From Bactericera cockerelli (taxonomy: Eukaryota; Arthropoda; Insecta; Hemiptera; Triozidae), in assembly GCA_024516035.1 (NCBI GenBank), contig CM044956.1:10470176-10534175 (forward strand): a DNA stretch of 64,000 nt, in the 5' to 3' direction. Below are positions 1 to 64,000 of the stretch, one piece after another (positions within the stretch are counted from its first letter, which is position 1; every line of letters begins with the position of its first letter). Both the position numbers and the translations under genes were made by a program. The notes below the pieces were generated by a model that made no database searches, was not told the DNA's origin, and saw only the letters and a list, made by a program, of their open reading frames with translations.

Positions 1-774
1 ACACGGTAGCTACAAAAATCTTGCCATAGCCTGGCTACCCTAAAAAGCACACTGCCAGCGTCGATACCACAGTTCTCACTGTCACTAAAGTAAAGCAACG
101 TCCAGCGAGTTTTGGACTTGGATTAGTTACCATTTTCAAATTTGAACTATCGTGATACTGGGTTATTCCCGGCCCGACCCAGACTGGTTGAGGTTAATGT
201 TGGTAGCAGGTTGGGAAGTTTCCACAGAATGGATGGTCAAACCTCCGTCTTGATACCGCCTTGAAGCGGCGGACTTGTAAAGAGGTCAGTGGTTCTAATT
301 CCAAGTTAAGCAAAAAATTAGTAAAAATATTTTGAGCAATTGTGATATCACGATTGTGATTAACACAAAATGACAACACTAGTTGGGTAGGTGGTACCTA
401 ATGTGTTCTTGTAGCGTTAATACAAACTACGTAAATAGTTAACTTTTTTAAACAATCATTTCCAAAGATCTCATCTTTATACTACACTTTAAGAACAATC
501 TGATTTAGATGCCTTCTCAGATTTCATAACTTTACATCTGTTACTCAATTCTTGTGAGTAGTTTCAATTATTGGTTAGTTATAATTAGAAACTGAATAAG
601 AGTTCAAGTCTTTTTTTCTGATAAACTTACATAAACTATGTTCCTACAATATTATGTCGCTCCGAAAAAAAATCATAGATTTCACCAGCATCAAATTTTC
701 ACATTTTGATGAGCGTTTTGTTGTTACAATAATATTATTATTCTGTGCAACTTGAGTCATTATTTTTCGTATTG
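1..774. repeat. Left arm of a near-perfect inverted repeat
   Basis: This segment is the reverse complement of 7675-8446 (position p pairs with about 8447 minus p). I found only isolated differences, for example near 520 and 610. The left arm starts at or before the window edge. The right arm begins exactly at the 100-N gap, so a scaffolding or haplotype duplication is as likely as a real palindrome. It contains an old 5S-SINE and no convincing gene. Confidence 0.95.
54..274 (+). mobile_element. 5S-SINE, diverged copy in the left arm
   Basis: It opens with GCCAGCGTCGATACCA and the 5S rRNA-like stretch AAGCAACGTCCAGCGAG, followed by the family body with CCCGGCCCGACCCAG and the TGAGGTTAATGTTGGTAGCAG block. 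The tail is diverged after about 265. It is older than the copies at 4172 and 25935. Confidence 0.75.
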
Positions 775-1793
775 TTTTAAATATTGAAATGTAGGTACCT
801 CAAGAACTGACTCGATCATGGAATCCAATAATTATTTCTAGCCCATGTAGTTCATCTCATAAAACCAGTAGGTGTATATTTATTTTTTTAGCTGAGTAAA
901 AAAAATAGTTCTAAAGATTAATTTTTATTTGCGACAAAATGACCATTTGATTTTTATTTTTAGTGTACTAATTTTTTATTAAGTAGTAAATTTGTTATTA
1001 CTTGTTTTTTTTTCAAAAGCGCTCAGTTTTATTTATTTTAAGATTTTTATATAAATGAAAAAATAACCTAACGACGGAAGTCGTATATCCTTAATATCGC
1101 AGTAAAATGTTTTGAAATGAACAACTTGAGCTTTACTAGATACAATCTCAAGGAAAATGTAGGGTCGCAAAATGAGAAAGACTTTCATAAATAATCGAGG
1201 CAGATAGAATTGTAATCTATTTTTTTTTTTTTTTTTTTTTTTTAATTTTTTTTTTAATTTTTTTTTTTTAACAACTTACAACAACATACAAGATACTTAA
1301 CCTACAGTAGGTGTTGTATAATATTTTGGAGTCTGATTCAGTGAAGGCAAATGCTCAAATTGGAGATCAATTCTTTTGGTAAAATTTAATGTTAGCTTAA
1401 ATTTAATTGTTTTTCTTTTTGCTTACCGTCTCTAAAACCTCACACGGTTGTTTGTATAAATTATTATTTTTTTGTACGCACGAAACCATCTCGGTCGAGA
1501 AAATTTGGCTTTTTTTCGTAAGAATTTCTTTACTTTTCATTCACAGAAAACTTTTTTTCCTTTTTAATTTTCAGTTCAAATTTACTGGCGGAATCCATAG
1601 AGGTGGATGCGTCCGAAAGCTTACTCTCCATAGTACAGAGCTTTCGCCAGGATAGTAGTAACCCGAGCTCGGGATATTATGATCGACAGATAGATGAAAG
1701 TTGCATATTTGAGGTAGATTAGAGGGGGATTCATAATTTGCCGATCCAGATTAAATCTATGCGGATTCACTTGTCATAGTATCTACATATGTA
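775..1793. other. Gene-free AT-rich stretch
   Basis: No coding pattern, RNA gene or recognisable element was seen. It holds a long poly-T run interrupted by AA at about 1220-1272. Confidence 0.5.
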
Positions 1794-2161
1794 CAGTAGA
1801 ACCCCGTTATTATGGACTAATTGGGACCAGGGGTAGTTCATAATAGCGGGTTTCAATGTAAAAGTTCATAATATCGGAGTTCCATATAATCATAGGTCAA
1901 AGAAAGGGAAATTAGGCAAATTTTAGACATATTTATGAACGAGCGTACATGTATTTGAATGTTAATTTAAGTACAGATTAGGTATATAAATACCAAATAT
2001 GTATGTACATTGTACATAGACCTATTGTGAGGATCTAAAGAAGTCAGTAATTCTTGAGAAATTAGAGAAAATTTCCAATTCAAAAAAAAAATTGCGGAAA
2101 AAAAAAGTTCCTTTTATAAGAAGTTCATAATATCGGGGTTCATAATAACGGGGTTCTACTA
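1794..2161. mobile_element. Pogo/Tigger-like MITE
   Basis: The left end reads CAGTAGAACCCCGTTATTAT after a TA. The right end is the inverted ATAATAACGGGGTTCTACT followed by A and TA. A second inner repeat, GTTCATAATATCGG, also occurs on both sides. TA duplication and a CAGTRGAACCCCG terminus are typical of pogo/Tigger elements. About 368 bp with no transposase, so non-autonomous. Confidence 0.75.
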
Positions 2162-2163
2162 TA

Positions 2164-3255
2164 TATATGTATACATATATGGAAGCCCCATAACTCAAGG
2201 AATACAAGGAAATAATTCCTTCTATATCATTAGATATTATATCAGCTCGACATTTGAATTTTTATAATCTTTTCTAAGGAACATGTTCGATTGTTCGTTC
2301 ATGACCTCAGAACATAATTATAGGTAGAGGTACCTAGTATTACATTTATATGAATATGTATTGGTTGTTCATTGATTTTTTTTATTTTAATTGTCACATT
2401 TTGGTAAGGTAATTTTTATATCCATTGTTATACTTACGAAAGGAGATGTTTTGAAATCCTCTATTAAACTCGTAGTGAAAGTGTTTTGATTTTAAATCAA
2501 TAAAAAATATTTAAGGATAACATCCATTTTCTGTAGTAAAAAATACCCACTATGAAAGTATACTGGAAAGACTCATTACCCATAGGTATTTATTTGTATA
2601 TTTAAAAATACTAGGTAGGTAATATATCATAATATTTTCATGTATGATTTATTTTCATTTTATTTTTAGCAAAAATTATAAGGACACAATTATTTAATTA
2701 AAATTAATTTTTTACCTTAAAAATGAAATTATTATTTTACTAGAAAATTGTATTTTCCCAAGTTTCTATGAAATAAACAAACAGAACGTACATTTTTTAA
2801 TGACAGAAACTAATAGGGTTCTTACTTTCAATAAGGTCAATAAGGCATTAGACCTGACCACTCTTCAACCAGAAATGTTATTTTTTCTCAATTTCGAAAA
2901 AACCGACCGAAAAAAAAGCAGATTGTGAGAAAATAAACTCAGTGACCTATTTCACGTCTTTGTTTTTGGTAGAATTAAAAAGAAAGAGAGAGAGAGAAAA
3001 ACACATGATAAATAAATAAATAATGTAAATTGTACATTTTAATGAGATCAATAGATTATAATTTTATTGAAACATTATAAAATTAAGAAAAAAGCTCCAT
3101 CACTTCTTCAAAATCCATCACTTCTTCAAGAGTAAGTACCCAAAACACTGGCAGGGTTCCTACGTTTTTTAATAGATTGTGGAAAATCAAAAAAGGTTCT
3201 TTGGTAAATAGGTATCACACAACTACCTACAAAAAATATTAGATATCAATTTGTG
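2164..3255. other. Gene-free AT-rich stretch
   Basis: Long A/T runs and short direct repeats only (for example two CCATCACTTCTTCAA words at 3098-3130). No gene or element was recognised. Confidence 0.45.
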
Positions 3256-3261
3256 CACATC

Positions 3262-3400
3262 AGTCGTGAATTTTTCCTCAAAAATTTGATTTTGCGACCA
3301 CATAATAATAAGACTCTAACGGTTAGGTGGTATAGAAAATGCTTTGACTATTAACCTCGTCTGGTAGTATAACCTTCCACTGAAGAGTATTATTATTTTA
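3262..3400 (+). mobile_element. SINE-5, 5'-truncated body
   Basis: It matches the SINE-5 body seen at 15043 and 34131: GAATTTTTCCTCA, then GACCACATAATAATAAGACTC, GGTTAGGTGGTA, AACCTCGTCTGG and a terminal TTATTATT tail. The tRNA-like head is missing. Confidence 0.7.
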
Positions 3401-3639
3401 CTCTGACCAGTATTGAACCCGGGATATTCACGTTCACAGGCTGGTTGAAGTTAATGTTCGTAGCTGGGACAGCTTACCAACGAATAAAATGTGAACATAG
3501 CCGACTTCGAAAGCGCAGTTTAACCCTTCAAAGCATGTAACATGTAATAGGCACTACGACTTGAGAGTTTCCTTAGTCCAGCATTTGTGCTGTCCCAAAT
3601 GCCGACCCCAAGTAAGTTTGGGAAAAGGAGAAGTGAAAA

Positions 3640-3765
3640 AAGAAGTAGAATATGTGGTTCAAGTGTCAAAAAAATTAAGAAAAATTCGTGCATTAAATTC
3701 ACAGTGGGGTTCGAACCAACGGGTCCCAGCGCTCCCATGCAGACTATCGCATTGACCAATGCTGT
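3640..3765 (-). mobile_element. tRNA-like SINE head on the minus strand
   Basis: The minus strand shows a B-box-like GGTTCGAACCCCACTGTG after an anticodon-arm-like stretch, and then AATTTAATGCACGAATTTTT, similar to the SINE-5 head-to-body junction. It is diverged, so the family assignment is tentative. Confidence 0.45.
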
Positions 3766-3850
3766 TGGTATCCAGGGCTTGGTTCGGGTGGGGATACCCA
3801 CTCGACCCAAAATGCTGCCTATTGCCCACCCAACACTAACGCATCCAGAG

Positions 3851-4165
3851 AACGATTAGCTCAGTGGTAAGATACTCACTTGCCATGGAGAAGGTCCCGG
3901 GTTCAAACCTCCAAGCTGACAAAAAATGTCTTTTAAAATTTTGGTTACAGTTGTTTGTAAGGGATACCTTCTGGTGCGCTCGTGGTGACCTAGCACCTAA
4001 ACAGGAGGTATTGTGTCACTTCCCGCCCATCAGAGGGTAGGCATGCTACGGGATGGGTAAGTTACAACAGAGACCACAAGTAGTGTCTAAAGTCGCTACT
4101 GTTTCATGGCTACGAAATAAAATACAAAGCTGTGAAACACCCATCTTTAATAAAAATAAATAACA
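3851..4165 (+). mobile_element. SINE-1 copy
   Basis: It starts with a tRNA-Gly-like A box (ATTAGCTCAGTGG), the CTTGCCATG anticodon region and the B box GGGTTCAAACC. The body includes TTGTTTGTAAGGGATACCTTC, GCCCATCAGAGGG and the end TTTCATGGCTACGAAATAAA. It abuts a 5S-SINE at 4172. Confidence 0.85.
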
Positions 4166-4171
4166 ACCTAA

Positions 4172-4404
4172 GCCAGCGTCGATGGCGCGTTGAATTCACC
4201 GGTTCTCGTTGAATCACCAAAGTTAAGCAACGTCCAGCGAGGTGAAGACTTCGTGATGCTGGTGGCATTCCGGCCCAACCCAGGCTGGGTGAGGTTAATG
4301 TGGGTAGCAGGTTTGTGAGTTTCCTGCGAATGGAGGGTAACACCCCCGTTGTGATATGACCATGCAGTTGACAGCGACGTTAAAAACCAAAAAAAAAAAA
4401 AAAA
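4172..4404 (+). mobile_element. 5S-SINE copy
   Basis: The head GCCAGCGTCGATGGCGCGTT, followed by CACCGGTTCTCGTTGAATCA and AAGTTAAGCAACGTCCAGCG, follows 5S rRNA. The segment between the C box and GGTGAAGACT is partly deleted. The body has GGCTGGGTGAGGTTAATG and GATATGACCATGCAGTTGAC, and it ends in poly-A then AATAATAAT. Confidence 0.85.
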
Positions 4405-4423
4405 TAATAATAATAATAACAAC

Positions 4424-5667
4424 CTAGTGAATATCCAAGGTGTCCGAGATCCAATCCATGTACCGGGAGAGCCTCGTGTAGAGGCCGGGGAGTCTGGGCC
4501 TCGCGCATCCTATGCCCGTGGACACCAGGCCCACCACCTGAGCCTCGCCAGGGCCGGACAGCATCAGCGGGCCCCCACTGTCCGCCTGTGAGAGAAAACA
4601 CAAATGCAACAGTCAGTCCCGGTAGGGTAGGGTCTGGCCTGTGAGAGAAAACACAAATGCAACAGTCAGTCCCGGTAGGGTAGGGTCTGGCCTGTGAGAG
4701 AAAGCACAAATGCAACAGTCAGTCCCGGTAGGGTAGGGTCTGGCCTGTGAGAGAAAACACCAATTCAACAGTCAGTCCCAGTAGGGTCAAGGCGTCCGTC
4801 GGTCTGGTTATTCAGAGGTCGCGATTTCGAAACCCTACCGGGGCATGACTAGTTATTATAGTTGTCCTCCCACTTTTTGTCAACATAATGTAATACGTCT
4901 TGCTCTTACTGTTGGAATAATAGGACTCATTGGGAAGTATAGTATAAATCTTAATTGGGAAGTATAAATAAGGCGATATTCCTATATCCGCAGCATATAG
5001 GCGATCTTTTAAGTGTCCCTGACCCCCAGCTCATAACTCGCACACATCTGAGACTCCCGCACACGCATCCTCCTCCCTTCCACATACCCGCAGGCTTGAT
5101 AACTCACCCAGCAAGCATCCCTGCCCCCCTGCTCATAGCCCGCACACATCTGAGACTCCCGCACACTCATCCTCCTCCCTTCCACATACCCGCAGGCTTA
5201 ATAACTCACCCAGTAAGCATCCCTGCCCCCCTGCTCATAGCCCGCACACATCTGAGACTCCCGCACACTCATCCTCCTCCCTTCCACATACCCGCAGGCT
5301 TAATAACTCACCCAGCAAGCATCCCTGCCCCCCTGCTCATAGCCCGCACACATCTGAGACTCCCGCACACTCATCCTCCTCCCTTCCACATACCCGCAGG
5401 CTTCATAACTCACCCAGCAAGCATCCCTGCCCCCCAGCTCATAGCCCGCACACATCTGAGACTCCCGCACACTCATCCTCCTCCCTTCCACATACCCGCA
5501 GGCTTAATAACTCACCCAGCAAGCATCCCTGCCCCCCCGCTCATAGCCCGCACACATCTGAGACTCCCGCACACTGATCTTCTTGCCCTCAGCCAGGTAC
5601 CACTCCTGACAGCGCTGGTTGCTCAGGATGGACAGGTCGACTTTCTGCAGGATGTTGGACCTCTTGC
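4424..5667 (-). CDS. Trypsin-like serine protease, last two exons
   Basis: This is the C-terminal end of a secreted S1A (chymotrypsin-fold) protease. Exon 5516-5667 (minus) encodes a segment with MCAGYE and ends at GGRDACW on a GTGAGT donor. Exon 4424-4585 starts after an AG acceptor with ADSGGPLM and ends with [13 protein letters not shown] and a TAG stop. The catalytic Ser is in DSGGP. Asp six residues before it (DACWADS) predicts trypsin-like cleavage after Lys/Arg. The oxyanion position is Ala, not Gly, and the usual SWG reads STG, so activity may be altered. The His and Asp catalytic residues would lie in exons beyond the LINE and gap. Both ends of the intron between these exons are tandemly amplified. 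Confidence 0.85.
4586..4792 (-). repeat. 53-bp tandem array copying the 3' splice site (4 acceptors)
   Basis: The unit repeats at exact 53-bp steps: the motif CCTGTGAGAGAAA starts at 4585, 4638, 4691 and 4744. On the gene's strand each unit ends in TGTTTTCTCTCACAG followed by G, a complete polypyrimidine tract and AG acceptor. The array lies directly against the exon with the catalytic Ser. The most upstream copy is the most diverged. Confidence 0.92.
4788..4985 (+). mobile_element. SINE-2 copy inside the protease intron
   Basis: The B-box-like end of the head (GATTTCGAAACCCTACCGGG) is followed by ATGTAATACGTCTTGCTCTTACTG and GTATAAATAAGGCGATATT. It fills the space between the acceptor array and the donor array. 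The 5' part of the head is eroded. Confidence 0.7.
5011..5575 (-). repeat. 102-bp tandem array copying exon end plus 5' splice site
   Basis: GCTCATA recurs at 5029, 5131, 5233, 5335, 5437 and 5539, an exact 102-bp period. On the minus strand each complete unit carries about 21 codons of protease exon ([13 protein letters not shown] to DACW), a GTGAGTTAT donor and about 40 bases of intron. Five donors are present (around 5101, 5203, 5305, 5407, 5511); the one at 5511-5515 belongs to the real exon. Because 102 is a multiple of 3, spurious long open frames occur on both strands. One copy lacks the usual in-frame TAA after the donor. Confidence 0.93.
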
Positions 5668-5705
5668 CTGCGTGGGGAGAGAGAATAAGCGGGAGGTGTC
5701 AAGTC

Positions 5706-7574
5706 TTTTTTTTTTTTTTTTTTTTAATAAATGTTTAATAGTCTTTATTTGAAAATAATATTACATGCATACATAGTAGGTATAACAGTCAGTTCCAGTT
5801 TACAATCTAATAACTTTGACTGACAGAAAAAAGAGAAAATAAGTAGTAACTAGGTAATTAAGTATCTAAGGTTTGAATATATTAGGAAAATTTTAAACAA
5901 AAACCTAAATAGGTTTGGGTGGTAAGTATCTAATAGGTTTGGGTGTTTTGAATGTACCATAACTGGTAGTGCTACTGGTACTTAGGTAGCTATTGATAAT
6001 TATTGTCAATACATAAAGTTACAAGGTAAGATGAGTATCTACTAGATTACGTTTAGAAAGGAGTAGTGAGCAATAAAGTATGATATTCATGATATCCGTA
6101 CTGGGTTTCAAAGTGAATGTTGTGATGCTACTCAAACTTGATTTAATTTTTTCTTTACTGGACTTTGGACTCGAACCACCGTCCATCTCCTTAAGAATCT
6201 AGATAACATAATATTAAATTAGTGTATTATGTAGGAGTCTCTTATATTTAATTTTATTCGGTATTCTATAAGAGAGAAGTTTATTTAACACAGGAATTTT
6301 AGATTTTTTTAATTTATTGTAAAAGTTAATGTTGAGTTTTTTGGTGAAATCAGATAGGTATGGGACTTTAGATTCTTCATGTAGAATTGAGATTTTTGTA
6401 TTTCTTCTTCGTTTTAATGCTATCCGAAGGGCTTTATTTTGTAAAACTTGGAGACTTTTGACTTTGGTGTTACAGATAGTATTCCAGGCGGGGCATGCGT
6501 ACGTGATCACGGGTCGTAAACAAGATTTATAAAGGAGAATTTTATTTTTTATGCTCAATTTAGACTTATAATTGAATATAGGGTATAGGGTATTTAAGGC
6601 TGCAAAATATTTCTTTTTAATATGATGCATGTGTGATGTGTATGTTAGTTTAGAATCTAGGTAGACCCCTAGATACTTAACTTCTTTTTTTATAGCTACA
6701 TCAGTGTTAAATACATGTATAGAGCGGGGTAGTAAGGGTCTCCTGCGAGTAAAGATGATGGCCTCAGTTTTATCAGGGTTAATTTTAATGCGCCATTTGC
6801 TAAAGTACCTGTAATAACGATTAGAACATTGTTTTAGTCTATTTATGATAGTGTCGATTCTCCAGGAAGAAGTAAACATTGCCGTATCGTCAGCGAAAGC
6901 TGCGTCAGGCACAAATTTATGTTTAGGGGCGTCGTGGGTGAAGAAAATGTAAAGTTTTGGCCCGACTAGGCTCCCCTGGGGCACTCCGGCTGCAATTTTT
7001 TTAGGGCTAGAAAGGGTACTATGACCAAATGGTAGGGTAAGGTTAGAATTATTGAGAATTTGGTCAGTAGAGACAAAGGTAGCATTCCCTGAGTTGTGTG
7101 AATCAATGCAGACACGAAGTCTTCGATTGGTAAGATAGGAATGAAAAATAAGTATTAGGTAATTAGGACAGTGCGTTGTTATTAGTTTATAAATAAGTCC
7201 ATTGTGCCAAACTGAGTCAAAACAACGTTGGATGTCGAGTAGGATCATGCCAGTGTGTTTTTTCAAGTTAAAATTAGAGATAATATGATCAGCAATACGT
7301 GATATTTGGCCCACCGTGGAACGGTTTTGCCTAAAACCAAATTGTTCGTCGGCAAGAAGTTTTTCTCTCTCCAAGAACAAATCAAATCGACTTAAAATAA
7401 CCTTTTCTAAAATTTTGCTAAGGATGCACAGTAAACTAATGGGTCTATAGGACTCTGCTTTGTGTGGCGACTTGGCCGGTTTTACTATGGCTATAACTTT
7501 GGAGGTTTTCCAAAGTATTGGGAAATGGCCGATATTTAAAATTTGGTTAAAAATATCTCTTAAAATTGTGACAC
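5706..7574 (-). mobile_element. Jockey-type LINE, 5' end lost in gap
   Basis: A poly-A tail (plus-strand T run at 5706-5726) marks the 3' end. About 490 bp of 3' UTR precedes the reverse transcriptase frame at 6214-7574, which runs into the 100-N gap. The insertion lies upstream of the protease exon at 5667. No target duplication can be checked because the 5' end is missing. Confidence 0.85.
6214..7574 (-). CDS. Non-LTR reverse transcriptase (Jockey-like), partial
   Basis: It encodes the reverse transcriptase that copies the LINE RNA at its target. Visible are the fingers region with ESYRPISLL, the template-contact QFGFR, ILLDIQRCFDSVWH (first catalytic Asp), AGVPQGSLVGP and the catalytic AFADDTAMF, then YLGVYLDSKLTY and a thumb with RPVITYACPAWN. 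The frame is open to the gap and ends at TAA at 6214. The endonuclease half and ORF1 are not in the window. No frameshift was seen in the visible part. Confidence 0.9.
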
Positions 7575-7674
7575 NNNNNNNNNNNNNNNNNNNNNNNNNN
7601 NNNNNNNNNNNNNNNNNNNNNNNNNNNNNNNNNNNNNNNNNNNNNNNNNNNNNNNNNNNNNNNNNNNNNNNNNN
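7575..7674. other. Assembly gap, 100 N
   Basis: Exactly 100 N, the conventional size for a gap of unknown length. The LINE is cut on the left side and the inverted-repeat arm begins on the right side. Confidence 0.99.
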
Positions 7675-8446
7675 ATACGAAAAATAATGACTCAAGTTGC
7701 ACAGAATAATAATATTATTGTAACAACAAAACGCTCATCAAAATGTGAAAATTTGATGCTGGTGAAATCTATGATTTTTTTTCGGAGCGACATAATATTG
7801 TAGGAACATAGTTTATGTAAGTTTATCAGAAAAAAAGACTTGAACTGTTATTCAGTTTCTAATTATAACTAACCAATAATTGAAACTACTCACAAGAATT
7901 GAGTAACAGATGTAAAGTTATGAAATCTGAAAAGGCATCTAAATCAGATTGTTCTTAAAGTGTAGTATAAAGATGAGATCTTTGGAAATGATTGTTTAAA
8001 AAAGTTAACTATTTACGTAGTTTGTATTAACGCTACAAGAACACATTAGGTACCACCTACCCAACTAGTGTTGTCATTTTGTGTTAATCACAATCGTGAT
8101 ATCACAATTGCTCAAAATATTTTTACTAATTTTTTGCTTAACTTGGAATTAGAACCACTGACCTCTTTACAAGTCCGCCGCTTCAAGGCGGTATCAAGAC
8201 GGAGGTTTGACCATCCATTCTGTGGAAACTTCCCAACCTGCTACCAACATTAACCTCAACCAGTCTGGGTCGGGCCGGGAATAACCCAGTATCACGATAG
8301 TTCAAATTTGAAAATGGTAACTAATCCAAGTCCAAAACTCGCTGGACGTTGCTTTACTTTAGTGACAGTGAGAACTGTGGTATCGACGCTGGCAGTGTGC
8401 TTTTTAGGGTAGCCAGGCTATGGCAAGATTTTTGTAGCTACCGTGT
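7675..8446. repeat. Right arm of the inverted repeat
   Basis: Reverse complement of 1-774 with only a few substitutions. Its outer end near 8446 pairs with the first base of the window, so the left arm could extend further upstream. Confidence 0.95.
8173..8393 (-). mobile_element. 5S-SINE, diverged copy in the right arm
   Basis: Mirror copy of the element at 54-274, with the same TGCTACCAACATTAACCTCA and CGCTGGACGTTGCTTTACTT blocks on the minus strand. Confidence 0.75.
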
Positions 8447-8822
8447 GGGAAACCACCCTGTTGTTTTTTTGAGTATATGTATTTTAGATTAGAAGATAGT
8501 ATTTTTTTGACAGTATTTTTTTACAAATAAGATCGGATCATATCAAAAATTACGAGTCAATCTGAGGAAAAGTTCAGATTTTTTCCTGCATAATCCAGTC
8601 TAAACTCAACACAAAAGTTTTCATATTAAGTATAGGTATCTAGTTACTTCACTTTGAGAACAACTGAAACTATATTAGGCTATCTAGCTAATCATCTAGC
8701 AATGTTTCGTTATAAACAACATGTTATTCAATAATTTATACATAATATACTACAAATAACAAAGATATACCCACTTTATTTTCGTAGCCATCGATGTGGT
8801 CCTGACAGCGGACAAAACTTAC

Positions 8823-9012
8823 TGAACCGAAACAGCTGTCTTTGGGATGCGCGGAGTTTCGAGTGCCATCATCGCAGTAAAAGCATGGTCCACACATTCC
8901 AATCTCTTATTCAGAAAAGCATCCCTCTGAACGTTTTCCTGAAGGTATTGGATTAAAGAATAACTTTTCTGTCTTTCCATGAATTCCGTTGAATATTCGT
9001 CTTCGTTTTGAG
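8823..9012 (-). CDS. Possible exon, unknown protein
   Basis: A 60-odd-codon open frame on the minus strand encodes an acidic then leucine-containing segment with SYSLIQYLQENVQRDAFLN and ECVDHAFTAMMALE. It ends at a good donor (GTAAGTTTT, just below 8823). It could be the next exon of the zinc-finger membrane gene: a weak AG at about 8972 would give the right phase after exon 10660-10803. The acceptor is poor, so this is uncertain. I do not recognise the protein. Confidence 0.4.
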
Positions 9013-9289
9013 AGAATGTCACATTTTTGTTTTACTTCCTATAATTCGGATAGTTTCTAATATTATAATTAGGAAGTATCGTGTTCATTTTTGTAATTTT
9101 AATTTATGTAATTTCTATGTATCTAAATAAATAGACATCAATAAATAGACATACAATAACATTTCCATCTGTCGTTTAGGCGTTGTCTAAAAAACGACTG
9201 TTTCGCCCGACTAATTCATAGATGTCGTGATTGCTTTGCTTCTGTCTTTTTCTATTTGGTCGATTTCCTTGACACAGGTGGGTCTGTTA

Positions 9290-9441
9290 TAGTTGTTCTG
9301 GGAACATAGGTGGTTCTATCATAGTATTGTTCTGGGAACACAGGTGGTTCTATCATAGTATTGTTCTGGGAACACAGGTGGTTCTATCATAGTATTGTTC
9401 TGGCAACACAGGTGGTTCTATCATAGTATTGTTCTGGGACT
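9290..9441. repeat. 34-bp tandem repeat, about 4.5 copies
   Basis: The unit contains TGTTCTGGGAACACAGGTGG and TTCTATCATAGTAT. On the minus strand each unit ends TGTGTTCCCAG then AAC, which resembles an acceptor, but the pyrimidine tract is weak and no exon is established here. Confidence 0.85.
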
Positions 9442-10099
9442 GACTTCCGGCCGGGTCGACATCGTTCAATAGTATGTGATTTATCGATCATGTTCATACA
9501 CAAATATCGTCTACAAAATAAATCACTAAATTCTACTCGTACGATTGTAACAACTAGAAATAAAACAAAACAGTACCAGAATAAATTAGTTCTAAATAAA
9601 AACTAAGATAATATTGTCATTATTGAAATTCACTAGTTGCTAGTTAATATCAAAATAAAAATCTAAACCAAATTTGAACAAAGCGGGAATGAGGAAAAAC
9701 TATCCTTGGGATGGATAATTTACTAACTAATGTCATCTGTTGGTAACTAATATCAGCTGTTGGTAATACATTCTATGAAAGTATTACGGACCTATTTGTT
9801 TTCTTAAAATTATTCTTTGTCTAAGATAAAGTAAGTAAAGTTTAATCTAATCATATTTCTAGCTGGAGAAAACCCATAAAAAATTATATTTTGCATTTCG
9901 TAAAAAAAATCTCGATCTTGCGAAAAATTCAGTGAACATAATGTATACTAGGTAAATAATATAAATTATATAAAAAAAACCTATTTGCGACTTAAAGATT
10001 TAACCTCACCCAGCCTGCGTGGAGCCGGGAATAGCATAAAGTAGACTGCCATTATGTGACCATGTATGGATTCGAAACCACAACGGTACCAAGGATGAG
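9442..10099. other. Gene-free AT-rich stretch
   Basis: No open frame or RNA gene was supported. A short piece near 10008-10035 resembles the middle of a 5S-SINE on the minus strand but is too short to call. Confidence 0.4.
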
Positions 10100-10101
10100 T
10101 C

Positions 10102-10222
10102 TGTTTCACAGGCTTCTTAATTTCGTAGCCATGAAACAGCAGCTCCTTTAAATGCTTGTGTTCTGTGTAGCTTGCCCAAACTAAATTATGCCACCTCTCA
10201 AATGGGCAAATGACTTATGACC
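10102..10222 (-). mobile_element. SINE-1 3'-end fragment
   Basis: The minus strand reads through the SINE-1 end: TTTCGTAGCCATGAAACAG on plus, then TGTGTAGCTTGCCC. The head is absent. Confidence 0.6.
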
Positions 10223-10361
10223 GGTTCTACAGATCTTGAAAAACACCTAAAAAACACGAAACCGGGGATTGGGAACGTTAACTATCGTTCGTCAAAAAGA
10301 TTCGTCAAATTAGCGCTAGTGCAGTACAACTTCTCACTTTTCTGTTTATACTGATTAAAAT

Positions 10362-10503
10362 AGAAAGGTTAGTGGATGACATGGATTTTCAGAACTATTA
10401 CCTGCTGATGAGAGCAAATAAGCTCGAAACACCTGTCTAGGTATGTTCTGATATTCATGTACATCTAATACAACTTCTCACTTTTCTGTTTATACTGATA
10501 TAC
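10362..10503 (+). repeat. Dispersed repeat shared with 46165-46327
   Basis: GATTAAAATAGAAAGGTTAG, ACTATTACCTGCTGATGAGA, AATAAGCTCGAAACA and TGTTCTGATATTCATGTACA occur in the same order at 46165, with a further partial copy near 58428-58480. No terminal inverted repeat was seen. The family is not identified. Confidence 0.7.
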
Positions 10504-10659
10504 TGACACAGTGAATCGAGGGTTTTGCTCGCCAAACCAAGGTGGTTTTTAGGTGTTTTTCAAGATCTGTAACCGAGGTGGTTTTTAGGTGTTTTTCAAG
10601 ATCGGTAGAACCGGTCATTATAATTTTATTTGACGGCTCGTGCAGCTGGCAGGACTTAC

Positions 10660-13600
10660 CTCTCCAGGAGTCGCCTCTTCAGTTCCGGCGGGTAGGTCAC
10701 GTAGATGTACTGCTCGTCTGGACTCAGCTCGGGGTTGTACTGAGAGTGGTGGGGGGAGGGGCTGTCTGTCACACTGTTGCTGCCTATACTGAGGTCATCC
10801 GAGCTGGGATAGGGGGGAGGGGGGAGGGGAGAGAGCAAAAAGTTATCATATTTTTTTTTTTTTAAGTTTCCATTTATTTATTTTTTACACTAACATCTTC
10901 TACAAACAATGAGGGTATACCCACCTTCAAAAGATAAAAAATCTTGTGCTGAAGGTGGGGATAGTTTATTTTGTCTTATTCCTCAGAAGTTTGCATAAGC
11001 TTAGGAGATGATATTAAGAAATATTATTACTGTACAAATAAAAAAACCATTTTCTTCAATTCGATTTTTTTTTTTAAACAAGATTCGTGTTTTATTTGTA
11101 CATCATTTCATTACAATGTTTTCTACATATAACAATAACGCATAATAAATAAATAAGTACTTAAATTTATTATTTTTTTCGTGTCGTGGCGTGAAAAAAT
11201 ACATCACAAAGGTAAAATAAAGTTCATAAAATTATATCATAGACACTGGGTATTTCAACCACTGATTCTGCTTCTATACACTATACTCACTCAAAGAGAA
11301 CCCAGATGATTCTGCTCCTACTATACTCACTCAAAGAGAACCCAGATGATTCTGCTTCTACTATACTTACTCAAAGAGAACCCAGATGATTCTGCTCCTA
11401 CTATACTTACTCATAGAGAACCCAGATGATTCTGCTCCTACTATACTTACTCAAAGAGAACCCAGATGATTCTGCTCCTACTATACTTACTCAAAGCGAA
11501 CCCAGATGATTCTGCTCCTACTATACTCACTCAAAGAGAACCCAGATGATTCTGCTCCTACTATACTTACTCAAAGAGAACCCAGATGATTCTGCTCCTA
11601 CTATACTTACTCAAAGAGAACCCAGATGATTCTGCTCCTACTATACTTACTCAAAGAGAACCCAGATGATTCTGCTCCTACTATACTTACTCAAAGAGAA
11701 CCCAGATGATTCTGCTCCTACTATACTTACTCAAAGAGAACCCAGATGATTCTGCTCCTACTATACTTACTCAAAGGGAACCCAGATGATTCCGCTCCTA
11801 CTATACTTACTCAAAGAGAACCCAGATGACGTAGTAGCAGAGACACAGGCCCAGGGACAAAACCATGACGAACACGAAAACCAGACCCCAAGGAAAACCC
11901 TTGAGGTCGGACAGTGGCTCCTCCCAGTACCTGTCGCAGGTGAGGTACCAGCACACCGCCTGGTTCAATTCGTCTGGGAAGTGCAAAGAAAATAAGTTTT
12001 AAGTCTTAATAAACTTCATCATCATCATAGGGTGGCGTCATCGTGAACGATGGTAGCCAGACAGTGGAGTAATGACTCAGCAAGGCTAGTAATTGATAAG
12101 GGCCCCCAGAACCAAGCCAACGCTGGTCTACTCCCTGTTTATACTTAGTTTATAAACTTCATAGAAGTCAGCAAAGATCCCATATTTAAAGCAATAAGTC
12201 CATTTTGGTGAAAAAAATTCGTGACCTTTTTGGTGAAACAAATCTATCACTGCCCCGCCCCGTTTATCAGGTAGAGTTTAATTTAAATGGAACTAAAACT
12301 AGAAGCTAGAAGATTAGGTATTTCCTGAGAACATACCTGAAAATAATAAGATTTTAATATAAAAGTCGTAGATATCAAAAAAGCTGTATGTCTGAATCTA
12401 TCTACGTTACAACATTTTCATGCACATATAGTTAATTATAACTATCGATGTGCTTACGTAGTTAAAATAAATTTATTAATTTTTAACTCACCTTCAACTT
12501 CCCTGAAATCTTCCACGGATAAGTTGATCAGAAGACCCAGAATGCAGTCTCTGACGAGGGCCTGAAAAAAGGAAGAAAAATTCTTGAACGACGAAATATT
12601 GAATATTCCTCAGCTTGTTCTATCAGTTCTAGCATACTAGCCCACCCAATGTGTGGAATTATCCATCTTGCGAATTTAAAGTTTTAAATTTAATTTATTT
12701 GTGTGAATCCAGAGATTCCAGAGGTCGTGGGTTCGAAATGTCGCATGACAAGTTATCCTCCCATTTGGGATAGAGCATAGGTACTGCTGGAATAATGGGA
12801 CTTTAATAGTCCTTATCGGGCAGTATAAATAATGCGATATTATTATTATTATTATTTGATTTACGATTACTGTGGGTGTGTCTGCAGGTCTGCTAAAAAT
12901 AACGACCGTTTAATTAATTTTCTCAAATTTTATTCCATCTAAAATTAAAATCCTGATGTACTTTCAGGGGATATTCATATTGAAAAAAAAAAAAAAAAAA
13001 AAAAAAAAAAACATTTAAACACCCTAATAAAAAAGGACATTGAGACTCAGCGTATTGTTTCAAAGGTCATAATACAGTAACGGTTTTTATTTATGAAGTT
13101 TGCCCTATAGCTCTCATCGCTTGCCCTAAAGTTTGCACTAAAGCTCTCATAGCTTGCCCTAAAGTTTGCCCTAAAGCTCTCATAGCTCGTTCAGTGTTTA
13201 CCTCGCATCGTTGTTTCAGCTTAAAGAGCTGGTCCGGACGGCAGTTGGCCTTCAACTTTTGAACATCTTGTGTGCGTTGTTGTTTAGGTGGGACTGATGA
13301 GTCCACTAGATTGTCGCAGGTGGCGTTTCCCTCCCCGTCTTGATTGCTCGGCGCCTCCGACCTAGAAAATATCAAGAATATCATTAGCCAAAGTCGATGG
13401 CACATTGAATACACCAGTATTTTAAATGTATATCAAATTTAATTTTATCTTTATCTTAATTGTTAACATTCAGTAATGTATAAATATACAGTAAATTGAT
13501 TCCTGGTTAAGTTTTTCAGCGATTGTAGGGTATAACACCCGTCGTGATATGACCAAGCAGTAGAAAGTGACGTCAAAACCAAAAAAAGAAAGAATATCAT

Positions 13601-15635
13601 TAATTTTCTGAGTTTCACTTATTCCAGCATTTAGCTGAAACCTGGCACTTTGTCTCCATAAAGGTTCTTCCCCATGTTTTTTTTCGTACTGTACCTGAGA
13701 CACCGACTGTTCTCCTGATGCTTGCCGCCCCCGCCGCCCTGGCCCGCCGGTGGAATGGTGGGATATGGAACGCGAATCAGCTCCCGCGGTCCCACCGGTG
13801 CAAGCGCTGTGTGGTACGTGTTCGCCTCGCGCCAGATCTCCAGGTCCGTGCTAAGGCTGGACCCGCCCTCCTGAGGCATGGCCAGGTTCTGATGACGCAC
13901 CACTTCGCATCTCATGACGTCACAGTAGTCCGCGAGGCACACTGCGTCTTCTGCCTGTAAATAATAATAAATATCGCCTTATTTATACTGCCTGATTAGG
14001 ACTATTAAGTCCCATTATTCCAGCAGTAAGCCCAAGACGTATTATTATGTGGTAAAAATCCCAAATGGGAGGATAACATGTCATGTCCCGGTTGGGTTTC
14101 GAACCCACGACCTCTGGAATCTTTGGATTCACAGGGTGCCGCCTTTACCACTGAGCTACCGGGACAGTACCTAAATTTGTTTTTTAGTAATTACAACACA
14201 GGTAGATGGACATGCCCAAGGGTTGGATGGAAGAGATTGCCATGGGTTATAGTCAACCTATTGCCCTAGGTTAGGCAAACAACCCAGTTAGGACAAGAGT
14301 ATATATTTTATTTATTTAATTATCTCTCGTTTTTATATGTTGCTTCGAAATTTGTCTATTTATATACAATCAATTAAACCCAAAAATTAAATTTGGAAAC
14401 TTATGTAATAACGAATTTTTCGCGGGTTCCGATAGATACTACATAAATGAAGCGCGCGATTAGCTCAGTGGTTAAGCACTCGCTTGCCATGCGGAAAGTC
14501 CCGGATTCGATCCCCCGTGCCGACAAAAAATTGTATTATTAATTTGGTTACAATTGTTTGTAGGGGATAACTTCCGGTGCGCTCGAGTTGACCCAGCACC
14601 TAAATGGGAAGTATTGTGTCACTCCTCGCCCATCAGGGGGGAGGCATACTACGGAATGGGCAAGCTACAACACAGACCATAAGCGTCTATAGTAGCTCAT
14701 GTTTCATGGCTACGAAATAAAAAAGGCTGTGAAACACTCATCTTAAAAAAAAAATAAAAAAAATGAAGGTATGAAATGCCAAGTCTATCATGCAACGGAC
14801 ACCCCTGACTCCTCCTCCCCCTAAATACAGCCTTGACGTAGGTACATCGTTTCGGGCCTGAATTCGGTGTCACCGCCCTTAAAGTACATATGATAAACAT
14901 ATTATAAAAAAACTACAATAACAATAATAACAACAACAACAACTCTAGATTTTCTACGTCACCTTCGCTTTGTTTCGACGCCATAGTCCTACATTTTTCA
15001 AATTTATTTAATTGTATCTTTATGTTTGTAGTCCATCCTACATTGCACTGGTAGTCAAGTAGTTAACGCGCTAGTCTTGTAATCCAGGTAGCGTAGGGAT
15101 CCGTTGGTTCTAATCTCACCCAGTGAGTCCTAGTGCATGAATTTTTACTCATTCATTTGAGTTTGTTACCACATAATAATAAGACTCTGAGGGTTAGGTT
15201 GTAGAAAATGCTTTGAGCATTAACCTCGCCTGGTGGTTACCTTCCACTAAAGAGTGTTATTATTATTACCCGGTTTACCCGATTCGGACTAAAAAGTCCC
15301 ATTATCCCAGCAGTCTGAACAAGATCTTATTAGTAGGGAAGCTAGGCCATGAGTTCTTACGTCATAAAGTACAAAAATTACCTTCCTTCTACTAAAGAGT
15401 TTTATTATTATTAGTTTTCACTTACGAGATTGACTTTACTCCTGTGTCGATTATCGAAATGCCAGTCCAGATATTTTTCGTCGTAGAAGGATTTTCCACA
15501 GAACCCACACGTCCATTGTGAGGGGCGATGTTGGTGTTTGGCCTCCTGCTGAGGGTGGTAAATGTCGCGCGATGGGTGAAATGGACACTCCAGCGGTAGC
15601 TTAACATGGTAGCGGTCGAGTACTGGGAGCCACTT
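10660..15635 (-). CDS. C2H2 zinc-finger, single-pass membrane protein (six exons)
   Basis: Six exons in transcription order, all with GT/AG ends and matching phases: 15426-15635, 13695-13954, 13202-13361, 12492-12561, 11811-11973 and 10660-10803. Together they give about 335 codons. Exon 15426-15635 holds one classical C2H2 finger (WTCGFCGKSF, then LDWHFDNRH). Exon 13695-13954 begins AEDAVCLADYCDVMRC and has a Gly-rich end. Exon 11811-11973 holds a hydrophobic segment (FPWGLVFVFVMVLSLGLCL) for a membrane helix. Exon 10660-10803 is a Ser/Pro-rich tail with YNPELSPDEQYIYVTYPPEL. It ends on a GTAAGT donor, so a further exon is expected at lower coordinates. I do not recognise a named homologue. 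A lone zinc finger with a membrane helix suggests a membrane-anchored protein; its role is unknown. Confidence 0.8.
10850..10962 (-). repeat. Short retroposed repeat, 3' end with poly-A
   Basis: The sequence from the poly-T at 10850 through TACACTAACATCTTCTACAA, GAGGGTATACCCACC and AAAAATCTTGTGCTGA is repeated in reverse orientation at 39908-40027. The poly-A end suggests a LINE or SINE 3' fragment. Confidence 0.7.
10963..11277. other. Intron sequence without further features
   Basis: AT-rich intron of the zinc-finger gene. No element was recognised. Confidence 0.4.
11278..11815 (-). repeat. 40-bp tandem array copying exon 6 end plus donor (about 14 copies)
   Basis: On plus the unit is CTATACTTACTCAAAGAGAA then CCCAGATGATTCTGCTCCTA. 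On the gene's strand each unit supplies ATCTGGGTTCTCTTTGA of exon sequence directly followed by GTAAGT or GTGAGT. The first unit is continuous with the membrane-helix exon ending at 11811. All copies keep a GTRAGT donor. The unit is not a multiple of 3, so using a distal donor would shift the frame. Confidence 0.95.
11811..11973 (-). CDS. Membrane-helix exon of the zinc-finger gene
   Basis: Encodes LNQAVCWYLTCDRYWEEPL, a short linker, then about 24 hydrophobic residues ending CYYVIWVLF. Its 3' end is the seed of the 40-bp donor array. Upstream phase (2 bases) and downstream phase (GA left over) fit the flanking exons. Confidence 0.8.
12017..12158 (-). mobile_element. SINE-6 copy
   Basis: ATCATCATCATAGGGTGGCG, TCATCGTGAACGATGGTAGC and CAGACAGTGGAGTAATGACT match, in reverse, the copies at 40935 and 61042. 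The GAT-repeat end is on the left. Confidence 0.7.
12705..12862 (+). mobile_element. SINE-2, internally shortened
   Basis: CCAGAGGTCGTGGGTTCGAA then GACAAGTTATCCTCCCATTT, a deletion, ACTGCTGGAATAATGGGACT and AAATAATGCGATATTATTATT. Confidence 0.75.
12983..13011. repeat. Poly-A run
   Basis: About 29 consecutive A. No associated element was recognised. Confidence 0.9.
13109..13201 (-). repeat. 33-bp tandem repeat abutting a donor
   Basis: AGCTCTCATAGCTTGCCCTA-type units start at 13109, 13142 and 13175. The last unit runs into the GTAAAC donor of exon 13202-13361. Unlike the other arrays it does not copy the exon sequence. Confidence 0.85.
13202..13361 (-). CDS. Middle exon of the zinc-finger gene
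   Basis: Hydrophilic segment with NQDGEGNATCDNLVDSS and QKLKANCRPDQLFKLKQRCE. Acceptor TTCTAG, donor GTAAAC. It joins in phase to the exons on both sides. Confidence 0.75.
13386..13592 (+). mobile_element. 5S-SINE, decayed copy
   Basis: The 5' end AGTCGATGGCACATTGAATA and the 3' end CGTCGTGATATGACCAAGCA remain. The middle (about 13423-13520) is replaced by unrelated AT-rich sequence. Confidence 0.65.
13695..13954 (-). CDS. Second visible exon of the zinc-finger gene
   Basis: Begins AEDAVCLADYCDVMRCEVV, contains DLEIWREANTYHTAL and RVPYPTIPPAG, and a run of Gly before KHQENSRCL. GC-rich against AT-rich introns. Ends with two bases left over, matching the next exon. Confidence 0.78.
13959..14166 (-). 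mobile_element. SINE-2, full-length copy
   Basis: The minus strand reads CTGTCCCGGTAGCTCAGTGG (A box), GGTTTCGAACCC on plus for the B box, then AAATGGGAGGATAACATGTC, and ends in the ATT tail at the left. It starts five bases after exon 13695-13954, so it lies at the acceptor of that exon. Confidence 0.85.
14455..14757 (+). mobile_element. SINE-1, full-length copy
   Basis: GATTAGCTCAGTGGTTAAGC, CTTGCCATGCGG and GGATTCGATCCCCCGTGCC form a tRNA-Gly-like head. The body runs from TTGTTTGTAGGGGATAACTT to the end TTTCATGGCTACGAAATAAA and GTGAAACACTCATCTT, followed by poly-A. Confidence 0.88.
15043..15262 (+). mobile_element. SINE-5 copy
   Basis: Head ACTGGTAGTCAAGTAGTTAA, GTCTTGTAATCCAGG (tRNA-Thr TGT-like loop), GTTGGTTCTAATCTCACC. 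Body ACCACATAATAATAAGACTC to TTACCTTCCACTAAAGAGTG and an ATT tail. Confidence 0.85.
15263..15340 (-). mobile_element. SINE-2 3' fragment
   Basis: ACCCGATTCGGACTAAAAAG and TCCCATTATCCCAGCAGT match the reverse of the SINE-2 body. It abuts the tail of the SINE-5 copy. Confidence 0.6.
15426..15635 (-). CDS. Zinc-finger exon
   Basis: 70 codons, KWLPVLDRYHVKLPLECPF to RSKVNL, with one C2H2 finger (C-x2-C, F, L, H-x4-H). A second frame of this exon is also open throughout, but the zinc-finger frame is the one that joins exon 13695-13954. Donor GTAAGT at 15425-15420. Confidence 0.8.
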
Positions 15636-15776
15636 CTGTAAGAGGAAAAATCATTGTGTCTACAACTCTTCATACCTATTTTAAAAATTGAATTTGGGTT
15701 TTTTTATTAACTGCCCCTAAAGGAATATTCGGAAAGCAGAAAAAATAATATGTATATTGTATACCTATGTATTGTC

Positions 15777-15868
15777 TGTCCCGGTACCTCAGTGGTAAAG
15801 GCGGCACTCTGTGAATTCAAAGACTCCAGATGTCGTGGGTTCGAAACCCAGCCGGCACATGACAAGTT
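15777..15868 (+). mobile_element. SINE-2, left part, split by the Copia element
   Basis: CTGTCCCGGTACCTCAGTGG, GGGTTCGAAACCCAGCCGGC, ACATGACAAGTT. It resumes at 20353 with TTCCTCCCATTTGGGATTTT, so the Copia element landed in an existing SINE-2. Confidence 0.92.
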
Positions 15869-16005
15869 TGTTAGAGTTTCAAGGATCATTGTGGCCAATT
15901 GGCCATGTAGTTGGACTGCCATCCATGGTTGGCCAGTTCTGAGTAATGTTCAGTTCATTTAATAAAGTCAGTCGAATACTACCAAAATTGTCTCCTCTCT
16001 TAATA
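15869..16005 (+). repeat. 5' LTR
   Basis: Begins TGTTAGAGTTTCAAGG, contains TTTAATAAAGTC (possible polyadenylation signal), ends CTCTCTTAATA. The end is not the usual CA. Confidence 0.93.
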
Positions 16006-16016
16006 GGTTATGGGCC
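16006..16016 (+). promoter_or_regulatory. Primer binding site, initiator-Met tRNA type
   Basis: GGTTATGGGCC directly follows the LTR. Drosophila copia uses the same GGTTATGGGCC site, which pairs with an internal fragment of initiator methionine tRNA rather than its 3' end. Confidence 0.85.
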
Positions 16017-16046
16017 TATCTCGTTCTCGTTTAAATTTGTTCCTGT

Positions 16047-19000
16047 TTGACATTTGAAATGGAAGATTTCAAAAAACTTCCCATATTTGATGGCGAAAAT
16101 TATTCAAATTGGCTATTTCGCGTCGAAACTTTGTTGGAAGCCAGAGGAGTTGATGCAGTCCTTACTATTCCCAGCGATTCGAAAGACTTCAAGAAAAAAG
16201 AAGATGCTACAGCCAGGTCCATCATCATTCAATGTATCTCTGATAAATATATAGAGTATGTAAGGGACAAAAAGACAGCAAAAGATATGATGGATGCATT
16301 GAGTCAAGTGTTTCAAAGAAAAAGTGTGATAAATAAGTTATATCTTAAGAAAAAGTTCCTTGGTCAGAAACTTAAACCAAAAATGAAGCTAGAAGATCAT
16401 TTTCTTAATTTCGACAAATTGATACGCGAGTTGGAAAATGTTTCAAATGGAAGACTGGAGGAAGAAGACAAAGTTTGCCATTTATTACTCACTCTTCCTA
16501 ACAGTTTTGACAGCGTGGTGACTGCTTTGGAAACAATAAATTCAGATTTGAAGCTGGACTTTGTTAAAACCCGTTTACTTGAGTTTGAATTGAAACAAGA
16601 GTCAAATAAGGAAGATGTTAAAGAAGAAGAACTTGAAGATGTATCTATACAAGAATCAAGTTTTCTTATGTGCTATGGATGTGGGAAGAAAGGCCACAAG
16701 AAATTCCAATGTCCAAATAGAAAAACATACTTCAAACGCCAAAATCAAAATGGTAGAAATACAATAAGTCACGTATCAAACGCAGAAGATGGTGAGACAT
16801 TCACAGCAGTTAACGAGAATTATGCTTTAAATTCACAGCATATTGGAGAGAAAATAAATTTTCTTCTGGACTCCGGAGCTTCTGATCATATGGTGTCATC
16901 AGAATATGAAGACTTAATGAGTGAAGTGAAAATGCTCGAGAAACCGATTTCCATTTTATAGCAAATGGTGAGCGTATGATTGCAACGAAAAAAGGACGTT
17001 TAAACATAAAACATGAGAAAACCAAAATTTCAATAGAAGCTCTATTGGTGCCGAATCTATCTGTGAATCTTATATCAGTGAACCAACTCACTAGAAAAGG
17101 ACTTGAAGTGATATTTAAAGATAATAAAGCTACAATCAAAAGTGATTCTCTCGATTTAATCTTAAATAAAATCGGGAAAATATATAAAATTGCATTTGAT
17201 CTTATTCTACATAATTCTGGTCAAGCATTAAACACAAATAATGTTGATTTAACATTGTGGCACAGACGTATGGGACATTTGAATAGACGAAGTCTTCAAA
17301 GAATGAAGCTCCCAGTAAGTGATGAAGTCTGTTCAGATTGTAGAAAAGGTAAAGCTACAAGATTACCATTCATAAGTTGTAAACTGCCACGCTCACATCG
17401 TATTGGCGAACTTATACACACGGATTTGTGTGGACCAATTAATCCTCCAACAACTAATGGAGAAAGGTATTTTCAAGTCATAGTGGATGACTACTCACAC
17501 TTTACAAAAGTTTTTCTACTCAAACAGAAAAATGAGGCTACTAAAAATGTTATCAACTAGGTATGTGAACAGTATTGAAGCTGAACATGGTACACGAGTT
17601 TTCAAGATTCGTTGTGACAATGGGGGAGAATTCTTAAACAATTCTCTTCTAGAATTTACATCACAGAAAGGGATTCGACTTCAAACAACAGTACCTTATA
17701 CCAGCCAACAAAATGGTGTAAGTGAAAGAATGACTCTTCTTGATAAAGCCCGATGTATGATATCTGATTCCGATTTATCCAAGAAAATGTGGGGTTATGC
17801 AGTTAAAAGTGCTGCTTACTTATTAAATCGGTCCCCTACAAATGCTCTGAATGGAAAAACACCATCGGACAGATGGTATGGAGAAACTGATTTAAGTAAA
17901 ATCAGAGTATTTGGTTGTAAACTTTGGTACTCAATTCTACCAAAGCGTGGTAAACTTGATGATCGTGCTGCAGAAGGAAGACTCTTGGGATATATGGACA
18001 ATGGATATCGAGTGTTAGATATAAAAACCAATGTTGTTCATGTGGCTCGTGATATTATATTTCAAGAAAGAAACAACAGTTCTAATAATATAAAATTGGT
18101 TCCCGATTACTTTGATTTATTGAAAAATAAAAGTAGTCACTGTGGCAGAGCGAGTTAGCGCGCTAGGCATTGCACACATGGTGACCTGGGTTCGATTCCC
18201 AGCGGGGGAGGATTTTTTCTGCTCTGTACTAGGATGTTCGGGGTCCACTCATACCTCGTGAGGAAAAATGAGTAGCTGCTTTAATGTGAAGCAGCGACCA
18301 GTGGCAGAATCTTAGGCAAAAAAATAATACAAGATATTATAAATTAAAGTGGTAAAGTCCTATGATTCTGCGCTACCCACTAAAATTGTGACATAATAAC
18401 ACAAAGAAAAAGCATTATTATTATTATTATTGAAAAATAAAACGAAAGAAGAAAATGAATTTAATGATGGTGAAAATGACATTGAAAATTCCTATAATCA
18501 TCAACATGATATTGAAAATGAATTTAACGATGGTGAAAATGACATTGAAAAATCCTATGAAGATAAACATGATATTAAAAAATTCTATGATGTGGAAAAT
18601 GAAATTCCCGAAAAAGAACTCAGACAAAGTTCAAGAGTAAAAAAGAGACCGGTACGTTTTGGTTTTGATGAATATGAAACGTACGAAGCTTGTTGTATGT
18701 TCATTTGTGATGATCCAGTCACGTATGAAGATGCCATTAAGTCAGAAGAATGGACAGATGCCATAAATAATGAGTTGGATGCTCATGAAAAAATGAAAAC
18801 TTGGGAAGAATGTGATGATGTGCCTAAAGACCATCGTCCAATTTATACAAAATGGGTTTTCCGTACAAAAGAAAACAATGTCAAAAAGGCAAGACTTGTA
18901 GCAAAGGGCTATCAAGAAAAAGTTGAGGAGCCAATTTATTCTCCTGTTGCCAAATTATCTACAGTGCGATCACTTCTCTCTCTTTCTGTTCAAAAGAATT

Positions 19001-20203
19001 GGAAAGTAACACAAATGGATGTACCAACAGCATTTCTAAACGGTAAACTTGAGAAACCTGTTTATATTAAAATTCCAAATGGGTTAAAAAACTGCAAAGG
19101 TAAAGTCCTAAAGCTAAACAGAGCACTCTATGGTCTAAAAGTAGCTCCCAAATGTTGGAATGAAACTTTTAACAATTTTGCTGAAAACATTGGATTTACT
19201 CGTTCCAAACATGATGTTTGCTTATACACAAAAGAAAAGTGTATAATGGTTCTATATGTTGACGATATTTTGCTGATTGGTGAAGAAACAGACAAGACTG
19301 TTTTGGAACTGAAAAAACAGTTCAATACTAGAGACATGGGAATCTTGTCAACATTTCTGGGGATTGAGTTTGAGTACAAAGGAGATAAACTTCTATTTTC
19401 TCAAAAATCAATGATTAACAAGATTTTGGAAAAATTTGGTAGGTATGTCACAGTGTAATGGAGCAAGCACACCATTAGAACCTAACTTCCTTGTGACAAG
19501 AGAAGATGAAATGGAACTTATTGATGTTCCCTATCGTGAACTGATTGGAAGTTTAATGTATATTTCAATGGGGTCAAGACCCGACGTAACGTTCGCTGTG
19601 TCATATTTGAGTCGGTATCTCGATAAACCTAACAAGAAAGTTTGGGTAGCCGCAAAAAGAGTTTTGAGATATTTACAAGCTACTAAGTTTATGTCAATTG
19701 TGTATGAGAAAACTGAAAATATGCAACTGTGTGGATATTCTGACTCGGATTGGGCTGCAGATATCACTGATAGAAAAAGTGTATCTGGTAGTGTAATATT
19801 TTTCTGTGGTAATCCAGTGACGTGGTTCTCAAAGAAACAGAATTGTGTTACTCTATCTTCTACTGAAGCCGAATATGTTGCAGGGTCACTTGTTAGTGCA
19901 GAATTAATAGCATTAAAGGGAATTGTCAAGGATCTCACTAATCAAGATGTTGATACTGTACTTCTTATGGACAATCAAGGAGCTATTAAAATTTCACAGA
20001 ACTATGAAAATTCAAAACGTAGTAAACACATAGATGTGAAATATCATTTTCTGAAAGACTCAGTTCAAAAGAAAGTTATTCTTATTCAATATGTGGAATC
20101 AAAGGAGAACATTGCAGATATTATGACCAAACCACTAGGGAGATGTATTTTCGCTATTCATCAAGTTTCCCTCAAACTTATCAAAAGTGATAATTACCCT
20201 TGA
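16047..20203 (+). pseudogene. Copia gag-pol, broken in four places
   Basis: Segments: 16047-16961 gag with a CCHC zinc knuckle (CYGCGKKGHKKFQC) and protease LLDSGASDHM; 16976-17560 pre-integrase (LWHRRMGHLN) and integrase start (HTDLCGP); 17487-18158 integrase with DNGGEF and QNGVSER; 18430-19458 reverse transcriptase with TKWVFRTK, QMDVPTAFLNG and the catalytic YVDD; 19436-20203 RNase H with DSDWAAD and STEAEY. Breaks: a one-base loss near 16945, a 4-bp gain at about 17558, the SINE-3 insertion at 18133, and a 4-bp gain at about 19439. Pieces otherwise read clearly. Confidence 0.93.
18133..18428 (+). mobile_element. SINE-3 inserted in Copia pol
   Basis: Head GTGGCAGAGCGAGTTAGCGC, GGCATTGCACACATGG, GGGTTCGATTCCCAGCGGGG. 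Body with GGGGTCCACTCATACCTCGT and AGGAAAAATGAGTAGCTGC. ATT-repeat tail. The target duplication ATTGAAAAATAAAA is at 18119-18132 and 18429-18442. Confidence 0.94.
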
Positions 20204-20210
20204 GGGGGCG
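20201..20210 (+). promoter_or_regulatory. Polypurine tract
   Basis: TGAGGGGGCG immediately precedes the 3' LTR, the position of the plus-strand primer in Copia elements. Confidence 0.8.
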
Positions 20211-20347
20211 TGTTAGAGTTTCAAGGATCATTGTGGCCAATTGGCCATGTAGTTGGACTGCCATCCATGGTTGGCCAGTTCTGAGTAATGTTCAGTTCAT
20301 TTAATAAAGTCAGTCGAATACTATCGAAATTGTCTCCTCTCTTAATA
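20211..20347 (+). repeat. 3' LTR
   Basis: Identical to the 5' LTR except for two substitutions near its end (ACTATCGAAATT against ACTACCAAAATT). Confidence 0.93.
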
Positions 20348-20352
20348 AAGTT

Positions 20353-20465
20353 TTCCTCCCATTTGGGATTTTTACCACATAATAATATGACTTGGGCTTA
20401 CTGCTGGAATAATGGGACTTTAATAGTCTTAATCGTGCAGTATAAATAAGGCGATATTATTATTA
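20353..20465 (+). mobile_element. SINE-2, right part after the Copia insertion
   Basis: TTCCTCCCATTTGGGATTTT, GGGCTTACTGCTGGAATAAT and AAATAAGGCGATATTATTATT complete the copy begun at 15777. Confidence 0.92.
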
Positions 20466-20706
20466 TTAATCTTACCTAATTTAAAAATTGAATTTAGGTT
20501 TTTTTATTAACTGCCCCTAAAGGAATATTCGTAAAGCAGAAAAAATAATATGAAAAATATGTATACATATTGATACCTAGTATTTCATTGCGATACATTA
20601 TTGATCAATGCGATTTTAAATATGTAAATATTTTGATTGTCTAGGCTAGGGGCAGCTTTAAGTAATACATATACTACTTGTAACTATGTGTAAGTATCTA
20701 TGTATG

Positions 20707-20968
20707 TACTAGCGGGCTGTCGCCCGCTTTGCGGGCCGTGGCATGGCCGTGAGGAGAAATAGCGGTGATTGGTGAAAACAAAAATCCTTTTTCGCCAATG
20801 GCAGGTGTTGTAGTGGGAATTTCGAAAAATCCCGTCTTAATGCACATCTAGACTATAAAACTTACCAAACTTCAGCTTCCTAGGACTTACCAGTTCGGAG
20901 AAACAGTGATAAATCAGTGAGTCAGTCAGTCACTCAATGAGTGAAACTCTCTTTTATAAGTATAGATA
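20707..20968 (+). repeat. Dispersed repeat with CGCCCGCTTTGCGGG start
   Basis: Starts TACTAGCGGGCTGTCGCCCG and ends CTCTTTTATAAGTATAGAT. Contains AATTTCGAAAAATCCCGTCT and a GTCA-repeat patch. A second copy lies at 42172-42397. No coding content. Similar conserved-end elements are widespread in insects; the class is not settled here. Confidence 0.8.
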
Positions 20969-21141
20969 ATGTATTATGTATATTTAATTTAAACCGATCT
21001 GATATACCGTTACTGCTTATAATTATGAGTAAGTATTTACAATTTCCGAGAACCCATATAGTATCCCGGTAAGTTCTGGCAAAGCCCCAGGCGCCCAGGG
21101 ACAGGAAACGGGGACAGGGGGAGCAGGGGGACAGGACTTAC

Positions 21142-21251
21142 CTTTGAATGACTCCCGGACGCACAATAGTGGCACTATCTCGAGGACAGGATATTTTGAA
21201 AATAGAGGGTCCAGGCCATGGGATCTGAGATAGGATTAGTAGTGCAAGCAC
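21142..21251 (-). CDS. Possible upstream exon of the zinc-finger gene
   Basis: Minus-strand exon with acceptor TTCTATTCCAG and donor GTAAGTCC. Only one frame is open: VLALLILSQIPWPGPSIF, then SCPRDSATIVRPGVIQ. The start looks like a signal peptide or membrane segment. It leaves two bases over, which does not fit the frame of exon 15426-15635. Either a small exon lies between them, or there is an indel, or it is a different gene. Confidence 0.55.
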
Positions 21252-21520
21252 CTGGAATAGAAAACCATCACGCTCATAATTTAGACTAAAAGAGTTAAAA
21301 GGTATTACTTTGTGTCACAATGGGGCTTTCCCAAATGACAATTTATTTCGAGCAGATGATTGATTCTAATGTAAAAAGACCCGAGGAACACGATTTTGAT
21401 GTCCAAAAATTAAAAAAGTCATTCCTTAGGGATGAAAAGGCTCTCCAAAGGTCTTCCTTGAAATAACGCAATCTGATTGGTCGCCTACGCTGTGACGTCA
21501 AAAGTATGTAAACAAACAAT

Positions 21521-21991
21521 CCCACAAAAAACTACCGTTAAAAAAAGGGCCAAGTTCCAGAACTCCTATCCAAAAAGGTTTCGCCAATGAATGCAGTGAT
21601 ATCTTGTTTGCGGCCAAGTTATCTTGGTACTAAACTATTTCTTTTATTAAACGCCGTTTTCTGAGTTCCTCATTTGGTATGTTTTTAACTGCAATCTATC
21701 CTCTAACTTGGCCAGTGTCGCTCCTTGTGATGGTTATATTGTTATTCTGTACCTATACATATAGTCGTAATATTCCATACAACCGATGGCATAAAACTGG
21801 CCAAGTTAGAGGATAGTTTGCAGTTAAAAACATACCAAATGAGGAACTCAGAAAACGGGTTTTAATAAAAGAAATAGTTTAGTACCAAGATAACTTGGCC
21901 GCAAACAAGATATCACTGCATTCATTGGCGAAACCTTTTTGGACAGGAGTTCTGGAACTTGGCCCTTTTTTTAACGGTAGTTTTTTGTGGG
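21521..21991. repeat. Palindrome with 196-bp arms
   Basis: 21521-21716 and 21796-21991 are inverted copies with no net indels (paired positions sum to 43512) and only a few mismatches. The spacer is 79 bp. The arms start at CCCACAAAAAACTACCG and meet at CTAACTTGGCCAGT. Confidence 0.92.
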
Positions 21992-22084
21992 ATATCATTA
22001 CTTTTTGTAAATGGTTCATTTCCCAGCACGTTTCATTATTTTTTATTAAAAATAATATTTCAAGAAAATTTCAAGATTATTAAT

Positions 22085-23185
22085 TTTATTATGCTCCCTA
22101 AAACGACACCGATTAACAGCAGAAATAGTGCGAAAGTGCCGGTTTTCAGATTTTTCCCTATATTTTTACAATGAACCCTAGCACCATACTAAATTTCAGC
22201 TTTGTAGGTAGTAGGGAAGTGCCTCGTAATTTATATGCATAATCGAGTATACTTCCTCCCTAAAATAACACAGTTTAACAGCATGATAATTGCGAAAGTT
22301 CCGGTTTTCAGATTTTTCCCAGTACTTTTACAATAAACCCTACCAGTATACAAAATTTCAGCTTTTTAATTAGTAGGGAAGTGCCTCATAATTTATATAC
22401 ATAATATAGTGCTCCCTAAAACGACACGTTTAACAACAGAAATAGTGCGAAAGTGCCGGTTTTCAGATTTTTCCCTGTACTTTTACAATAAACCCTACCA
22501 TCATGCAAAATTTCAACTTTCTAGATAGTAGGGAAGTGCCTCATAATTTAGATCCATAACTGATTATATATATCCTCCGTAAAACGACACCGTTTAACAG
22601 CATGATAAGTGCGAAAGTTCCGGTTTTCACATTTTTCCCAGTACTTTTACAATAAACCCTACCAGTATACAAAATTCCAGCTTTTTAGGTAGTAGGGAAG
22701 TACCTCATAATTTATATACATAATATAGTATACTTCCTCCCTAAAACGACACCGTTTAACAGTTTTTAGAACTTTTTCAGATTTTTCCCTGTACTTTTAC
22801 AATAAACCCTACCATCATGCAAAATTTCAGCTTTCTAGGTAGTCGGGAACTGCTTCATAATTTAGATTAATAATCGATTATGTATTTCCTCCCTAAAACG
22901 ACACCGTTTTACACCATGATAAGTGAAAAAATTCCGGTTTTCAGATTTTTCCCAGTACTTTTACAATAAACCCTACAATCATGCGAAATTTCAGCTTTCT
23001 AGGTAGTCGGGAAGTGCCTCATAATTTTGATTAATAATCGATTATGTATTTCCTCCCTAAAACGACACCGTTTTACACCATGATAAGTGAAAAAATTCCG
23101 GTTTTCAGATTTTTCCCAGTACTTTTACAATAAACCCTACAATCATGCGAAATTTCAGCTTTCTAGGTAGTCGGGAAGTGCCTCA
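22085..23185 (+). repeat. Degenerate tandem array, 150-167-bp units, about 7 copies
   Basis: Each unit has CTCCCTAAAACGACACCG, GGTTTTCAGATTTTTCCC, TTTTACAATAAACCCTACC and GTAGGGAAGTGCCTCATAAT. The two last units are nearly identical. Earlier ones differ by small indels. Confidence 0.88.
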
Positions 23186-23237
23186 TAATTTTGATGATCT
23201 GTCAGTCAGTCAGTCAGTCAGTCAGTCAGTCAGTCAG
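23186..23237 (+). repeat. GTCA microsatellite
   Basis: Consecutive GTCA units inside the composite element, directly after the last tandem unit. Confidence 0.9.
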
Positions 23238-23602
23238 TATCAAAATCGCAAATTTCAAAATTACATTCCTCTGAAAGTTTTTTGCATTGAGTCTTTAAAT
23301 TTTCAATGTCTTTTTAATGATATTAGGACAATCTGTGTTCCAAATTTCATATCTCTATGATCAATTGAACCGAAGATATGAGCGTGTGAAAAACCGGGTG
23401 AATCGGTTCGTGTAAAGATACACTGCCGTGCTTGCTGGAACTTGGCCTGGCGCACTGCCGTGCGCTCAGATTTTGAAACGCTACTTCGAATTTTGTGTGT
23501 AGAATTACATTAGAGTTGAATGTAAAGAGTCGATTTAAAACTGTAATAAATTTGTGAATTTTAACTCTAATACAGTATTTTAAACTTTAATATTAACTAA
23601 AA

Positions 23603-23782
23603 ATGTCTAAAATATCAGTAGATGACGGTATTGCAAAGGCTGTCAGTGGAAATTTACCTGCAGTAAGGACTTTTACAATGGCAAATTTCTTCAATTTACG
23701 CGTGTATTTCACGCGTGCTGCAGACGTACTTAGCAAACCAAATTCAAGTGCAGCCAGCCGTCCAATCGCTCGCTTTGGTTAA
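23603..23782 (+). CDS. Small open frame of 59 codons, unknown
   Basis: Starts at ATG 23603 (MSKISVDDGIAKAVSGNLP) and ends at TAA 23780-23782. It lies inside the composite element. Its N-terminal half looks coding in composition, but I recognise no domain. It may be a remnant of a transposon protein. Confidence 0.3.
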   Translation: MSKISVDDGIAKAVSGNLPAVRTFTMANFFNLRVYFTRAADVLSKPNSSAASRPIARFG

Positions 23783-24205
23783 GAAACGTCCAGCATGGTT
23801 AGGACAAAAATCGGTGAAAGCTTTGGTTTAATTTTAAATTCATCATTGGTAATTACAAGCCCCACTATTTACTGTCTGAAATATATCTGAGAAGGATAAC
23901 TTTGGTGTGTATGTTGAAAATAATTGGATTGCGAACTATACAAGGTTGTTGTGTTATGTAAAAATGAGAAGTTCTGTGCCATTTATGTACGTATAGGCTC
24001 TAGATTTTATTAAAGGAATCTCTATATTGCTTTTTTACGTCCGACTATCGAATATGACGCTGATGTAAATCTTTTTCATATTGGGTACTGCATTTTTTCG
24101 TTTTAAAATAATTGCGGACACAATGCTTTTTCGTGATTGATTCGCATTGTATACACGTAGCTATTTTGAGATTGGGAGTGTTAACAATAAGTAACAACAT
24201 CATAA

Positions 24206-25267
24206 GGCAGGTCGTACACTGAAGAAACGCGTTTCCCGAAACACATTTCTTGAAACGTGAAATTTGGATTTCACAAAACCGATAGATTGAAATACACAGA
24301 GGCGCGTACACTGGGTTACAAGAAACTACAGTTTCTAGAAATGCATGAAACGCGTTTCGTTGAAACCGCAATATTTGGTTTCGTGTGATTCAGTTTCGTG
24401 TGATCTCTCGGTGATAATTAATTAATAGTATTTAATAGACCGTAGAGGTTATTACTATTTTGTTGTTTTACTTCCGAGAAATTTCTAATATTAGAAATCG
24501 TAAGTATTGTGTTCGTTTTTGTAAAAAAAAATATTTTTTTGCTCCGATTTCAATTTTTTTCATATATCTGGACGTTTCATAACCTGAGCAAATTTGGTTT
24601 TGTGTCCGTCTGTCGGTCTGTTAAAACGATTCCTTGTAGCGCTCAAATCTCGGTAACTACTCGACGGATTTTGATGAAATTTTGCACACATCTAAGAGAC
24701 AAAAAAGTAAAAAAATAAGGACCACGATTTGCCGATACAGAATTTTTTGTCGAATCTAGAATGTAGAAAAAAAGATATTCTACCATATTAAACAAATTTG
24801 AAGAAAATCGGTTCAGTCGTTTTGGAGATACAAGCATTTTGTATAAAATCTCAAAATTGGCACGTGTTTACAATGTGAAACAATCACGAGGAAGTATTGT
24901 GTCCACAATTGGCAGTGTTTTTTTTTTCTACTCACAAAAAAATGGACTTTCAAGTGAATCTGGCGGTAGAAAAGTATCCCTGCCTATATAATTAGAAGTT
25001 GAAAGAATATTCTAACAGGGACATTGTCCAAAGGAAATGGGAGATGGTGGCGCAAGAAGTGAACAGTACAGGTTGGTATTTTTCAAAGGTTTCTTATTTA
25101 TTTATTTTTCATGTAGGTAGACAATATCATCTTCATCAGATGACATGACGAACGAAACTGAACTAAAAAAGTTTCACCAATGTGCGTGGTCTAGTGAAAT
25201 GCGTTTCGTGAAATTCGTTGCATGAAATGCGTTTCACGAAACGCGTTTCTTCAGTGTACGACCTGCC
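24206..25267. mobile_element. PIF/Harbinger-type MITE
   Basis: The left end GGCAGGTCGTACACTGAAGA is mirrored exactly at the right end (25248-25267); the wider 37-bp repeats match at 35 positions. Flanked by TAA at 24203-24205 and 25268-25270. A 3-bp TWA duplication with GG-starting ends is characteristic of PIF/Harbinger. No transposase frame. It contains a hairpin-ended repeat at about 24465-24880. Confidence 0.85.
24465..24880 (+). repeat. Hairpin-ended dispersed repeat
   Basis: Starts with an imperfect hairpin (TTACTTCCGAGAAATTTCTA then TTAGAAATCGTAAGTATTGTG) and GTTCGTTTTTGT. It continues through TTTTGTGTCCGTCTGTCGGT and GATGAAATTTTGCACACATC. Starts of the same kind occur near 9019, 26664, 44345, 57738 and 60205. 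Confidence 0.6.
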
Positions 25268-25934
25268 TAAGTCTTCTGTGAAAGTGAAACGTGAATTTGC
25301 AAAGTGTTCAAAGGCCCAGCATCCTAACTCGATCGTAGCAACCGGTTTTGACAGACAGTATGAGTATATGCTAGACTCTTGAACCCTTCACGAATCACGA
25401 ATTCTCACAGAACGAAAACAGAAAATAGAAATTACCAAGGTCGCGACTGTAGTATCGGCAAGCTAGACTCGAGGAGTCTAGAAAGAATGCCGCGTTTTCA
25501 ATGGACGTGTTCCACATTGTTTTCACAACGTGTTCACAAACAATACTTGTAATAGTCAGCTATAGTATCAAGGATAGTACTCATAACAAATTAATTACTG
25601 TTTTTCATACACTGAAGGCTTAAAAAAATCAATTTCATTGAAGTGATACCTATGAGAAACCTATGGAAACTGTAGTATTTCAAAACTCCAAAATTTTTGT
25701 TTACATACTCTTGACGTCATCAAAACAAAAATGGCTGCCCGCGAAAATTAGGGTGTTTCAAATTTTCCGATTTTCAAATGAAATTTTCTCAATGATTACG
25801 ATTCCTAAATTGAAAATGGATGTCACCAATAGAATCAGCGTGTTCTAAACCATAAGAATAATTGGTTTGTAAAAAATGTGGGAAAGCCCCATTGCGATCA
25901 CAATTATTGCGATTTACCTATTCAAATTAGCTAG

Positions 25935-26183
25935 GAGCCAGCGTCGATGGCATGTTGAATACACCGGTTCTCTTCAGAACACCGAAGTTAAGCGACATCC
26001 AGCGAGGTTAAGACTTGGATGGGTGACCATTCAAATTCTAATTCTCGTGACGCTGGCTTTTCCCGGCCCCACTCAGGCTGGGTGAGGTCAATGTGAGTAG
26101 CAGGTTTGTGAGTTTCCTGCGAATGGAGGGTAAAACCCCCGTCGTGATATGACCATGGCAGTTGAAAGCGACGTTAAACCCCA

Positions 26184-26214
<31 letters not shown>
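25935..26214 (+). mobile_element. 5S-SINE, best complete copy
   Basis: GCCAGCGTCGATGGCATGTT, GAATACACCGGTTCTCTTCA, ACCGAAGTTAAGCGACATCC, GGTTAAGACTTGGATGGGTG and ACC follow 5S rRNA closely, including the internal promoter region. The body has TTTTCCCGGCCCCACTCAGG and CGTCGTGATATGACCATGGC, then poly-A. Target duplication AAATTAGCTAG at 25924-25934 and 26215-26225. Confidence 0.93.
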
Positions 26215-26219
<5 letters not shown>

Positions 26220-26422
26220 AGCTAGACTATTTTTTGATTAGCTTGGGCCTTGAACCACAGACTTCCAGATTACTGGCCTTATCGATAAAGATACTGATAA
26301 AGTCTATCCGATGAAGTCTATCAGTTTAATGCAGACATATAGTTTTTTGGATTTTAATTGGTGGAAATTGATCACGTGACCTTAAATCTATATGAGCCGG
26401 GAACTTGTAGCCGCATCTCTAC

Positions 26423-26655
26423 TCGGCCACGGTGGCTGCGGCCAAGTGAGTAGTGCGCACTAGGCATGCGCAGTGCCTTGGATGCGACTTCGAATCACGG
26501 CTGGGCAGAAAAAAATCTACTCGGTATTTTGAATGTCTTGGAGTACGAAAAACGACCAGTCGCCTCTGGTTACATTTCTCATTTCCAGAGTAAAGTAAAG
26601 AGAAAATGTCTATTTAGAAAAGCAAACGAGGCATGAAGGCTCTTGTTGCTTCATC
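26423..26655 (+). mobile_element. SINE-3-like element, variant head
   Basis: A tRNA-like head (CACGGTGGCTGCGGCCAAGT, GACTTCGAATCACGGCTG), then GAAAAAAATCTACTC and a body with CGACCAGTCGCCTCTGG and GTTGCTTCATCACAAATAAA. The layout matches SINE-3 but the sequence is clearly different. Confidence 0.5.
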
Positions 26656-26659
26656 ACAA

Positions 26660-28310
26660 ATAAATCATATTTTACTTCCGATGAATTTCTAATATAAGAA
26701 ATTTTTTGCTCCGAATTCAATTTTTTAACTCTCTATTACCTGTAAGATATAGGAAGTATTGTTTTTGGTCATTTTTTTTTTTTTAACTTTTCCTTTTGGT
26801 GCTAAAATTGGAATAGGTGTCACCACACCCTAAAATATCCTCTAGTAAACACGGGGATCGATCGTACTTAATAAAATATTCAGTAGGTACATCATGTATG
26901 AACACTTTGAACACGCATCATTAGGTACCTATGTACTTTACTATAACTTACCCTTTAGGACCGTTTATCATATCAAATAAGTAGGTAGGTATATTTAATT
27001 ACCCCTTAGAAGTAGGTATGGGTAACAACCATAATTATTTATTTTAATAGAACAATGGTGTTGTTTCAATTAATTGTTCTAAGAATTTTTGAAACAATGT
27101 TATGTACTTCAGGAAAAAAATCAAATAATTGAGTAGATACCCATATACCTAATTATTTACCAACCCCTTAGAACTATGTAATCAAGTAAGACCATTCGGC
27201 AAAATAACATAGCTATGCAACATGCATGGCACGTACGTTACCTGCGTGCAATAGCTACGTACGAGTAAAGACTTTTACCTTTATTGAATTTATGCAAATT
27301 ACCTACCTATTGAAATTGACATAACAATGCTGTTCTCATTGTCATTAAGGGGTACATAGGTACCTATTTATATTCTAATTTTATCACTCTGAGATATATG
27401 TAGGTACATACTTGTATATGTAGGTATATTGTTAGCGTAACGGGACTTCCTGTCTCGAGCCGACAGTCTAAATAAAGCACACTACTATACTATACTATAT
27501 TTTATTTAAAAAATATTCATTATATTTTTCAATTTATAATTAAAATATTTAAATAATTATACGAGTATTTCGATGTGATTTTTATTTGAAATAAACATTG
27601 ATGATTTGTTACCTACCTATATATTATACATTTAGGTAACCCTCATACTACATTCAGCTGAATGGAAATTCACCTGCACCTATGGGTATGGGGAAGAAAG
27701 CCGCAAGAAGAGAAAAACTACATCAAACGCAAGATATTGATCCGATACAAAAGCTGTGTGCTAAGAGTGTTATTCAGAGCTTTGACAGTATTCCCACACG
27801 AGTGTAAAATTTCTCTCATGTACCTCTTCACAAAATGTCTCTGCCTTTGACCATAAAATATGTTTATTATAAAAATATAGTTTAAAATGGCCAAGATTTT
27901 TTTAAAAACAACACGTAATTAATTTAAAGCTTACCTCAATATGCACCGATTTTGCCCTCATCTACATTTCATTCGGTTATATTTGTGCTCAATAGTTACG
28001 ACCGGGTAACCGAAAAAATATTCAATCCTGTAAAATAAGAGTACTTAAAATAAAATAAAATTGATGCCGGTAACACATGTCATACGTTAATCGAAATTAA
28101 ATCGGGCAAAGAAATTAAAAAGATGTTGTTATTTTTTGCGAAAGATTTTTTTGACTGTGGGAATGATCAGAAACACAAAAAGCTCTAAGCTCCATGGCAG
28201 GAAAGCAGAAAGTTGATATTTTATTACAGAAATGGAGTGGGGGGGTTTTCCACCCCCTCTCACGTGAACAGCTGTGCGAGGCATGACGTCATCGCGGAGT
28301 CTGGAAACTC
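26660..28310. other. Gene-free AT-rich stretch
   Basis: Contains starts of hairpin-ended repeats near 26664 and 26750 and many GGTA/TACC words. A few short open frames show no exon signals or domains. Confidence 0.45.
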
Positions 28311-28326
28311 TTTTCTTTACTTTTTT

Positions 28327-28905
28327 GACATTTTGACAGAGGAATTTTTGAGTCTTTTGACATTTTGACAGAAGAGCTTTTGACATTTTGACAGAAGAAT
28401 TTTTGACATTTTAACAGAAAAACTTTTGACATTTTGACAGAAGAATTTTTGACATTTTGACAGAAAAACTTTGACATTTTGACAGAAGAACTTTTGACAT
28501 TTTGACAGAAGAACTTTTGATATTTTGACAGAAGAACTTTTGACATTTTGACAGAAGAACTTTTGACATTTTGACAGAAGAACTTTTGACATTTTGACAG
28601 AAGAGCTTTTGACATTTTGACAGAAGAGCTTTTGACATTTTGAAAGAAGAACTTTTGACATTTTGACAGAAGAACTTTTGACATTTTAAGAGAAGAACTT
28701 TTGACATTTTAAGAGAAGAACTTTTGAAATTTTGACAGAAGAACTTTTGACATTTTGACAGAAGAACTTTTGACATTTTGACAGAAGAACTTTTGACATT
28801 TTGAAAGAAGAACTTTTGACATTTTAAGAGAAGAACTTTTGACATTTTGACAGAAGAACTTTTGACATTTTGAAAGAAGAACTTTTGACATTTTGACAGA
28901 AGATT
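28327..28905. repeat. 23-bp tandem repeat, about 25 copies
   Basis: The plus-strand unit is CTTTTGACATTTTGACAGAA plus GAA. Minor variants include GAAAGAAGA and TAAGAGAAGA. Because 23 is not a multiple of 3 and no unit makes a stop on minus, all three minus frames stay open and predict Lys/Ser/Cys-rich peptides. No splice site or start supports a gene. Confidence 0.95.
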
Positions 28906-29074
28906 GTAGTCAAATCGCAAACAAATTAGAATAATCATCAGGAGGGTTCGAATCTAGGTGAGTGATAATGTTTCATCAACCTCACTTTTACACTTCTTAC
29001 ATTCTTACCCTTAGTTCTCACTTCAGGGGCGATTTTACAATAATAGAATATATAAATCTGTATGTATGTATGTA

Positions 29075-29373
29075 TGTACGAATTTCTTTGTGGTGAAGCA
29101 CAAGGCCTCTTCACAATTTTTGTGGGTAGCGCAGCATTACTAAGAGCCTCCTTTACATTTCGAATTATTCTATTACATTAATTTCTTTTTACTCTGGTAA
29201 TGCCGCCATTGGTCGTTACTCATACAAGTAACTACTCATTTTTCCTCACGAGGTATGAGTGGACCCCGAACATCCAAGTACAGAGCAGAAAAAATCCTCC
29301 CCCGCTGGGAATCGAACCCAGGTCACCATGTGTGCAATGCCTAGCGCGCTAACTCGCTCTGCCACAGTGACTA
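29075..29373 (-). mobile_element. SINE-3, full-length copy
   Basis: Plus strand reads TCATTTTTCCTCACGAGGTA, GGACCCCGAACATCC, CCCCCGCTGGGAATCGAACC and GCGCGCTAACTCGCTCTGCC, the reverse of the copy inside Copia. Similar flanks (AGAATATATAAATCTG and AGAATATAGATCTG) suggest a diverged target duplication. Confidence 0.88.
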
Positions 29374-29414
29374 CTTAGAATATAGATCTGTTTATTAAAT
29401 TTAACGTCCCATTA

Positions 29415-29610
29415 CCGACCTCCGTGGCTCAGTGGTTAAGAGTATTATTGGTTGCTGACCCGGAGGTTGCGGGTTCGAATCGCGGCCGGAGCGGAAAATT
29501 CTGACTGAGTTTTTCCGTTCCGGAATGGCATGAATGTAAAGGTAAAGTGTCCTGAAGTAATGCAAAAGCGGTTCCGGGACACGTCTACCTTTTTCTTAAA
29601 AAAGAAAAAA
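29415..29610 (+). mobile_element. SINE-4 copy
   Basis: Head CCGACCTCCGTGGCTCAGTG, GTTGCGGGTTCGAATCGCGG. Body TTCCGTTCCGGAATGGCATG and GTAATGCAAAAGCGGTTCCG. Flanked by a 12-bp duplication AACGTCCCATTA (29403-29414 and 29611-29622). Confidence 0.93.
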
Positions 29611-29624
29611 AACGTCCCATTAGA

Positions 29625-30780
29625 CGAGCCGCAACAACTCGCTCTGTAAAGTTGAGTAAAAAAAAACTCAAGGAGCCATGACAAATTAGTCCAACCTGTC
29701 CAACGATTAATCTGATCAGTGAGCTAAAACTCGCCCTCAATTTTCTAATTTCCGATTTCCTTTTATCAAAAAAAAAAGATAAAAGAATTTTATTTTCTTT
29801 TAGGAAATTATTCAGTTTTTTACTTTTATCAGTTTATTGTTATCTTATCTCAATCTCTTACTCAGATTATTTTCAAACATTTCTCAACTTAAGATTTTAC
29901 AAATAAATTCCAGTTCCATTTGAAAGGTTTCAATCATATTTAATTCTATTTCTACATTTCTGTAGTTTGCATGATTTCTGTAGATTCATTCATTCTTTTT
30001 AGCATGATTTTGGTATTCATACCTACCTAGTTCCTAGTTAGTTCAGATTAAATTGTGTACATAGATTTTATTTCCCTATTGAGAATAATTTCCTCCTTTA
30101 CCTATTTTTCCAGTTTCAGAAAACAAGTATCATTGCAGCCTAGCTATTGAATTATTAGTACATAGTAGAGTATTAGTATAGGTACAACTACCTATTTTAA
30201 AACCTGTAGCTTGTATACAAGTACCTAGAATTCTTTAAAAGTTTGTGCAGGGGAATTGCATTGGAGTGACCAGGAGAAAGGAGTGTTTCCTTTTCACAGT
30301 AACATATTCACTGATATCATTGCTTCTGATAGGATACGATTTACAACAAATCCTCCAACTAGGTACTTATGCCTTGACACTGTGGCTTATCTCATTAAAA
30401 AATATTTTAGAAAAAAAGGAGGGACCTATGGTTATTTACCTATCTTACTTTATTTTTAGCAGTTAGTGATATTTTTGTAAAAATTGGTTTATATTAAATT
30501 GAAGTGTTTGTAAACGTACGAGTAAATAGGTAACTCTACAGTTAAGGACCCAATTTCTCTTAGAACTAAATAATTCTGTAGACTACAGTTATTACAGTAA
30601 TTTTCTGCCTTTCATGTGGGCATTCTAACTAAGCAAATAATAATAAATATATGTAGACATATATGTTGCAGTGACTTTTTTACAAGAAAATACTCACATA
30701 GGTATCTTTCTATTTTTAAGCTTAATCCCATGGAGAAATATTGACAAAATAACAGGAGGCTACACAAGCCTTGAACAGTT
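29625..30780. other. Upstream region of CYLD, no gene seen
   Basis: AT-rich and without repeats I could name. An unseen 5' exon or promoter of CYLD may lie here; no clear TATA or initiator can be claimed. Confidence 0.35.
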
Positions 30781-30785
30781 CTTTT

Positions 30786-31349
30786 ATGACTAAGAAATAC
30801 AACAACATTGTTGACACGTATGTGTGCAAGTCTAAAGGATATGAGAAGCTCAAAGACTGCAACTGTGAAAATTGTGAAATGGCAGCTAAGAAGAAGACAT
30901 TGAAAAAATCTGGGTGTGTCCATTTTGCACTCTGTGAGAATGTGGTAGCTGCTAATTTGAATCCAAATGATTCTCCTGTTAAACAAACCTTGCACCTTGG
31001 CACATTGGTTGTTGCCACCCGTAAAGTTGATAACAGCAAAGTTGGTGTAGTTATCAGTGAATATGAAAAGAAATATGCAAAGTTGTTTGGAAAAACATGG
31101 GTCTGTCCACTCACAAGTCTTGTTATTGTCCCTCCTGAAATCATCCTCTATGTGCTACCTGTACCATCCCAGTGCAGAGTGAAAATATTGAAAGACAAGG
31201 AACTATGTTTAAACTTACAAGGCCTAGAGCCAGGTAATGAAGTCTATGTGTTACCATCACATGAAGACTATCCGTCCAGAGCTGTGATAAAGAACAAAGG
31301 TCCCTATCCAAAATATGGTGAAGGCATCTACTTTGATGTGGAATTATTG
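30786..31349 (+). CDS. CYLD: CYLD N-terminal exon
   Basis: 188 codons from ATG 30786 (MTKKYNNIVDTYVCKSKGYE), donor GTATGT. Contains a Cys cluster (CNCENCEM) and a beta-rich stretch LHLGTLVVATRKVDNSKVGV that could be the first CAP-Gly-like domain. It ends PKYGEGIYFDVELL. The frame is open a little further upstream with no other ATG. Confidence 0.75.
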
Positions 31350-33373
31350 GTATGTTGTATTTTTTTATTTTTTTATTACCTACTGAAAAAGTGGTTTACT
31401 CAAGTGATGTTTGAACACTTCTCCTTATACAACTATATTCTGAGATAAAAAATAGTAGGTACCTACCTACCTAATGAAAAAAGAAAAGAAAAAAAAAAAA
31501 GAAGAAAAAGAAAAAAAAAAAAAATAGTTACCTAACTACTTAACACTGAAAACAGTAATTACCTCAATGTATTCTCTTCTCCTCTCTGACTTGTATTTAG
31601 TATTACTTAGTATCTAGTTTTTATGTTGATTGCACATTTTACCTATTATTCTCAATTTTTTCCCATTAGGTGCTTTACCTAATTAGTGTATATTACAAAT
31701 TGTGGTTATTAAAGTATTCAGAAATTAGGCTGCATCATTTTATAAAAAAAGTGAAAATTATAAATACATGAACACAGTTATGCATTGCTCATAAAAGGTA
31801 TAAATAAACCCAATGTATAAACTTTTCCTCATTGACCTCTTAAGAATGACTCTAATGTCCCCATTTCAATTTGACCAGTATAAGTAAATTTAAGTGCATG
31901 GTTAGCTTAGTGGTAAGATCCTAGGTTCAATCCCTAGAGCTGACAAAAAAAAATTGTATTCAAAATTTGGTTGCTGTTGTTTGTAAGGGATACCTTCTAT
32001 TGCACTTGTGTTGACCCAGCACCTGAATGGGAAGTATTGTCTCACTTGTTGCCCATCAGAGGTTAGGCATACTAACAATCAAGGCATCTACAGTAGCTGC
32101 TGTTTTATGGCTACAAAATAAAAAAAAACAGTGAAACACTCATCTTGAAAAAAAAAAAAAAATTATTACTATCAATTGAGTTTGTTGGTCAATAAATAAA
32201 TATTAATATTTTTTCTAGGATAAATATGAAGAAGGGCAATTAAGTGGAAGAGTTCCAGGGAAAGGAGCATTTCCTTTTCCTGACAATGTCATAGTCATTG
32301 CTTCTGACAGAATCCGCATCACTGCACCTGCCCTCATGCCTTGCAATGGGGCTCCGTCTGTTCATCAGTTGACTAAGAAGTTTGAGAGCATGTCATCCAC
32401 TTCACAGCCAAGATACATGGAGAGGCTACCCCCCTCTCCCCCTCCTGTGGACAATTATGTGGGACAACTCATAGGTATGATTTTCTCAAATATCTCAACA
32501 ATTGGGTTGAACAACTGATGGGTATGATTTTTTAAATGTCTCATTAACATGGAAACTTTACAAACTAGCAGCTCTAAAAATAAAAATAGTTGAATTTGCA
32601 ATATGTAATATTTTGTTTTTTATGTATGTGATATCAATATTTCAAATTAACAAAATACTATAAAATAGCACAAAAATAATAAATATCAACCACCTATTTT
32701 TTAAATGAAAATTACCTATAATGTATTCACATTCAAAAACAATCTATTTTACAAATTTGGAAATCCTTGTTACTTGAAAATAAGGATCTGAGAGGGGTTT
32801 AGAATACATAGATTCAATTTTTTTTATATAGAAAAATGTTTCAAGACCCTATCTTGAAAACATCAAAAAAAAAAAAAAAAAAAAAAAAAAATTAAAAAAT
32901 AAAAAATGAAGCAATATATTCTTCACACCTCTTAGGTCAATATTTCAAACAAAAACGGATTAAAAAATTTGTAACATAGATCCGTTTCGAAACACATATT
33001 CAATATTATTAATTTAATTTAACCAACCTTCAGATCTGTCCGAGCACTCAGAGTCCATTCCCCTAAACACACGTGACCGAGTCGTGTGGCTAGGGGATGA
33101 TGGACCTATGCCAGGGGTCATTCTGGAATTCCGAGACCCCGGCGAGGTGATTCTACAGCTGGATCAAACCAGTTCGATCTCAGGAGAAACCATTCCCGAT
33201 GTGCCGTGAGCTGAGAGTTCCGCTGCTGAGTTGATGAAGCATGAGGACTTCTATGACAAAGCTGGAGTAGGAGGAGAAGGTGGTAAGTTAGAATTGAAAA
33301 ATTCAGCAGTTCTTTTGGGGATAGAGAACCAGCAGAAATAATAACTCATAAAAAGAAGAAATGAAGAGAGAGG

Positions 33374-33425
<52 letters not shown>

Positions 33426-35012
33426 CAACATATGTGTCATGCTCCATTATCAATCTATAAACTCGTATTAAACTTCCACATTACCACACTTCCATTAGTT
33501 GTACAAATCCGACCTAATGAGATCTATTCCAGCTGATTCTAATTTTTGGTTTCTATGTTCTGATATGAGTTATTCAGACTGAGAGTTTTACTCTCCATTT
33601 GCTGGGTATTGTACCAGCTTCCCACATTGTTCTCACCCAGCCTAGGTACAAGAAATGCCCGCCTCAAGTGTTCTTTACTTTTTTTTTGATATAGATTTTT
33701 TTTGTTTTTTTTTTTGCCCTACCTGGGCTTGAACACATGATCTCGTGACCATGGGTAGTCGTCACAACTGTTTTTTTTTTTCAAGGTAAGTGTGCCCCGG
33801 AACCGATTTCGCATTACTTCAGGGCAATTTACCTTTACATCCATGCCATTCCGGAAACGGAAAATTTCGGTCAGAAATTTCCGCTCCGGCCGGGATTCGA
33901 ACCCGCAACCTCCGGGTCAATAACCAATGCTCTTAACCACCGAGCCACGGAGGTCGTCGCAACCGTTAGACCAAGAAGGTTAGCATGGTTAACATGAAAC
34001 CAACTTGGGCCGAAATTAATAGATACTTTTGCTCTACCTCTGGGGACTTAAGTCAATATGTTGTGTATTGTTTTAAATTGGAACTCATTCCAACTTGAAC
34101 TTATGATCTCAATTTCGACTGATATTGAGTGCACTGGTAGTCAAGTAGTTAACGCGCTACTCTGGTAATCCAGGTAGCGTAGGGATCCGTTGGTTCGAAT
34201 CCCACCCAGTGCATGAATTTTTCCTCATTAATTTGAGTTTGTGACCACATAATAATAAGACTCTGAGGGTTAGGTGGTAGAAAATGCTTTGAGCGACCTC
34301 GCCTGGTGGATGCCTTCCACTAAAGAGTATTATTATTATTATATTATATATTGACTGTTGATTTCACTAAAAAAGTTTGTCTCATTCAATTCCAGACCTC
34401 TACGCTATGGACTCATGTGATAGGTCCTGTCAGGCCTCCAGTGATAATGGGCGTAACGCCCAGCGCGAGGTGCCCACCGCGCCCCTGGTGATTCCTCTCA
34501 GGCACTGCTACAGTGGGGCGAGTGCCCCTCCTCCTCCTCCCCCGCCCCGCCCCCACAAAGACTACTGTGATTACTCCCCCCCGCTCTACACCCCCCACCC
34601 CATGAAGATATCCCCCAACCTTTCCTCTTCCTCTTCTAACTTGGATGGTAAGTTGGCATTGAATTTACCTACTGTCAATTTTTTTTTATATATATTAGAA
34701 TATAACTAGTAGTTTTGTGAGCTGACTTCACTCATATTCTGTAATCGAATTGAAAATGTCATATCAAGCGTCAAAACAACAAGACCTCTCATACAATACC
34801 AAACTTGATGAGTAAAGAAAAAAAAAAAAAAAATCCTCTGACCCTCTTTTCTCTTCCAAGGAAGTTAATCGACCTTAATGTTCTTTGGGCACAGAGCGGC
34901 CCTCTTAGTTCTCTTGATCACAGAATTTCATTCCTGAAATCAAGCAGGTATTAAGTAATCGACACAGTGTCATTTTAGCTTTTAATTAATTTTCGTTTTG
35001 TAACCCAAGAAT

Positions 35013-35045
<33 letters not shown>

Positions 35046-38000
35046 ATAATTTCAACACTATATTTATAATTCTAATTAATTATAATATAGCAATAACTGA
35101 AATGTTTAAAAGATGTCAGGTTTTGTATCTAAATTATTATAGTGATTCATTGCTGCATAAATGGGTGATTTCAGATAATGATTGTTTCGAGAGTTTGGCA
35201 GAGCAAAGAAAGTGGATGAATTGGGACGCAGTCCTGGGATGGGTACTTTTATGTTAATGTTAGATACTAGATATGGGCTGTCTATTTCATTATTAAGTAT
35301 TTTTTTAATAAGATTTATCAGGGTCTCGTTAAATCTTGTGTTTACTGAGTCAATGGGAAGATTTTCTCTGAGTGTCTAATTTACTAAAGATCTCAAAATT
35401 TACTAAAGATGAGAGTAAGAAAAGAAAATTTCGTGAAAAATGCACGAAATAAATGAGTTAGTTTATCATCTCTGTTTAGTCACAATTACCTACTCAAACC
35501 AGCCTTACTTTAATTCGCCATGACACTGATTTAAACTCGAAACATCCACGTCATGCGTCTGCTTGCTACTTGAATATGAAAGGAGCATTCAGAGTGAAAG
35601 GTCATGTGGACAGAGCAAGGCCCAGTAGTGATTCGCTGTGTCTGAAGCTATTTTTATCCCAAGTCCCTGACTCCCGTTCAGCTTCAACATTTTTCCTCTC
35701 CCCGTATAGGTAAACGGCGCTCGAGATAATTCAATTCACAATTAAGATTTTTTCGACAAGTTTAATTAATATGCTAGAAATCGTTCAAAAAATTGGTTAA
35801 TCAATATTTAATTAGTTAAAATGTGCACAGTATTTGCTATATCTATAGATATAGTCCTATAGCTAATCTTCGGAAATAAAAAGTGAACCTTAACTTTTAA
35901 TAACATCGTTAACGATTTAAATATTTTTGTTTCTGGAGCGCGGCGCGGCGGTGTGATTAATGTCTTAGTCATAGTCTTCTAGGTCATCATCATATAGCAG
36001 CTTGATCAAAAAAGCTTATCTTTACCAAGCGTGAGGTAGACAAATTTTTTGAATAATAGATTACAACATCTTCAGTGAAAATGCTCTTGTATTTACTTAC
36101 AAAAATCGAGCCGGACATATGTGAATAACCTAAGCTTCTAAACATATACTTGATTCATATAATATAAATATCATGATGGTTCAGTAATATTAAAAAAAAA
36201 AAAAAAAATGTAACTATTTACTATAAGAATAAAAAATTCAAGAAAAATCTGAGAGAAAAATCTAATAGTTCGTGTTTTATTTTTTAAAAAAATCCGTTTT
36301 TGGTGTCATTATGTCGATCAGCGGGAAAATACCCGTGGTCGTCCTGGAAATGATGGAAAAACTGAGACGACAGCGGGCCAGAGAACAAACTTCCAAAATT
36401 GGTAAGAAAACTAATGGACAGCCCAATGATCGTTCTTGTCAAAGTAGCAAGGACCTCGCTGGCAAGACATTTGTCCCTGAGAAAAACTCGAACGAACAGA
36501 CGAACTCACTAGACGTCCAGGATCCAAGATATGAACATCCTGTAATCAGACCTCAGACCTCAAGTCATCGAACATTTGATGGCATTCAGGGCTCAGCATA
36601 TCAAGGCGCCATAGAGTCTCAAACGCCAAACTATCAAGAACCAAACCCTCAGACATCAAGCTATCAAGGAGCTCACGTCACTCAGTCACTCAAATCACAG
36701 CCTATGGACCATCAGGTGTCAAGGTATCAAGAAGATAAACTCGTGACTCAAAACTGTCCCAAGTCTCAGGGACCTACATATCAAGGAAACAGTCAGGCGT
36801 CTTATCAAGAGGCTAAGAACTCTCAGACGTTAAGATATCAAAAGCCCAACTCGCAGCCTCCAAGATATCAAGAACGCAGAGATTCGCAGATTTCTCACAC
36901 GCTAAACTATCAAGAGTCCAACGCGCGAACTCGATATCAGGACTCCCCACGATATGAAGACCCTCCTCTGGAGAAGCTTCATTCAGCGCACATCGTTCAT
37001 ATGCAGGCCAAACGGGCCATGCCTCCACCCAGCTACGACTATGGCCAGTACCACATGAAGCACCCAGGCTTCCCCGCCACCATGTCTACTGAACACTTCC
37101 TACACGAGCACATGGCGCCCTCCATGCTCATCCACTCCCCGCCGCCCCCCGGCTACATGCAACCCTGCCCCCCCTGCCCCTCCTACCACGTCTGCCCCGT
37201 GATGTCGCATGACTACCACTCCTGTGCGCCCCCCGGACAGTGTTGCCAGACGGGTCCCCTGCCCAGCTTCTGCCCCTTGGGCGGGGGCCCCTGCTCCCCC
37301 AGATGAAGAGGCACTCTTCCTACTTGCAAATGCCGCCCGCCGCGCCGTCTCAACAAGCGCTGTCAGGTACTGAACTGAACTGAACTGAATGGAGTGTTTA
37401 TTTGTTCTTTTGTATGTTTTGATCACTCATTTGTACTTATCACAAAAAATAGTTACAGGAAAAAAGTTATTTATTCGTTTGTTTGGCTTGATTCCCTTTG
37501 AAAATAGGTGCCATTAGCACAAGTAACTAAACTTATAGATAGCATAATTATTATGTAAAAATCTGGTGTAAACATCACACGACTTTCCTTATCCCCCAAA
37601 AAGAAGTCGAATTCCGCCACTGGTGACTCAACGGTTACGGATACTTAAAAATCAGTGCCAAATTCGTAATCAGCACCTTAAAATCATTGGATTTGATATG
37701 TCGCAACCCCCATCTAGGGTAAATAATAAAAAGTTAGTCCAAGCGGGTCCCCCCAAAATACCGGTAAATTGGGGCCGGGTTCCAAAAAGTTCAAGATATC
37801 AAAAAAATGATAAGAATAGACCCCTATTATTTTTTTAATCCGAGAAAATGTTGTTCTCTAATTTTTTTTGTATCTTTAACCAATTCAAAGAAGCGGCGGT
37901 TGCGGCCAATATTTGCGGCCCTGCGGCCGCATCTTGCGTCCGATTTCAACCAAAAGTTTCGTGGTTCGTCTCGTGTATAAAACTAATTTGCATACCAAAT

Positions 38001-41000
38001 TTCAAGTCTCTAGCTCTTACCGTTCTTGAGATATCCTGTTTACACACACACACACAGACAGACGCACGGACCAATGGCTGAAAACAACTTTTTTGGTATC
38101 CTGAGGCTGTGATTCGTCCAGAAATGTGAAAAACTGGGTAGGTCAAATTTTCGACGAATACAATACTTTCCTTATTATAGGATAAGGAAAGTAAAAATGG
38201 GGAAACCCGTTAATTTATAAAAATAAAATAAATAAATAAAGAAGATCCTATTGTGACCAGGAAAACCATTCCTTATATAAATATTTATAGTCTGGATGCC
38301 TGTTTCAAGGTACTAATAAAATGTTTGGACCGTTTTAACTTTTTATAGCTTATGTTATGTAAATTTCAGTACCGATTGATGCCAATGCTCTAGAAATTCA
38401 AGATGGCGTCCAAGAATTAGCCACTTGTTCGTATTGTTTTGCATTTTTGCTTCTAACTTCTAAATCATACAGAAATAAGTAAATGGAGAACTCGTACATA
38501 ACCTGTCCCGTAAAATCGGCCATCTTGTTCAGTTTTAACACATAGGAAATTACAGCAATAACAAATTAACTTTTCTTCTTACATGCTTCGACAGTTAGTA
38601 GTACTAAAACAGGAGGCAGTACTTCTTGTTCTAAACATTAAATTAAACTCATTAAAAAAAAAGATGAGTGTTTCACAGCCGTTTTTATTTCGTACCCATG
38701 AAACAGGAGCTACTGTAGACGCTTGTGGTCTGTATTGTAGCTTACCTATCCCGTAGTATGCCTCCCCTCTGATGGGCGAGAAGTGACACAGTACTTCCCA
38801 ATGAGGTGCTGGGTCAACACGAGCGCACCGGAAGGTATCCCTTACAAACAATTGTAACTAAATTAAGAATAATTTTTTTGTCGGCACGGGGATCGAACCC
38901 CGGGACCTTCCGCATGGCAAGCGAGTGCTTAACCACTGAGCTATTCGTGCACTTTTGCCGGAAACTTTTTAATTTTTATAGAAAAAAAGTACCTCAGCAA
39001 ATAAGCTGAATTGAAATCAGTCGTTCTAATGTATACTTTTCGTTTTGATGTATGTATTATTTTTGTTCCAAATTTATTTATTTACATGCTTTGAAGCAGT
39101 AACGGTAGCCACCATTGTAGTCTCTTTTACGGGACGGATTTATTACCCATGAGATATACGATATGACGTCTCCATGTACTTATTTCTCTATGTTGTGAAT
39201 GACACATGTTTACACTAATTTTAATTGAAGTACTTTAACATGTGCCCGATGTCTATTGATATGTAAACTTAAGTAGTTGTTAACAATGTAAGTGGGTACT
39301 GAACGATGTAAAGTCAACACTTTACTATGATTAGTGACTTGAATTAAAAATATATCTGGAAATATATAATAAATATCTGTATTGATTGATGTGAATTTTG
39401 TTAATTTTATTATCTCTAACTAGGTACATGTCATTATTTTTGTACTACAATTTGTTACGCATTGAGAACAATATTATCAAAAAAATAAACCTTGCCAATC
39501 TGTCCTGTAGTTTTGGATGGATTGCTACTTAGAGCTTCATGAAACCCGTAAAAAACACAAGAGAACAGAAAACCACGAAAAGCACGAAAAGAAAAACAAG
39601 CGTGTATTATTAAAAATCAATCTAGCAATACTTCCCATTTAGGTGCTGGGTCAACACAAGTGGAATAGAAGGTATCCCTTACAAACAATTGTAACCAAAT
39701 TAAGAATACAAATGTTTGTCCGCACGGGGGATCGAACCCGGAACATTCCGCATGGCGAAACTATAAAATGTATATTTAATATACTAAAATCCTGTTATAC
39801 ACTGTAATCCCGTTTCGTTGTACTTTGTATTTCTTATATACTTCTATCTTCATACGTTCAATATTGTACTTTTCTATCATCTTATCCTATCAATATCCTA
39901 TCAAAGCACAAGATTTTTTCAGCACAAGATTTTTTATCTTTTGAAGGTGGGTATACCCTCATTGTTTGTAGAAGATGTTAATGTAAAAAATAAATAAATG
40001 GAAACTTAAAAAAAAAAAAAAAAAAATGTAAAATGTCTAGAAAATAAGGAGACATTGTAATAAATAAATAAATAAAAATACTTTGTTTCAGATTTCGGCG
40101 ACCCTCATAGTCCGCTGGACGGCCTGGACAATCACCCGGACCTGGGGGTGGGGTCTATGGTGGAGGTGCTGGTGGAGGGGGTGCCACACTACGGGGTCAT
40201 CCGGTGGCTGGGCCAGGTCTATATGCAGGGGGACTCCATGCATGGGCTAGACACGGTGGCGGGGATTGAAATGGTGAGTCTGGGAGAGTTGAATCCATTG
40301 ATCAGGGGTGGGGTTATGGTGGAGGGGGTGCCCCACTACGGGGTGATTCGGTGGCTGGGCCAGGTCTATATGCAGGGGGACTCCATGCATGGGATAGACA
40401 CGGTGGCGGGGATTGAAATGGTGAGTCTGGGAGAGTTATTATTATTCTTCTTCTTATAGTATGCTTTATTAGGAGGACAGAGTACAATGGTAACAGTATA
40501 CAATTAAGAAAAAACAAACAAATGACAAATAAATAAGTAAAAAAGAAAATAACAATAATGTCCTACCTAAAGGGCGGGGTTTTTGCCTGTGGCGATCTCC
40601 ACCCAACCCTTTTGAAAGGCTAACTAAAATTAATGTAAAAGATAGAGTTGAATCCATTGATCAGAGGTGGGGTTCATGGTGGATATGTTATTGGATAGTA
40701 GGGCTCCGGTTATTTATTTATATACACTTTATTTTTTTATGCAAAACAATCAACAATTTTATAGAACAAGGGAAAAAACTTAAAAAATATACAAAAAGAA
40801 AACAAATTTATAGAACTTACAATCAACTTGTTAAAACAAAACTTGATCTAGAGTAGTGCTAATGCCAACAGCATTCTCTTCCGCACCACCCTTACTATTA
40901 CAAATAAGATGGGGGAGTAGACCAGCAGTCTGGCTGGGGGACTATAAACAGGGAGTAGACCAGCATTGGCTTGGTTCTGGGGGTTCTTGTCAATTATTAG

Positions 41001-44000
41001 CCTCCTTATAAAGACAGTGGTAGAAGTGCTGAGTCATTCCTCCACTGTCTGGCTACCATCGTTCACGATGACGCCACCCTATGAATGATGAAATACATTT
41101 AAAATTGTATGCTGAACAAAACCGTTTGTCCTTTTATTTAACACGTTCATGATATTTAAAAAAATATTTTTGAAGTGAATATTTTTTTAAATAAATAATT
41201 TAAAGTGTGAGTGCTCCCTAAAAACTTGACGTGCTCATAATCGTGGTATGTTTGACGCCACCCTATTATTATGATTATGAATCAGCCACTAAGTTCTCCC
41301 CCCTCTGCTTCTCAGGAGCAGGAGCACGACCTCTTCTGCGATGGCCACATCAACAGTCAGCAGCGCTTCGTGTGCAACCCGCGCCGAGGCCACTTCGCCC
41401 CGCTGTTCCAGTGTCGGCGAGACCCCCGCTTCATCGAGTCCCATCACTGCTCTGTGGAGCCCCCCTGTGCGGCTCTAGCGGCCGCCTCCTCCCCGGAGCA
41501 GGAGTTCGGGGGCATCAGCTGCCCCATCATCCCGGGTGCTGTGCCGCCCCCCAGTAAGGAGAACATCGAGGACCTGTGCGGAAAGTTCCGCGGCATACAG
41601 GGTCACCACAACTCCTGCTACCTGGACGCGACGCTCTTCGCCATGTTTACGTTTACAAGGTAAAGTTAAAAGTTAGATCGATGGCACGTTGAATACAGAA
41701 GTTCTCGTTGTGTCATTGATGTTAAGCAACGTCCAGCGAGGTTAGTAATAATAATAATGTCGCCTTATTTATACTGCCCGATTAGGACTATTAAAGTCCC
41801 AATACTCCAGCAGTAAGACATATTATTATGTGGTAAAAATCCCAAATGGGAGGTTAATTTGTCATGTCCCGGCTGGGTTTCGAACCCACGACCTCTGGAT
41901 TCTCTGGATTCACAGAGTGCCGCCTTTACCACTGAGCTACCGGGACATTAGTTAGTACTTGGATGGTTGACTATTAAAATTTGAATTCTCGTGATGCTGT
42001 CTATTCCTAGCCCCACTCATTTGTGGGGTTAATTTTAGTAGCTGGTTTGTGAGTTTTAAAATAGTCAAAAGCGACGTTGAACTAAACTAAAGAAAGAGTA
42101 TACATTAGACATCCTACTGTGAATTTATGAGAAAAATTTATTATTATTATTTTACACTTTATAAGATACTAGCGGGCTTTCGCCCGCTTTGCGGGTCGAG
42201 GCATGGCCCGCAAAGAAAAAAATCCTTTTTCGCCAATGCAGGTGTTGTAGTGGGAATTTCGAAAAATCCCGTCTTATTGCACATCGAGACTATAAGACAA
42301 AGCTACCTACCAAATTTCAGCTTCCTTGGACTTACCAGTTTGGAGAAACAGTGATGAATCAGTCAGTCAGTGAAACTCTCTTTTATAAGTATAGATAAAT
42401 GGACATAATGTATAATACCAATAATTATTTTAACAATGAAAAAAAAAAAAAATAATAAAAAAAAAATAATTACTATACAATGAAAATGAAAAAGAAAATT
42501 TGAATCCTAGGTTAATTTATATAGGTGTTTTCTCATATTTTTTTTTATTTATTATTATTTTCAAACGCATCATTTATGATGCAATTACATGAAAATTTAT
42601 ATAGCATAAGTAGCATAACCACCGCTGTGACGTGCTCTCCTCTTGCCCCGCAGCGTGTTCGACAGCCTCCTGTTCCGCCCGCCCCCCGACCCCCAATCCC
42701 CGCACTACACCAGGGTGCAGCAGGTGTTGCGGGAGGAGATCGTCAACCCGTTGCGGGCTAATCTCTTCGTGCGGGCAGACCGCGTGATGCATCTGCGGCA
42801 CCTGCTCAATGATCTGAGTGATGTGTCCGGACTTACCACTGAGGAGAAGGTGAGTTTTAACATGGTTGATGTACAAAATACCTACCTCTGCTCAATGATC
42901 TGAGTGATGTGTCCGGACTCACCACTGAGGAGAAGGTGAGTTTTAACATGTATGATGTACAAAGTACCTACCTATTCTTATTATCTGACATGTATCCGGA
43001 CTCACCACTGAGGAGAAGGTGAGTTTTAACATGACGATGTTGTTGTTGTTGTAGCCAGCTTGGCAACAGCTGGAGGGGTGAGAGATGGTCTCCAGCCAAC
43101 TTTATTTCAAAGTGATGGTCTCCAGCCAACTTTATTTCAAAGTGATGGTCTCCAGCCAACTTTATTTCAAAGTGATGGTCTCCAGCCAACTTTATTTCAA
43201 AGTGATGGTCTCCAGCCAACTTTATTTCAAAGTTGGCTCGTCCTGAACCACATATTTCTATGTGCAATCAACCATCTTGAGGACTTGGACTTTTCTTTAT
43301 AAGCCATTAACTCTGATTGTTAAGCCTCCTCTGTAAATAAATATCATTAAAAAAAAACCCTTAGGAAACTGTAAGCTAGCCTGGCTTTTAAGAATTGGCT
43401 AAGTCTGTTCTCTGTTTATAGTCCTCTAGCGACTATTTATGATGTACAAAGTACCTTCCTATTATTATTATCTGACCTGGTTGCAGGGTTTTCAGTGAAA
43501 CCTCTACAATTAACACTGCGGCCTAATTAGATCCATTGTGACCAGTTGATTAATAATACTCCTTAGTGGAAGGTAACCACCAGGCGAGGTTAATGCTCAA
43601 AGCATTTTCTACCACGTAACCCTCAGAGTCTTATTGTTATGTGGTCACAAACTCAAATTAAAGAGGAAAAATTCGTGCACTGGGTGGGATTCGACACAAC
43701 GGATCCCTACGCTACCTGGATTACCAGACTAGCGTGGTAACCACTTGACTACCAGTGCACATTAACGTCTACCACATTAACGATTCTACTTGGTTTTAAC
43801 GTCCTGATTGAGATAGATAGTCAGGACGGGGGTTTTACGCTCTATTCGCTGGGAATCATACCATCTACCCACATTAACCTCACCAAGCCTGGGTAGGGCC
43901 GAAAATGCCAGCCTCACGTGTTTGGAGGGAACAGAATTTCCTTGGAAAAGTCTGCCACACTCGGGGATCGAACTCGGGATCTCTGGACTACGGGCAGTAG

Positions 44001-46071
44001 TCTCAACCGTCACGCCACGAACCTACCTTTGTAAACAACTAAACACCTAGGTAAACAATAAACATATCTAATTTTCCGATTGAGCTGTCCAACGGCTCAA
44101 CATATCTGGGTCAGAACGAGTGTTCTTTTACGTATATCATTTAATCACTTACGAGTATATAATTATCTCTTTTTTATTATTATTGGATATTGTTATACTA
44201 GGTTTATCTTTCCGAACAATATCGTACTGTATGTTTTATTGTTATATTCATGTAAATAGAGCTTTGCTCGTTTAATAAATGAACCGATAAACCCGGTGAT
44301 AATATATTATCTTTATTTACAGACCTAACAATCAGAGTCCTCGCTCCCAATATTATCTTTAAATATCGGAAGTATTGTGTTCGTTTTTGTTTATAAAAAA
44401 ATTGCTCTGATTTATTTTTTGCATAGCTTTTTTGCTTCAACTGTACCTACTTGTTCTCCTCCCCCCCCCCAGGACCCGGAGGAGTTTCTCACCTCCCTGG
44501 TGGCGCAGATCCTCCGCGCAGATCCCTTCCTCAAGCTGAGCTCAGGCCAGGAGGCGTACCACTACCAGCTCTGCTCTAATAACTCTACTTATTCTTCCCC
44601 CTGCTTTAAGCACAGAAAAAAATCTTTTCCACCTAAATCCTTTAATAAAACTGTTTACTCTCACTCATCGGTCCCACGCATTCTCATCCTATACATCACA
44701 TTTGCACAAGAACTAGATATAGGGATAAATAGACTGGCATACATTAATACTCTACATACGAGGGCGGACCCAAAAGTAACGGGAATTAGGTGGTGGGGGG
44801 AACACGGAGGGGGGGATCGGGTTCTCCAGTGATTGTTTTCCAAGTGGCCACTCTCCCAAGTAAGTGTGTAAAGTTCATTTGCTGTGAGTGCATTCGTTCG
44901 CCCGTGAGAATTTTTCTAGTGAAACGACTTTTTCCGTTTCGGCGAAAACGTGAAATGGCTTCAAGAACGGACAAAAACATTGAACAAATCAACACTCTTG
45001 TCCGTGAAGACCTTGCCGAACCATCGATCAACTTTATGAGATGTCTGGATAGTCATGGAGTTCAATTCAGAGGATTTTAACTGAAGATTTGATCATGAAG
45101 AGGATTGCAGCCAAATTTGTTCCTCGCCTTCTCTCCTACGATCATTTTGTTCCGCAGCGTCGACTTCAGGCCTGTCTGGAGCTGCAAAATCAGTTGGATT
45201 AAGACCCAGATTTTTTTCTCAAGGTTATAACTGGCGATGAATCATGGTGCTACGGCTATGACCCCGAATTTTTTACAGCCGCTCGTTGATCTCCGCACTC
45301 AGCCATTTCACGTTGTCATTTCACGTTTTCGCCGAAACGGAAAAAGTTGTTTCACTAGAAAAATTCTCACGGATGAAGGAATGCACTCACAGCAAATGAA
45401 CTTTGCACACTTACTTGGGAGAGTGGCCGCTTGGAATAGAATCATTGGAGAACCCGATCCCCCCTTCCGCGTTCCCCCCACGACCTAATTCCCGTTACTT
45501 TTGGGTCCCCCCTCGTACAATATACAAAGGGTAGCACCCCCAGCACGATTATTGATCATTAATATTATTGTTTTTATTATTATTATAATTATTTTTAATA
45601 ATTAATATTTTTTAACATAGATATATATTTATATTATTTTTCCCCTTTGTAAATTTTCATGTAATTGCATCATAAATGATGCGTTTGAAAATAATTTAAA
45701 AAAAAAAAAAAATGTATACACTTACTCTCTCCCCCCAGGACCCGGAGGAGTTTCTCACCTCCCTGGTTGCGCAGATCCTCCGCGCAGATCCCTTCCTCAA
45801 GCTGAGCTCGGGCCAGGAGGCGTACCACTACCAGCTCTGCTCTAATAACTCTACTTATTCTCCCCCCCCCCCTCCCCCCCAGGACCCGGAGGAGTTTCTC
45901 ACCTCCCTGGTTGCGCAGATCCTCCGCGCAGATCCCTTCCTCAAGTTGAGCTCGGGCCAGGAGGCGTACCACTACCAGCTGTTCGTGGAGAAGGACGAGC
46001 GGCTCTGCTTCCCCTCCGTCCAGCAGCTGTTCGAGCAGAGCTTCTTCACGTCCGACATCAAGCTCAAGGAG
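30786..46071 (+). CDS. CYLD: CYLD-type deubiquitinase (multi-exon, incomplete)
   Basis: CYLD removes Lys63- and Met1-linked ubiquitin chains and restrains NF-kB and JNK signalling. Visible exons: 30786-31349, 32219-32474, 33034-33282, 34396-34647, 36311-37366, 40092-40273, 41316-41659, 42654-42849, 45883-46071. All internal junctions except the start of 36311 agree in phase. A CAP-Gly domain (MVEVLVEGVPHYGVIRWLGQ) and the start of the USP domain with the Cys box GIQGHHNSCYLDATLF are clear. The segment with LREEIVNPLRANLFVRADRV and DPEEFLTSLVAQILR follows USP order. Oddities: an in-frame TGA at 33207, a frameshift at about 37300, exon-end duplications at three exons, and no exon for the zinc-binding or His box. 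The final exons may be in the gap at 46328 or elsewhere. Confidence 0.88.
31897..32160 (+). mobile_element. SINE-1, diverged copy in CYLD intron
   Basis: TGGTTAGCTTAGTGGTAAGA, a shortened head lacking the anticodon region, TAGGTTCAATCCCTAGAGCT, TTGTTTGTAAGGGATACCTT, ATGGCTACAAAATAAA and poly-A. Confidence 0.8.
32219..32474 (+). CDS. CYLD: CYLD exon 2
   Basis: Acceptor TTTTTTCTAG, donor GTATGA. Encodes DKYEEGQLSGRVPGKGAFPF, VIVIASDRIRITAPALMP and a Pro-rich linker (LPPSPPPVDNYVGQLI). Enters at phase 0 and leaves one base over. Confidence 0.75.
33034..33282 (+). CDS. CYLD: CYLD exon 3 with in-frame TGA
   Basis: Acceptor AACCTTCAG, donor GTAAGT. Encodes RDRVVWLGDDGPMPGVILEF (CAP-Gly-like), then IPDVP, TGA at 33207-33209, then in the same frame AESSAAELMKHEDFYDKAG. 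The donor at 33283 fits the phase of the next exon. An earlier GTGAGC at 33206 would remove the stop but gives the wrong phase. Confidence 0.7.
33369..33420. repeat. Poly-A run of about 50
   Basis: Uninterrupted A from 33370 after GAGAGG, in the intron after CYLD exon 3. Confidence 0.9.
33778..33957 (-). mobile_element. SINE-4 copy
   Basis: Plus reads CCCGGAACCGATTTCGCATT, CCATGCCATTCCGGAAACGG, GATTCGAACCCGCAACCTCC and GAGCCACGGAGGTCG, the reverse of the copy at 29415. Confidence 0.88.
34131..34341 (+). mobile_element. SINE-5 copy
   Basis: GCACTGGTAGTCAAGTAGTT, ACTCTGGTAATCCAGGTAGC, CGTTGGTTCGAATCCCACCC, then the body to CTTCCACTAAAGAG and the ATT tail. It lies close to the acceptor of the next CYLD exon. 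Confidence 0.88.
34396..34647 (+). CDS. CYLD: CYLD exon 4
   Basis: Acceptor AATTCCAG, donor GTAAGT. Encodes DLYAMDSCDRSCQASSDNGR, a run of nine prolines, and a Ser-rich end (PNLSSSSSNLD). A disordered linker; phases fit exon 3. Confidence 0.72.
34648..36310. other. Long intron or second promoter region
   Basis: Contains a poly-T run at 35009-35041 and no named element. No acceptor that fits exon 4 is visible before 36311, so a second transcription start for the following exon is possible. Confidence 0.35.
36311..37366 (+). CDS. CYLD: CYLD linker exon with YQ repeats, frameshifted at the end
   Basis: Opens at ATG 36311 (MSISGKIPVVVLEMMEKL). The middle is low-complexity with about eleven YQE/YQG-type motifs spaced 8 to 20 residues. 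The end is Pro/Cys-rich (SPPPPGYMQPCPPCPSYHVC). The frame stops at TGA 37304, but the frame that joins the next exon reads QMKRHSSYLQMPPAAPSQQA up to the GTACTG donor. The switch falls at the GGGGGCCCC/CCCCC homopolymers around 37283-37300, consistent with one missing base. The start is unresolved: no acceptor fits the phase of exon 4. Confidence 0.65.
37575..38200 (-). repeat. Hairpin-ended dispersed repeat, long form
   Basis: Its terminal hairpin is ACTTTCCTTATTATAGG then ATAAGGAAAGT at 38168-38195. The element runs leftwards through ACTGGGTAGGTCAAATTTTC, a CA microsatellite, ATTGGGGCCGGG and CGCCACTGGTGACTCAACGG. An internally deleted copy in the other orientation is at 57738-58025. Confidence 0.75.
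38665..38955 (-). mobile_element. SINE-1, full-length copy
   Basis: Plus reads GATGAGTGTTTCACAGC, TTTCGTACCCATGAAACAGG, GTCAACACGAGCGCACCGGA, GGGGATCGAACCCCGGGACC, CCGCATGGCAAGCGAG and CACTGAGCTATTCGTG. Confidence 0.88.
39626..39762 (-). mobile_element. SINE-1, truncated copy
   Basis: CTTCCCATTTAGGTGCTGGG to GGGGGATCGAACCCGG and CATTCCGCATGGCG. Lacks both the SINE 3' end and the outer head. Confidence 0.75.
39908..40027 (+). repeat. Short retroposed repeat, second copy
   Basis: Reverse of 10850-10962: AAAGATTTTTTATCTTTTG-type start, AAGGTGGGTATACCCTCATT, GTTTGTAGAAGATGTTAATG and a poly-A end. Confidence 0.7.
40092..40273 (+). CDS. CYLD: CYLD CAP-Gly exon
   Basis: Acceptor TTGTTTCAG, donor GTGAGT. 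Encodes DFGDPHSPLDGLDNHPDLG and the CAP-Gly core VEGVPHYGVIRWLGQVYMQG, GLDTVAGIEM. It leaves phase 0 into the next exon. CAP-Gly domains of CYLD bind NEMO and microtubules. Its 3' part is duplicated downstream. Confidence 0.85.
40171..40435 (+). repeat. 147-bp duplication of CAP-Gly exon end plus donor
   Basis: GGTGGAGGGGGTGCC at 40171 recurs 147 bp later, with the exon up to GATTGAAATG and the GTGAGTCTGGGAGAGTT donor. The second exon copy (about 40318-40420) reads VEGVPHYGVIRWLGQVYMQG again. A third, partial start (GAATCCATTGATCAGAGG) is at 40649. Confidence 0.92.
40436..40645 (-). mobile_element. Retroposon fragment inserted in the duplication
   Basis: Separates the second copy from the start of a third. 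AGAGTT occurs on both sides (before 40437 and at 40646), compatible with a target duplication. The ATT/CTT-repeat at the left looks like a tail. Family unknown. Confidence 0.5.
40920..41095 (+). mobile_element. SINE-6 copy
   Basis: GGAGTAGACCAGCATTGGCT, CTTGTCAATTATTAGCCTCC, CCACTGTCTGGCTACCATCG and CACGATGACGCCACCCTATG. The unit GGGAGTAGACCAGCA is repeated at its start. Confidence 0.75.
41316..41659 (+). CDS. CYLD: CYLD exon with USP catalytic Cys box
   Basis: Acceptor CTTCTCAG, donor GTAAAG. Encodes EQEHDLFCDGHINSQQRF, a stretch of Cys and Pro, then LCGKFRGIQGHHNSCYLDAT; the Cys of NSCYLD is the expected USP nucleophile. Phase 0 at the start; two bases left at the end. Confidence 0.88.
41674..42090 (+). 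mobile_element. 5S-SINE split by a SINE-2
   Basis: 5' part 41674-41747 (GATCGATGGCACGTTGAATA, AAGCAACGTCCAGCGAGG) and 3' part from 41951 (GTTAGTACTTGGATGGTTGA, ATTCTCGTGATGCTG, AAAGCGACGTTGAAC) belong to one copy. Confidence 0.85.
41748..41950 (-). mobile_element. SINE-2 inserted in a 5S-SINE
   Basis: Plus reads ATAATAATGTCGCC, AAATCCCAAATGGGAGG, GGGTTTCGAACCCACGACCT and TGAGCTACCGGGACATTA. Target duplication GTTAGTA at 41741-41747 and 41951-41957. Confidence 0.9.
42172..42397 (+). repeat. Dispersed repeat, second copy of the 20707 family
   Basis: ACTAGCGGGCTTTCGCCCGC, TGTAGTGGGAATTTCGAAAA and the end CTCTTTTATAAGTATAGAT. Confidence 0.82.
42654..42849 (+). CDS. CYLD: CYLD USP exon, palm region
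   Basis: Acceptor CTTGCCCCGCAG, donor GTGAGT. Encodes SVFDSLLFRPPPDPQSP, LREEIVNPLRANLFVRADRV and HLLNDLSDVSGLTTEEK. The order and spacing match the USP domain of CYLD. The last about 36 bp with the donor are copied twice downstream. Confidence 0.87.
42814..43040 (+). repeat. Tandem copies of exon end plus donor (3 donors)
   Basis: CCACTGAGGAGAAG followed by GTGAGTTTTAACATG occurs with donors at 42850, 42936 and 43019. The first interval is an 86-bp unit that includes 42 bp of exon (TGCTCAATGATCTGAGTGAT onward). The third copy keeps only the last exon bases. A diverged intron piece of the unit recurs at about 43438-43480. Confidence 0.93.
43083..43232 (+). repeat. 30-bp tandem repeat, 5 copies
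   Basis: GATGGTCTCCAGCCAACTTT plus ATTTCAAAGT, five times, nearly perfect. It starts about 60 bp after the third donor copy. No splice signal inside. Confidence 0.95.
43555..43762 (-). mobile_element. SINE-5 copy
   Basis: Plus reads ACTCCTTAGTGGAAGGTAAC, AGTCTTATTGTTATGTGGTC, ACGGATCCCTACGCTACCTG and TTGACTACCAGTGCAC. Confidence 0.87.
43763..44344. other. CYLD intron, no gene seen
   Basis: Holds a tRNA-like B-box word on minus (GATCGAACTCGGGATCTC near 43964), probably another old SINE on the minus strand (about 43795-44030). Confidence 0.4.
44473..44610 (+). pseudogene. First copy of CYLD acceptor and exon start
   Basis: After a C-run and AG comes DPEEFLTSLVAQILRADPFL, KLSSGQEAYHYQL, then CTCTGCTCTAATAACTCTAC, which is intron sequence. 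It is an exon fragment with a working-looking acceptor but no donor of its own. Confidence 0.88.
44759..45515 (+). mobile_element. Mariner-like element with long inverted arms, degenerate
   Basis: TA at 44757-44758 and 45516-45517 flank inverted ends (CGAGGGCGGACCCAAAAGTA on the left). The ends extend into arms of about 190 bp each, so part of the left end was copied inversely to the right. Inside are transposase scraps: MASRTDKNIEQINTLVRED at 44955 and ITGDESWCYGYDPE near 45229. Most of the transposase is missing. Confidence 0.88.
45739..45882 (+). pseudogene. Second copy of CYLD acceptor and exon start
   Basis: A 144-bp unit directly before the complete exon: exon bases for DPEEF to YHYQL, then CTGCTCTAATAACTCTACTT, a C-rich tract and AG. 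It shares its intron part with the first copy. Confidence 0.9.
45883..46071 (+). CDS. CYLD: Last visible CYLD USP exon
   Basis: Acceptor after a long C tract, donor GTGAGA. Encodes DPEEFLTSLVAQILRADPFL, YHYQLFVEKDERLCFPSVQQ and LFEQSFFTSDIKLKE in one frame, entering at phase 0 after 42849. The next USP segments, including the His box, are not found downstream. Confidence 0.88.
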
Positions 46072-46164
46072 GTGAGAGCTGGCGCACTTGCTTAAGCTTA
46101 CCCGGAGAAAGATTAATTATTATCAAAGATTTCACTCATTTATTTGAGGTATACATACATACAT

Positions 46165-46327
46165 GATTAAAATAGAGAGGTTAGTTGATGACATGGATAA
46201 TCAGAACTATTACCTGCTGATGAGAGCAAATAAGCTCGAAACAGCTGTACAGGTATGTTCTGATATTCATGTACATCTAGTACAACTTCTCACTTTTCTG
46301 TTTATGCTGATTATGCTGATACATAGA
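46165..46327 (+). repeat. Dispersed repeat, copy next to the gap
   Basis: Same order of words as 10362-10503 and about 90% similar by eye. It ends at the gap, so the assembly may have broken in this repeat. Confidence 0.7.
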
Positions 46328-46427
46328 NNNNNNNNNNNNNNNNNNNNNNNNNNNNNNNNNNNNNNNNNNNNNNNNNNNNNNNNNNNNNNNNNNNNNNNNN
46401 NNNNNNNNNNNNNNNNNNNNNNNNNNN
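46328..46427. other. Assembly gap, 100 N
   Basis: Exactly 100 N. CYLD exons are seen only to its left. Confidence 0.99.
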
Positions 46428-46783
46428 AAACTACACTAGAATATGAAAAACAATATTTCTGACAATTACATGAAATTTCAGCCAAATTGGTATTGTATTA
46501 TCAAAGTTACGAGCATTTTTTCTAGGTGTGGGTACTTTGTGCCCCCCCCTTGGGAGTGCTAGGGTTAAATAATGTTAGAACTGGCGGAATCAAAGGAATG
46601 CCATCAGAAATTTACGATGTCGATGTTGGTGATGATAAGGTTAATGTTGATGCTCTGGAAGAAAATATTGATGATGATGATGTTAATGCAATGCTTTGGA
46701 AGAAAATGTTGATGATGAATTTCTGATGATTTTAATGATATCAAGACTGATATTGATAAAAAAAATTTCCCAATGTGGTATAT

Positions 46784-48118
46784 TTATATAATATTATACA
46801 CTTCTTTCAAACAATCATCCTTGGGTAGTGTGCCAAGTACAGATGCTACATTCCCTCTAATTATAGCAATGCCCAATCTCTGAGTTAAGAAATATCCTGC
46901 TCTGTGATCCCTCGTCTCCTGCACCAGAGCTTTAGAAACAGATTTTAATAATCCTAAAGCATCTGGTCCAAAAGAGCCGTAGGTTTCGACAGCGAAAGGT
47001 ACAAATTCATATTGCTGAGCTATTTCTATGTATTTCCTTTTTTTCCTTATCTCAGCTTGTTTGGCAGCTTCACCTGGTCCTTCTAGGGAAAATCCAATGT
47101 TAGACATTGCCAAGGTGTCAACACAAGTTACGTCCCAGACGAGGGGTTTTCCATTTTTCCATGGAATCATGGTCATTCCGTCTGGTCTCTTACCATCTTG
47201 TCTGAAAAGACCTGATGGTTCGAGAACAGCTGGAATGTGACATGATCCCAATGCTCTTTTCAAGGTGTTATTTAAATCCCCGTGTCGACTGTACCGTCCT
47301 CTGCTTTTAGAACAACTTAACCCATGGTGACCTTTTTCATCTACTTCTGAACCACAGGGGCACACATGGGATACACAAATATCTGAACCTAATCTTAGTC
47401 CAATAGCAACTCTCAAGGTTATATCATCTAAAAAACATCCAACATTTGCACTGGGTAAAGCTTGTAACCAAGCGCCTGACTCTTTGGTAGAGAGGGACAT
47501 TAATCTAGCTTTGTCTTTTAGGGTAGCTTCTGATATAAATGAAGCATGCTTATTCGTAATCAAGGGCTTAACCCATTCACTTTGCTGATTTGTTAAAGGC
47601 AAGGGTGTAATTGTATCAATAAGATGAATGAATCTTTCCAAAGCTGGTTTCTTGGTCATTTCCAAACTAAATGATGGACAAATTTGGGAAACTAGCACTG
47701 CAACGGAGTTAATAGAAGCTATGAAAGCGGGTAATGCTATTTCCTCCGTTCGTCCAATTCCCAAACCGCCAAGATTTACAGGGAATGTAGCTTGTCTCCA
47801 GGCATTAAAATCTAATTTGACATTTAAGAGTGATTCTAAGGCTTTATGTATCATCTCATCAAACTTAATTAAATTTAAAGATCCATACTCATAAGCTTTG
47901 CAAGTTCTTAATAAGTAAACAAGTTTTGGAAGATTAAAACAATTCTTTAAGATAAAAAAAGCGTGGTGAGCATGTAAAAGATTCAACCGATTTATAAGGA
48001 TATCGATTTTTTCAATTTTCTTGTCAATTGAGCAAGGTATACCCTGAGGTAAAAGAGGAGAACCTAATAGGGTCAATTCGTTTTTCTTTTGGAAAAGAGA
48101 TATCGGGAAATTTTTCAA
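46784..48118 (-). CDS. LINE thumb and restriction-like endonuclease part
   Basis: Continues the frame of 48024-49664 after a frameshift. Contains NLGGLGIGRTEEIALPAFIA, a CCHC motif (CPCGSEVDEKGHHGLSC) and, further on, RPDGMTMIPW and VWDVTCVDT, which fit the catalytic P-D...D-x-T of the endonuclease seen in R2-type elements. The stop is TAA at 46784. Confidence 0.82.
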   Translation of the reverse strand: MKNFPISLFQKKNELTLLGSPLLPQGIPCSIDKKIEKIDILINRLNLLHAHHAFFILKNCFNLPKLVYLLRTCKAYEYGSLNLIKFDEMIHKALESLLNVKLDFNAWRQATFPVNLGGLGIGRTEEIALPAFIASINSVAVLVSQICPSFSLEMTKKPALERFIHLIDTITPLPLTNQQSEWVKPLITNKHASFISEATLKDKARLMSLSTKESGAWLQALPSANVGCFLDDITLRVAIGLRLGSDICVSHVCPCGSEVDEKGHHGLSCSKSRGRYSRHGDLNNTLKRALGSCHIPAVLEPSGLFRQDGKRPDGMTMIPWKNGKPLVWDVTCVDTLAMSNIGFSLEGPGEAAKQAEIRKKRKYIEIAQQYEFVPFAVETYGSFGPDALGLLKSVSKALVQETRDHRAGYFLTQRLGIAIIRGNVASVLGTLPKDDCLKEVYNII

Positions 48119-49664
48119 GAATGGTGTCTTTGATGGATTCTGTTAGAGTTGAATTCTTTATAAAAATTTCACATTTTTTTAAATTTAGCTCTAAGCCCAA
48201 AGTAGATCCGATATTTATAACAGTATCCAGGTCATCGAGTATAGTATTTACTGGACCTCCTAAGGTACCATCATCTAAATACCATAGATTCAAGGGAGAT
48301 TTTAATGAAGTGATTAATTGTTGGATCGTTATACAGAACAACAAGGGACCCAAAGGATCACCTTGTTGTACACCTCTGTCTGATATAATGCAAGTACCTT
48401 GATAGTTCAGAGAAGATGAATTTCGGTACATCTGACTAATAAAAGAAAAATATTCAGGAAAAAATTTCCCCACCTGCAGTAGTAGTTCATCCCGATATAT
48501 CTCATTGAACGCATTTCTAAAATCTAATTTCAATAATACTTCAGCCTCTTCAGTTCCCTTGTCCAAAAATTCTCTGGTTGCATGTACTACGACTTCTGCA
48601 CCATTTGGTGTTCCAAAACCCAACTGCCTAGGACGTAACGTGTTTCCCATGAAATTCATCAATCTCTTACTGATTATTTTACATACTAATCTTCGTAAAA
48701 CATTACCTACGGCAATTGGCCTAATACCATTGTCAGGTTTCAACAGAGCAGTTAAATTGGCACCGTATAATACCTGGCACACTACCTCAGGAAGTTGACC
48801 TTTTATACACATCGTTGAGATTTTCGTCATGGATCTGAGCAAGTTTTCACTGGCTTCCTCTGAAACTCCTTGTAACATGTCTTTAAGGTGCTGTGGACGA
48901 AGACCATCTAAACCTCCCGAAGAACCATGCGGGAAACTTCTGATGGCATCCATAACTTCTTTTGTAGTAACATCAGAAACTGGAGGTACGCTGTCTGGTG
49001 AAGGTGGAAAATCAGCTGATGACTGCTGCTCAGGGTGTTTCTCTAACAGGAGACGCAATGTGTTTTCATCGTTGGGGGCCACTGTATCTTGAGATGATAT
49101 AACTCGCACTGCTCCCTTGATGTCCCCATCATTAATTTTTGCTTCAATTATCTTCTTGATCTTGTCATTTTTATTACCAGATTTTCGATGAAGCGGTGAA
49201 GTACTTGGGCAGTCATTTTGTAAATCGAGAAGTTCATTAGTTGTAATATTCTTTTTCACTTTGGAGGTCAAATTGTTGCCGTATCCAGAACATTTTTTGT
49301 CGGGTAATTTCAGAGCTGTGTAGGAAAATAAGAGTAAGTTATTCCAACTAGAAACGTCATTTTTCTCAACGCACGCATCCAACAGTTCTGTGAATCTTAT
49401 AGCAGCTGATTGTCGGGCTCCTTTTGGAATTCTATTCAAAACTCGTACATGTTTTCTTGTGTTTTGAAGTAAATGAAAAATTGAGCTACTGTTGTTGGAT
49501 TCATTTTTATCATCATTATGAGCTTGATCTTCTTTTGCTCGAGGAGTTTGGATTTGTTTTATCTTGCATTTTTTAGACTCTCGATGTTTTTGTAAACCAT
49601 GTTTAGTTACCGTGAATGCGCCACATAAATCGCATACAAAATAACCATCTTTATTAGGTTCCAT
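48024..49664 (-). CDS. LINE zinc finger and reverse transcriptase part
   Basis: Starts MEPNKDGYFVCDLCGAFTV; CDLC with H and C twelve and eighteen residues on forms a zinc finger. The reverse transcriptase has GGLDGLRPQHLKDML, LLKLDFRNAFNEIYR, RGVQQGDPLGPLLF and the catalytic LWYLDDGTLGG at about residue 462. YLDD in place of the common YADD/FADD, with GTLGG after it, is unusual. The frame is lost at about 48090-48118, where it overlaps the next frame. Confidence 0.85.
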   Translation of the reverse strand: MEPNKDGYFVCDLCGAFTVTKHGLQKHRESKKCKIKQIQTPRAKEDQAHNDDKNESNNSSSIFHLLQNTRKHVRVLNRIPKGARQSAAIRFTELLDACVEKNDVSSWNNLLLFSYTALKLPDKKCSGYGNNLTSKVKKNITTNELLDLQNDCPSTSPLHRKSGNKNDKIKKIIEAKINDGDIKGAVRVISSQDTVAPNDENTLRLLLEKHPEQQSSADFPPSPDSVPPVSDVTTKEVMDAIRSFPHGSSGGLDGLRPQHLKDMLQGVSEEASENLLRSMTKISTMCIKGQLPEVVCQVLYGANLTALLKPDNGIRPIAVGNVLRRLVCKIISKRLMNFMGNTLRPRQLGFGTPNGAEVVVHATREFLDKGTEEAEVLLKLDFRNAFNEIYRDELLLQVGKFFPEYFSFISQMYRNSSSLNYQGTCIISDRGVQQGDPLGPLLFCITIQQLITSLKSPLNLWYLDDGTLGGPVNTILDDLDTVINIGSTLGLELNLKKCEIFIKNSTLTESIKDTILEKFPDISFPKEKRIDPIRFSSFTSGYTLLN

Positions 49665-49941
49665 TCTATTTGATAGAAATAAGCATTATTATACTTAAAA
49701 TTATTAATAAGATTTTAAAATTTTCTAGATTTAATTGATTCTATTCATATTGATGAAGATAATGATATTAGAAATGTTGCTGAAAATGTTGTTGATAATG
49801 ATAATGACGCTGTTTTTAGAAGAAAATGTTGATGATGAAGAGATGATGATTCTTCTTATGATTTTTTTATTTCTTTACATAGCATCACATTCAACTGCAT
49901 ATCACGACGGCTTTAATGTTATTTAAACTGTTTTTTTTTTA

Positions 49942-50160
49942 GCCAGCGTCGCGTCACGTTGAATACACCAGTTTTCGTTCTGTCACTGAAGTTAAGCATT
50001 GTCCAAGTTAGGACTTGGATGGATGACCATTCAAATTCGAGCACTCGTAATGCTGGTTATTCCTGGCCCGAGGTAGGCTGGGTGAGGTTGATTTGAGTGG
50101 CTGGTTTGTGAGTTTCCATCGAATGGAGTGTAAAACCCCCGTCGTGATATGACCATACAG
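49942..50160 (+). mobile_element. 5S-SINE, left part, split by an I-like LINE
   Basis: AGCCAGCGTCGCGTCACGTT, GTCACTGAAGTTAAGCATTG, GGACTTGGATGGATGACC and GTCGTGATATGACCATACAG. It resumes at 55598 with TTGAAAGGGGCGTTAAACCC and a short poly-A. Confidence 0.92.
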
Positions 50161-50299
50161 TTTTTTTTTTTTTTTTTTTTTTTTTTTTGCATTGGCATTG
50201 GCATTGGGGCAAAAATAACCCCATACAGCCACTTTATTTATTTTTAATTACAAATTAAATATTAAATTACAGAATAGAGATTACATTTACAGATTTATT

Positions 50300-53200
50300 T
50301 TAGGTGGATATTTTGTTTTTTGCAAGATATTTGTAAACAGAATTATAGCAGGAAGGATTTCGGATAATACTGACGTAATTAAAGGGCTGGTCAAAGATAT
50401 AACTTAGTCTTTGAAATAGTTCATTCCTGGAGTCCTGGTATTTTATGCAGCACATTAATATATGTTCGAAGTCTTCTTTTACAAGGCATTGTTCACATAG
50501 GTTATTTGGAGACAATTGTATTTTATTAAGATAAGCTTTACAGATGGCATGATTAGACCTCATTCTGTTGAAGGCAACGATGTATTTCCGGTTTGCTATA
50601 CCTTTATAAAACCATGTTTTACTGTCGCTTACACAGAAGATGTTTTTATAGAATAATCCTTTGTTGTTATCTTTATTACATATTTTTGCTCTCCATTTTT
50701 CTTCATGATATTTATCTGTGACAGGCTTCAGGTCAGAATGCGGCATAGGGAAAGAAAGAGGGGGCTCTAGATTTCTGGCTGCCTGTTTGGCCAGAAGGTC
50801 CACAGCCTCGTTACCCGAGATGCCCACGTGACCGCGGACCCAGACGAATGTGACCTTGATGTTATTTTTTGACAAGTGGGATATCTCCTGAAGGATTTCC
50901 AAGATAATGTGATCAACGTTTTTATTTGATTTACTTGTGTTATATAATTTTTCCAAACAGCTTTTACTATCCGAAACAATAATGATTTCTTGTCTCCCTA
51001 TTGTCTGTATGTATTTAAGTGCTTGTAGAATAGCAAAAGCTTCGGCCGAGAATATGCTGGCGAATTTATGAAGTTTATATTGACCTTGATTTTTATTTTG
51101 GAGGTCTAAAAACGCTGATCCTACCGAGTTGCTGATCTTAGAGCCATCCGTAAAGATTAGGTACGGGTCGGGCCATCTTTCTTTTATTTCCCCAAGAAAC
51201 CAGCTTTCCTTTTGATGATCAGGGGCGGATTCATAACCTTCGGGGTTATATTTTTGTATTTGAGTTTGTGTCACCTCATAATTAAATAAATAGATGGGAG
51301 GTTTTTCGCTAGAGAATATTTTCGAGTTATATTTGTTCAGATGGCAATAGCTTTCTACCAGAGGTGGGCTTTTTCTATCCTTCAATTTTTTTGATGTAAG
51401 GTGAGTTATTGTTAAGTCATTTAGTTTCCTAAGTGTTTTATTCTGTATGGACATTGATTTAATCACAAAGCGGTCTATGAGTTGTAGAGCTCTATCTGTT
51501 ACAGATTTCTCCCTCGCTTCTTGTAGCATTACATCAATAGGCGTGCTATTCAGATAGCCCATCGCTATTCTAATAGCTTTTGATTGAACAATATGGACCT
51601 TATTAAGATTGGTTATAGCTGAGTTCACGTAGAAAATTGATCCAAAGTCCAATGTGGATCTGATAGTTCCACGATAGAATGTGAGAGCAGTATGGGGGTC
51701 CATTCCCCAATGTTTATTACAGACAGACTTCATAATATTAATATATTTGTTAGCTTTCGTTGCTATGTGTTCTATGTGTTTTGTCCAGCTTAGCTTTTGT
51801 TCGATTATTAATCCCAGGAAGCGAACGTGTTTATTTAACGGAATTTCATATTCATTAACCCTGATCTTTGGAGATATATTGTGACGCCTTTTTCGTGTAA
51901 AAAAAACGGCTTCACTTTTAGCGTACGATATTTTTAGACCATTGCGGGACATATATTTTTCCACTACTAAAATACCACTTTTAATTTGAGTTTCGCAAAT
52001 TTCTGGGGTCTTATCGGTGAAGTATATACAAAAATCGTCTACGAATTGAACGATTTTTATTTCTTTAGGAATTGACGATTCAAGATCCATTGTATATAAT
52101 GAGTAGAGGGGACAGCTCAATATATCACCTTGTCCCAAGCCTAGACAAGCTGTCCTAGGACCAACAAGCTTATTATTAATTCTTAAATATAAGTTCCTTT
52201 GACTAATAATTGAGTAGATTATTCGCAAGATTCTGTATGGAGTTTTTATACGCTGAAGTTTTTGCATAAGTATAGGTATTTGGATTCCGTTGTACGCGCC
52301 CTCTACATCGTAAAATATCGGTAGGGTTGACATTTGGTCTGCAAAACCTTGCTCTATGTCTAAAACGAGGGATGCTTGGGCTTCAGTGACTGACTTGGTT
52401 TTTCGAAAGCCGTGTTGTGAAGCGGGCAGGAGATCGTTTTTCTCTAACCACCAGTCCAGTCTATTCTTAATCATTCTTTCAAATGTTTTTAAAAGGCAAG
52501 ATGCTAAGGCTATTGGGCGGTAAGATTTATAATTATTTATGGGTTTCCCTGGTTTTAAAAAAGGAACGACAATTACACATCTCCAGTCCTCTGGTATAAT
52601 TCCTAACTCCCAAATGTTGTTTAAAATGTCTAACAGATGCTGTTTTGCTACTACTGGGAGATTTTGAAGCATGGGGTAATGAATGTTATCCATGCCTGGA
52701 GCCGTGTTTGAATTAGATTTCAAAGATTTGTTTAGCTCATGGATTGTAAATTTTTTGTTCATTTCATCATTAAAGACCACATTTGGTTCGCGAGGGATTG
52801 GGTTTTTTTCCATAACGTAGGGAGGGCATAAGGAGTTTAGCAGATCATCAGACCACTCTCCCTCTTGGATAGGAATCGAAGGGGCGGTTTTTTTATTTTT
52901 TAAACGTTTAATCGACTGCCAGACATCTCGTATTTTTACGTGTCTATTTAGTGAGCTACAAAAGGATTGCCATGCTTTTTGTTTACTTTTTTTACATTCT
53001 TTTTTAAAAGTTGCATCACTTTTAGAATATTCAAGAAAATCTCCGACTGAGAGTGTTTCTTTGTATTGATTTAATTTTTGCTGTCTGGCTTTCAGCAGCT
53101 TTTGGCACTCGGTGTTCCACCAGGGTCTACGGAACTTTGAATTCTCATTGAAGTGTGATACTTTAGGAATTGATTTCTCGCTAGCCAATTCTAGGTTTTT

Positions 53201-54067
53201 TATGAAATTTTCGTACGAGATTTTTTCCTCTTCCTTTTCAGAAAGTATTAATTTTCCTGTCAGGTTTTTCATTTCATTCTCAAAAATTTCCCAGTTAGCT
53301 TGCTTTATTTTCCATTTTCTGATTTGTTTCTTTAAAACTGATTTAATCGAGATATTATCAGAGGAGATTAGAATGGGAAAGTGATCTGAACCCATAGGAT
53401 CATCCAAAACTTTCCACTCCAGGATTACGCTCAGGTCGCTAGTAACTAAACTTATATCTACAGCGCTTACATTTGTTTGAGCTATACTTCTCATGCGTGT
53501 GGGTTCTCCAGTATTCAGAAGAAAAAGGTTCGAGTCATCCGCGGCATCCAGGAGAGCGCGGCCCTTGGCATCCGTCAGACCACAGCCCCACGCTTGATGA
53601 TGGCAGTTGGCATCCCCCCCGAATATGCTGGACCCGGGAAAGCTGTCGAAGAATCGTCTCCATTCCTGTAAAGTGATGTTATTTGTGATGGGGTTATAAA
53701 AGGAAACAATATTTAAAGGTTTTTCATTAAAGGTAATTGATACTGCAGAGCATTGTAAGTTTGAGATTTTATAATAAGTGATTTTATCGTCATAAAAAAT
53801 ATTTGTTTTTAAAAAAATGGCTACACCTGTCTTTCCATCAGTCCTATCATCCCTAATTATATTATAACCGGGAAAATTAACAAAAACTCCCGGTTTAAAC
53901 CAAGTTTCAGAAATAAGTGCTATATGCACATTTTGATCGAATAAAAATTTTTCGAGGGTAGTTTTGTTTGCTACAGCGGATCTAGCGTTCCACTGTAGAA
54001 TATTGAGTTTTTCATTCTCAGGCAAGTTCATCATCATCTCCAGATGAGAACATGTCACTAAATTCAA
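50300..54067 (-). CDS. LINE ORF2: endonuclease, reverse transcriptase, RNase H
   Basis: 1255 codons. APE endonuclease at about 20-235 (LQWNARS, ISETWF with Glu54, GGDANCHHQAWG, SDHFPI). Reverse transcriptase at about 480-770 (YRPIALASCLLKTFERM, QHGFRKTKSV, LGLGQGDILSCPLY, catalytic FVDD). RNase H at about 968-1098 (LIFTDGSKISN, AEAFAILQAL, IIVSDSKS, GNEAVDLLA). C-terminal CCHC (CEQCLVKEDFEHILMCC). The domain set fits the I superfamily. FVDD replaces the usual YADD. It overlaps ORF1 by 50 bp in another frame, suggesting termination-reinitiation or frameshifting. Confidence 0.94.
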   Translation of the reverse strand: MNLVTCSHLEMMMNLPENEKLNILQWNARSAVANKTTLEKFLFDQNVHIALISETWFKPGVFVNFPGYNIIRDDRTDGKTGVAIFLKTNIFYDDKITYYKISNLQCSAVSITFNEKPLNIVSFYNPITNNITLQEWRRFFDSFPGSSIFGGDANCHHQAWGCGLTDAKGRALLDAADDSNLFLLNTGEPTRMRSIAQTNVSAVDISLVTSDLSVILEWKVLDDPMGSDHFPILISSDNISIKSVLKKQIRKWKIKQANWEIFENEMKNLTGKLILSEKEEEKISYENFIKNLELASEKSIPKVSHFNENSKFRRPWWNTECQKLLKARQQKLNQYKETLSVGDFLEYSKSDATFKKECKKSKQKAWQSFCSSLNRHVKIRDVWQSIKRLKNKKTAPSIPIQEGEWSDDLLNSLCPPYVMEKNPIPREPNVVFNDEMNKKFTIHELNKSLKSNSNTAPGMDNIHYPMLQNLPVVAKQHLLDILNNIWELGIIPEDWRCVIVVPFLKPGKPINNYKSYRPIALASCLLKTFERMIKNRLDWWLEKNDLLPASQHGFRKTKSVTEAQASLVLDIEQGFADQMSTLPIFYDVEGAYNGIQIPILMQKLQRIKTPYRILRIIYSIISQRNLYLRINNKLVGPRTACLGLGQGDILSCPLYSLYTMDLESSIPKEIKIVQFVDDFCIYFTDKTPEICETQIKSGILVVEKYMSRNGLKISYAKSEAVFFTRKRRHNISPKIRVNEYEIPLNKHVRFLGLIIEQKLSWTKHIEHIATKANKYINIMKSVCNKHWGMDPHTALTFYRGTIRSTLDFGSIFYVNSAITNLNKVHIVQSKAIRIAMGYLNSTPIDVMLQEAREKSVTDRALQLIDRFVIKSMSIQNKTLRKLNDLTITHLTSKKLKDRKSPPLVESYCHLNKYNSKIFSSEKPPIYLFNYEVTQTQIQKYNPEGYESAPDHQKESWFLGEIKERWPDPYLIFTDGSKISNSVGSAFLDLQNKNQGQYKLHKFASIFSAEAFAILQALKYIQTIGRQEIIIVSDSKSCLEKLYNTSKSNKNVDHIILEILQEISHLSKNNIKVTFVWVRGHVGISGNEAVDLLAKQAARNLEPPLSFPMPHSDLKPVTDKYHEEKWRAKICNKDNNKGLFYKNIFCVSDSKTWFYKGIANRKYIVAFNRMRSNHAICKAYLNKIQLSPNNLCEQCLVKEDFEHILMCCIKYQDSRNELFQRLSYIFDQPFNYVSIIRNPSCYNSVYKYLAKNKIST

Positions 54068-55451
54068 CTTCTTGATGGTTGTTATTCCTAACTAATTCGT
54101 CCTGGATTATTTTCTGTAAATCTGTTTGAGTGATTTGTCTTTTACCACCTCCTAAACCTGAGGAATTTTTAAAAACAGTACAAATAAATTGTGTTAACTT
54201 ATCTAAGTTCTCGAATTCGAGGGTACATTTGGCAGACTCCCGATCTCCTTGACTCGCTTTCTGCTCCTCAGTGAGACAGACTCCGTGGGGGAACTGGTTT
54301 GGTTGATATTGGTAGCTTCGGTTGATATCCCGGCATTGCTGTAGAAATTGTTCATTCCGCGGCGATTCTTGACGCATTCTTTTCTTTGTGATGTTCCTCT
54401 CCGGGGTGGTGGGTGAGAAAGTCGCGCTCCTGACGCCTGATAGTCTTCTTATCTGACCTCTGCTTTGATTACTTGTGCTCGGTTCGTTGAACGAAACATT
54501 TGTATTTTTAGTCCTAGCAGCTAGGCTTGAGTAGTTGGAGGCTATTTTTTCTTTAGCTTCAATGAAAGTGATATTTTCAGTAGCCATTAGGTTTTTAATA
54601 GATTTTTGTTTAATGAATTCCGGACATACCGGGTTCTTAAAATTAACGCGAGATGAGTGCGGTCCTTGGCAGTGGACACATTTTGCCTCACTTATATTTT
54701 TAGTACACTCGCTGTCTTTGTGTTGTTCAGAGCAGATGCTGCATCTAAAATTACCCCTACAATTCTCATCGTGATGACCAAATCTCAGGCATTTAGCACA
54801 TTGGGTAACTTTAGGAATATATTTTTCAACTTCACAGCGCACGTAATATATAGAGACGTGGGTGGGTAGTACTTGGCCTCTAAATGTAACATGAATGGTA
54901 CCTGTTGGTAAGTATTCCGCTTCACCGGCAGTATTCGTAATTTTCCTAGTAAATCTCCGCACTGTAGAGACTTTCATGTCAAGACTGTACAGAGGTTTGA
55001 TTTCTTCTAGAAGGTCCTCGACCGTAAGACTAGTGTCCACATTTCTGATGATTCCCTGACGGAAGAGAATGAACTTTGGTACATAAGCTTTCAGGTTTTC
55101 TTTTTTAAGAGTCTCGGATTGGATTATCTCATTTGCTTGAGATCTAGATTTTACTTCTATCTTGATTCGATTTATTCCATTTTTTATCAATTTTAAAATT
55201 TCAACAGTAGGAAATAATTTTTTAAGTGTTTTTCCTATTGTCATGGGATGCATCCTGCCAACCCCACGTTCAACTTGGGACATACTTTCAATAAATACAT
55301 AGAAGGGTCCCTCATCTTTATTTTCATATAGAAAAATTTCTTGATCTTTTAGTTTTGTTTTATCAGGGGGGACCGGAGGATCTGGAGGTTTATTTTCCTT
55401 CCCCTCGTCACCGCCATTTTCAATCATTTCAGTATCTTCTGAACCGGACAT
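54018..55451 (-). CDS. LINE ORF1: gag-like RNA-binding protein
   Basis: 477 codons from ATG 55451. Basic protein with three consecutive zinc knuckles (CAKCLRFGHHDENC, CSICSEQHKDSEC, CVHCQGPHSS...C) at about 217-275, then a Ser/Arg-rich region and an acidic end (DMFSSGDDDELA). Such proteins coat the element RNA. The stop lies inside the start of ORF2. Confidence 0.93.
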   Translation of the reverse strand: MSGSEDTEMIENGGDEGKENKPPDPPVPPDKTKLKDQEIFLYENKDEGPFYVFIESMSQVERGVGRMHPMTIGKTLKKLFPTVEILKLIKNGINRIKIEVKSRSQANEIIQSETLKKENLKAYVPKFILFRQGIIRNVDTSLTVEDLLEEIKPLYSLDMKVSTVRRFTRKITNTAGEAEYLPTGTIHVTFRGQVLPTHVSIYYVRCEVEKYIPKVTQCAKCLRFGHHDENCRGNFRCSICSEQHKDSECTKNISEAKCVHCQGPHSSRVNFKNPVCPEFIKQKSIKNLMATENITFIEAKEKIASNYSSLAARTKNTNVSFNEPSTSNQSRGQIRRLSGVRSATFSPTTPERNITKKRMRQESPRNEQFLQQCRDINRSYQYQPNQFPHGVCLTEEQKASQGDRESAKCTLEFENLDKLTQFICTVFKNSSGLGGGKRQITQTDLQKIIQDELVRNNNHQEVEFSDMFSSGDDDELA

Positions 55452-55597
55452 CTAGAATTTCAGATTTAAAATTGGAAATTTGAAACTTACATGCACGGAA
55501 AGATAAAGTAGTTTTATTAAATATAAATGATAGAATCAATTGAGTGTAGGTATTCTGCTACGCGTCAGATGCACTAGCTTGGGTATTGACCATACAG

Positions 55598-55630
55598 TTG
55601 AAAGGGGCGTTAAACCCAAAAAAAATCCTG
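55598..55630 (+). mobile_element. 5S-SINE, right part after the LINE
   Basis: TTGAAAGGGGCGTTAAACCC then poly-A completes the SINE at 49942. A second, isolated tail of the family (CCATGCAGTTGAAAGTGATG) is at 55925-55945. Confidence 0.88.
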
Positions 55631-56082
55631 ATGATAATAGGGGTAATGTGATGTTGCTTTTACTACTGAAATTTTTGTCGGTAATCATAATGAATCTGTT
55701 CGCGCTGATGATGTTGATTGCAATTAATGAGAGCAAAAATACAGGAAAGAGTTTGCGGCAAAGTTCAAATAGCACATATCACACAGCATGTTAAGATCAG
55801 AAAGCTTTCCTGTCAGAGTCCTATTCGTTTTTGAGTTGGGTAGTTTTCTCTTCAGAATCGAATTTTTGTATTGGATTCTGAACATACAAGAATTCCAATT
55901 CTTGTATGTTCCGTCATGATGGGACCATGCAGTTGAAAGTGATGTTGAACTTTTTTTATGTTTTCATTTATGTACGTCAATATAATTATGTCCTGATGAC
56001 ATACTTGAATGTCAACATAAATGTATATTTTAGTCCCTAAAATATGTTTATGTACTAAGACACCCTCAATTTTTTTTTTTTA

Positions 56083-56245
56083 AAGATGGGTGTTGTACAG
56101 CCTTTTTTTATTTCGTAGCCATGAAACAGGAGCTACGCTTGTGGTCTGTGTTGTAGCCTGCCCATCCCGTAGTATGCCTCCCCTCTGATGGGCGAGAAGT
56201 AACAAAATACTTCCCATTTAGGTGCTGGGTCAACACGAGCATAAC
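56083..56245 (-). mobile_element. SINE-1 3' part
   Basis: AAAGATGGGTGTTGTACAGC, TTTCGTAGCCATGAAACAGG, TGCCTCCCCTCTGATGGGCG and GCTGGGTCAACACGAGC; the head is missing. Confidence 0.8.
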
Positions 56246-57737
56246 TACATCTAACTACATAACTATGCATAACCACTATAACTACGTATTATTATTTATC
56301 TTATCAAGTACATGTGAATATTGTTCGCATATTTACAAAAATATGCACGAGATGTCCTCAAATTTAGATTGAAAATTTTCATCATAGTAAAAACCTTCAG
56401 CAAAATTCCATCTGAGGATATTGAGTTCCATTTAGTTGTTTGCTGTTTCTATAATAGTATGATTTGTATTGTTCCTCTAGGACTCTAGTTAGTTACATTT
56501 GTAGGTACCTCAAATTACAGGTACTCATTTTGTTTTCTTCTATAGACGTATGTCAGTTTTTCTATGGTTTTGTATATGTTGTTACGTGGTACATATAGTT
56601 ACTCCTTTGTTTTTGTTGTTGTATATATAATAGTATGGTTTTGTATGGTTGTAGCATAGGTTTGTTGATCTTCGTGTGTTCTTCTACAGTGGTTTGTATG
56701 GTTTCTGCTGGTATAATGGTAGTTGCTGTTGGACTCACGGCTTTGTCAGTTTGTTCACCTCTGCATGTTTCATGCGACATGCATGTGGCATGAAATTCTC
56801 ATGATAAACATTACGATGATTATTGCTGTCAGAATGTGTAACATGACGAGTTTATTATGCTGCGCCATTCTGGTTTGAGGACATCAGGTACTCGCATAAT
56901 AAAATTATGTGAATGCACTTACACATTATGCAGTATCGTAATTTTGTAATGAAAATGTTCTGCTTTGAGGACATCATGCTATGTAGAGATTGTAGAGGCA
57001 CCGACATAGTAAAATCAATTATAAATACCTATACACACTTGTACATTCACATTATAATTTAAAGAAAATTAGAAAATCATTACTGATGTAGTGTAGCAAT
57101 AGCTAGTAGTATAAACAATAAATTATACTCACCAACTTCAGTAGTTAATAAAGTCACAACAAACTGTGATGGATTGCAGAAGGTGGAGAGAGTCAAATAG
57201 GATTTGAAAAATAATAATTATAGTAAAGAAAAAAATTTGAGCTGAGTCTCGGATTGCGTTCTGTCTATGATAGGGAAAACCGATGCTAAGCAATGACTTA
57301 TGTTACCGATTTTGTCTATTTGTTTCACCCTTAGACCTCGTTTGTGAGAAAGAAGAGAGTTCAAGTAACTTAAAACTTAGCTGAGCCGGAATCAGTTTCA
57401 CCTAACATTAGTGTAACTTGAACAAAGCTCGTTTTCACCAAGTTCGATTTCATCAACACTTTCTTCGGATTAGTTTTTGCAATCCTTGATTAAGAAAAGT
57501 TATCAGGCAGAAATATTCCTGTTGATGTTAACACCACTGTGTCGGGCGGAAACAAAATCACTCCAGTGAAAGTCGCGTGTAATTCACACCATGCTAAACT
57601 TTGACCGGAATTTTAACCAGTGGAGAACCTACCTACAACTTACTCTACCTACATACAGGGTGTTGGAGACCGCCCGCTCAATATTGACCATCAAGCGTTT
57701 TTGACTGACTGACAACCAGGTACCTATCTATCTTTTT

Positions 57738-58025
57738 TACTTTCCTTATCCTATATATAATAAGGAAAGTATTGTATTCGTCGAAAATTTGACCTATCCA
57801 GTTTTTCACATTTCTGGACGATTCATAGCCTCAGGATACCAAAAAATTATTTTCAGCCATTGGTCCGTGCGTTGGTTATCCTAGATGGGGTTTGTGACAT
57901 ATCAAATTCAATGATTTTGAATTGCTGATTAAAAATTTGGCATTGATTTTTAGTTATCTGTTACCGTTGAGTCACCAGTGGCGGAATTCGATTTCTTTTT
58001 GGGGGACAAGGAGAGTCGTGTGATT
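57738..58025 (+). repeat. Hairpin-ended dispersed repeat, short form
   Basis: Starts TTACTTTCCTTATCC, a short loop, then ATAAGGAAAGTATTG. Contains ATTTGACCTATCCAGTTTTT and GTTGAGTCACCAGTGGCGGA. Compared with 37575-38200 a middle block is absent. Confidence 0.75.
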
Positions 58026-58640
58026 GGGGGATAAGCCAGATTTTTTTGTGGGGTACAACGTCCCTTTCAAGTGCTATAGGGTCATATTGAGACGGAGGTT
58101 TTACCATTTGTTTTCTCGTACAGGAGGTGGCTCAGAGATGGTTTGAACACCCTGTTATTGTAGATCTGGTAGATAGTTACGTATTCATATAGCTATCTAA
58201 TATCCATGGGAAAATTGAGTCTTGTAAAGCATGTAGGTATAAAAAATCTACCTGAATTTTAGATAGGTAATTCTAATATCAATAGTCATTCGTAGGTTAT
58301 ACAGATATGTAGTATGATGTAAATGTTGAGAAATGATACTCGTGGTAACCAAGACAACGTACGAGTAGTTTTCGTGATTGTTGATGCAGGTTTGATGATA
58401 TATGATTAATATTCAGAAAAACAAGCAGGTATCTACTGACTGCTGATAAGTCAATAAGCTCGAAATAGCTGTCCAGGGCCTCTCTTCAGAAAGGACTTTC
58501 ACAGTGATCACTCTCAGAATCCCTTTCAACTCCCTTTCAACCGTCAAATTTCGTTCAAATAACCCAATCAGATTATTGATACATTGATACCTTCGACTCC
58601 CCATTGAGCGAAAGAAAATTTCGAATGAATTCCTCAAAGT

Positions 58641-58843
58641 CTGTCTCGGTAGCTCAGTGGTCAAGGCGTCTGTTTGGTAATTTAGAGGTCGCGGGTTCGA
58701 AACCCAGCCGGAATATGATGAGTTATCGTACCATTTGGGATTTTGACCACATAATAATACGTCTTGGGCTTACTGCTGAAATAATGGGACTTGATAGTCC
58801 TAATCAGGCAGTATAAATAAGGCGATATTACTGCTATTACTAC
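58641..58843 (+). mobile_element. SINE-2, full-length copy
   Basis: CTCGGTAGCTCAGTGGTCAA, GGTCGCGGGTTCGAAACCCA, ACATAATAATACGTCTTGGG, AGTATAAATAAGGCGATATT. Confidence 0.88.
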
Positions 58844-60348
58844 TTTGTACCCAAATAACCCTATCAGAGTGCAGTTGAAAGGGAGATTTGAGGATTATGA
58901 TTATCAGAGTGAGAAATCTTTCTGTAACCCTGCTATGTTACGGTAAAGAAAATCCTACGATCATTGTACATCTGATCGGTCTCTTTCGACTGATCAGTAT
59001 TGTGTACCGTCACTGGGAAAATATTGCATCCATCCCGATAGAATTCTCTGAGGAAAAAGCTTACAATTTCGAGAAATATGATACATTGTTGTAAAATTTC
59101 ATCTACGATTATTTTGTGGTTTTGCTGTTATTTTAAGGGTTACCAACATAATTCTACTTTCTAATGCAAATTGCAAATTTGTATAAAGTTTCGGAAACTA
59201 ATAGGTACTTAATGAATAAAAAGTATTCATTTTTACTGATAATTACACGATTGGTAGTATTAATTAATTAATTTTAAAAAGTATCAAGTGTTAAGAACTT
59301 TAATTAAGAGACTTTCTAATGAAGACTCTATTGTGCGTTTGATGAAGACAATGAACAATTAGGTTTAGGTACTTCTTTTAGTATGACTTTAATGAATATT
59401 AGGAAAGGAATATTAGTAATAATTATGGTACTGCATTGTTCTTTGTATTCGCGCCTATTAAAAAGTAAGAGTAACTAACGTTGCTGGGGATGTGCCTAAA
59501 AAATAACGGTAGATTTTCATAAAATGCAACTTACGAAATTTAAAGCAAAACAATTCTCAGAAAGCATTTAAAAAATGTTCATACCTACTTGCCACAAATA
59601 CCTACTTGCCACAAATGTTCTGATTTATGAAGGTATGTAGGTGCAACAAAAAGGCATGTACATTTATAGCAACTACAACATACGTTAATGTTTTGCAGGT
59701 ACCTACTACATACTTGATGTTTGTAGGTATGTAGATTGTAGGTACTAAAATAAAAATAATAATGCAGGAACTACAATAATTATTCAGTTCTATTAAAATA
59801 TTAAACCTCTGAGAATCGCAAAGCTGTACGGAAACCATAGAAATACAAAACCGCACACTGAAGCAACTATCATGGGACGCTGGTAAACCTCAGACCCACC
59901 TTAAGAAGAAAGACCGAATGATGTCTATCCAAGAGGAAAAATGGATTCCTTGGGTTATCGAACCCAAAGTCTTTTGTGTAGATAGACATGTTAATACAAC
60001 TACACAATACACATATTACTTACATAAGAAGTAATTGTTAATATAACTAAAATAACAGAAATCGAATATTCCTGAGCCAAAATGATATTCTAGTAACATT
60101 AATTTGATGATTAATATTATTAAGACTCAAGTTGAAGGCGAAGTTCGGCCCAAATAAATACATAAAGACTCTATTGTATAATGTTACAATACATATATTA
60201 TGTATTTTTACTTTCTATTACCTATAAGGTATAGAAAGTATTTTTTGTTTAATGAAATAGGTGTATTACTTGTAAAAAAATAAATACAATTACTTATTTT
60301 TTACAAGAACCCAATAATAGATAATACCTATAATGATACTCTCTTTAA
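58844..60348. other. Gene-free AT-rich stretch
   Basis: No exon or named element apart from a short hairpin start at 60205-60245 (ACTTTCTATTACC and GGTATAGAAAGTA). Rich in TACCTAC/GTAGGTA words, for example 59584-59740. Confidence 0.45.
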
Positions 60349-60498
60349 CACTTAGACGACCGGGTGTACCACCGGTGGTACACGCACGTTCGTACGGAAT
60401 GGACCGGGTGTACCACCGGTGGTACACAATGTCGGAGAGCCGTATTATCGCCGGTCCCACAAGAGAATTCACGAAAAACCATGCCGGTCGTCTAAGTG
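60349..60498. mobile_element. piggyBac-type MITE, 150 bp
   Basis: TTAA at 60345-60348 and 60499-60502 flank inverted ends CACTTAGACGACCGG. Inside, the perfect palindrome GTGTACCACCGGTGGTACAC occurs twice. TTAA duplication is diagnostic of piggyBac. Confidence 0.9.
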
Positions 60499-60883
60499 TT
60501 AATCATATCTGAACTTTTGGAGTAGTTTTGTACCTTCTAGTAATCTAGTCCTTCTACTTTTATTGGTACTCAAGTCACCTCCACTAAAAATAAATAAAGA
60601 AGAATCGAATTGAATTACTTGTGCACATCATGCATTTTATTTATGAGTTTTGGCAAGTTTTGTCTAAACTTCTAAGCTCAGGCAAACTTTTGAGAATATC
60701 CATACTATCCATAACAATCATGCGGCGCGACGAAACTTCTACTGAGAATGTAAAGTGGTTGACTTGGCGTTCGTGTCAGATTGGTGTACAAAAAAAACTT
60801 CAATTTATGCAAATGAATTACCTTTTAAATTATATATTTGTTTTTATGTGTTTCAGGGCTTGAAGAAATCCAGAAAATATAAA

Positions 60884-61432
60884 ATGTCCGACACATCCAA
60901 CGGGGGCGTTGACCCCGCCTTCGCCCAGATCAACAAGAGCTTCACCACGTTCCTGATATGGCGGGTTGAGGTGAGTGTGACGTCATTATTTGATGTCATT
61001 CCCTGTATATTCCGTTAATTGCGACTATTTGTCAATGTATTCAATAAGCGATGGGCTTGGTTCTGGGGGCCCTTGTCAATTATTAGCCTCCTTGTAGAGA
61101 CAGTGGTAGAAGTGCTGAGTCATTCTTCCACTGTCTGACTACATTGTTCACGATGACGCCACCCTATGATGATGATGATGAATAAACGATGGGTGGAAGA
61201 GATTGCCATAGGCAATTTCTCACTACTCCCACCTCTTTTTCTCCTCCTCCTCTCCTAACCTCCGACCTTCAATTTGAAACAAATATTAATCCAGTGTATT
61301 CTCCGCTTCGGTTTTCAGAAACTCGAGCTGGTTCCCGTCCCCCCAGAACAATATGGCCGCTTCTACGAAGGAGATTCCTACCTGGTCTTTGCTGCGTCCG
61401 AACCAGGCAAAAATATCGGCCCAACCTCCAAG
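60884..61432 (+). CDS. Villin/gelsolin-like protein, first two coding exons
   Basis: Actin filament-severing or bundling family. Exon 60857-60970 (ATG 60884, MSDTSNGGVDPAFAQINKSF, TTFLIWRVE, donor GTGAGT) joins at phase 0 to exon 61319-61432 (KLELVPVPPEQYGRFYEGDS, YLVFAASEPGKNIGPTSK, donor GTGAGA). The pattern W-x-I/V-E...V-P...YG-x-F-x-x-GDSY is the start of gelsolin repeat 1. The frame is open upstream of the ATG to the acceptor, so an earlier start in another exon is possible. The remaining repeats are beyond the window or not visible. Confidence 0.85.
61042..61185 (+). mobile_element. SINE-6 copy in the villin-like intron
   Basis: GGGCTTGGTTCTGGGGGCCC, TTGTCAATTATTAGCCTCC, CATTGTTCACGATGACGCCA and a GATGATGATGAT tail. 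Confidence 0.78.
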
Positions 61433-62300
61433 GTGAGAACACATCTACGTGATCTAAGATTCCTTTGGAATTTTTTTATGGTTTTTATCATAGGAAGGGT
61501 GGGGCATTACAGAGCCTTTGTCACTAAGACTTTGAGCTAGATCTTTGATGACATAACCTTGTTAAGTTAGCAATAGTTAGAGTTAGGTACAGTTATCGAT
61601 GGAGATTCATGGTTCTATCGACCCCGCCACAGAAAGCTGAACCGATGAAGTATCAATGTGATATATTATTTTGATTAGATGAACACTATTTTTACACATC
61701 CAAAAGGCATATATATTTCATTACTTCTTTAGCTGTTTTCCCCTTAATTTAAAGTCATCCTTCAAGAGTTTTGGACGATTAGGAAGCTACTTGCCATCAG
61801 TAAGTATTGAAAATAAACCAGAGCCATATTCACTATGGAGGACACTTTCTACTTCACAAGTAAAACCACTCGATGATCACCAGGATAGGTAGGTATATGA
61901 GACCTTTCTATTCGATTTATGAAGTGTTGACACGACACTTTTTTTTACGACTCTGACAAACGACGAAACAGCACGCACTGGGTGTCATGTCTCATGTGTT
62001 GCTATGCAAATGATGATTCCTGTGTACTAGTCTAGAAAATGAGTAATGACCTCCATCCTGAGGCGGAATGTAAACATCACCATTGATTGAGCTTTTGTAT
62101 CGTGACATTGATGAGATTGAAAAAGACATAAGTTCACATGGAACGAATCACAATGGATTTGAGTTTTGTATTGTCAGGACGAAGTCCACATTGTGAAGAC
62201 TTAGTTTGATACGTGTAGTTACTTGAACAGTCCAACTCCACAGTCCACTCCACATACAGGATGGCACAGATCATCATTATTTTCAATAGAACGCTAAGTT
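61433..62300. other. Villin-like gene intron, no feature seen
   Basis: Low-copy-looking sequence with no exon that matches a gelsolin repeat. Confidence 0.4.
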
Positions 62301-62997
62301 ATAATAATAATAATAATAATAAAGAATTTATTTGTTTCTCTTATATACATTTGAAATTCTAATTTTCCCTCTAAGTACTCAGAGTACTTTTAGGGAATGG
62401 TTTTACATATTTTCTTCTTCTTCTTTTCTTTTTCTTCTTCTTCTTTGTATGTGTTTAGATAATCTTTTTTTGTTTTGTTTTTTTTTTTTTAACTTTCTTC
62501 TTTTTTTTTTCAATTATTATATTTCATTGTTGTTTTTCGAGTAAAATATTTGGATTTCTTTCTTCATGGCTCTCTTGTTTTCAATGTTTCTTAAATTTTC
62601 TGGTAGACAATTAAGTAGTTTTGGTATTTGGTGTTGAAAGGAAGTTTCTCCATATTTATTTTTAGTGTTAGGTATTTTAAATATTCTATTTCTTGTGTTA
62701 TGACTTGTTTCTATCATTATTCTGTATTTGTTTTCATAGTAGTGATTGGTTGTTAAAATATATTTATGCAAATTATTAAAATTCATTATTTTATATTTCT
62801 CCATTAATTTTGATCTTTGAGTCTTTGAAGTATTTGGATATAGAGTTGTTTTTATAATTTTTTTAATTACAGATAATATAGGTTTTATATGAATATTTGC
62901 TGTATAGCCGTATGTTTCGATACCATATCTTATTGTTGATTCACATATTGCTTTGTAGATTATGTTTCTAAAATAGCTTAGTTTGTGGTAAGAACTG
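62290..62997 (-). mobile_element. LINE 3' fragment
   Basis: On minus, a reverse transcriptase thumb-like stretch (AICESTIRYGIETYG near 62930) leads into the C-terminal frame ending at 62517 (HNTRNRIFKIPNTKNKYGE, LLNCLPENLRNIEN). A CTT/TTC-rich 3' UTR and a TAA-repeat tail near 62300-62325 follow. It is 5'-truncated at about 62997. Confidence 0.7.
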
Positions 62998-64000
62998 TCA
63001 TATTATCCTCACCAAACCCTGAGGTGTAGGAGGGGAGGAAGGAGATTTGGAGGTACTAAAAAGCCTTGATATAAGATGAAACTTTGTAATCCTATGTGAA
63101 TTACTGTCAAAATGTCACTGTGAACAAACAATCACTAGTTGACGGATCCCCTGCGCGAATATTTTGTTAGCAACCATGCTGGCAAGGCCATCCATTTTGT
63201 TAAAGATGAGTGTAAGGGTTCAAATATAAATTAAAAGGATTTGCGGGTTTTTGTCAGTTCATTTTAGCCCCAGAAGTCACCTACATAAGTTTAGTATAAT
63301 AACATATGCTGAATTTTCTGAATGGTAAAGTTTTCCTCCGGCAAGAAGATTAATGTGAGCTGAGTAGCCTGTAGCTGGATGGTTCGATCAGTAAATTTGT
63401 AAATTGTTGTAATATGCATGGGCATTAGTTGAAATTGATTCGTAACCTAAGAAAAACTTCTGTAACGTGTAACGTTATAATGAGTAAGAATTTTTTTTTT
63501 ATAAGAACATAGAAAAAAAACCATAGTACAGTACAGATGTTTGTAGTCAGCCTAGGATATTGCTCAAAGAGTACGTACTGCATATTGTAGGATACTAATC
63601 AGAGAGTGCATACTGCATAGCGTAGGATAAGACTTCACAGGGGATTGTTCTTTAATTAATGCTACAGTTGCTTCACAATCCAGCCGAAAATGGACACTAT
63701 GAATGGCCGGAAAGTTGCATGATGTTAACAATGGAAGGAAACATAATGGATTTATCTTTGCAATTCCGAGGTATGTAACTAATGAAATACCTAACCTCTT
63801 TAATCCTGCTGCAGATCTAAAGATAATTGAAGGCATCGCTCAAAAAATGAGCTATCTGAATTTTTAAAATTGTTATTTTTAGCTCATTATTCAACCCGAC
63901 GACGTTGTCAAGCTATCTGTCATATGGTCCGTTTTTGTACACTTATAACTATCGGCTCTTCACCAAGTAAGCAGCATATTTTTGTGACCCCGAAACCGTC
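62998..64000. other. Gene-free stretch at the window end
   Basis: Two diverged copies of CTGCATATTGTAGGATA / CTGCATAGCGTAGGATA near 63580 and 63610. No exon signals with coding support. Confidence 0.4.

Follow-up and report, generated by a model that had tools for sequence, protein, structure and literature searches.

The window, that is, the whole 64,000-nucleotide stretch of Bactericera cockerelli DNA analysed here, holds three genes that carry tandem arrays at splice junctions: a trypsin-like gene, CYLD, and a conserved insect gene predicted to encode a membrane segment, which we call gene B. Their junctions number 34 in all. Proteins of Diaphorina, Cacopsylla and other insects served to map the exons of gene B and CYLD; a Diaphorina citri protein shares 90% identity with gene B, with the whole query covered, and the comparison of CYLD with Cacopsylla melanoneura gave 72% identity with 37% of the query covered. 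The three junctions of the trypsin-like gene were placed on the basis of the Pfam match (PF00089) of the joined exons together with splice signals, and the least certain of the 34 are the CYLD junctions at 32293 and 37367. The window contains two 100-N joins. The terminal exon of gene B (1522-1707) lies on the plus strand and the remaining gene B on the minus strand, and no 3' exons of CYLD were found in the right contig of the window. Much of the stretches 16035-20203 and 46784-55451 consists of long retroelement open frames, which we take to be of copia-like, R2-like and other non-LTR types.

TRF detected 13 arrays in the window, covering 4,251 of the 64,000 bases (6.6%), and 33 arrays covering 12,215 of 197,089 bases (6.2%) in random sequence. 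An unusually repeat-rich window is thereby ruled out: the amount of tandem repeats in the window is ordinary, their placement is not. An earlier note on this DNA had claimed that six junctions of these genes each carry tandem copies of a block that spans the junction. All six arrays exist, and they are listed below together with an additional copy of one unit and an acceptor of gene B. The arrays were called by TRF, except for the 144-bp array, which is outside the TRF list and is clear in a self-alignment.

4584-4787, minus strand: 53-bp unit, 3.8 copies, trypsin-like gene; abuts an acceptor (exon start 4585); TRF
5016-5579, minus strand: 102-bp unit, 5.5 copies, trypsin-like gene; spans the donor GTGAGT at 5515; TRF
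11280-11829, minus strand: 40-bp unit, 13.8 copies, gene B; spans the donor GTAAGT at 11810; TRF
11943-12000, minus strand: gene B acceptor of the same exon as the 40-bp array; exon start 11973; single in the window
40170-40437, plus strand: 147-bp unit, 1.8 copies, CAP-Gly exon of CYLD; spans the donor at 40274; TRF
42802-43040, plus strand: 86-bp unit, 2.8 copies, CYLD; spans the donor at 42850; TRF
44459-44601, plus strand: extra copy of the 144-bp acceptor unit of CYLD, split off by an inserted element
45731-45980, plus strand: 144-bp unit, 2 copies, CYLD; spans the acceptor at 45883; self-alignment

The unit sizes given in the earlier note (40, 53, 86, 102, 144 and 147 bp) were borne out by TRF and self-alignment, and its junction coordinates agree within a few bases with our protein- and signal-based mapping, which places the donors at 5515, 11810, 40274 and 42850 and the acceptors at 4585 and 45883. 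When an array had to cover at least 6 nt on either side of a junction, 5 of the 34 window junctions were spanned. The 53-bp array, with 3 exon nt, fails this test; five arrays thus span their junctions, and the one at 4585 only abuts its junction. The 147-bp unit of CYLD has a partial third copy at 40644-40683, and the 86-bp unit has a remnant at 43435-43479. The 144-bp acceptor array is interrupted by an element with terminal inverted repeats (44759 to ~45520), which is presumably mariner-like.

Splice signals were copied along with the units. The donor motif GTRAGT is retained in all 14 copies of the 40-bp array, 3 of 3 of the 86-bp array, 2 of 2 of the 147-bp array and all five full copies of the 102-bp array; the acceptor AG is retained in 3 of 3 copies of the 144-bp array and in 4 of 4 copies of the 53-bp array, all four of which have CTCTCACAG followed by G. 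The claim that every copy keeps a splice signal therefore holds for nearly all copies, but not for the truncated sixth copy of the 102-bp array, which is without GTRAGT. In five of the window arrays the copies show 89-97% matches (TRF), with variants scattered among them. Splicing at distal sites of the 40-, 102- and 86-bp arrays would lead into stop codons (VSY followed by a stop in the 102-bp array), and the 147- and 144-bp units of CYLD are in frame and stop-free (49 and 48 codons). Part of the 102-bp array matched its own locus only, among the 45 matches listed (40 of 57 candidates were scored).

Other repeats of the window lie close to gene features. A 33-bp array (13096-13187) begins 14 nt into the intron past the gene B donor at 13201, with the donor uncopied, and a pentanucleotide run (ACTGA x4, 37367-37389) starts 2 nt into the intron at a predicted CYLD donor. 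A 34-bp array of five copies (9272-9439) is located ~90 bp past the stop codon of an alternative last exon of gene B (acceptor near 9552). Finally, an identical poly-A-ended sequence is present at 10865 and 40010, just upstream of the acceptors at 10803 and 40092, in gene orientation both times.

The chance of such placement inside the window was calculated from randomly placed segments of unit length; the 34 junctions and 14 arrays, 10 of them genic, entered this test, and all its P values are post hoc. Six units contain a junction (five without the abutting array), versus 0.52 expected for the whole window and 0.83 for the 10 genic arrays; the P values for five are 1.4e-4 and 3.8e-4, respectively. 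The test was weaker when whole array lengths were placed, with 1.84 (whole window) and 2.38 (genic) expected, P values of 0.005 and 0.013 for six, and of 0.024 and 0.056 for five. A sample of the genome is a better test than these post hoc values.

The sample, taken from the 565-Mb genome, comprised 70 exons with 140 junctions of kinase and ubiquitin-hydrolase (UCH) genes. The kinase set consisted of partial exons matching PF00069 (40 of 134 matches, 80 junctions) and the UCH set of partial exons matching PF00443 (20 of 64 matches, 40 junctions); both were hand-picked for short, stop-free open frames, usually taking one of each obvious pair. A third set (20 junctions) was made up of 10 of the 19 left-over kinase and UCH exons, chosen by small size before their sequence was known. 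Some of the sampled exons come from the same gene. The sampled junctions are predicted ones, chosen by a splice-site score, and 21 of the 140 score below the cut. Each exon was taken with 400 bp of flank on either side, and the question was whether a direct repeat includes the junction.

Judged by raw overlap with direct repeats, junctions show little or no excess: 11 of 80, 5 of 40 and 3 of 20 junctions were included in a repeat in the three sets, respectively, which gives 19 of 140; the controls were random positions (275 of 2,947) and positions in the intron at a distance of 200 bp (12 of 120). For the UCH set it had been predicted in advance that junctions would reach at least 8% and controls at most 3%. 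The junctions came to 5 of 40 (12.5%), as predicted, but the raw controls came to 111 of 1,178 (9.4%) and 275 of 2,947 (9.3%), contrary to the prediction. The reason that raw overlap barely exceeds the controls is that 6% of the genome is minisatellite sequence and that a long array takes in many positions. None of 60 exon middles was spanned by a repeat.

We therefore also used a unit-aware measure, which counts a position only when it lies in a copy whose partners are all on one side, for junctions the intron side; it was adopted after the raw control was known and was fixed beforehand only for the third set. By this measure 11 of 80 kinase, 4 of 40 UCH and 3 of 20 third-set junctions have intron-side copies, 18 of 140 in total, versus 73 + 57 of 2,947 random positions for the two directions, or 130 of 5,894 (2.2%; Fisher 6e-9). 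The GC-matched expectation is 3.4 of 140, and GC content as the whole cause is rejected since the excess stays after matching. Among window intron positions more than 300 bp from any junction, the figure was 13 of 782. The third set alone gives P 0.009. A stricter count, from which the donor of L092 (paralog or allele of L084) and the acceptor of L060 (poly-T, AG lost) were dropped, leaves 16 of 138 (P 8e-8), and among the confident junctions only, 17 of 119 have intron-side copies. The effect is seen at donors (10 of 70) as well as at acceptors (8 of 70). The partner copies were on the intron side in 18 of the 19 sampled cases; the exception, L070, has its partner copy on the exon side and is excluded from the 18. 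About 7 of the 18 are single copies 250-411 bp off rather than arrays.

Strict arrays (TRF period of at least 20, score of at least 100) span 8 of the 140 junctions, five donors and three acceptors: 7 of 80 in the kinase set, 0 of 40 in the UCH set and 1 of 20 in the third set. Plain coverage predicts 8.7 such junctions and the per-unit expectation is 1.5 (P 1.6e-4); we prefer the latter because the real junction sits in one copy of an array, not in all of them. The genome-wide enrichment that the earlier note had set as its test is present in this sample by the unit-aware count, by the strict arrays per unit and by the edge test described next, but not by plain overlap or plain coverage. Taken with the window test, these data uphold its view that placement at junctions is non-random.

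The edge test compares positions at the same loci. The exon-proximal edges of repeat clusters fall 19 times in exon positions -60 to -6 (54 bp) and 12 times in intron positions 0 to 160, a ~4.7-fold higher density inside the exon end than in the adjacent intron (conditional P 2.3e-5), and the profile peaks at the junction. Junction copies have a median identity of 92.5% (n=18), and background copies of 82.9% (n=130). In 10 of the 11 kinase cases and all 5 UCH cases, one or more of the partner copies has kept the splice signal. When the 19 sampled junction sequences were compared with each other, we found one related pair (L084 and L092, paralogous or allelic), and row L060a, which is poly-T, gave two short matches. 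As the earlier note had held for the window, the arrays are not one repeat family; a shared repeat or transposon family is rejected, there being no common unit beyond that one pair, and the 102-bp unit occurring at its own locus only among the matches listed. Repeat clusters are present at both junctions of the exon in L045, L051, L060 (acceptor poly-T), L062 and L084, which is no more than suggestive of clustering by gene, with both exon ends affected.

A second, inverted CYLD copy lies to the left of the window (G000:C2, ~10.43-10.45 Mb), and a copy of gene B at ~10.464 Mb. Among the kinase matches (PF00069), at least 12 pairs were seen by eye whose two members score almost the same and are separated by ~0.07-0.7 Mb on a single chromosome. 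The assembly looks inflated by haplotypes, and because of these many pairs we read the second copy of the locus as probably the other haplotype rather than a paralog. The left contig (window 1-7574; G000:C2:10408696-10478000) is probably also the other haplotype within the same scaffold, given the strand flip of the terminal exon of gene B and the inverted CYLD copy to the left of the window. The second locus copy has a nearly identical 86-bp array (441-bp match), and the 147-bp array is present there at 92%, as judged by aligned length. Copy number differs for the 40-bp array (13.8 in the window versus 6.8) and, by eye, for a 30-bp array at 43084-43233 (5 versus 3). The 144-bp CYLD acceptor array is present in the window and, likewise by eye, absent from the second copy, whose intron also has no counterpart of the inserted element. 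At the gene B acceptor (11973) the situation is reversed: one copy in the window and five in the second locus copy, spaced 78, 78, 80 and 110 bp. An intron is present at both array-free acceptors, that of gene B in the window and that of CYLD in the second copy. The acceptor arrays therefore look derived and the introns older, because the array-free copies already have the intron.

Our preferred reading, in which we have about even confidence, is that these are mirage-type minisatellites, named after arrays of amphioxus: a segment straddling a junction would be duplicated locally into the adjacent intron, and some of the duplicates would grow into arrays that are carried as passengers. Local duplication centred on junctions, array expansion, retention of splice signals and turnover are all observed; array units range from 26 to 147 bp with up to ~14 copies, and other copies are single or spaced up to ~400 bp away. 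For the preceding steps, we infer that breaks or (paired) nicks concentrate near the junctions of transcribed genes, and that near-blunt fill-in followed by rejoining would duplicate the junction segment; the microhomology at three array joints is 0-3 bp (by eye). Unequal exchange would afterwards alter the copy number, and single or spaced copies may perhaps be arrays broken up by insertions. The duplicates would survive as intron passengers, not as selected backup, because the original exon-adjacent junction remains intact. More broadly, and only tentatively, an ongoing genome-wide mutational process may act at junctions, whether donors or acceptors, with about 1/8 of them having a local copy and about 1/17 an array; it may be rapid enough for whole arrays to differ between two copies of a locus, and introns may grow by copying junctions.

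The second locus copy bears on two rival explanations at once. The haplotype-inflated look of the assembly, the second CYLD copy and the two 100-N joins in the window could raise the suspicion that the arrays were created by assembly or read error, but the variants scattered among copies, the element inside one array and the fact that the second locus copy has the 86-bp and 147-bp arrays as well make such an error very improbable; with some of the arrays in both copies of the locus, those the earlier note had seen are unlikely to be artefacts. It is equally hard to believe that the introns arose when exonic AGGT segments were duplicated in tandem, with the arrays as remains of that event. The parts of the literature compared describe this as a known mechanism in several eukaryotes (PMC3443670) and propose it from amphioxus mirages (PMC3087553), but the array-free copies of both acceptors have the intron, and in long introns the arrays take up one end. 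Intron gain by duplication is rejected at those two acceptors, where the intron is older than the array.

A bias of survival or detection is a more serious rival, although we consider it unlikely. Repeats would then originate evenly, exon duplications would be purged, and junction pairs would remain recognisable for longer, either through coding constraint or because intron ends are older than transposon-filled interiors. That minisatellites are common everywhere (6.2% of random sequence), that raw overlap shows little excess and that exon middles are empty (0 of 60) fit this explanation, under which a pair linked to an exon would be expected to decay roughly half as fast. Constraint, however, gives at most a ~2-fold effect, and the edge test gives ~4.7-fold in the same introns; junction copies are more alike than background copies (92.5 versus 82.9), the opposite of longer persistence; and the excess survives GC matching. 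Selection for splice-site redundancy, by which spare donors and acceptors would serve as a reserve for the real site or improve exon definition and so be fixed more often, appears improbable as the cause. It would account for the signals retained in nearly all window copies and in most kinase (10 of 11) and all UCH cases (5 of 5), for the effect on both donors and acceptors, and for the two in-frame, stop-free CYLD arrays, from which distal use would still give protein. But with copies this similar (89-97%), the signals would be expected to persist even without selection, the distal sites of the 40-, 102- and 86-bp arrays meet stops, and two arrays are missing from one of the two locus copies; such selection is possible but not needed. 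The earlier note had also offered R-loops and slippage, and neither these nor redundancy selection is established as the cause. The case for R-loops is weakened by a comparison of sense-strand G-richness at 33 of the 34 window junctions, in which the sense strand is G-rich at the four donor arrays and the reverse holds at the two acceptor arrays. A cause by R-loops at donors only is rejected on this ground and because donors and acceptors are both affected (10/70 and 8/70).

If the mirage-type reading is right, the copies at junctions might feed new introns, alternative exons and in-frame protein repeats, for which the two CYLD arrays are open. The measured frequency, the controls and the before-and-after copies allow one to test whether local duplication has its hotspots at splice junctions, and how a genome tolerates duplicated splice sites. 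Gene annotation is also at risk, as intronic near-copies of exon ends can mislead gene models.

Among related phenomena, the model of tandem genomic duplication (AGGT model; passages of PMC3443670) holds that local duplication copies splice-like sites and so gives introns; the psyllid arrays differ in that an existing junction was copied into an existing intron, and the two empty copies retain their intron. Earthworm metallothionein loci have intronic minisatellites and duplicated fourth exons missing from the final transcript (PMC12783039, in part); unlike the psyllid arrays, these repeats are not stated there to span splice junctions, and they serve as a lead only. Compared with ordinary intronic minisatellites, the psyllid arrays do not stand out in unit size or copy number (genome comparison: 33 arrays in 197 kb), but the exon-proximal edges of their clusters lie within the exon more frequently than in the intron next to it.

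The closest counterparts, a precedent that the earlier note does not mention, are the mirages of amphioxus, so far known, in the literature found, from a handful of genes. They are described in the passages compared (PMC3087553, PMC3902484) as tandem repeats across both 5' and 3' exon-intron boundaries of Adh3, troponin C, the globins BflGb6 and BflGb9, and PGBD5, with units of ~10-160 bp, splice signals in many copies and haplotypes that differ in copy number. In the globin paper, how they are generated is described as unclear, and unequal or intra-strand crossing-over is put forward to explain their changes in length. A full-text literature search, which covered little subscription literature, found no insect case of junction-spanning minisatellites. 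Like mirages, the psyllid arrays span the boundary (five of six in the window, and 8 of 140 sampled junctions by TRF, the remaining intron-side copies being possibly non-tandem), occur at 5' and 3' boundaries, have units unrelated from gene to gene and retain splice signals in many copies. The copy-number variation between mirage haplotypes would have a parallel in the 40-bp array (13.8 versus 6.8) and in the two arrays present in one locus copy only, if the second copy is an allele and not a paralog. For mirages, undisturbed regular splicing (by RT-PCR) and somatic length instability belong to the description as well; the features in which the psyllid arrays match them are those of the sequence. 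The psyllid arrays differ from mirages in their insect host, in a frequency determined with controls in a genome sample, and in the empty sites at two acceptors. The frequency data and the empty sites are absent from the amphioxus passages compared, and the same pattern is now seen in an insect.
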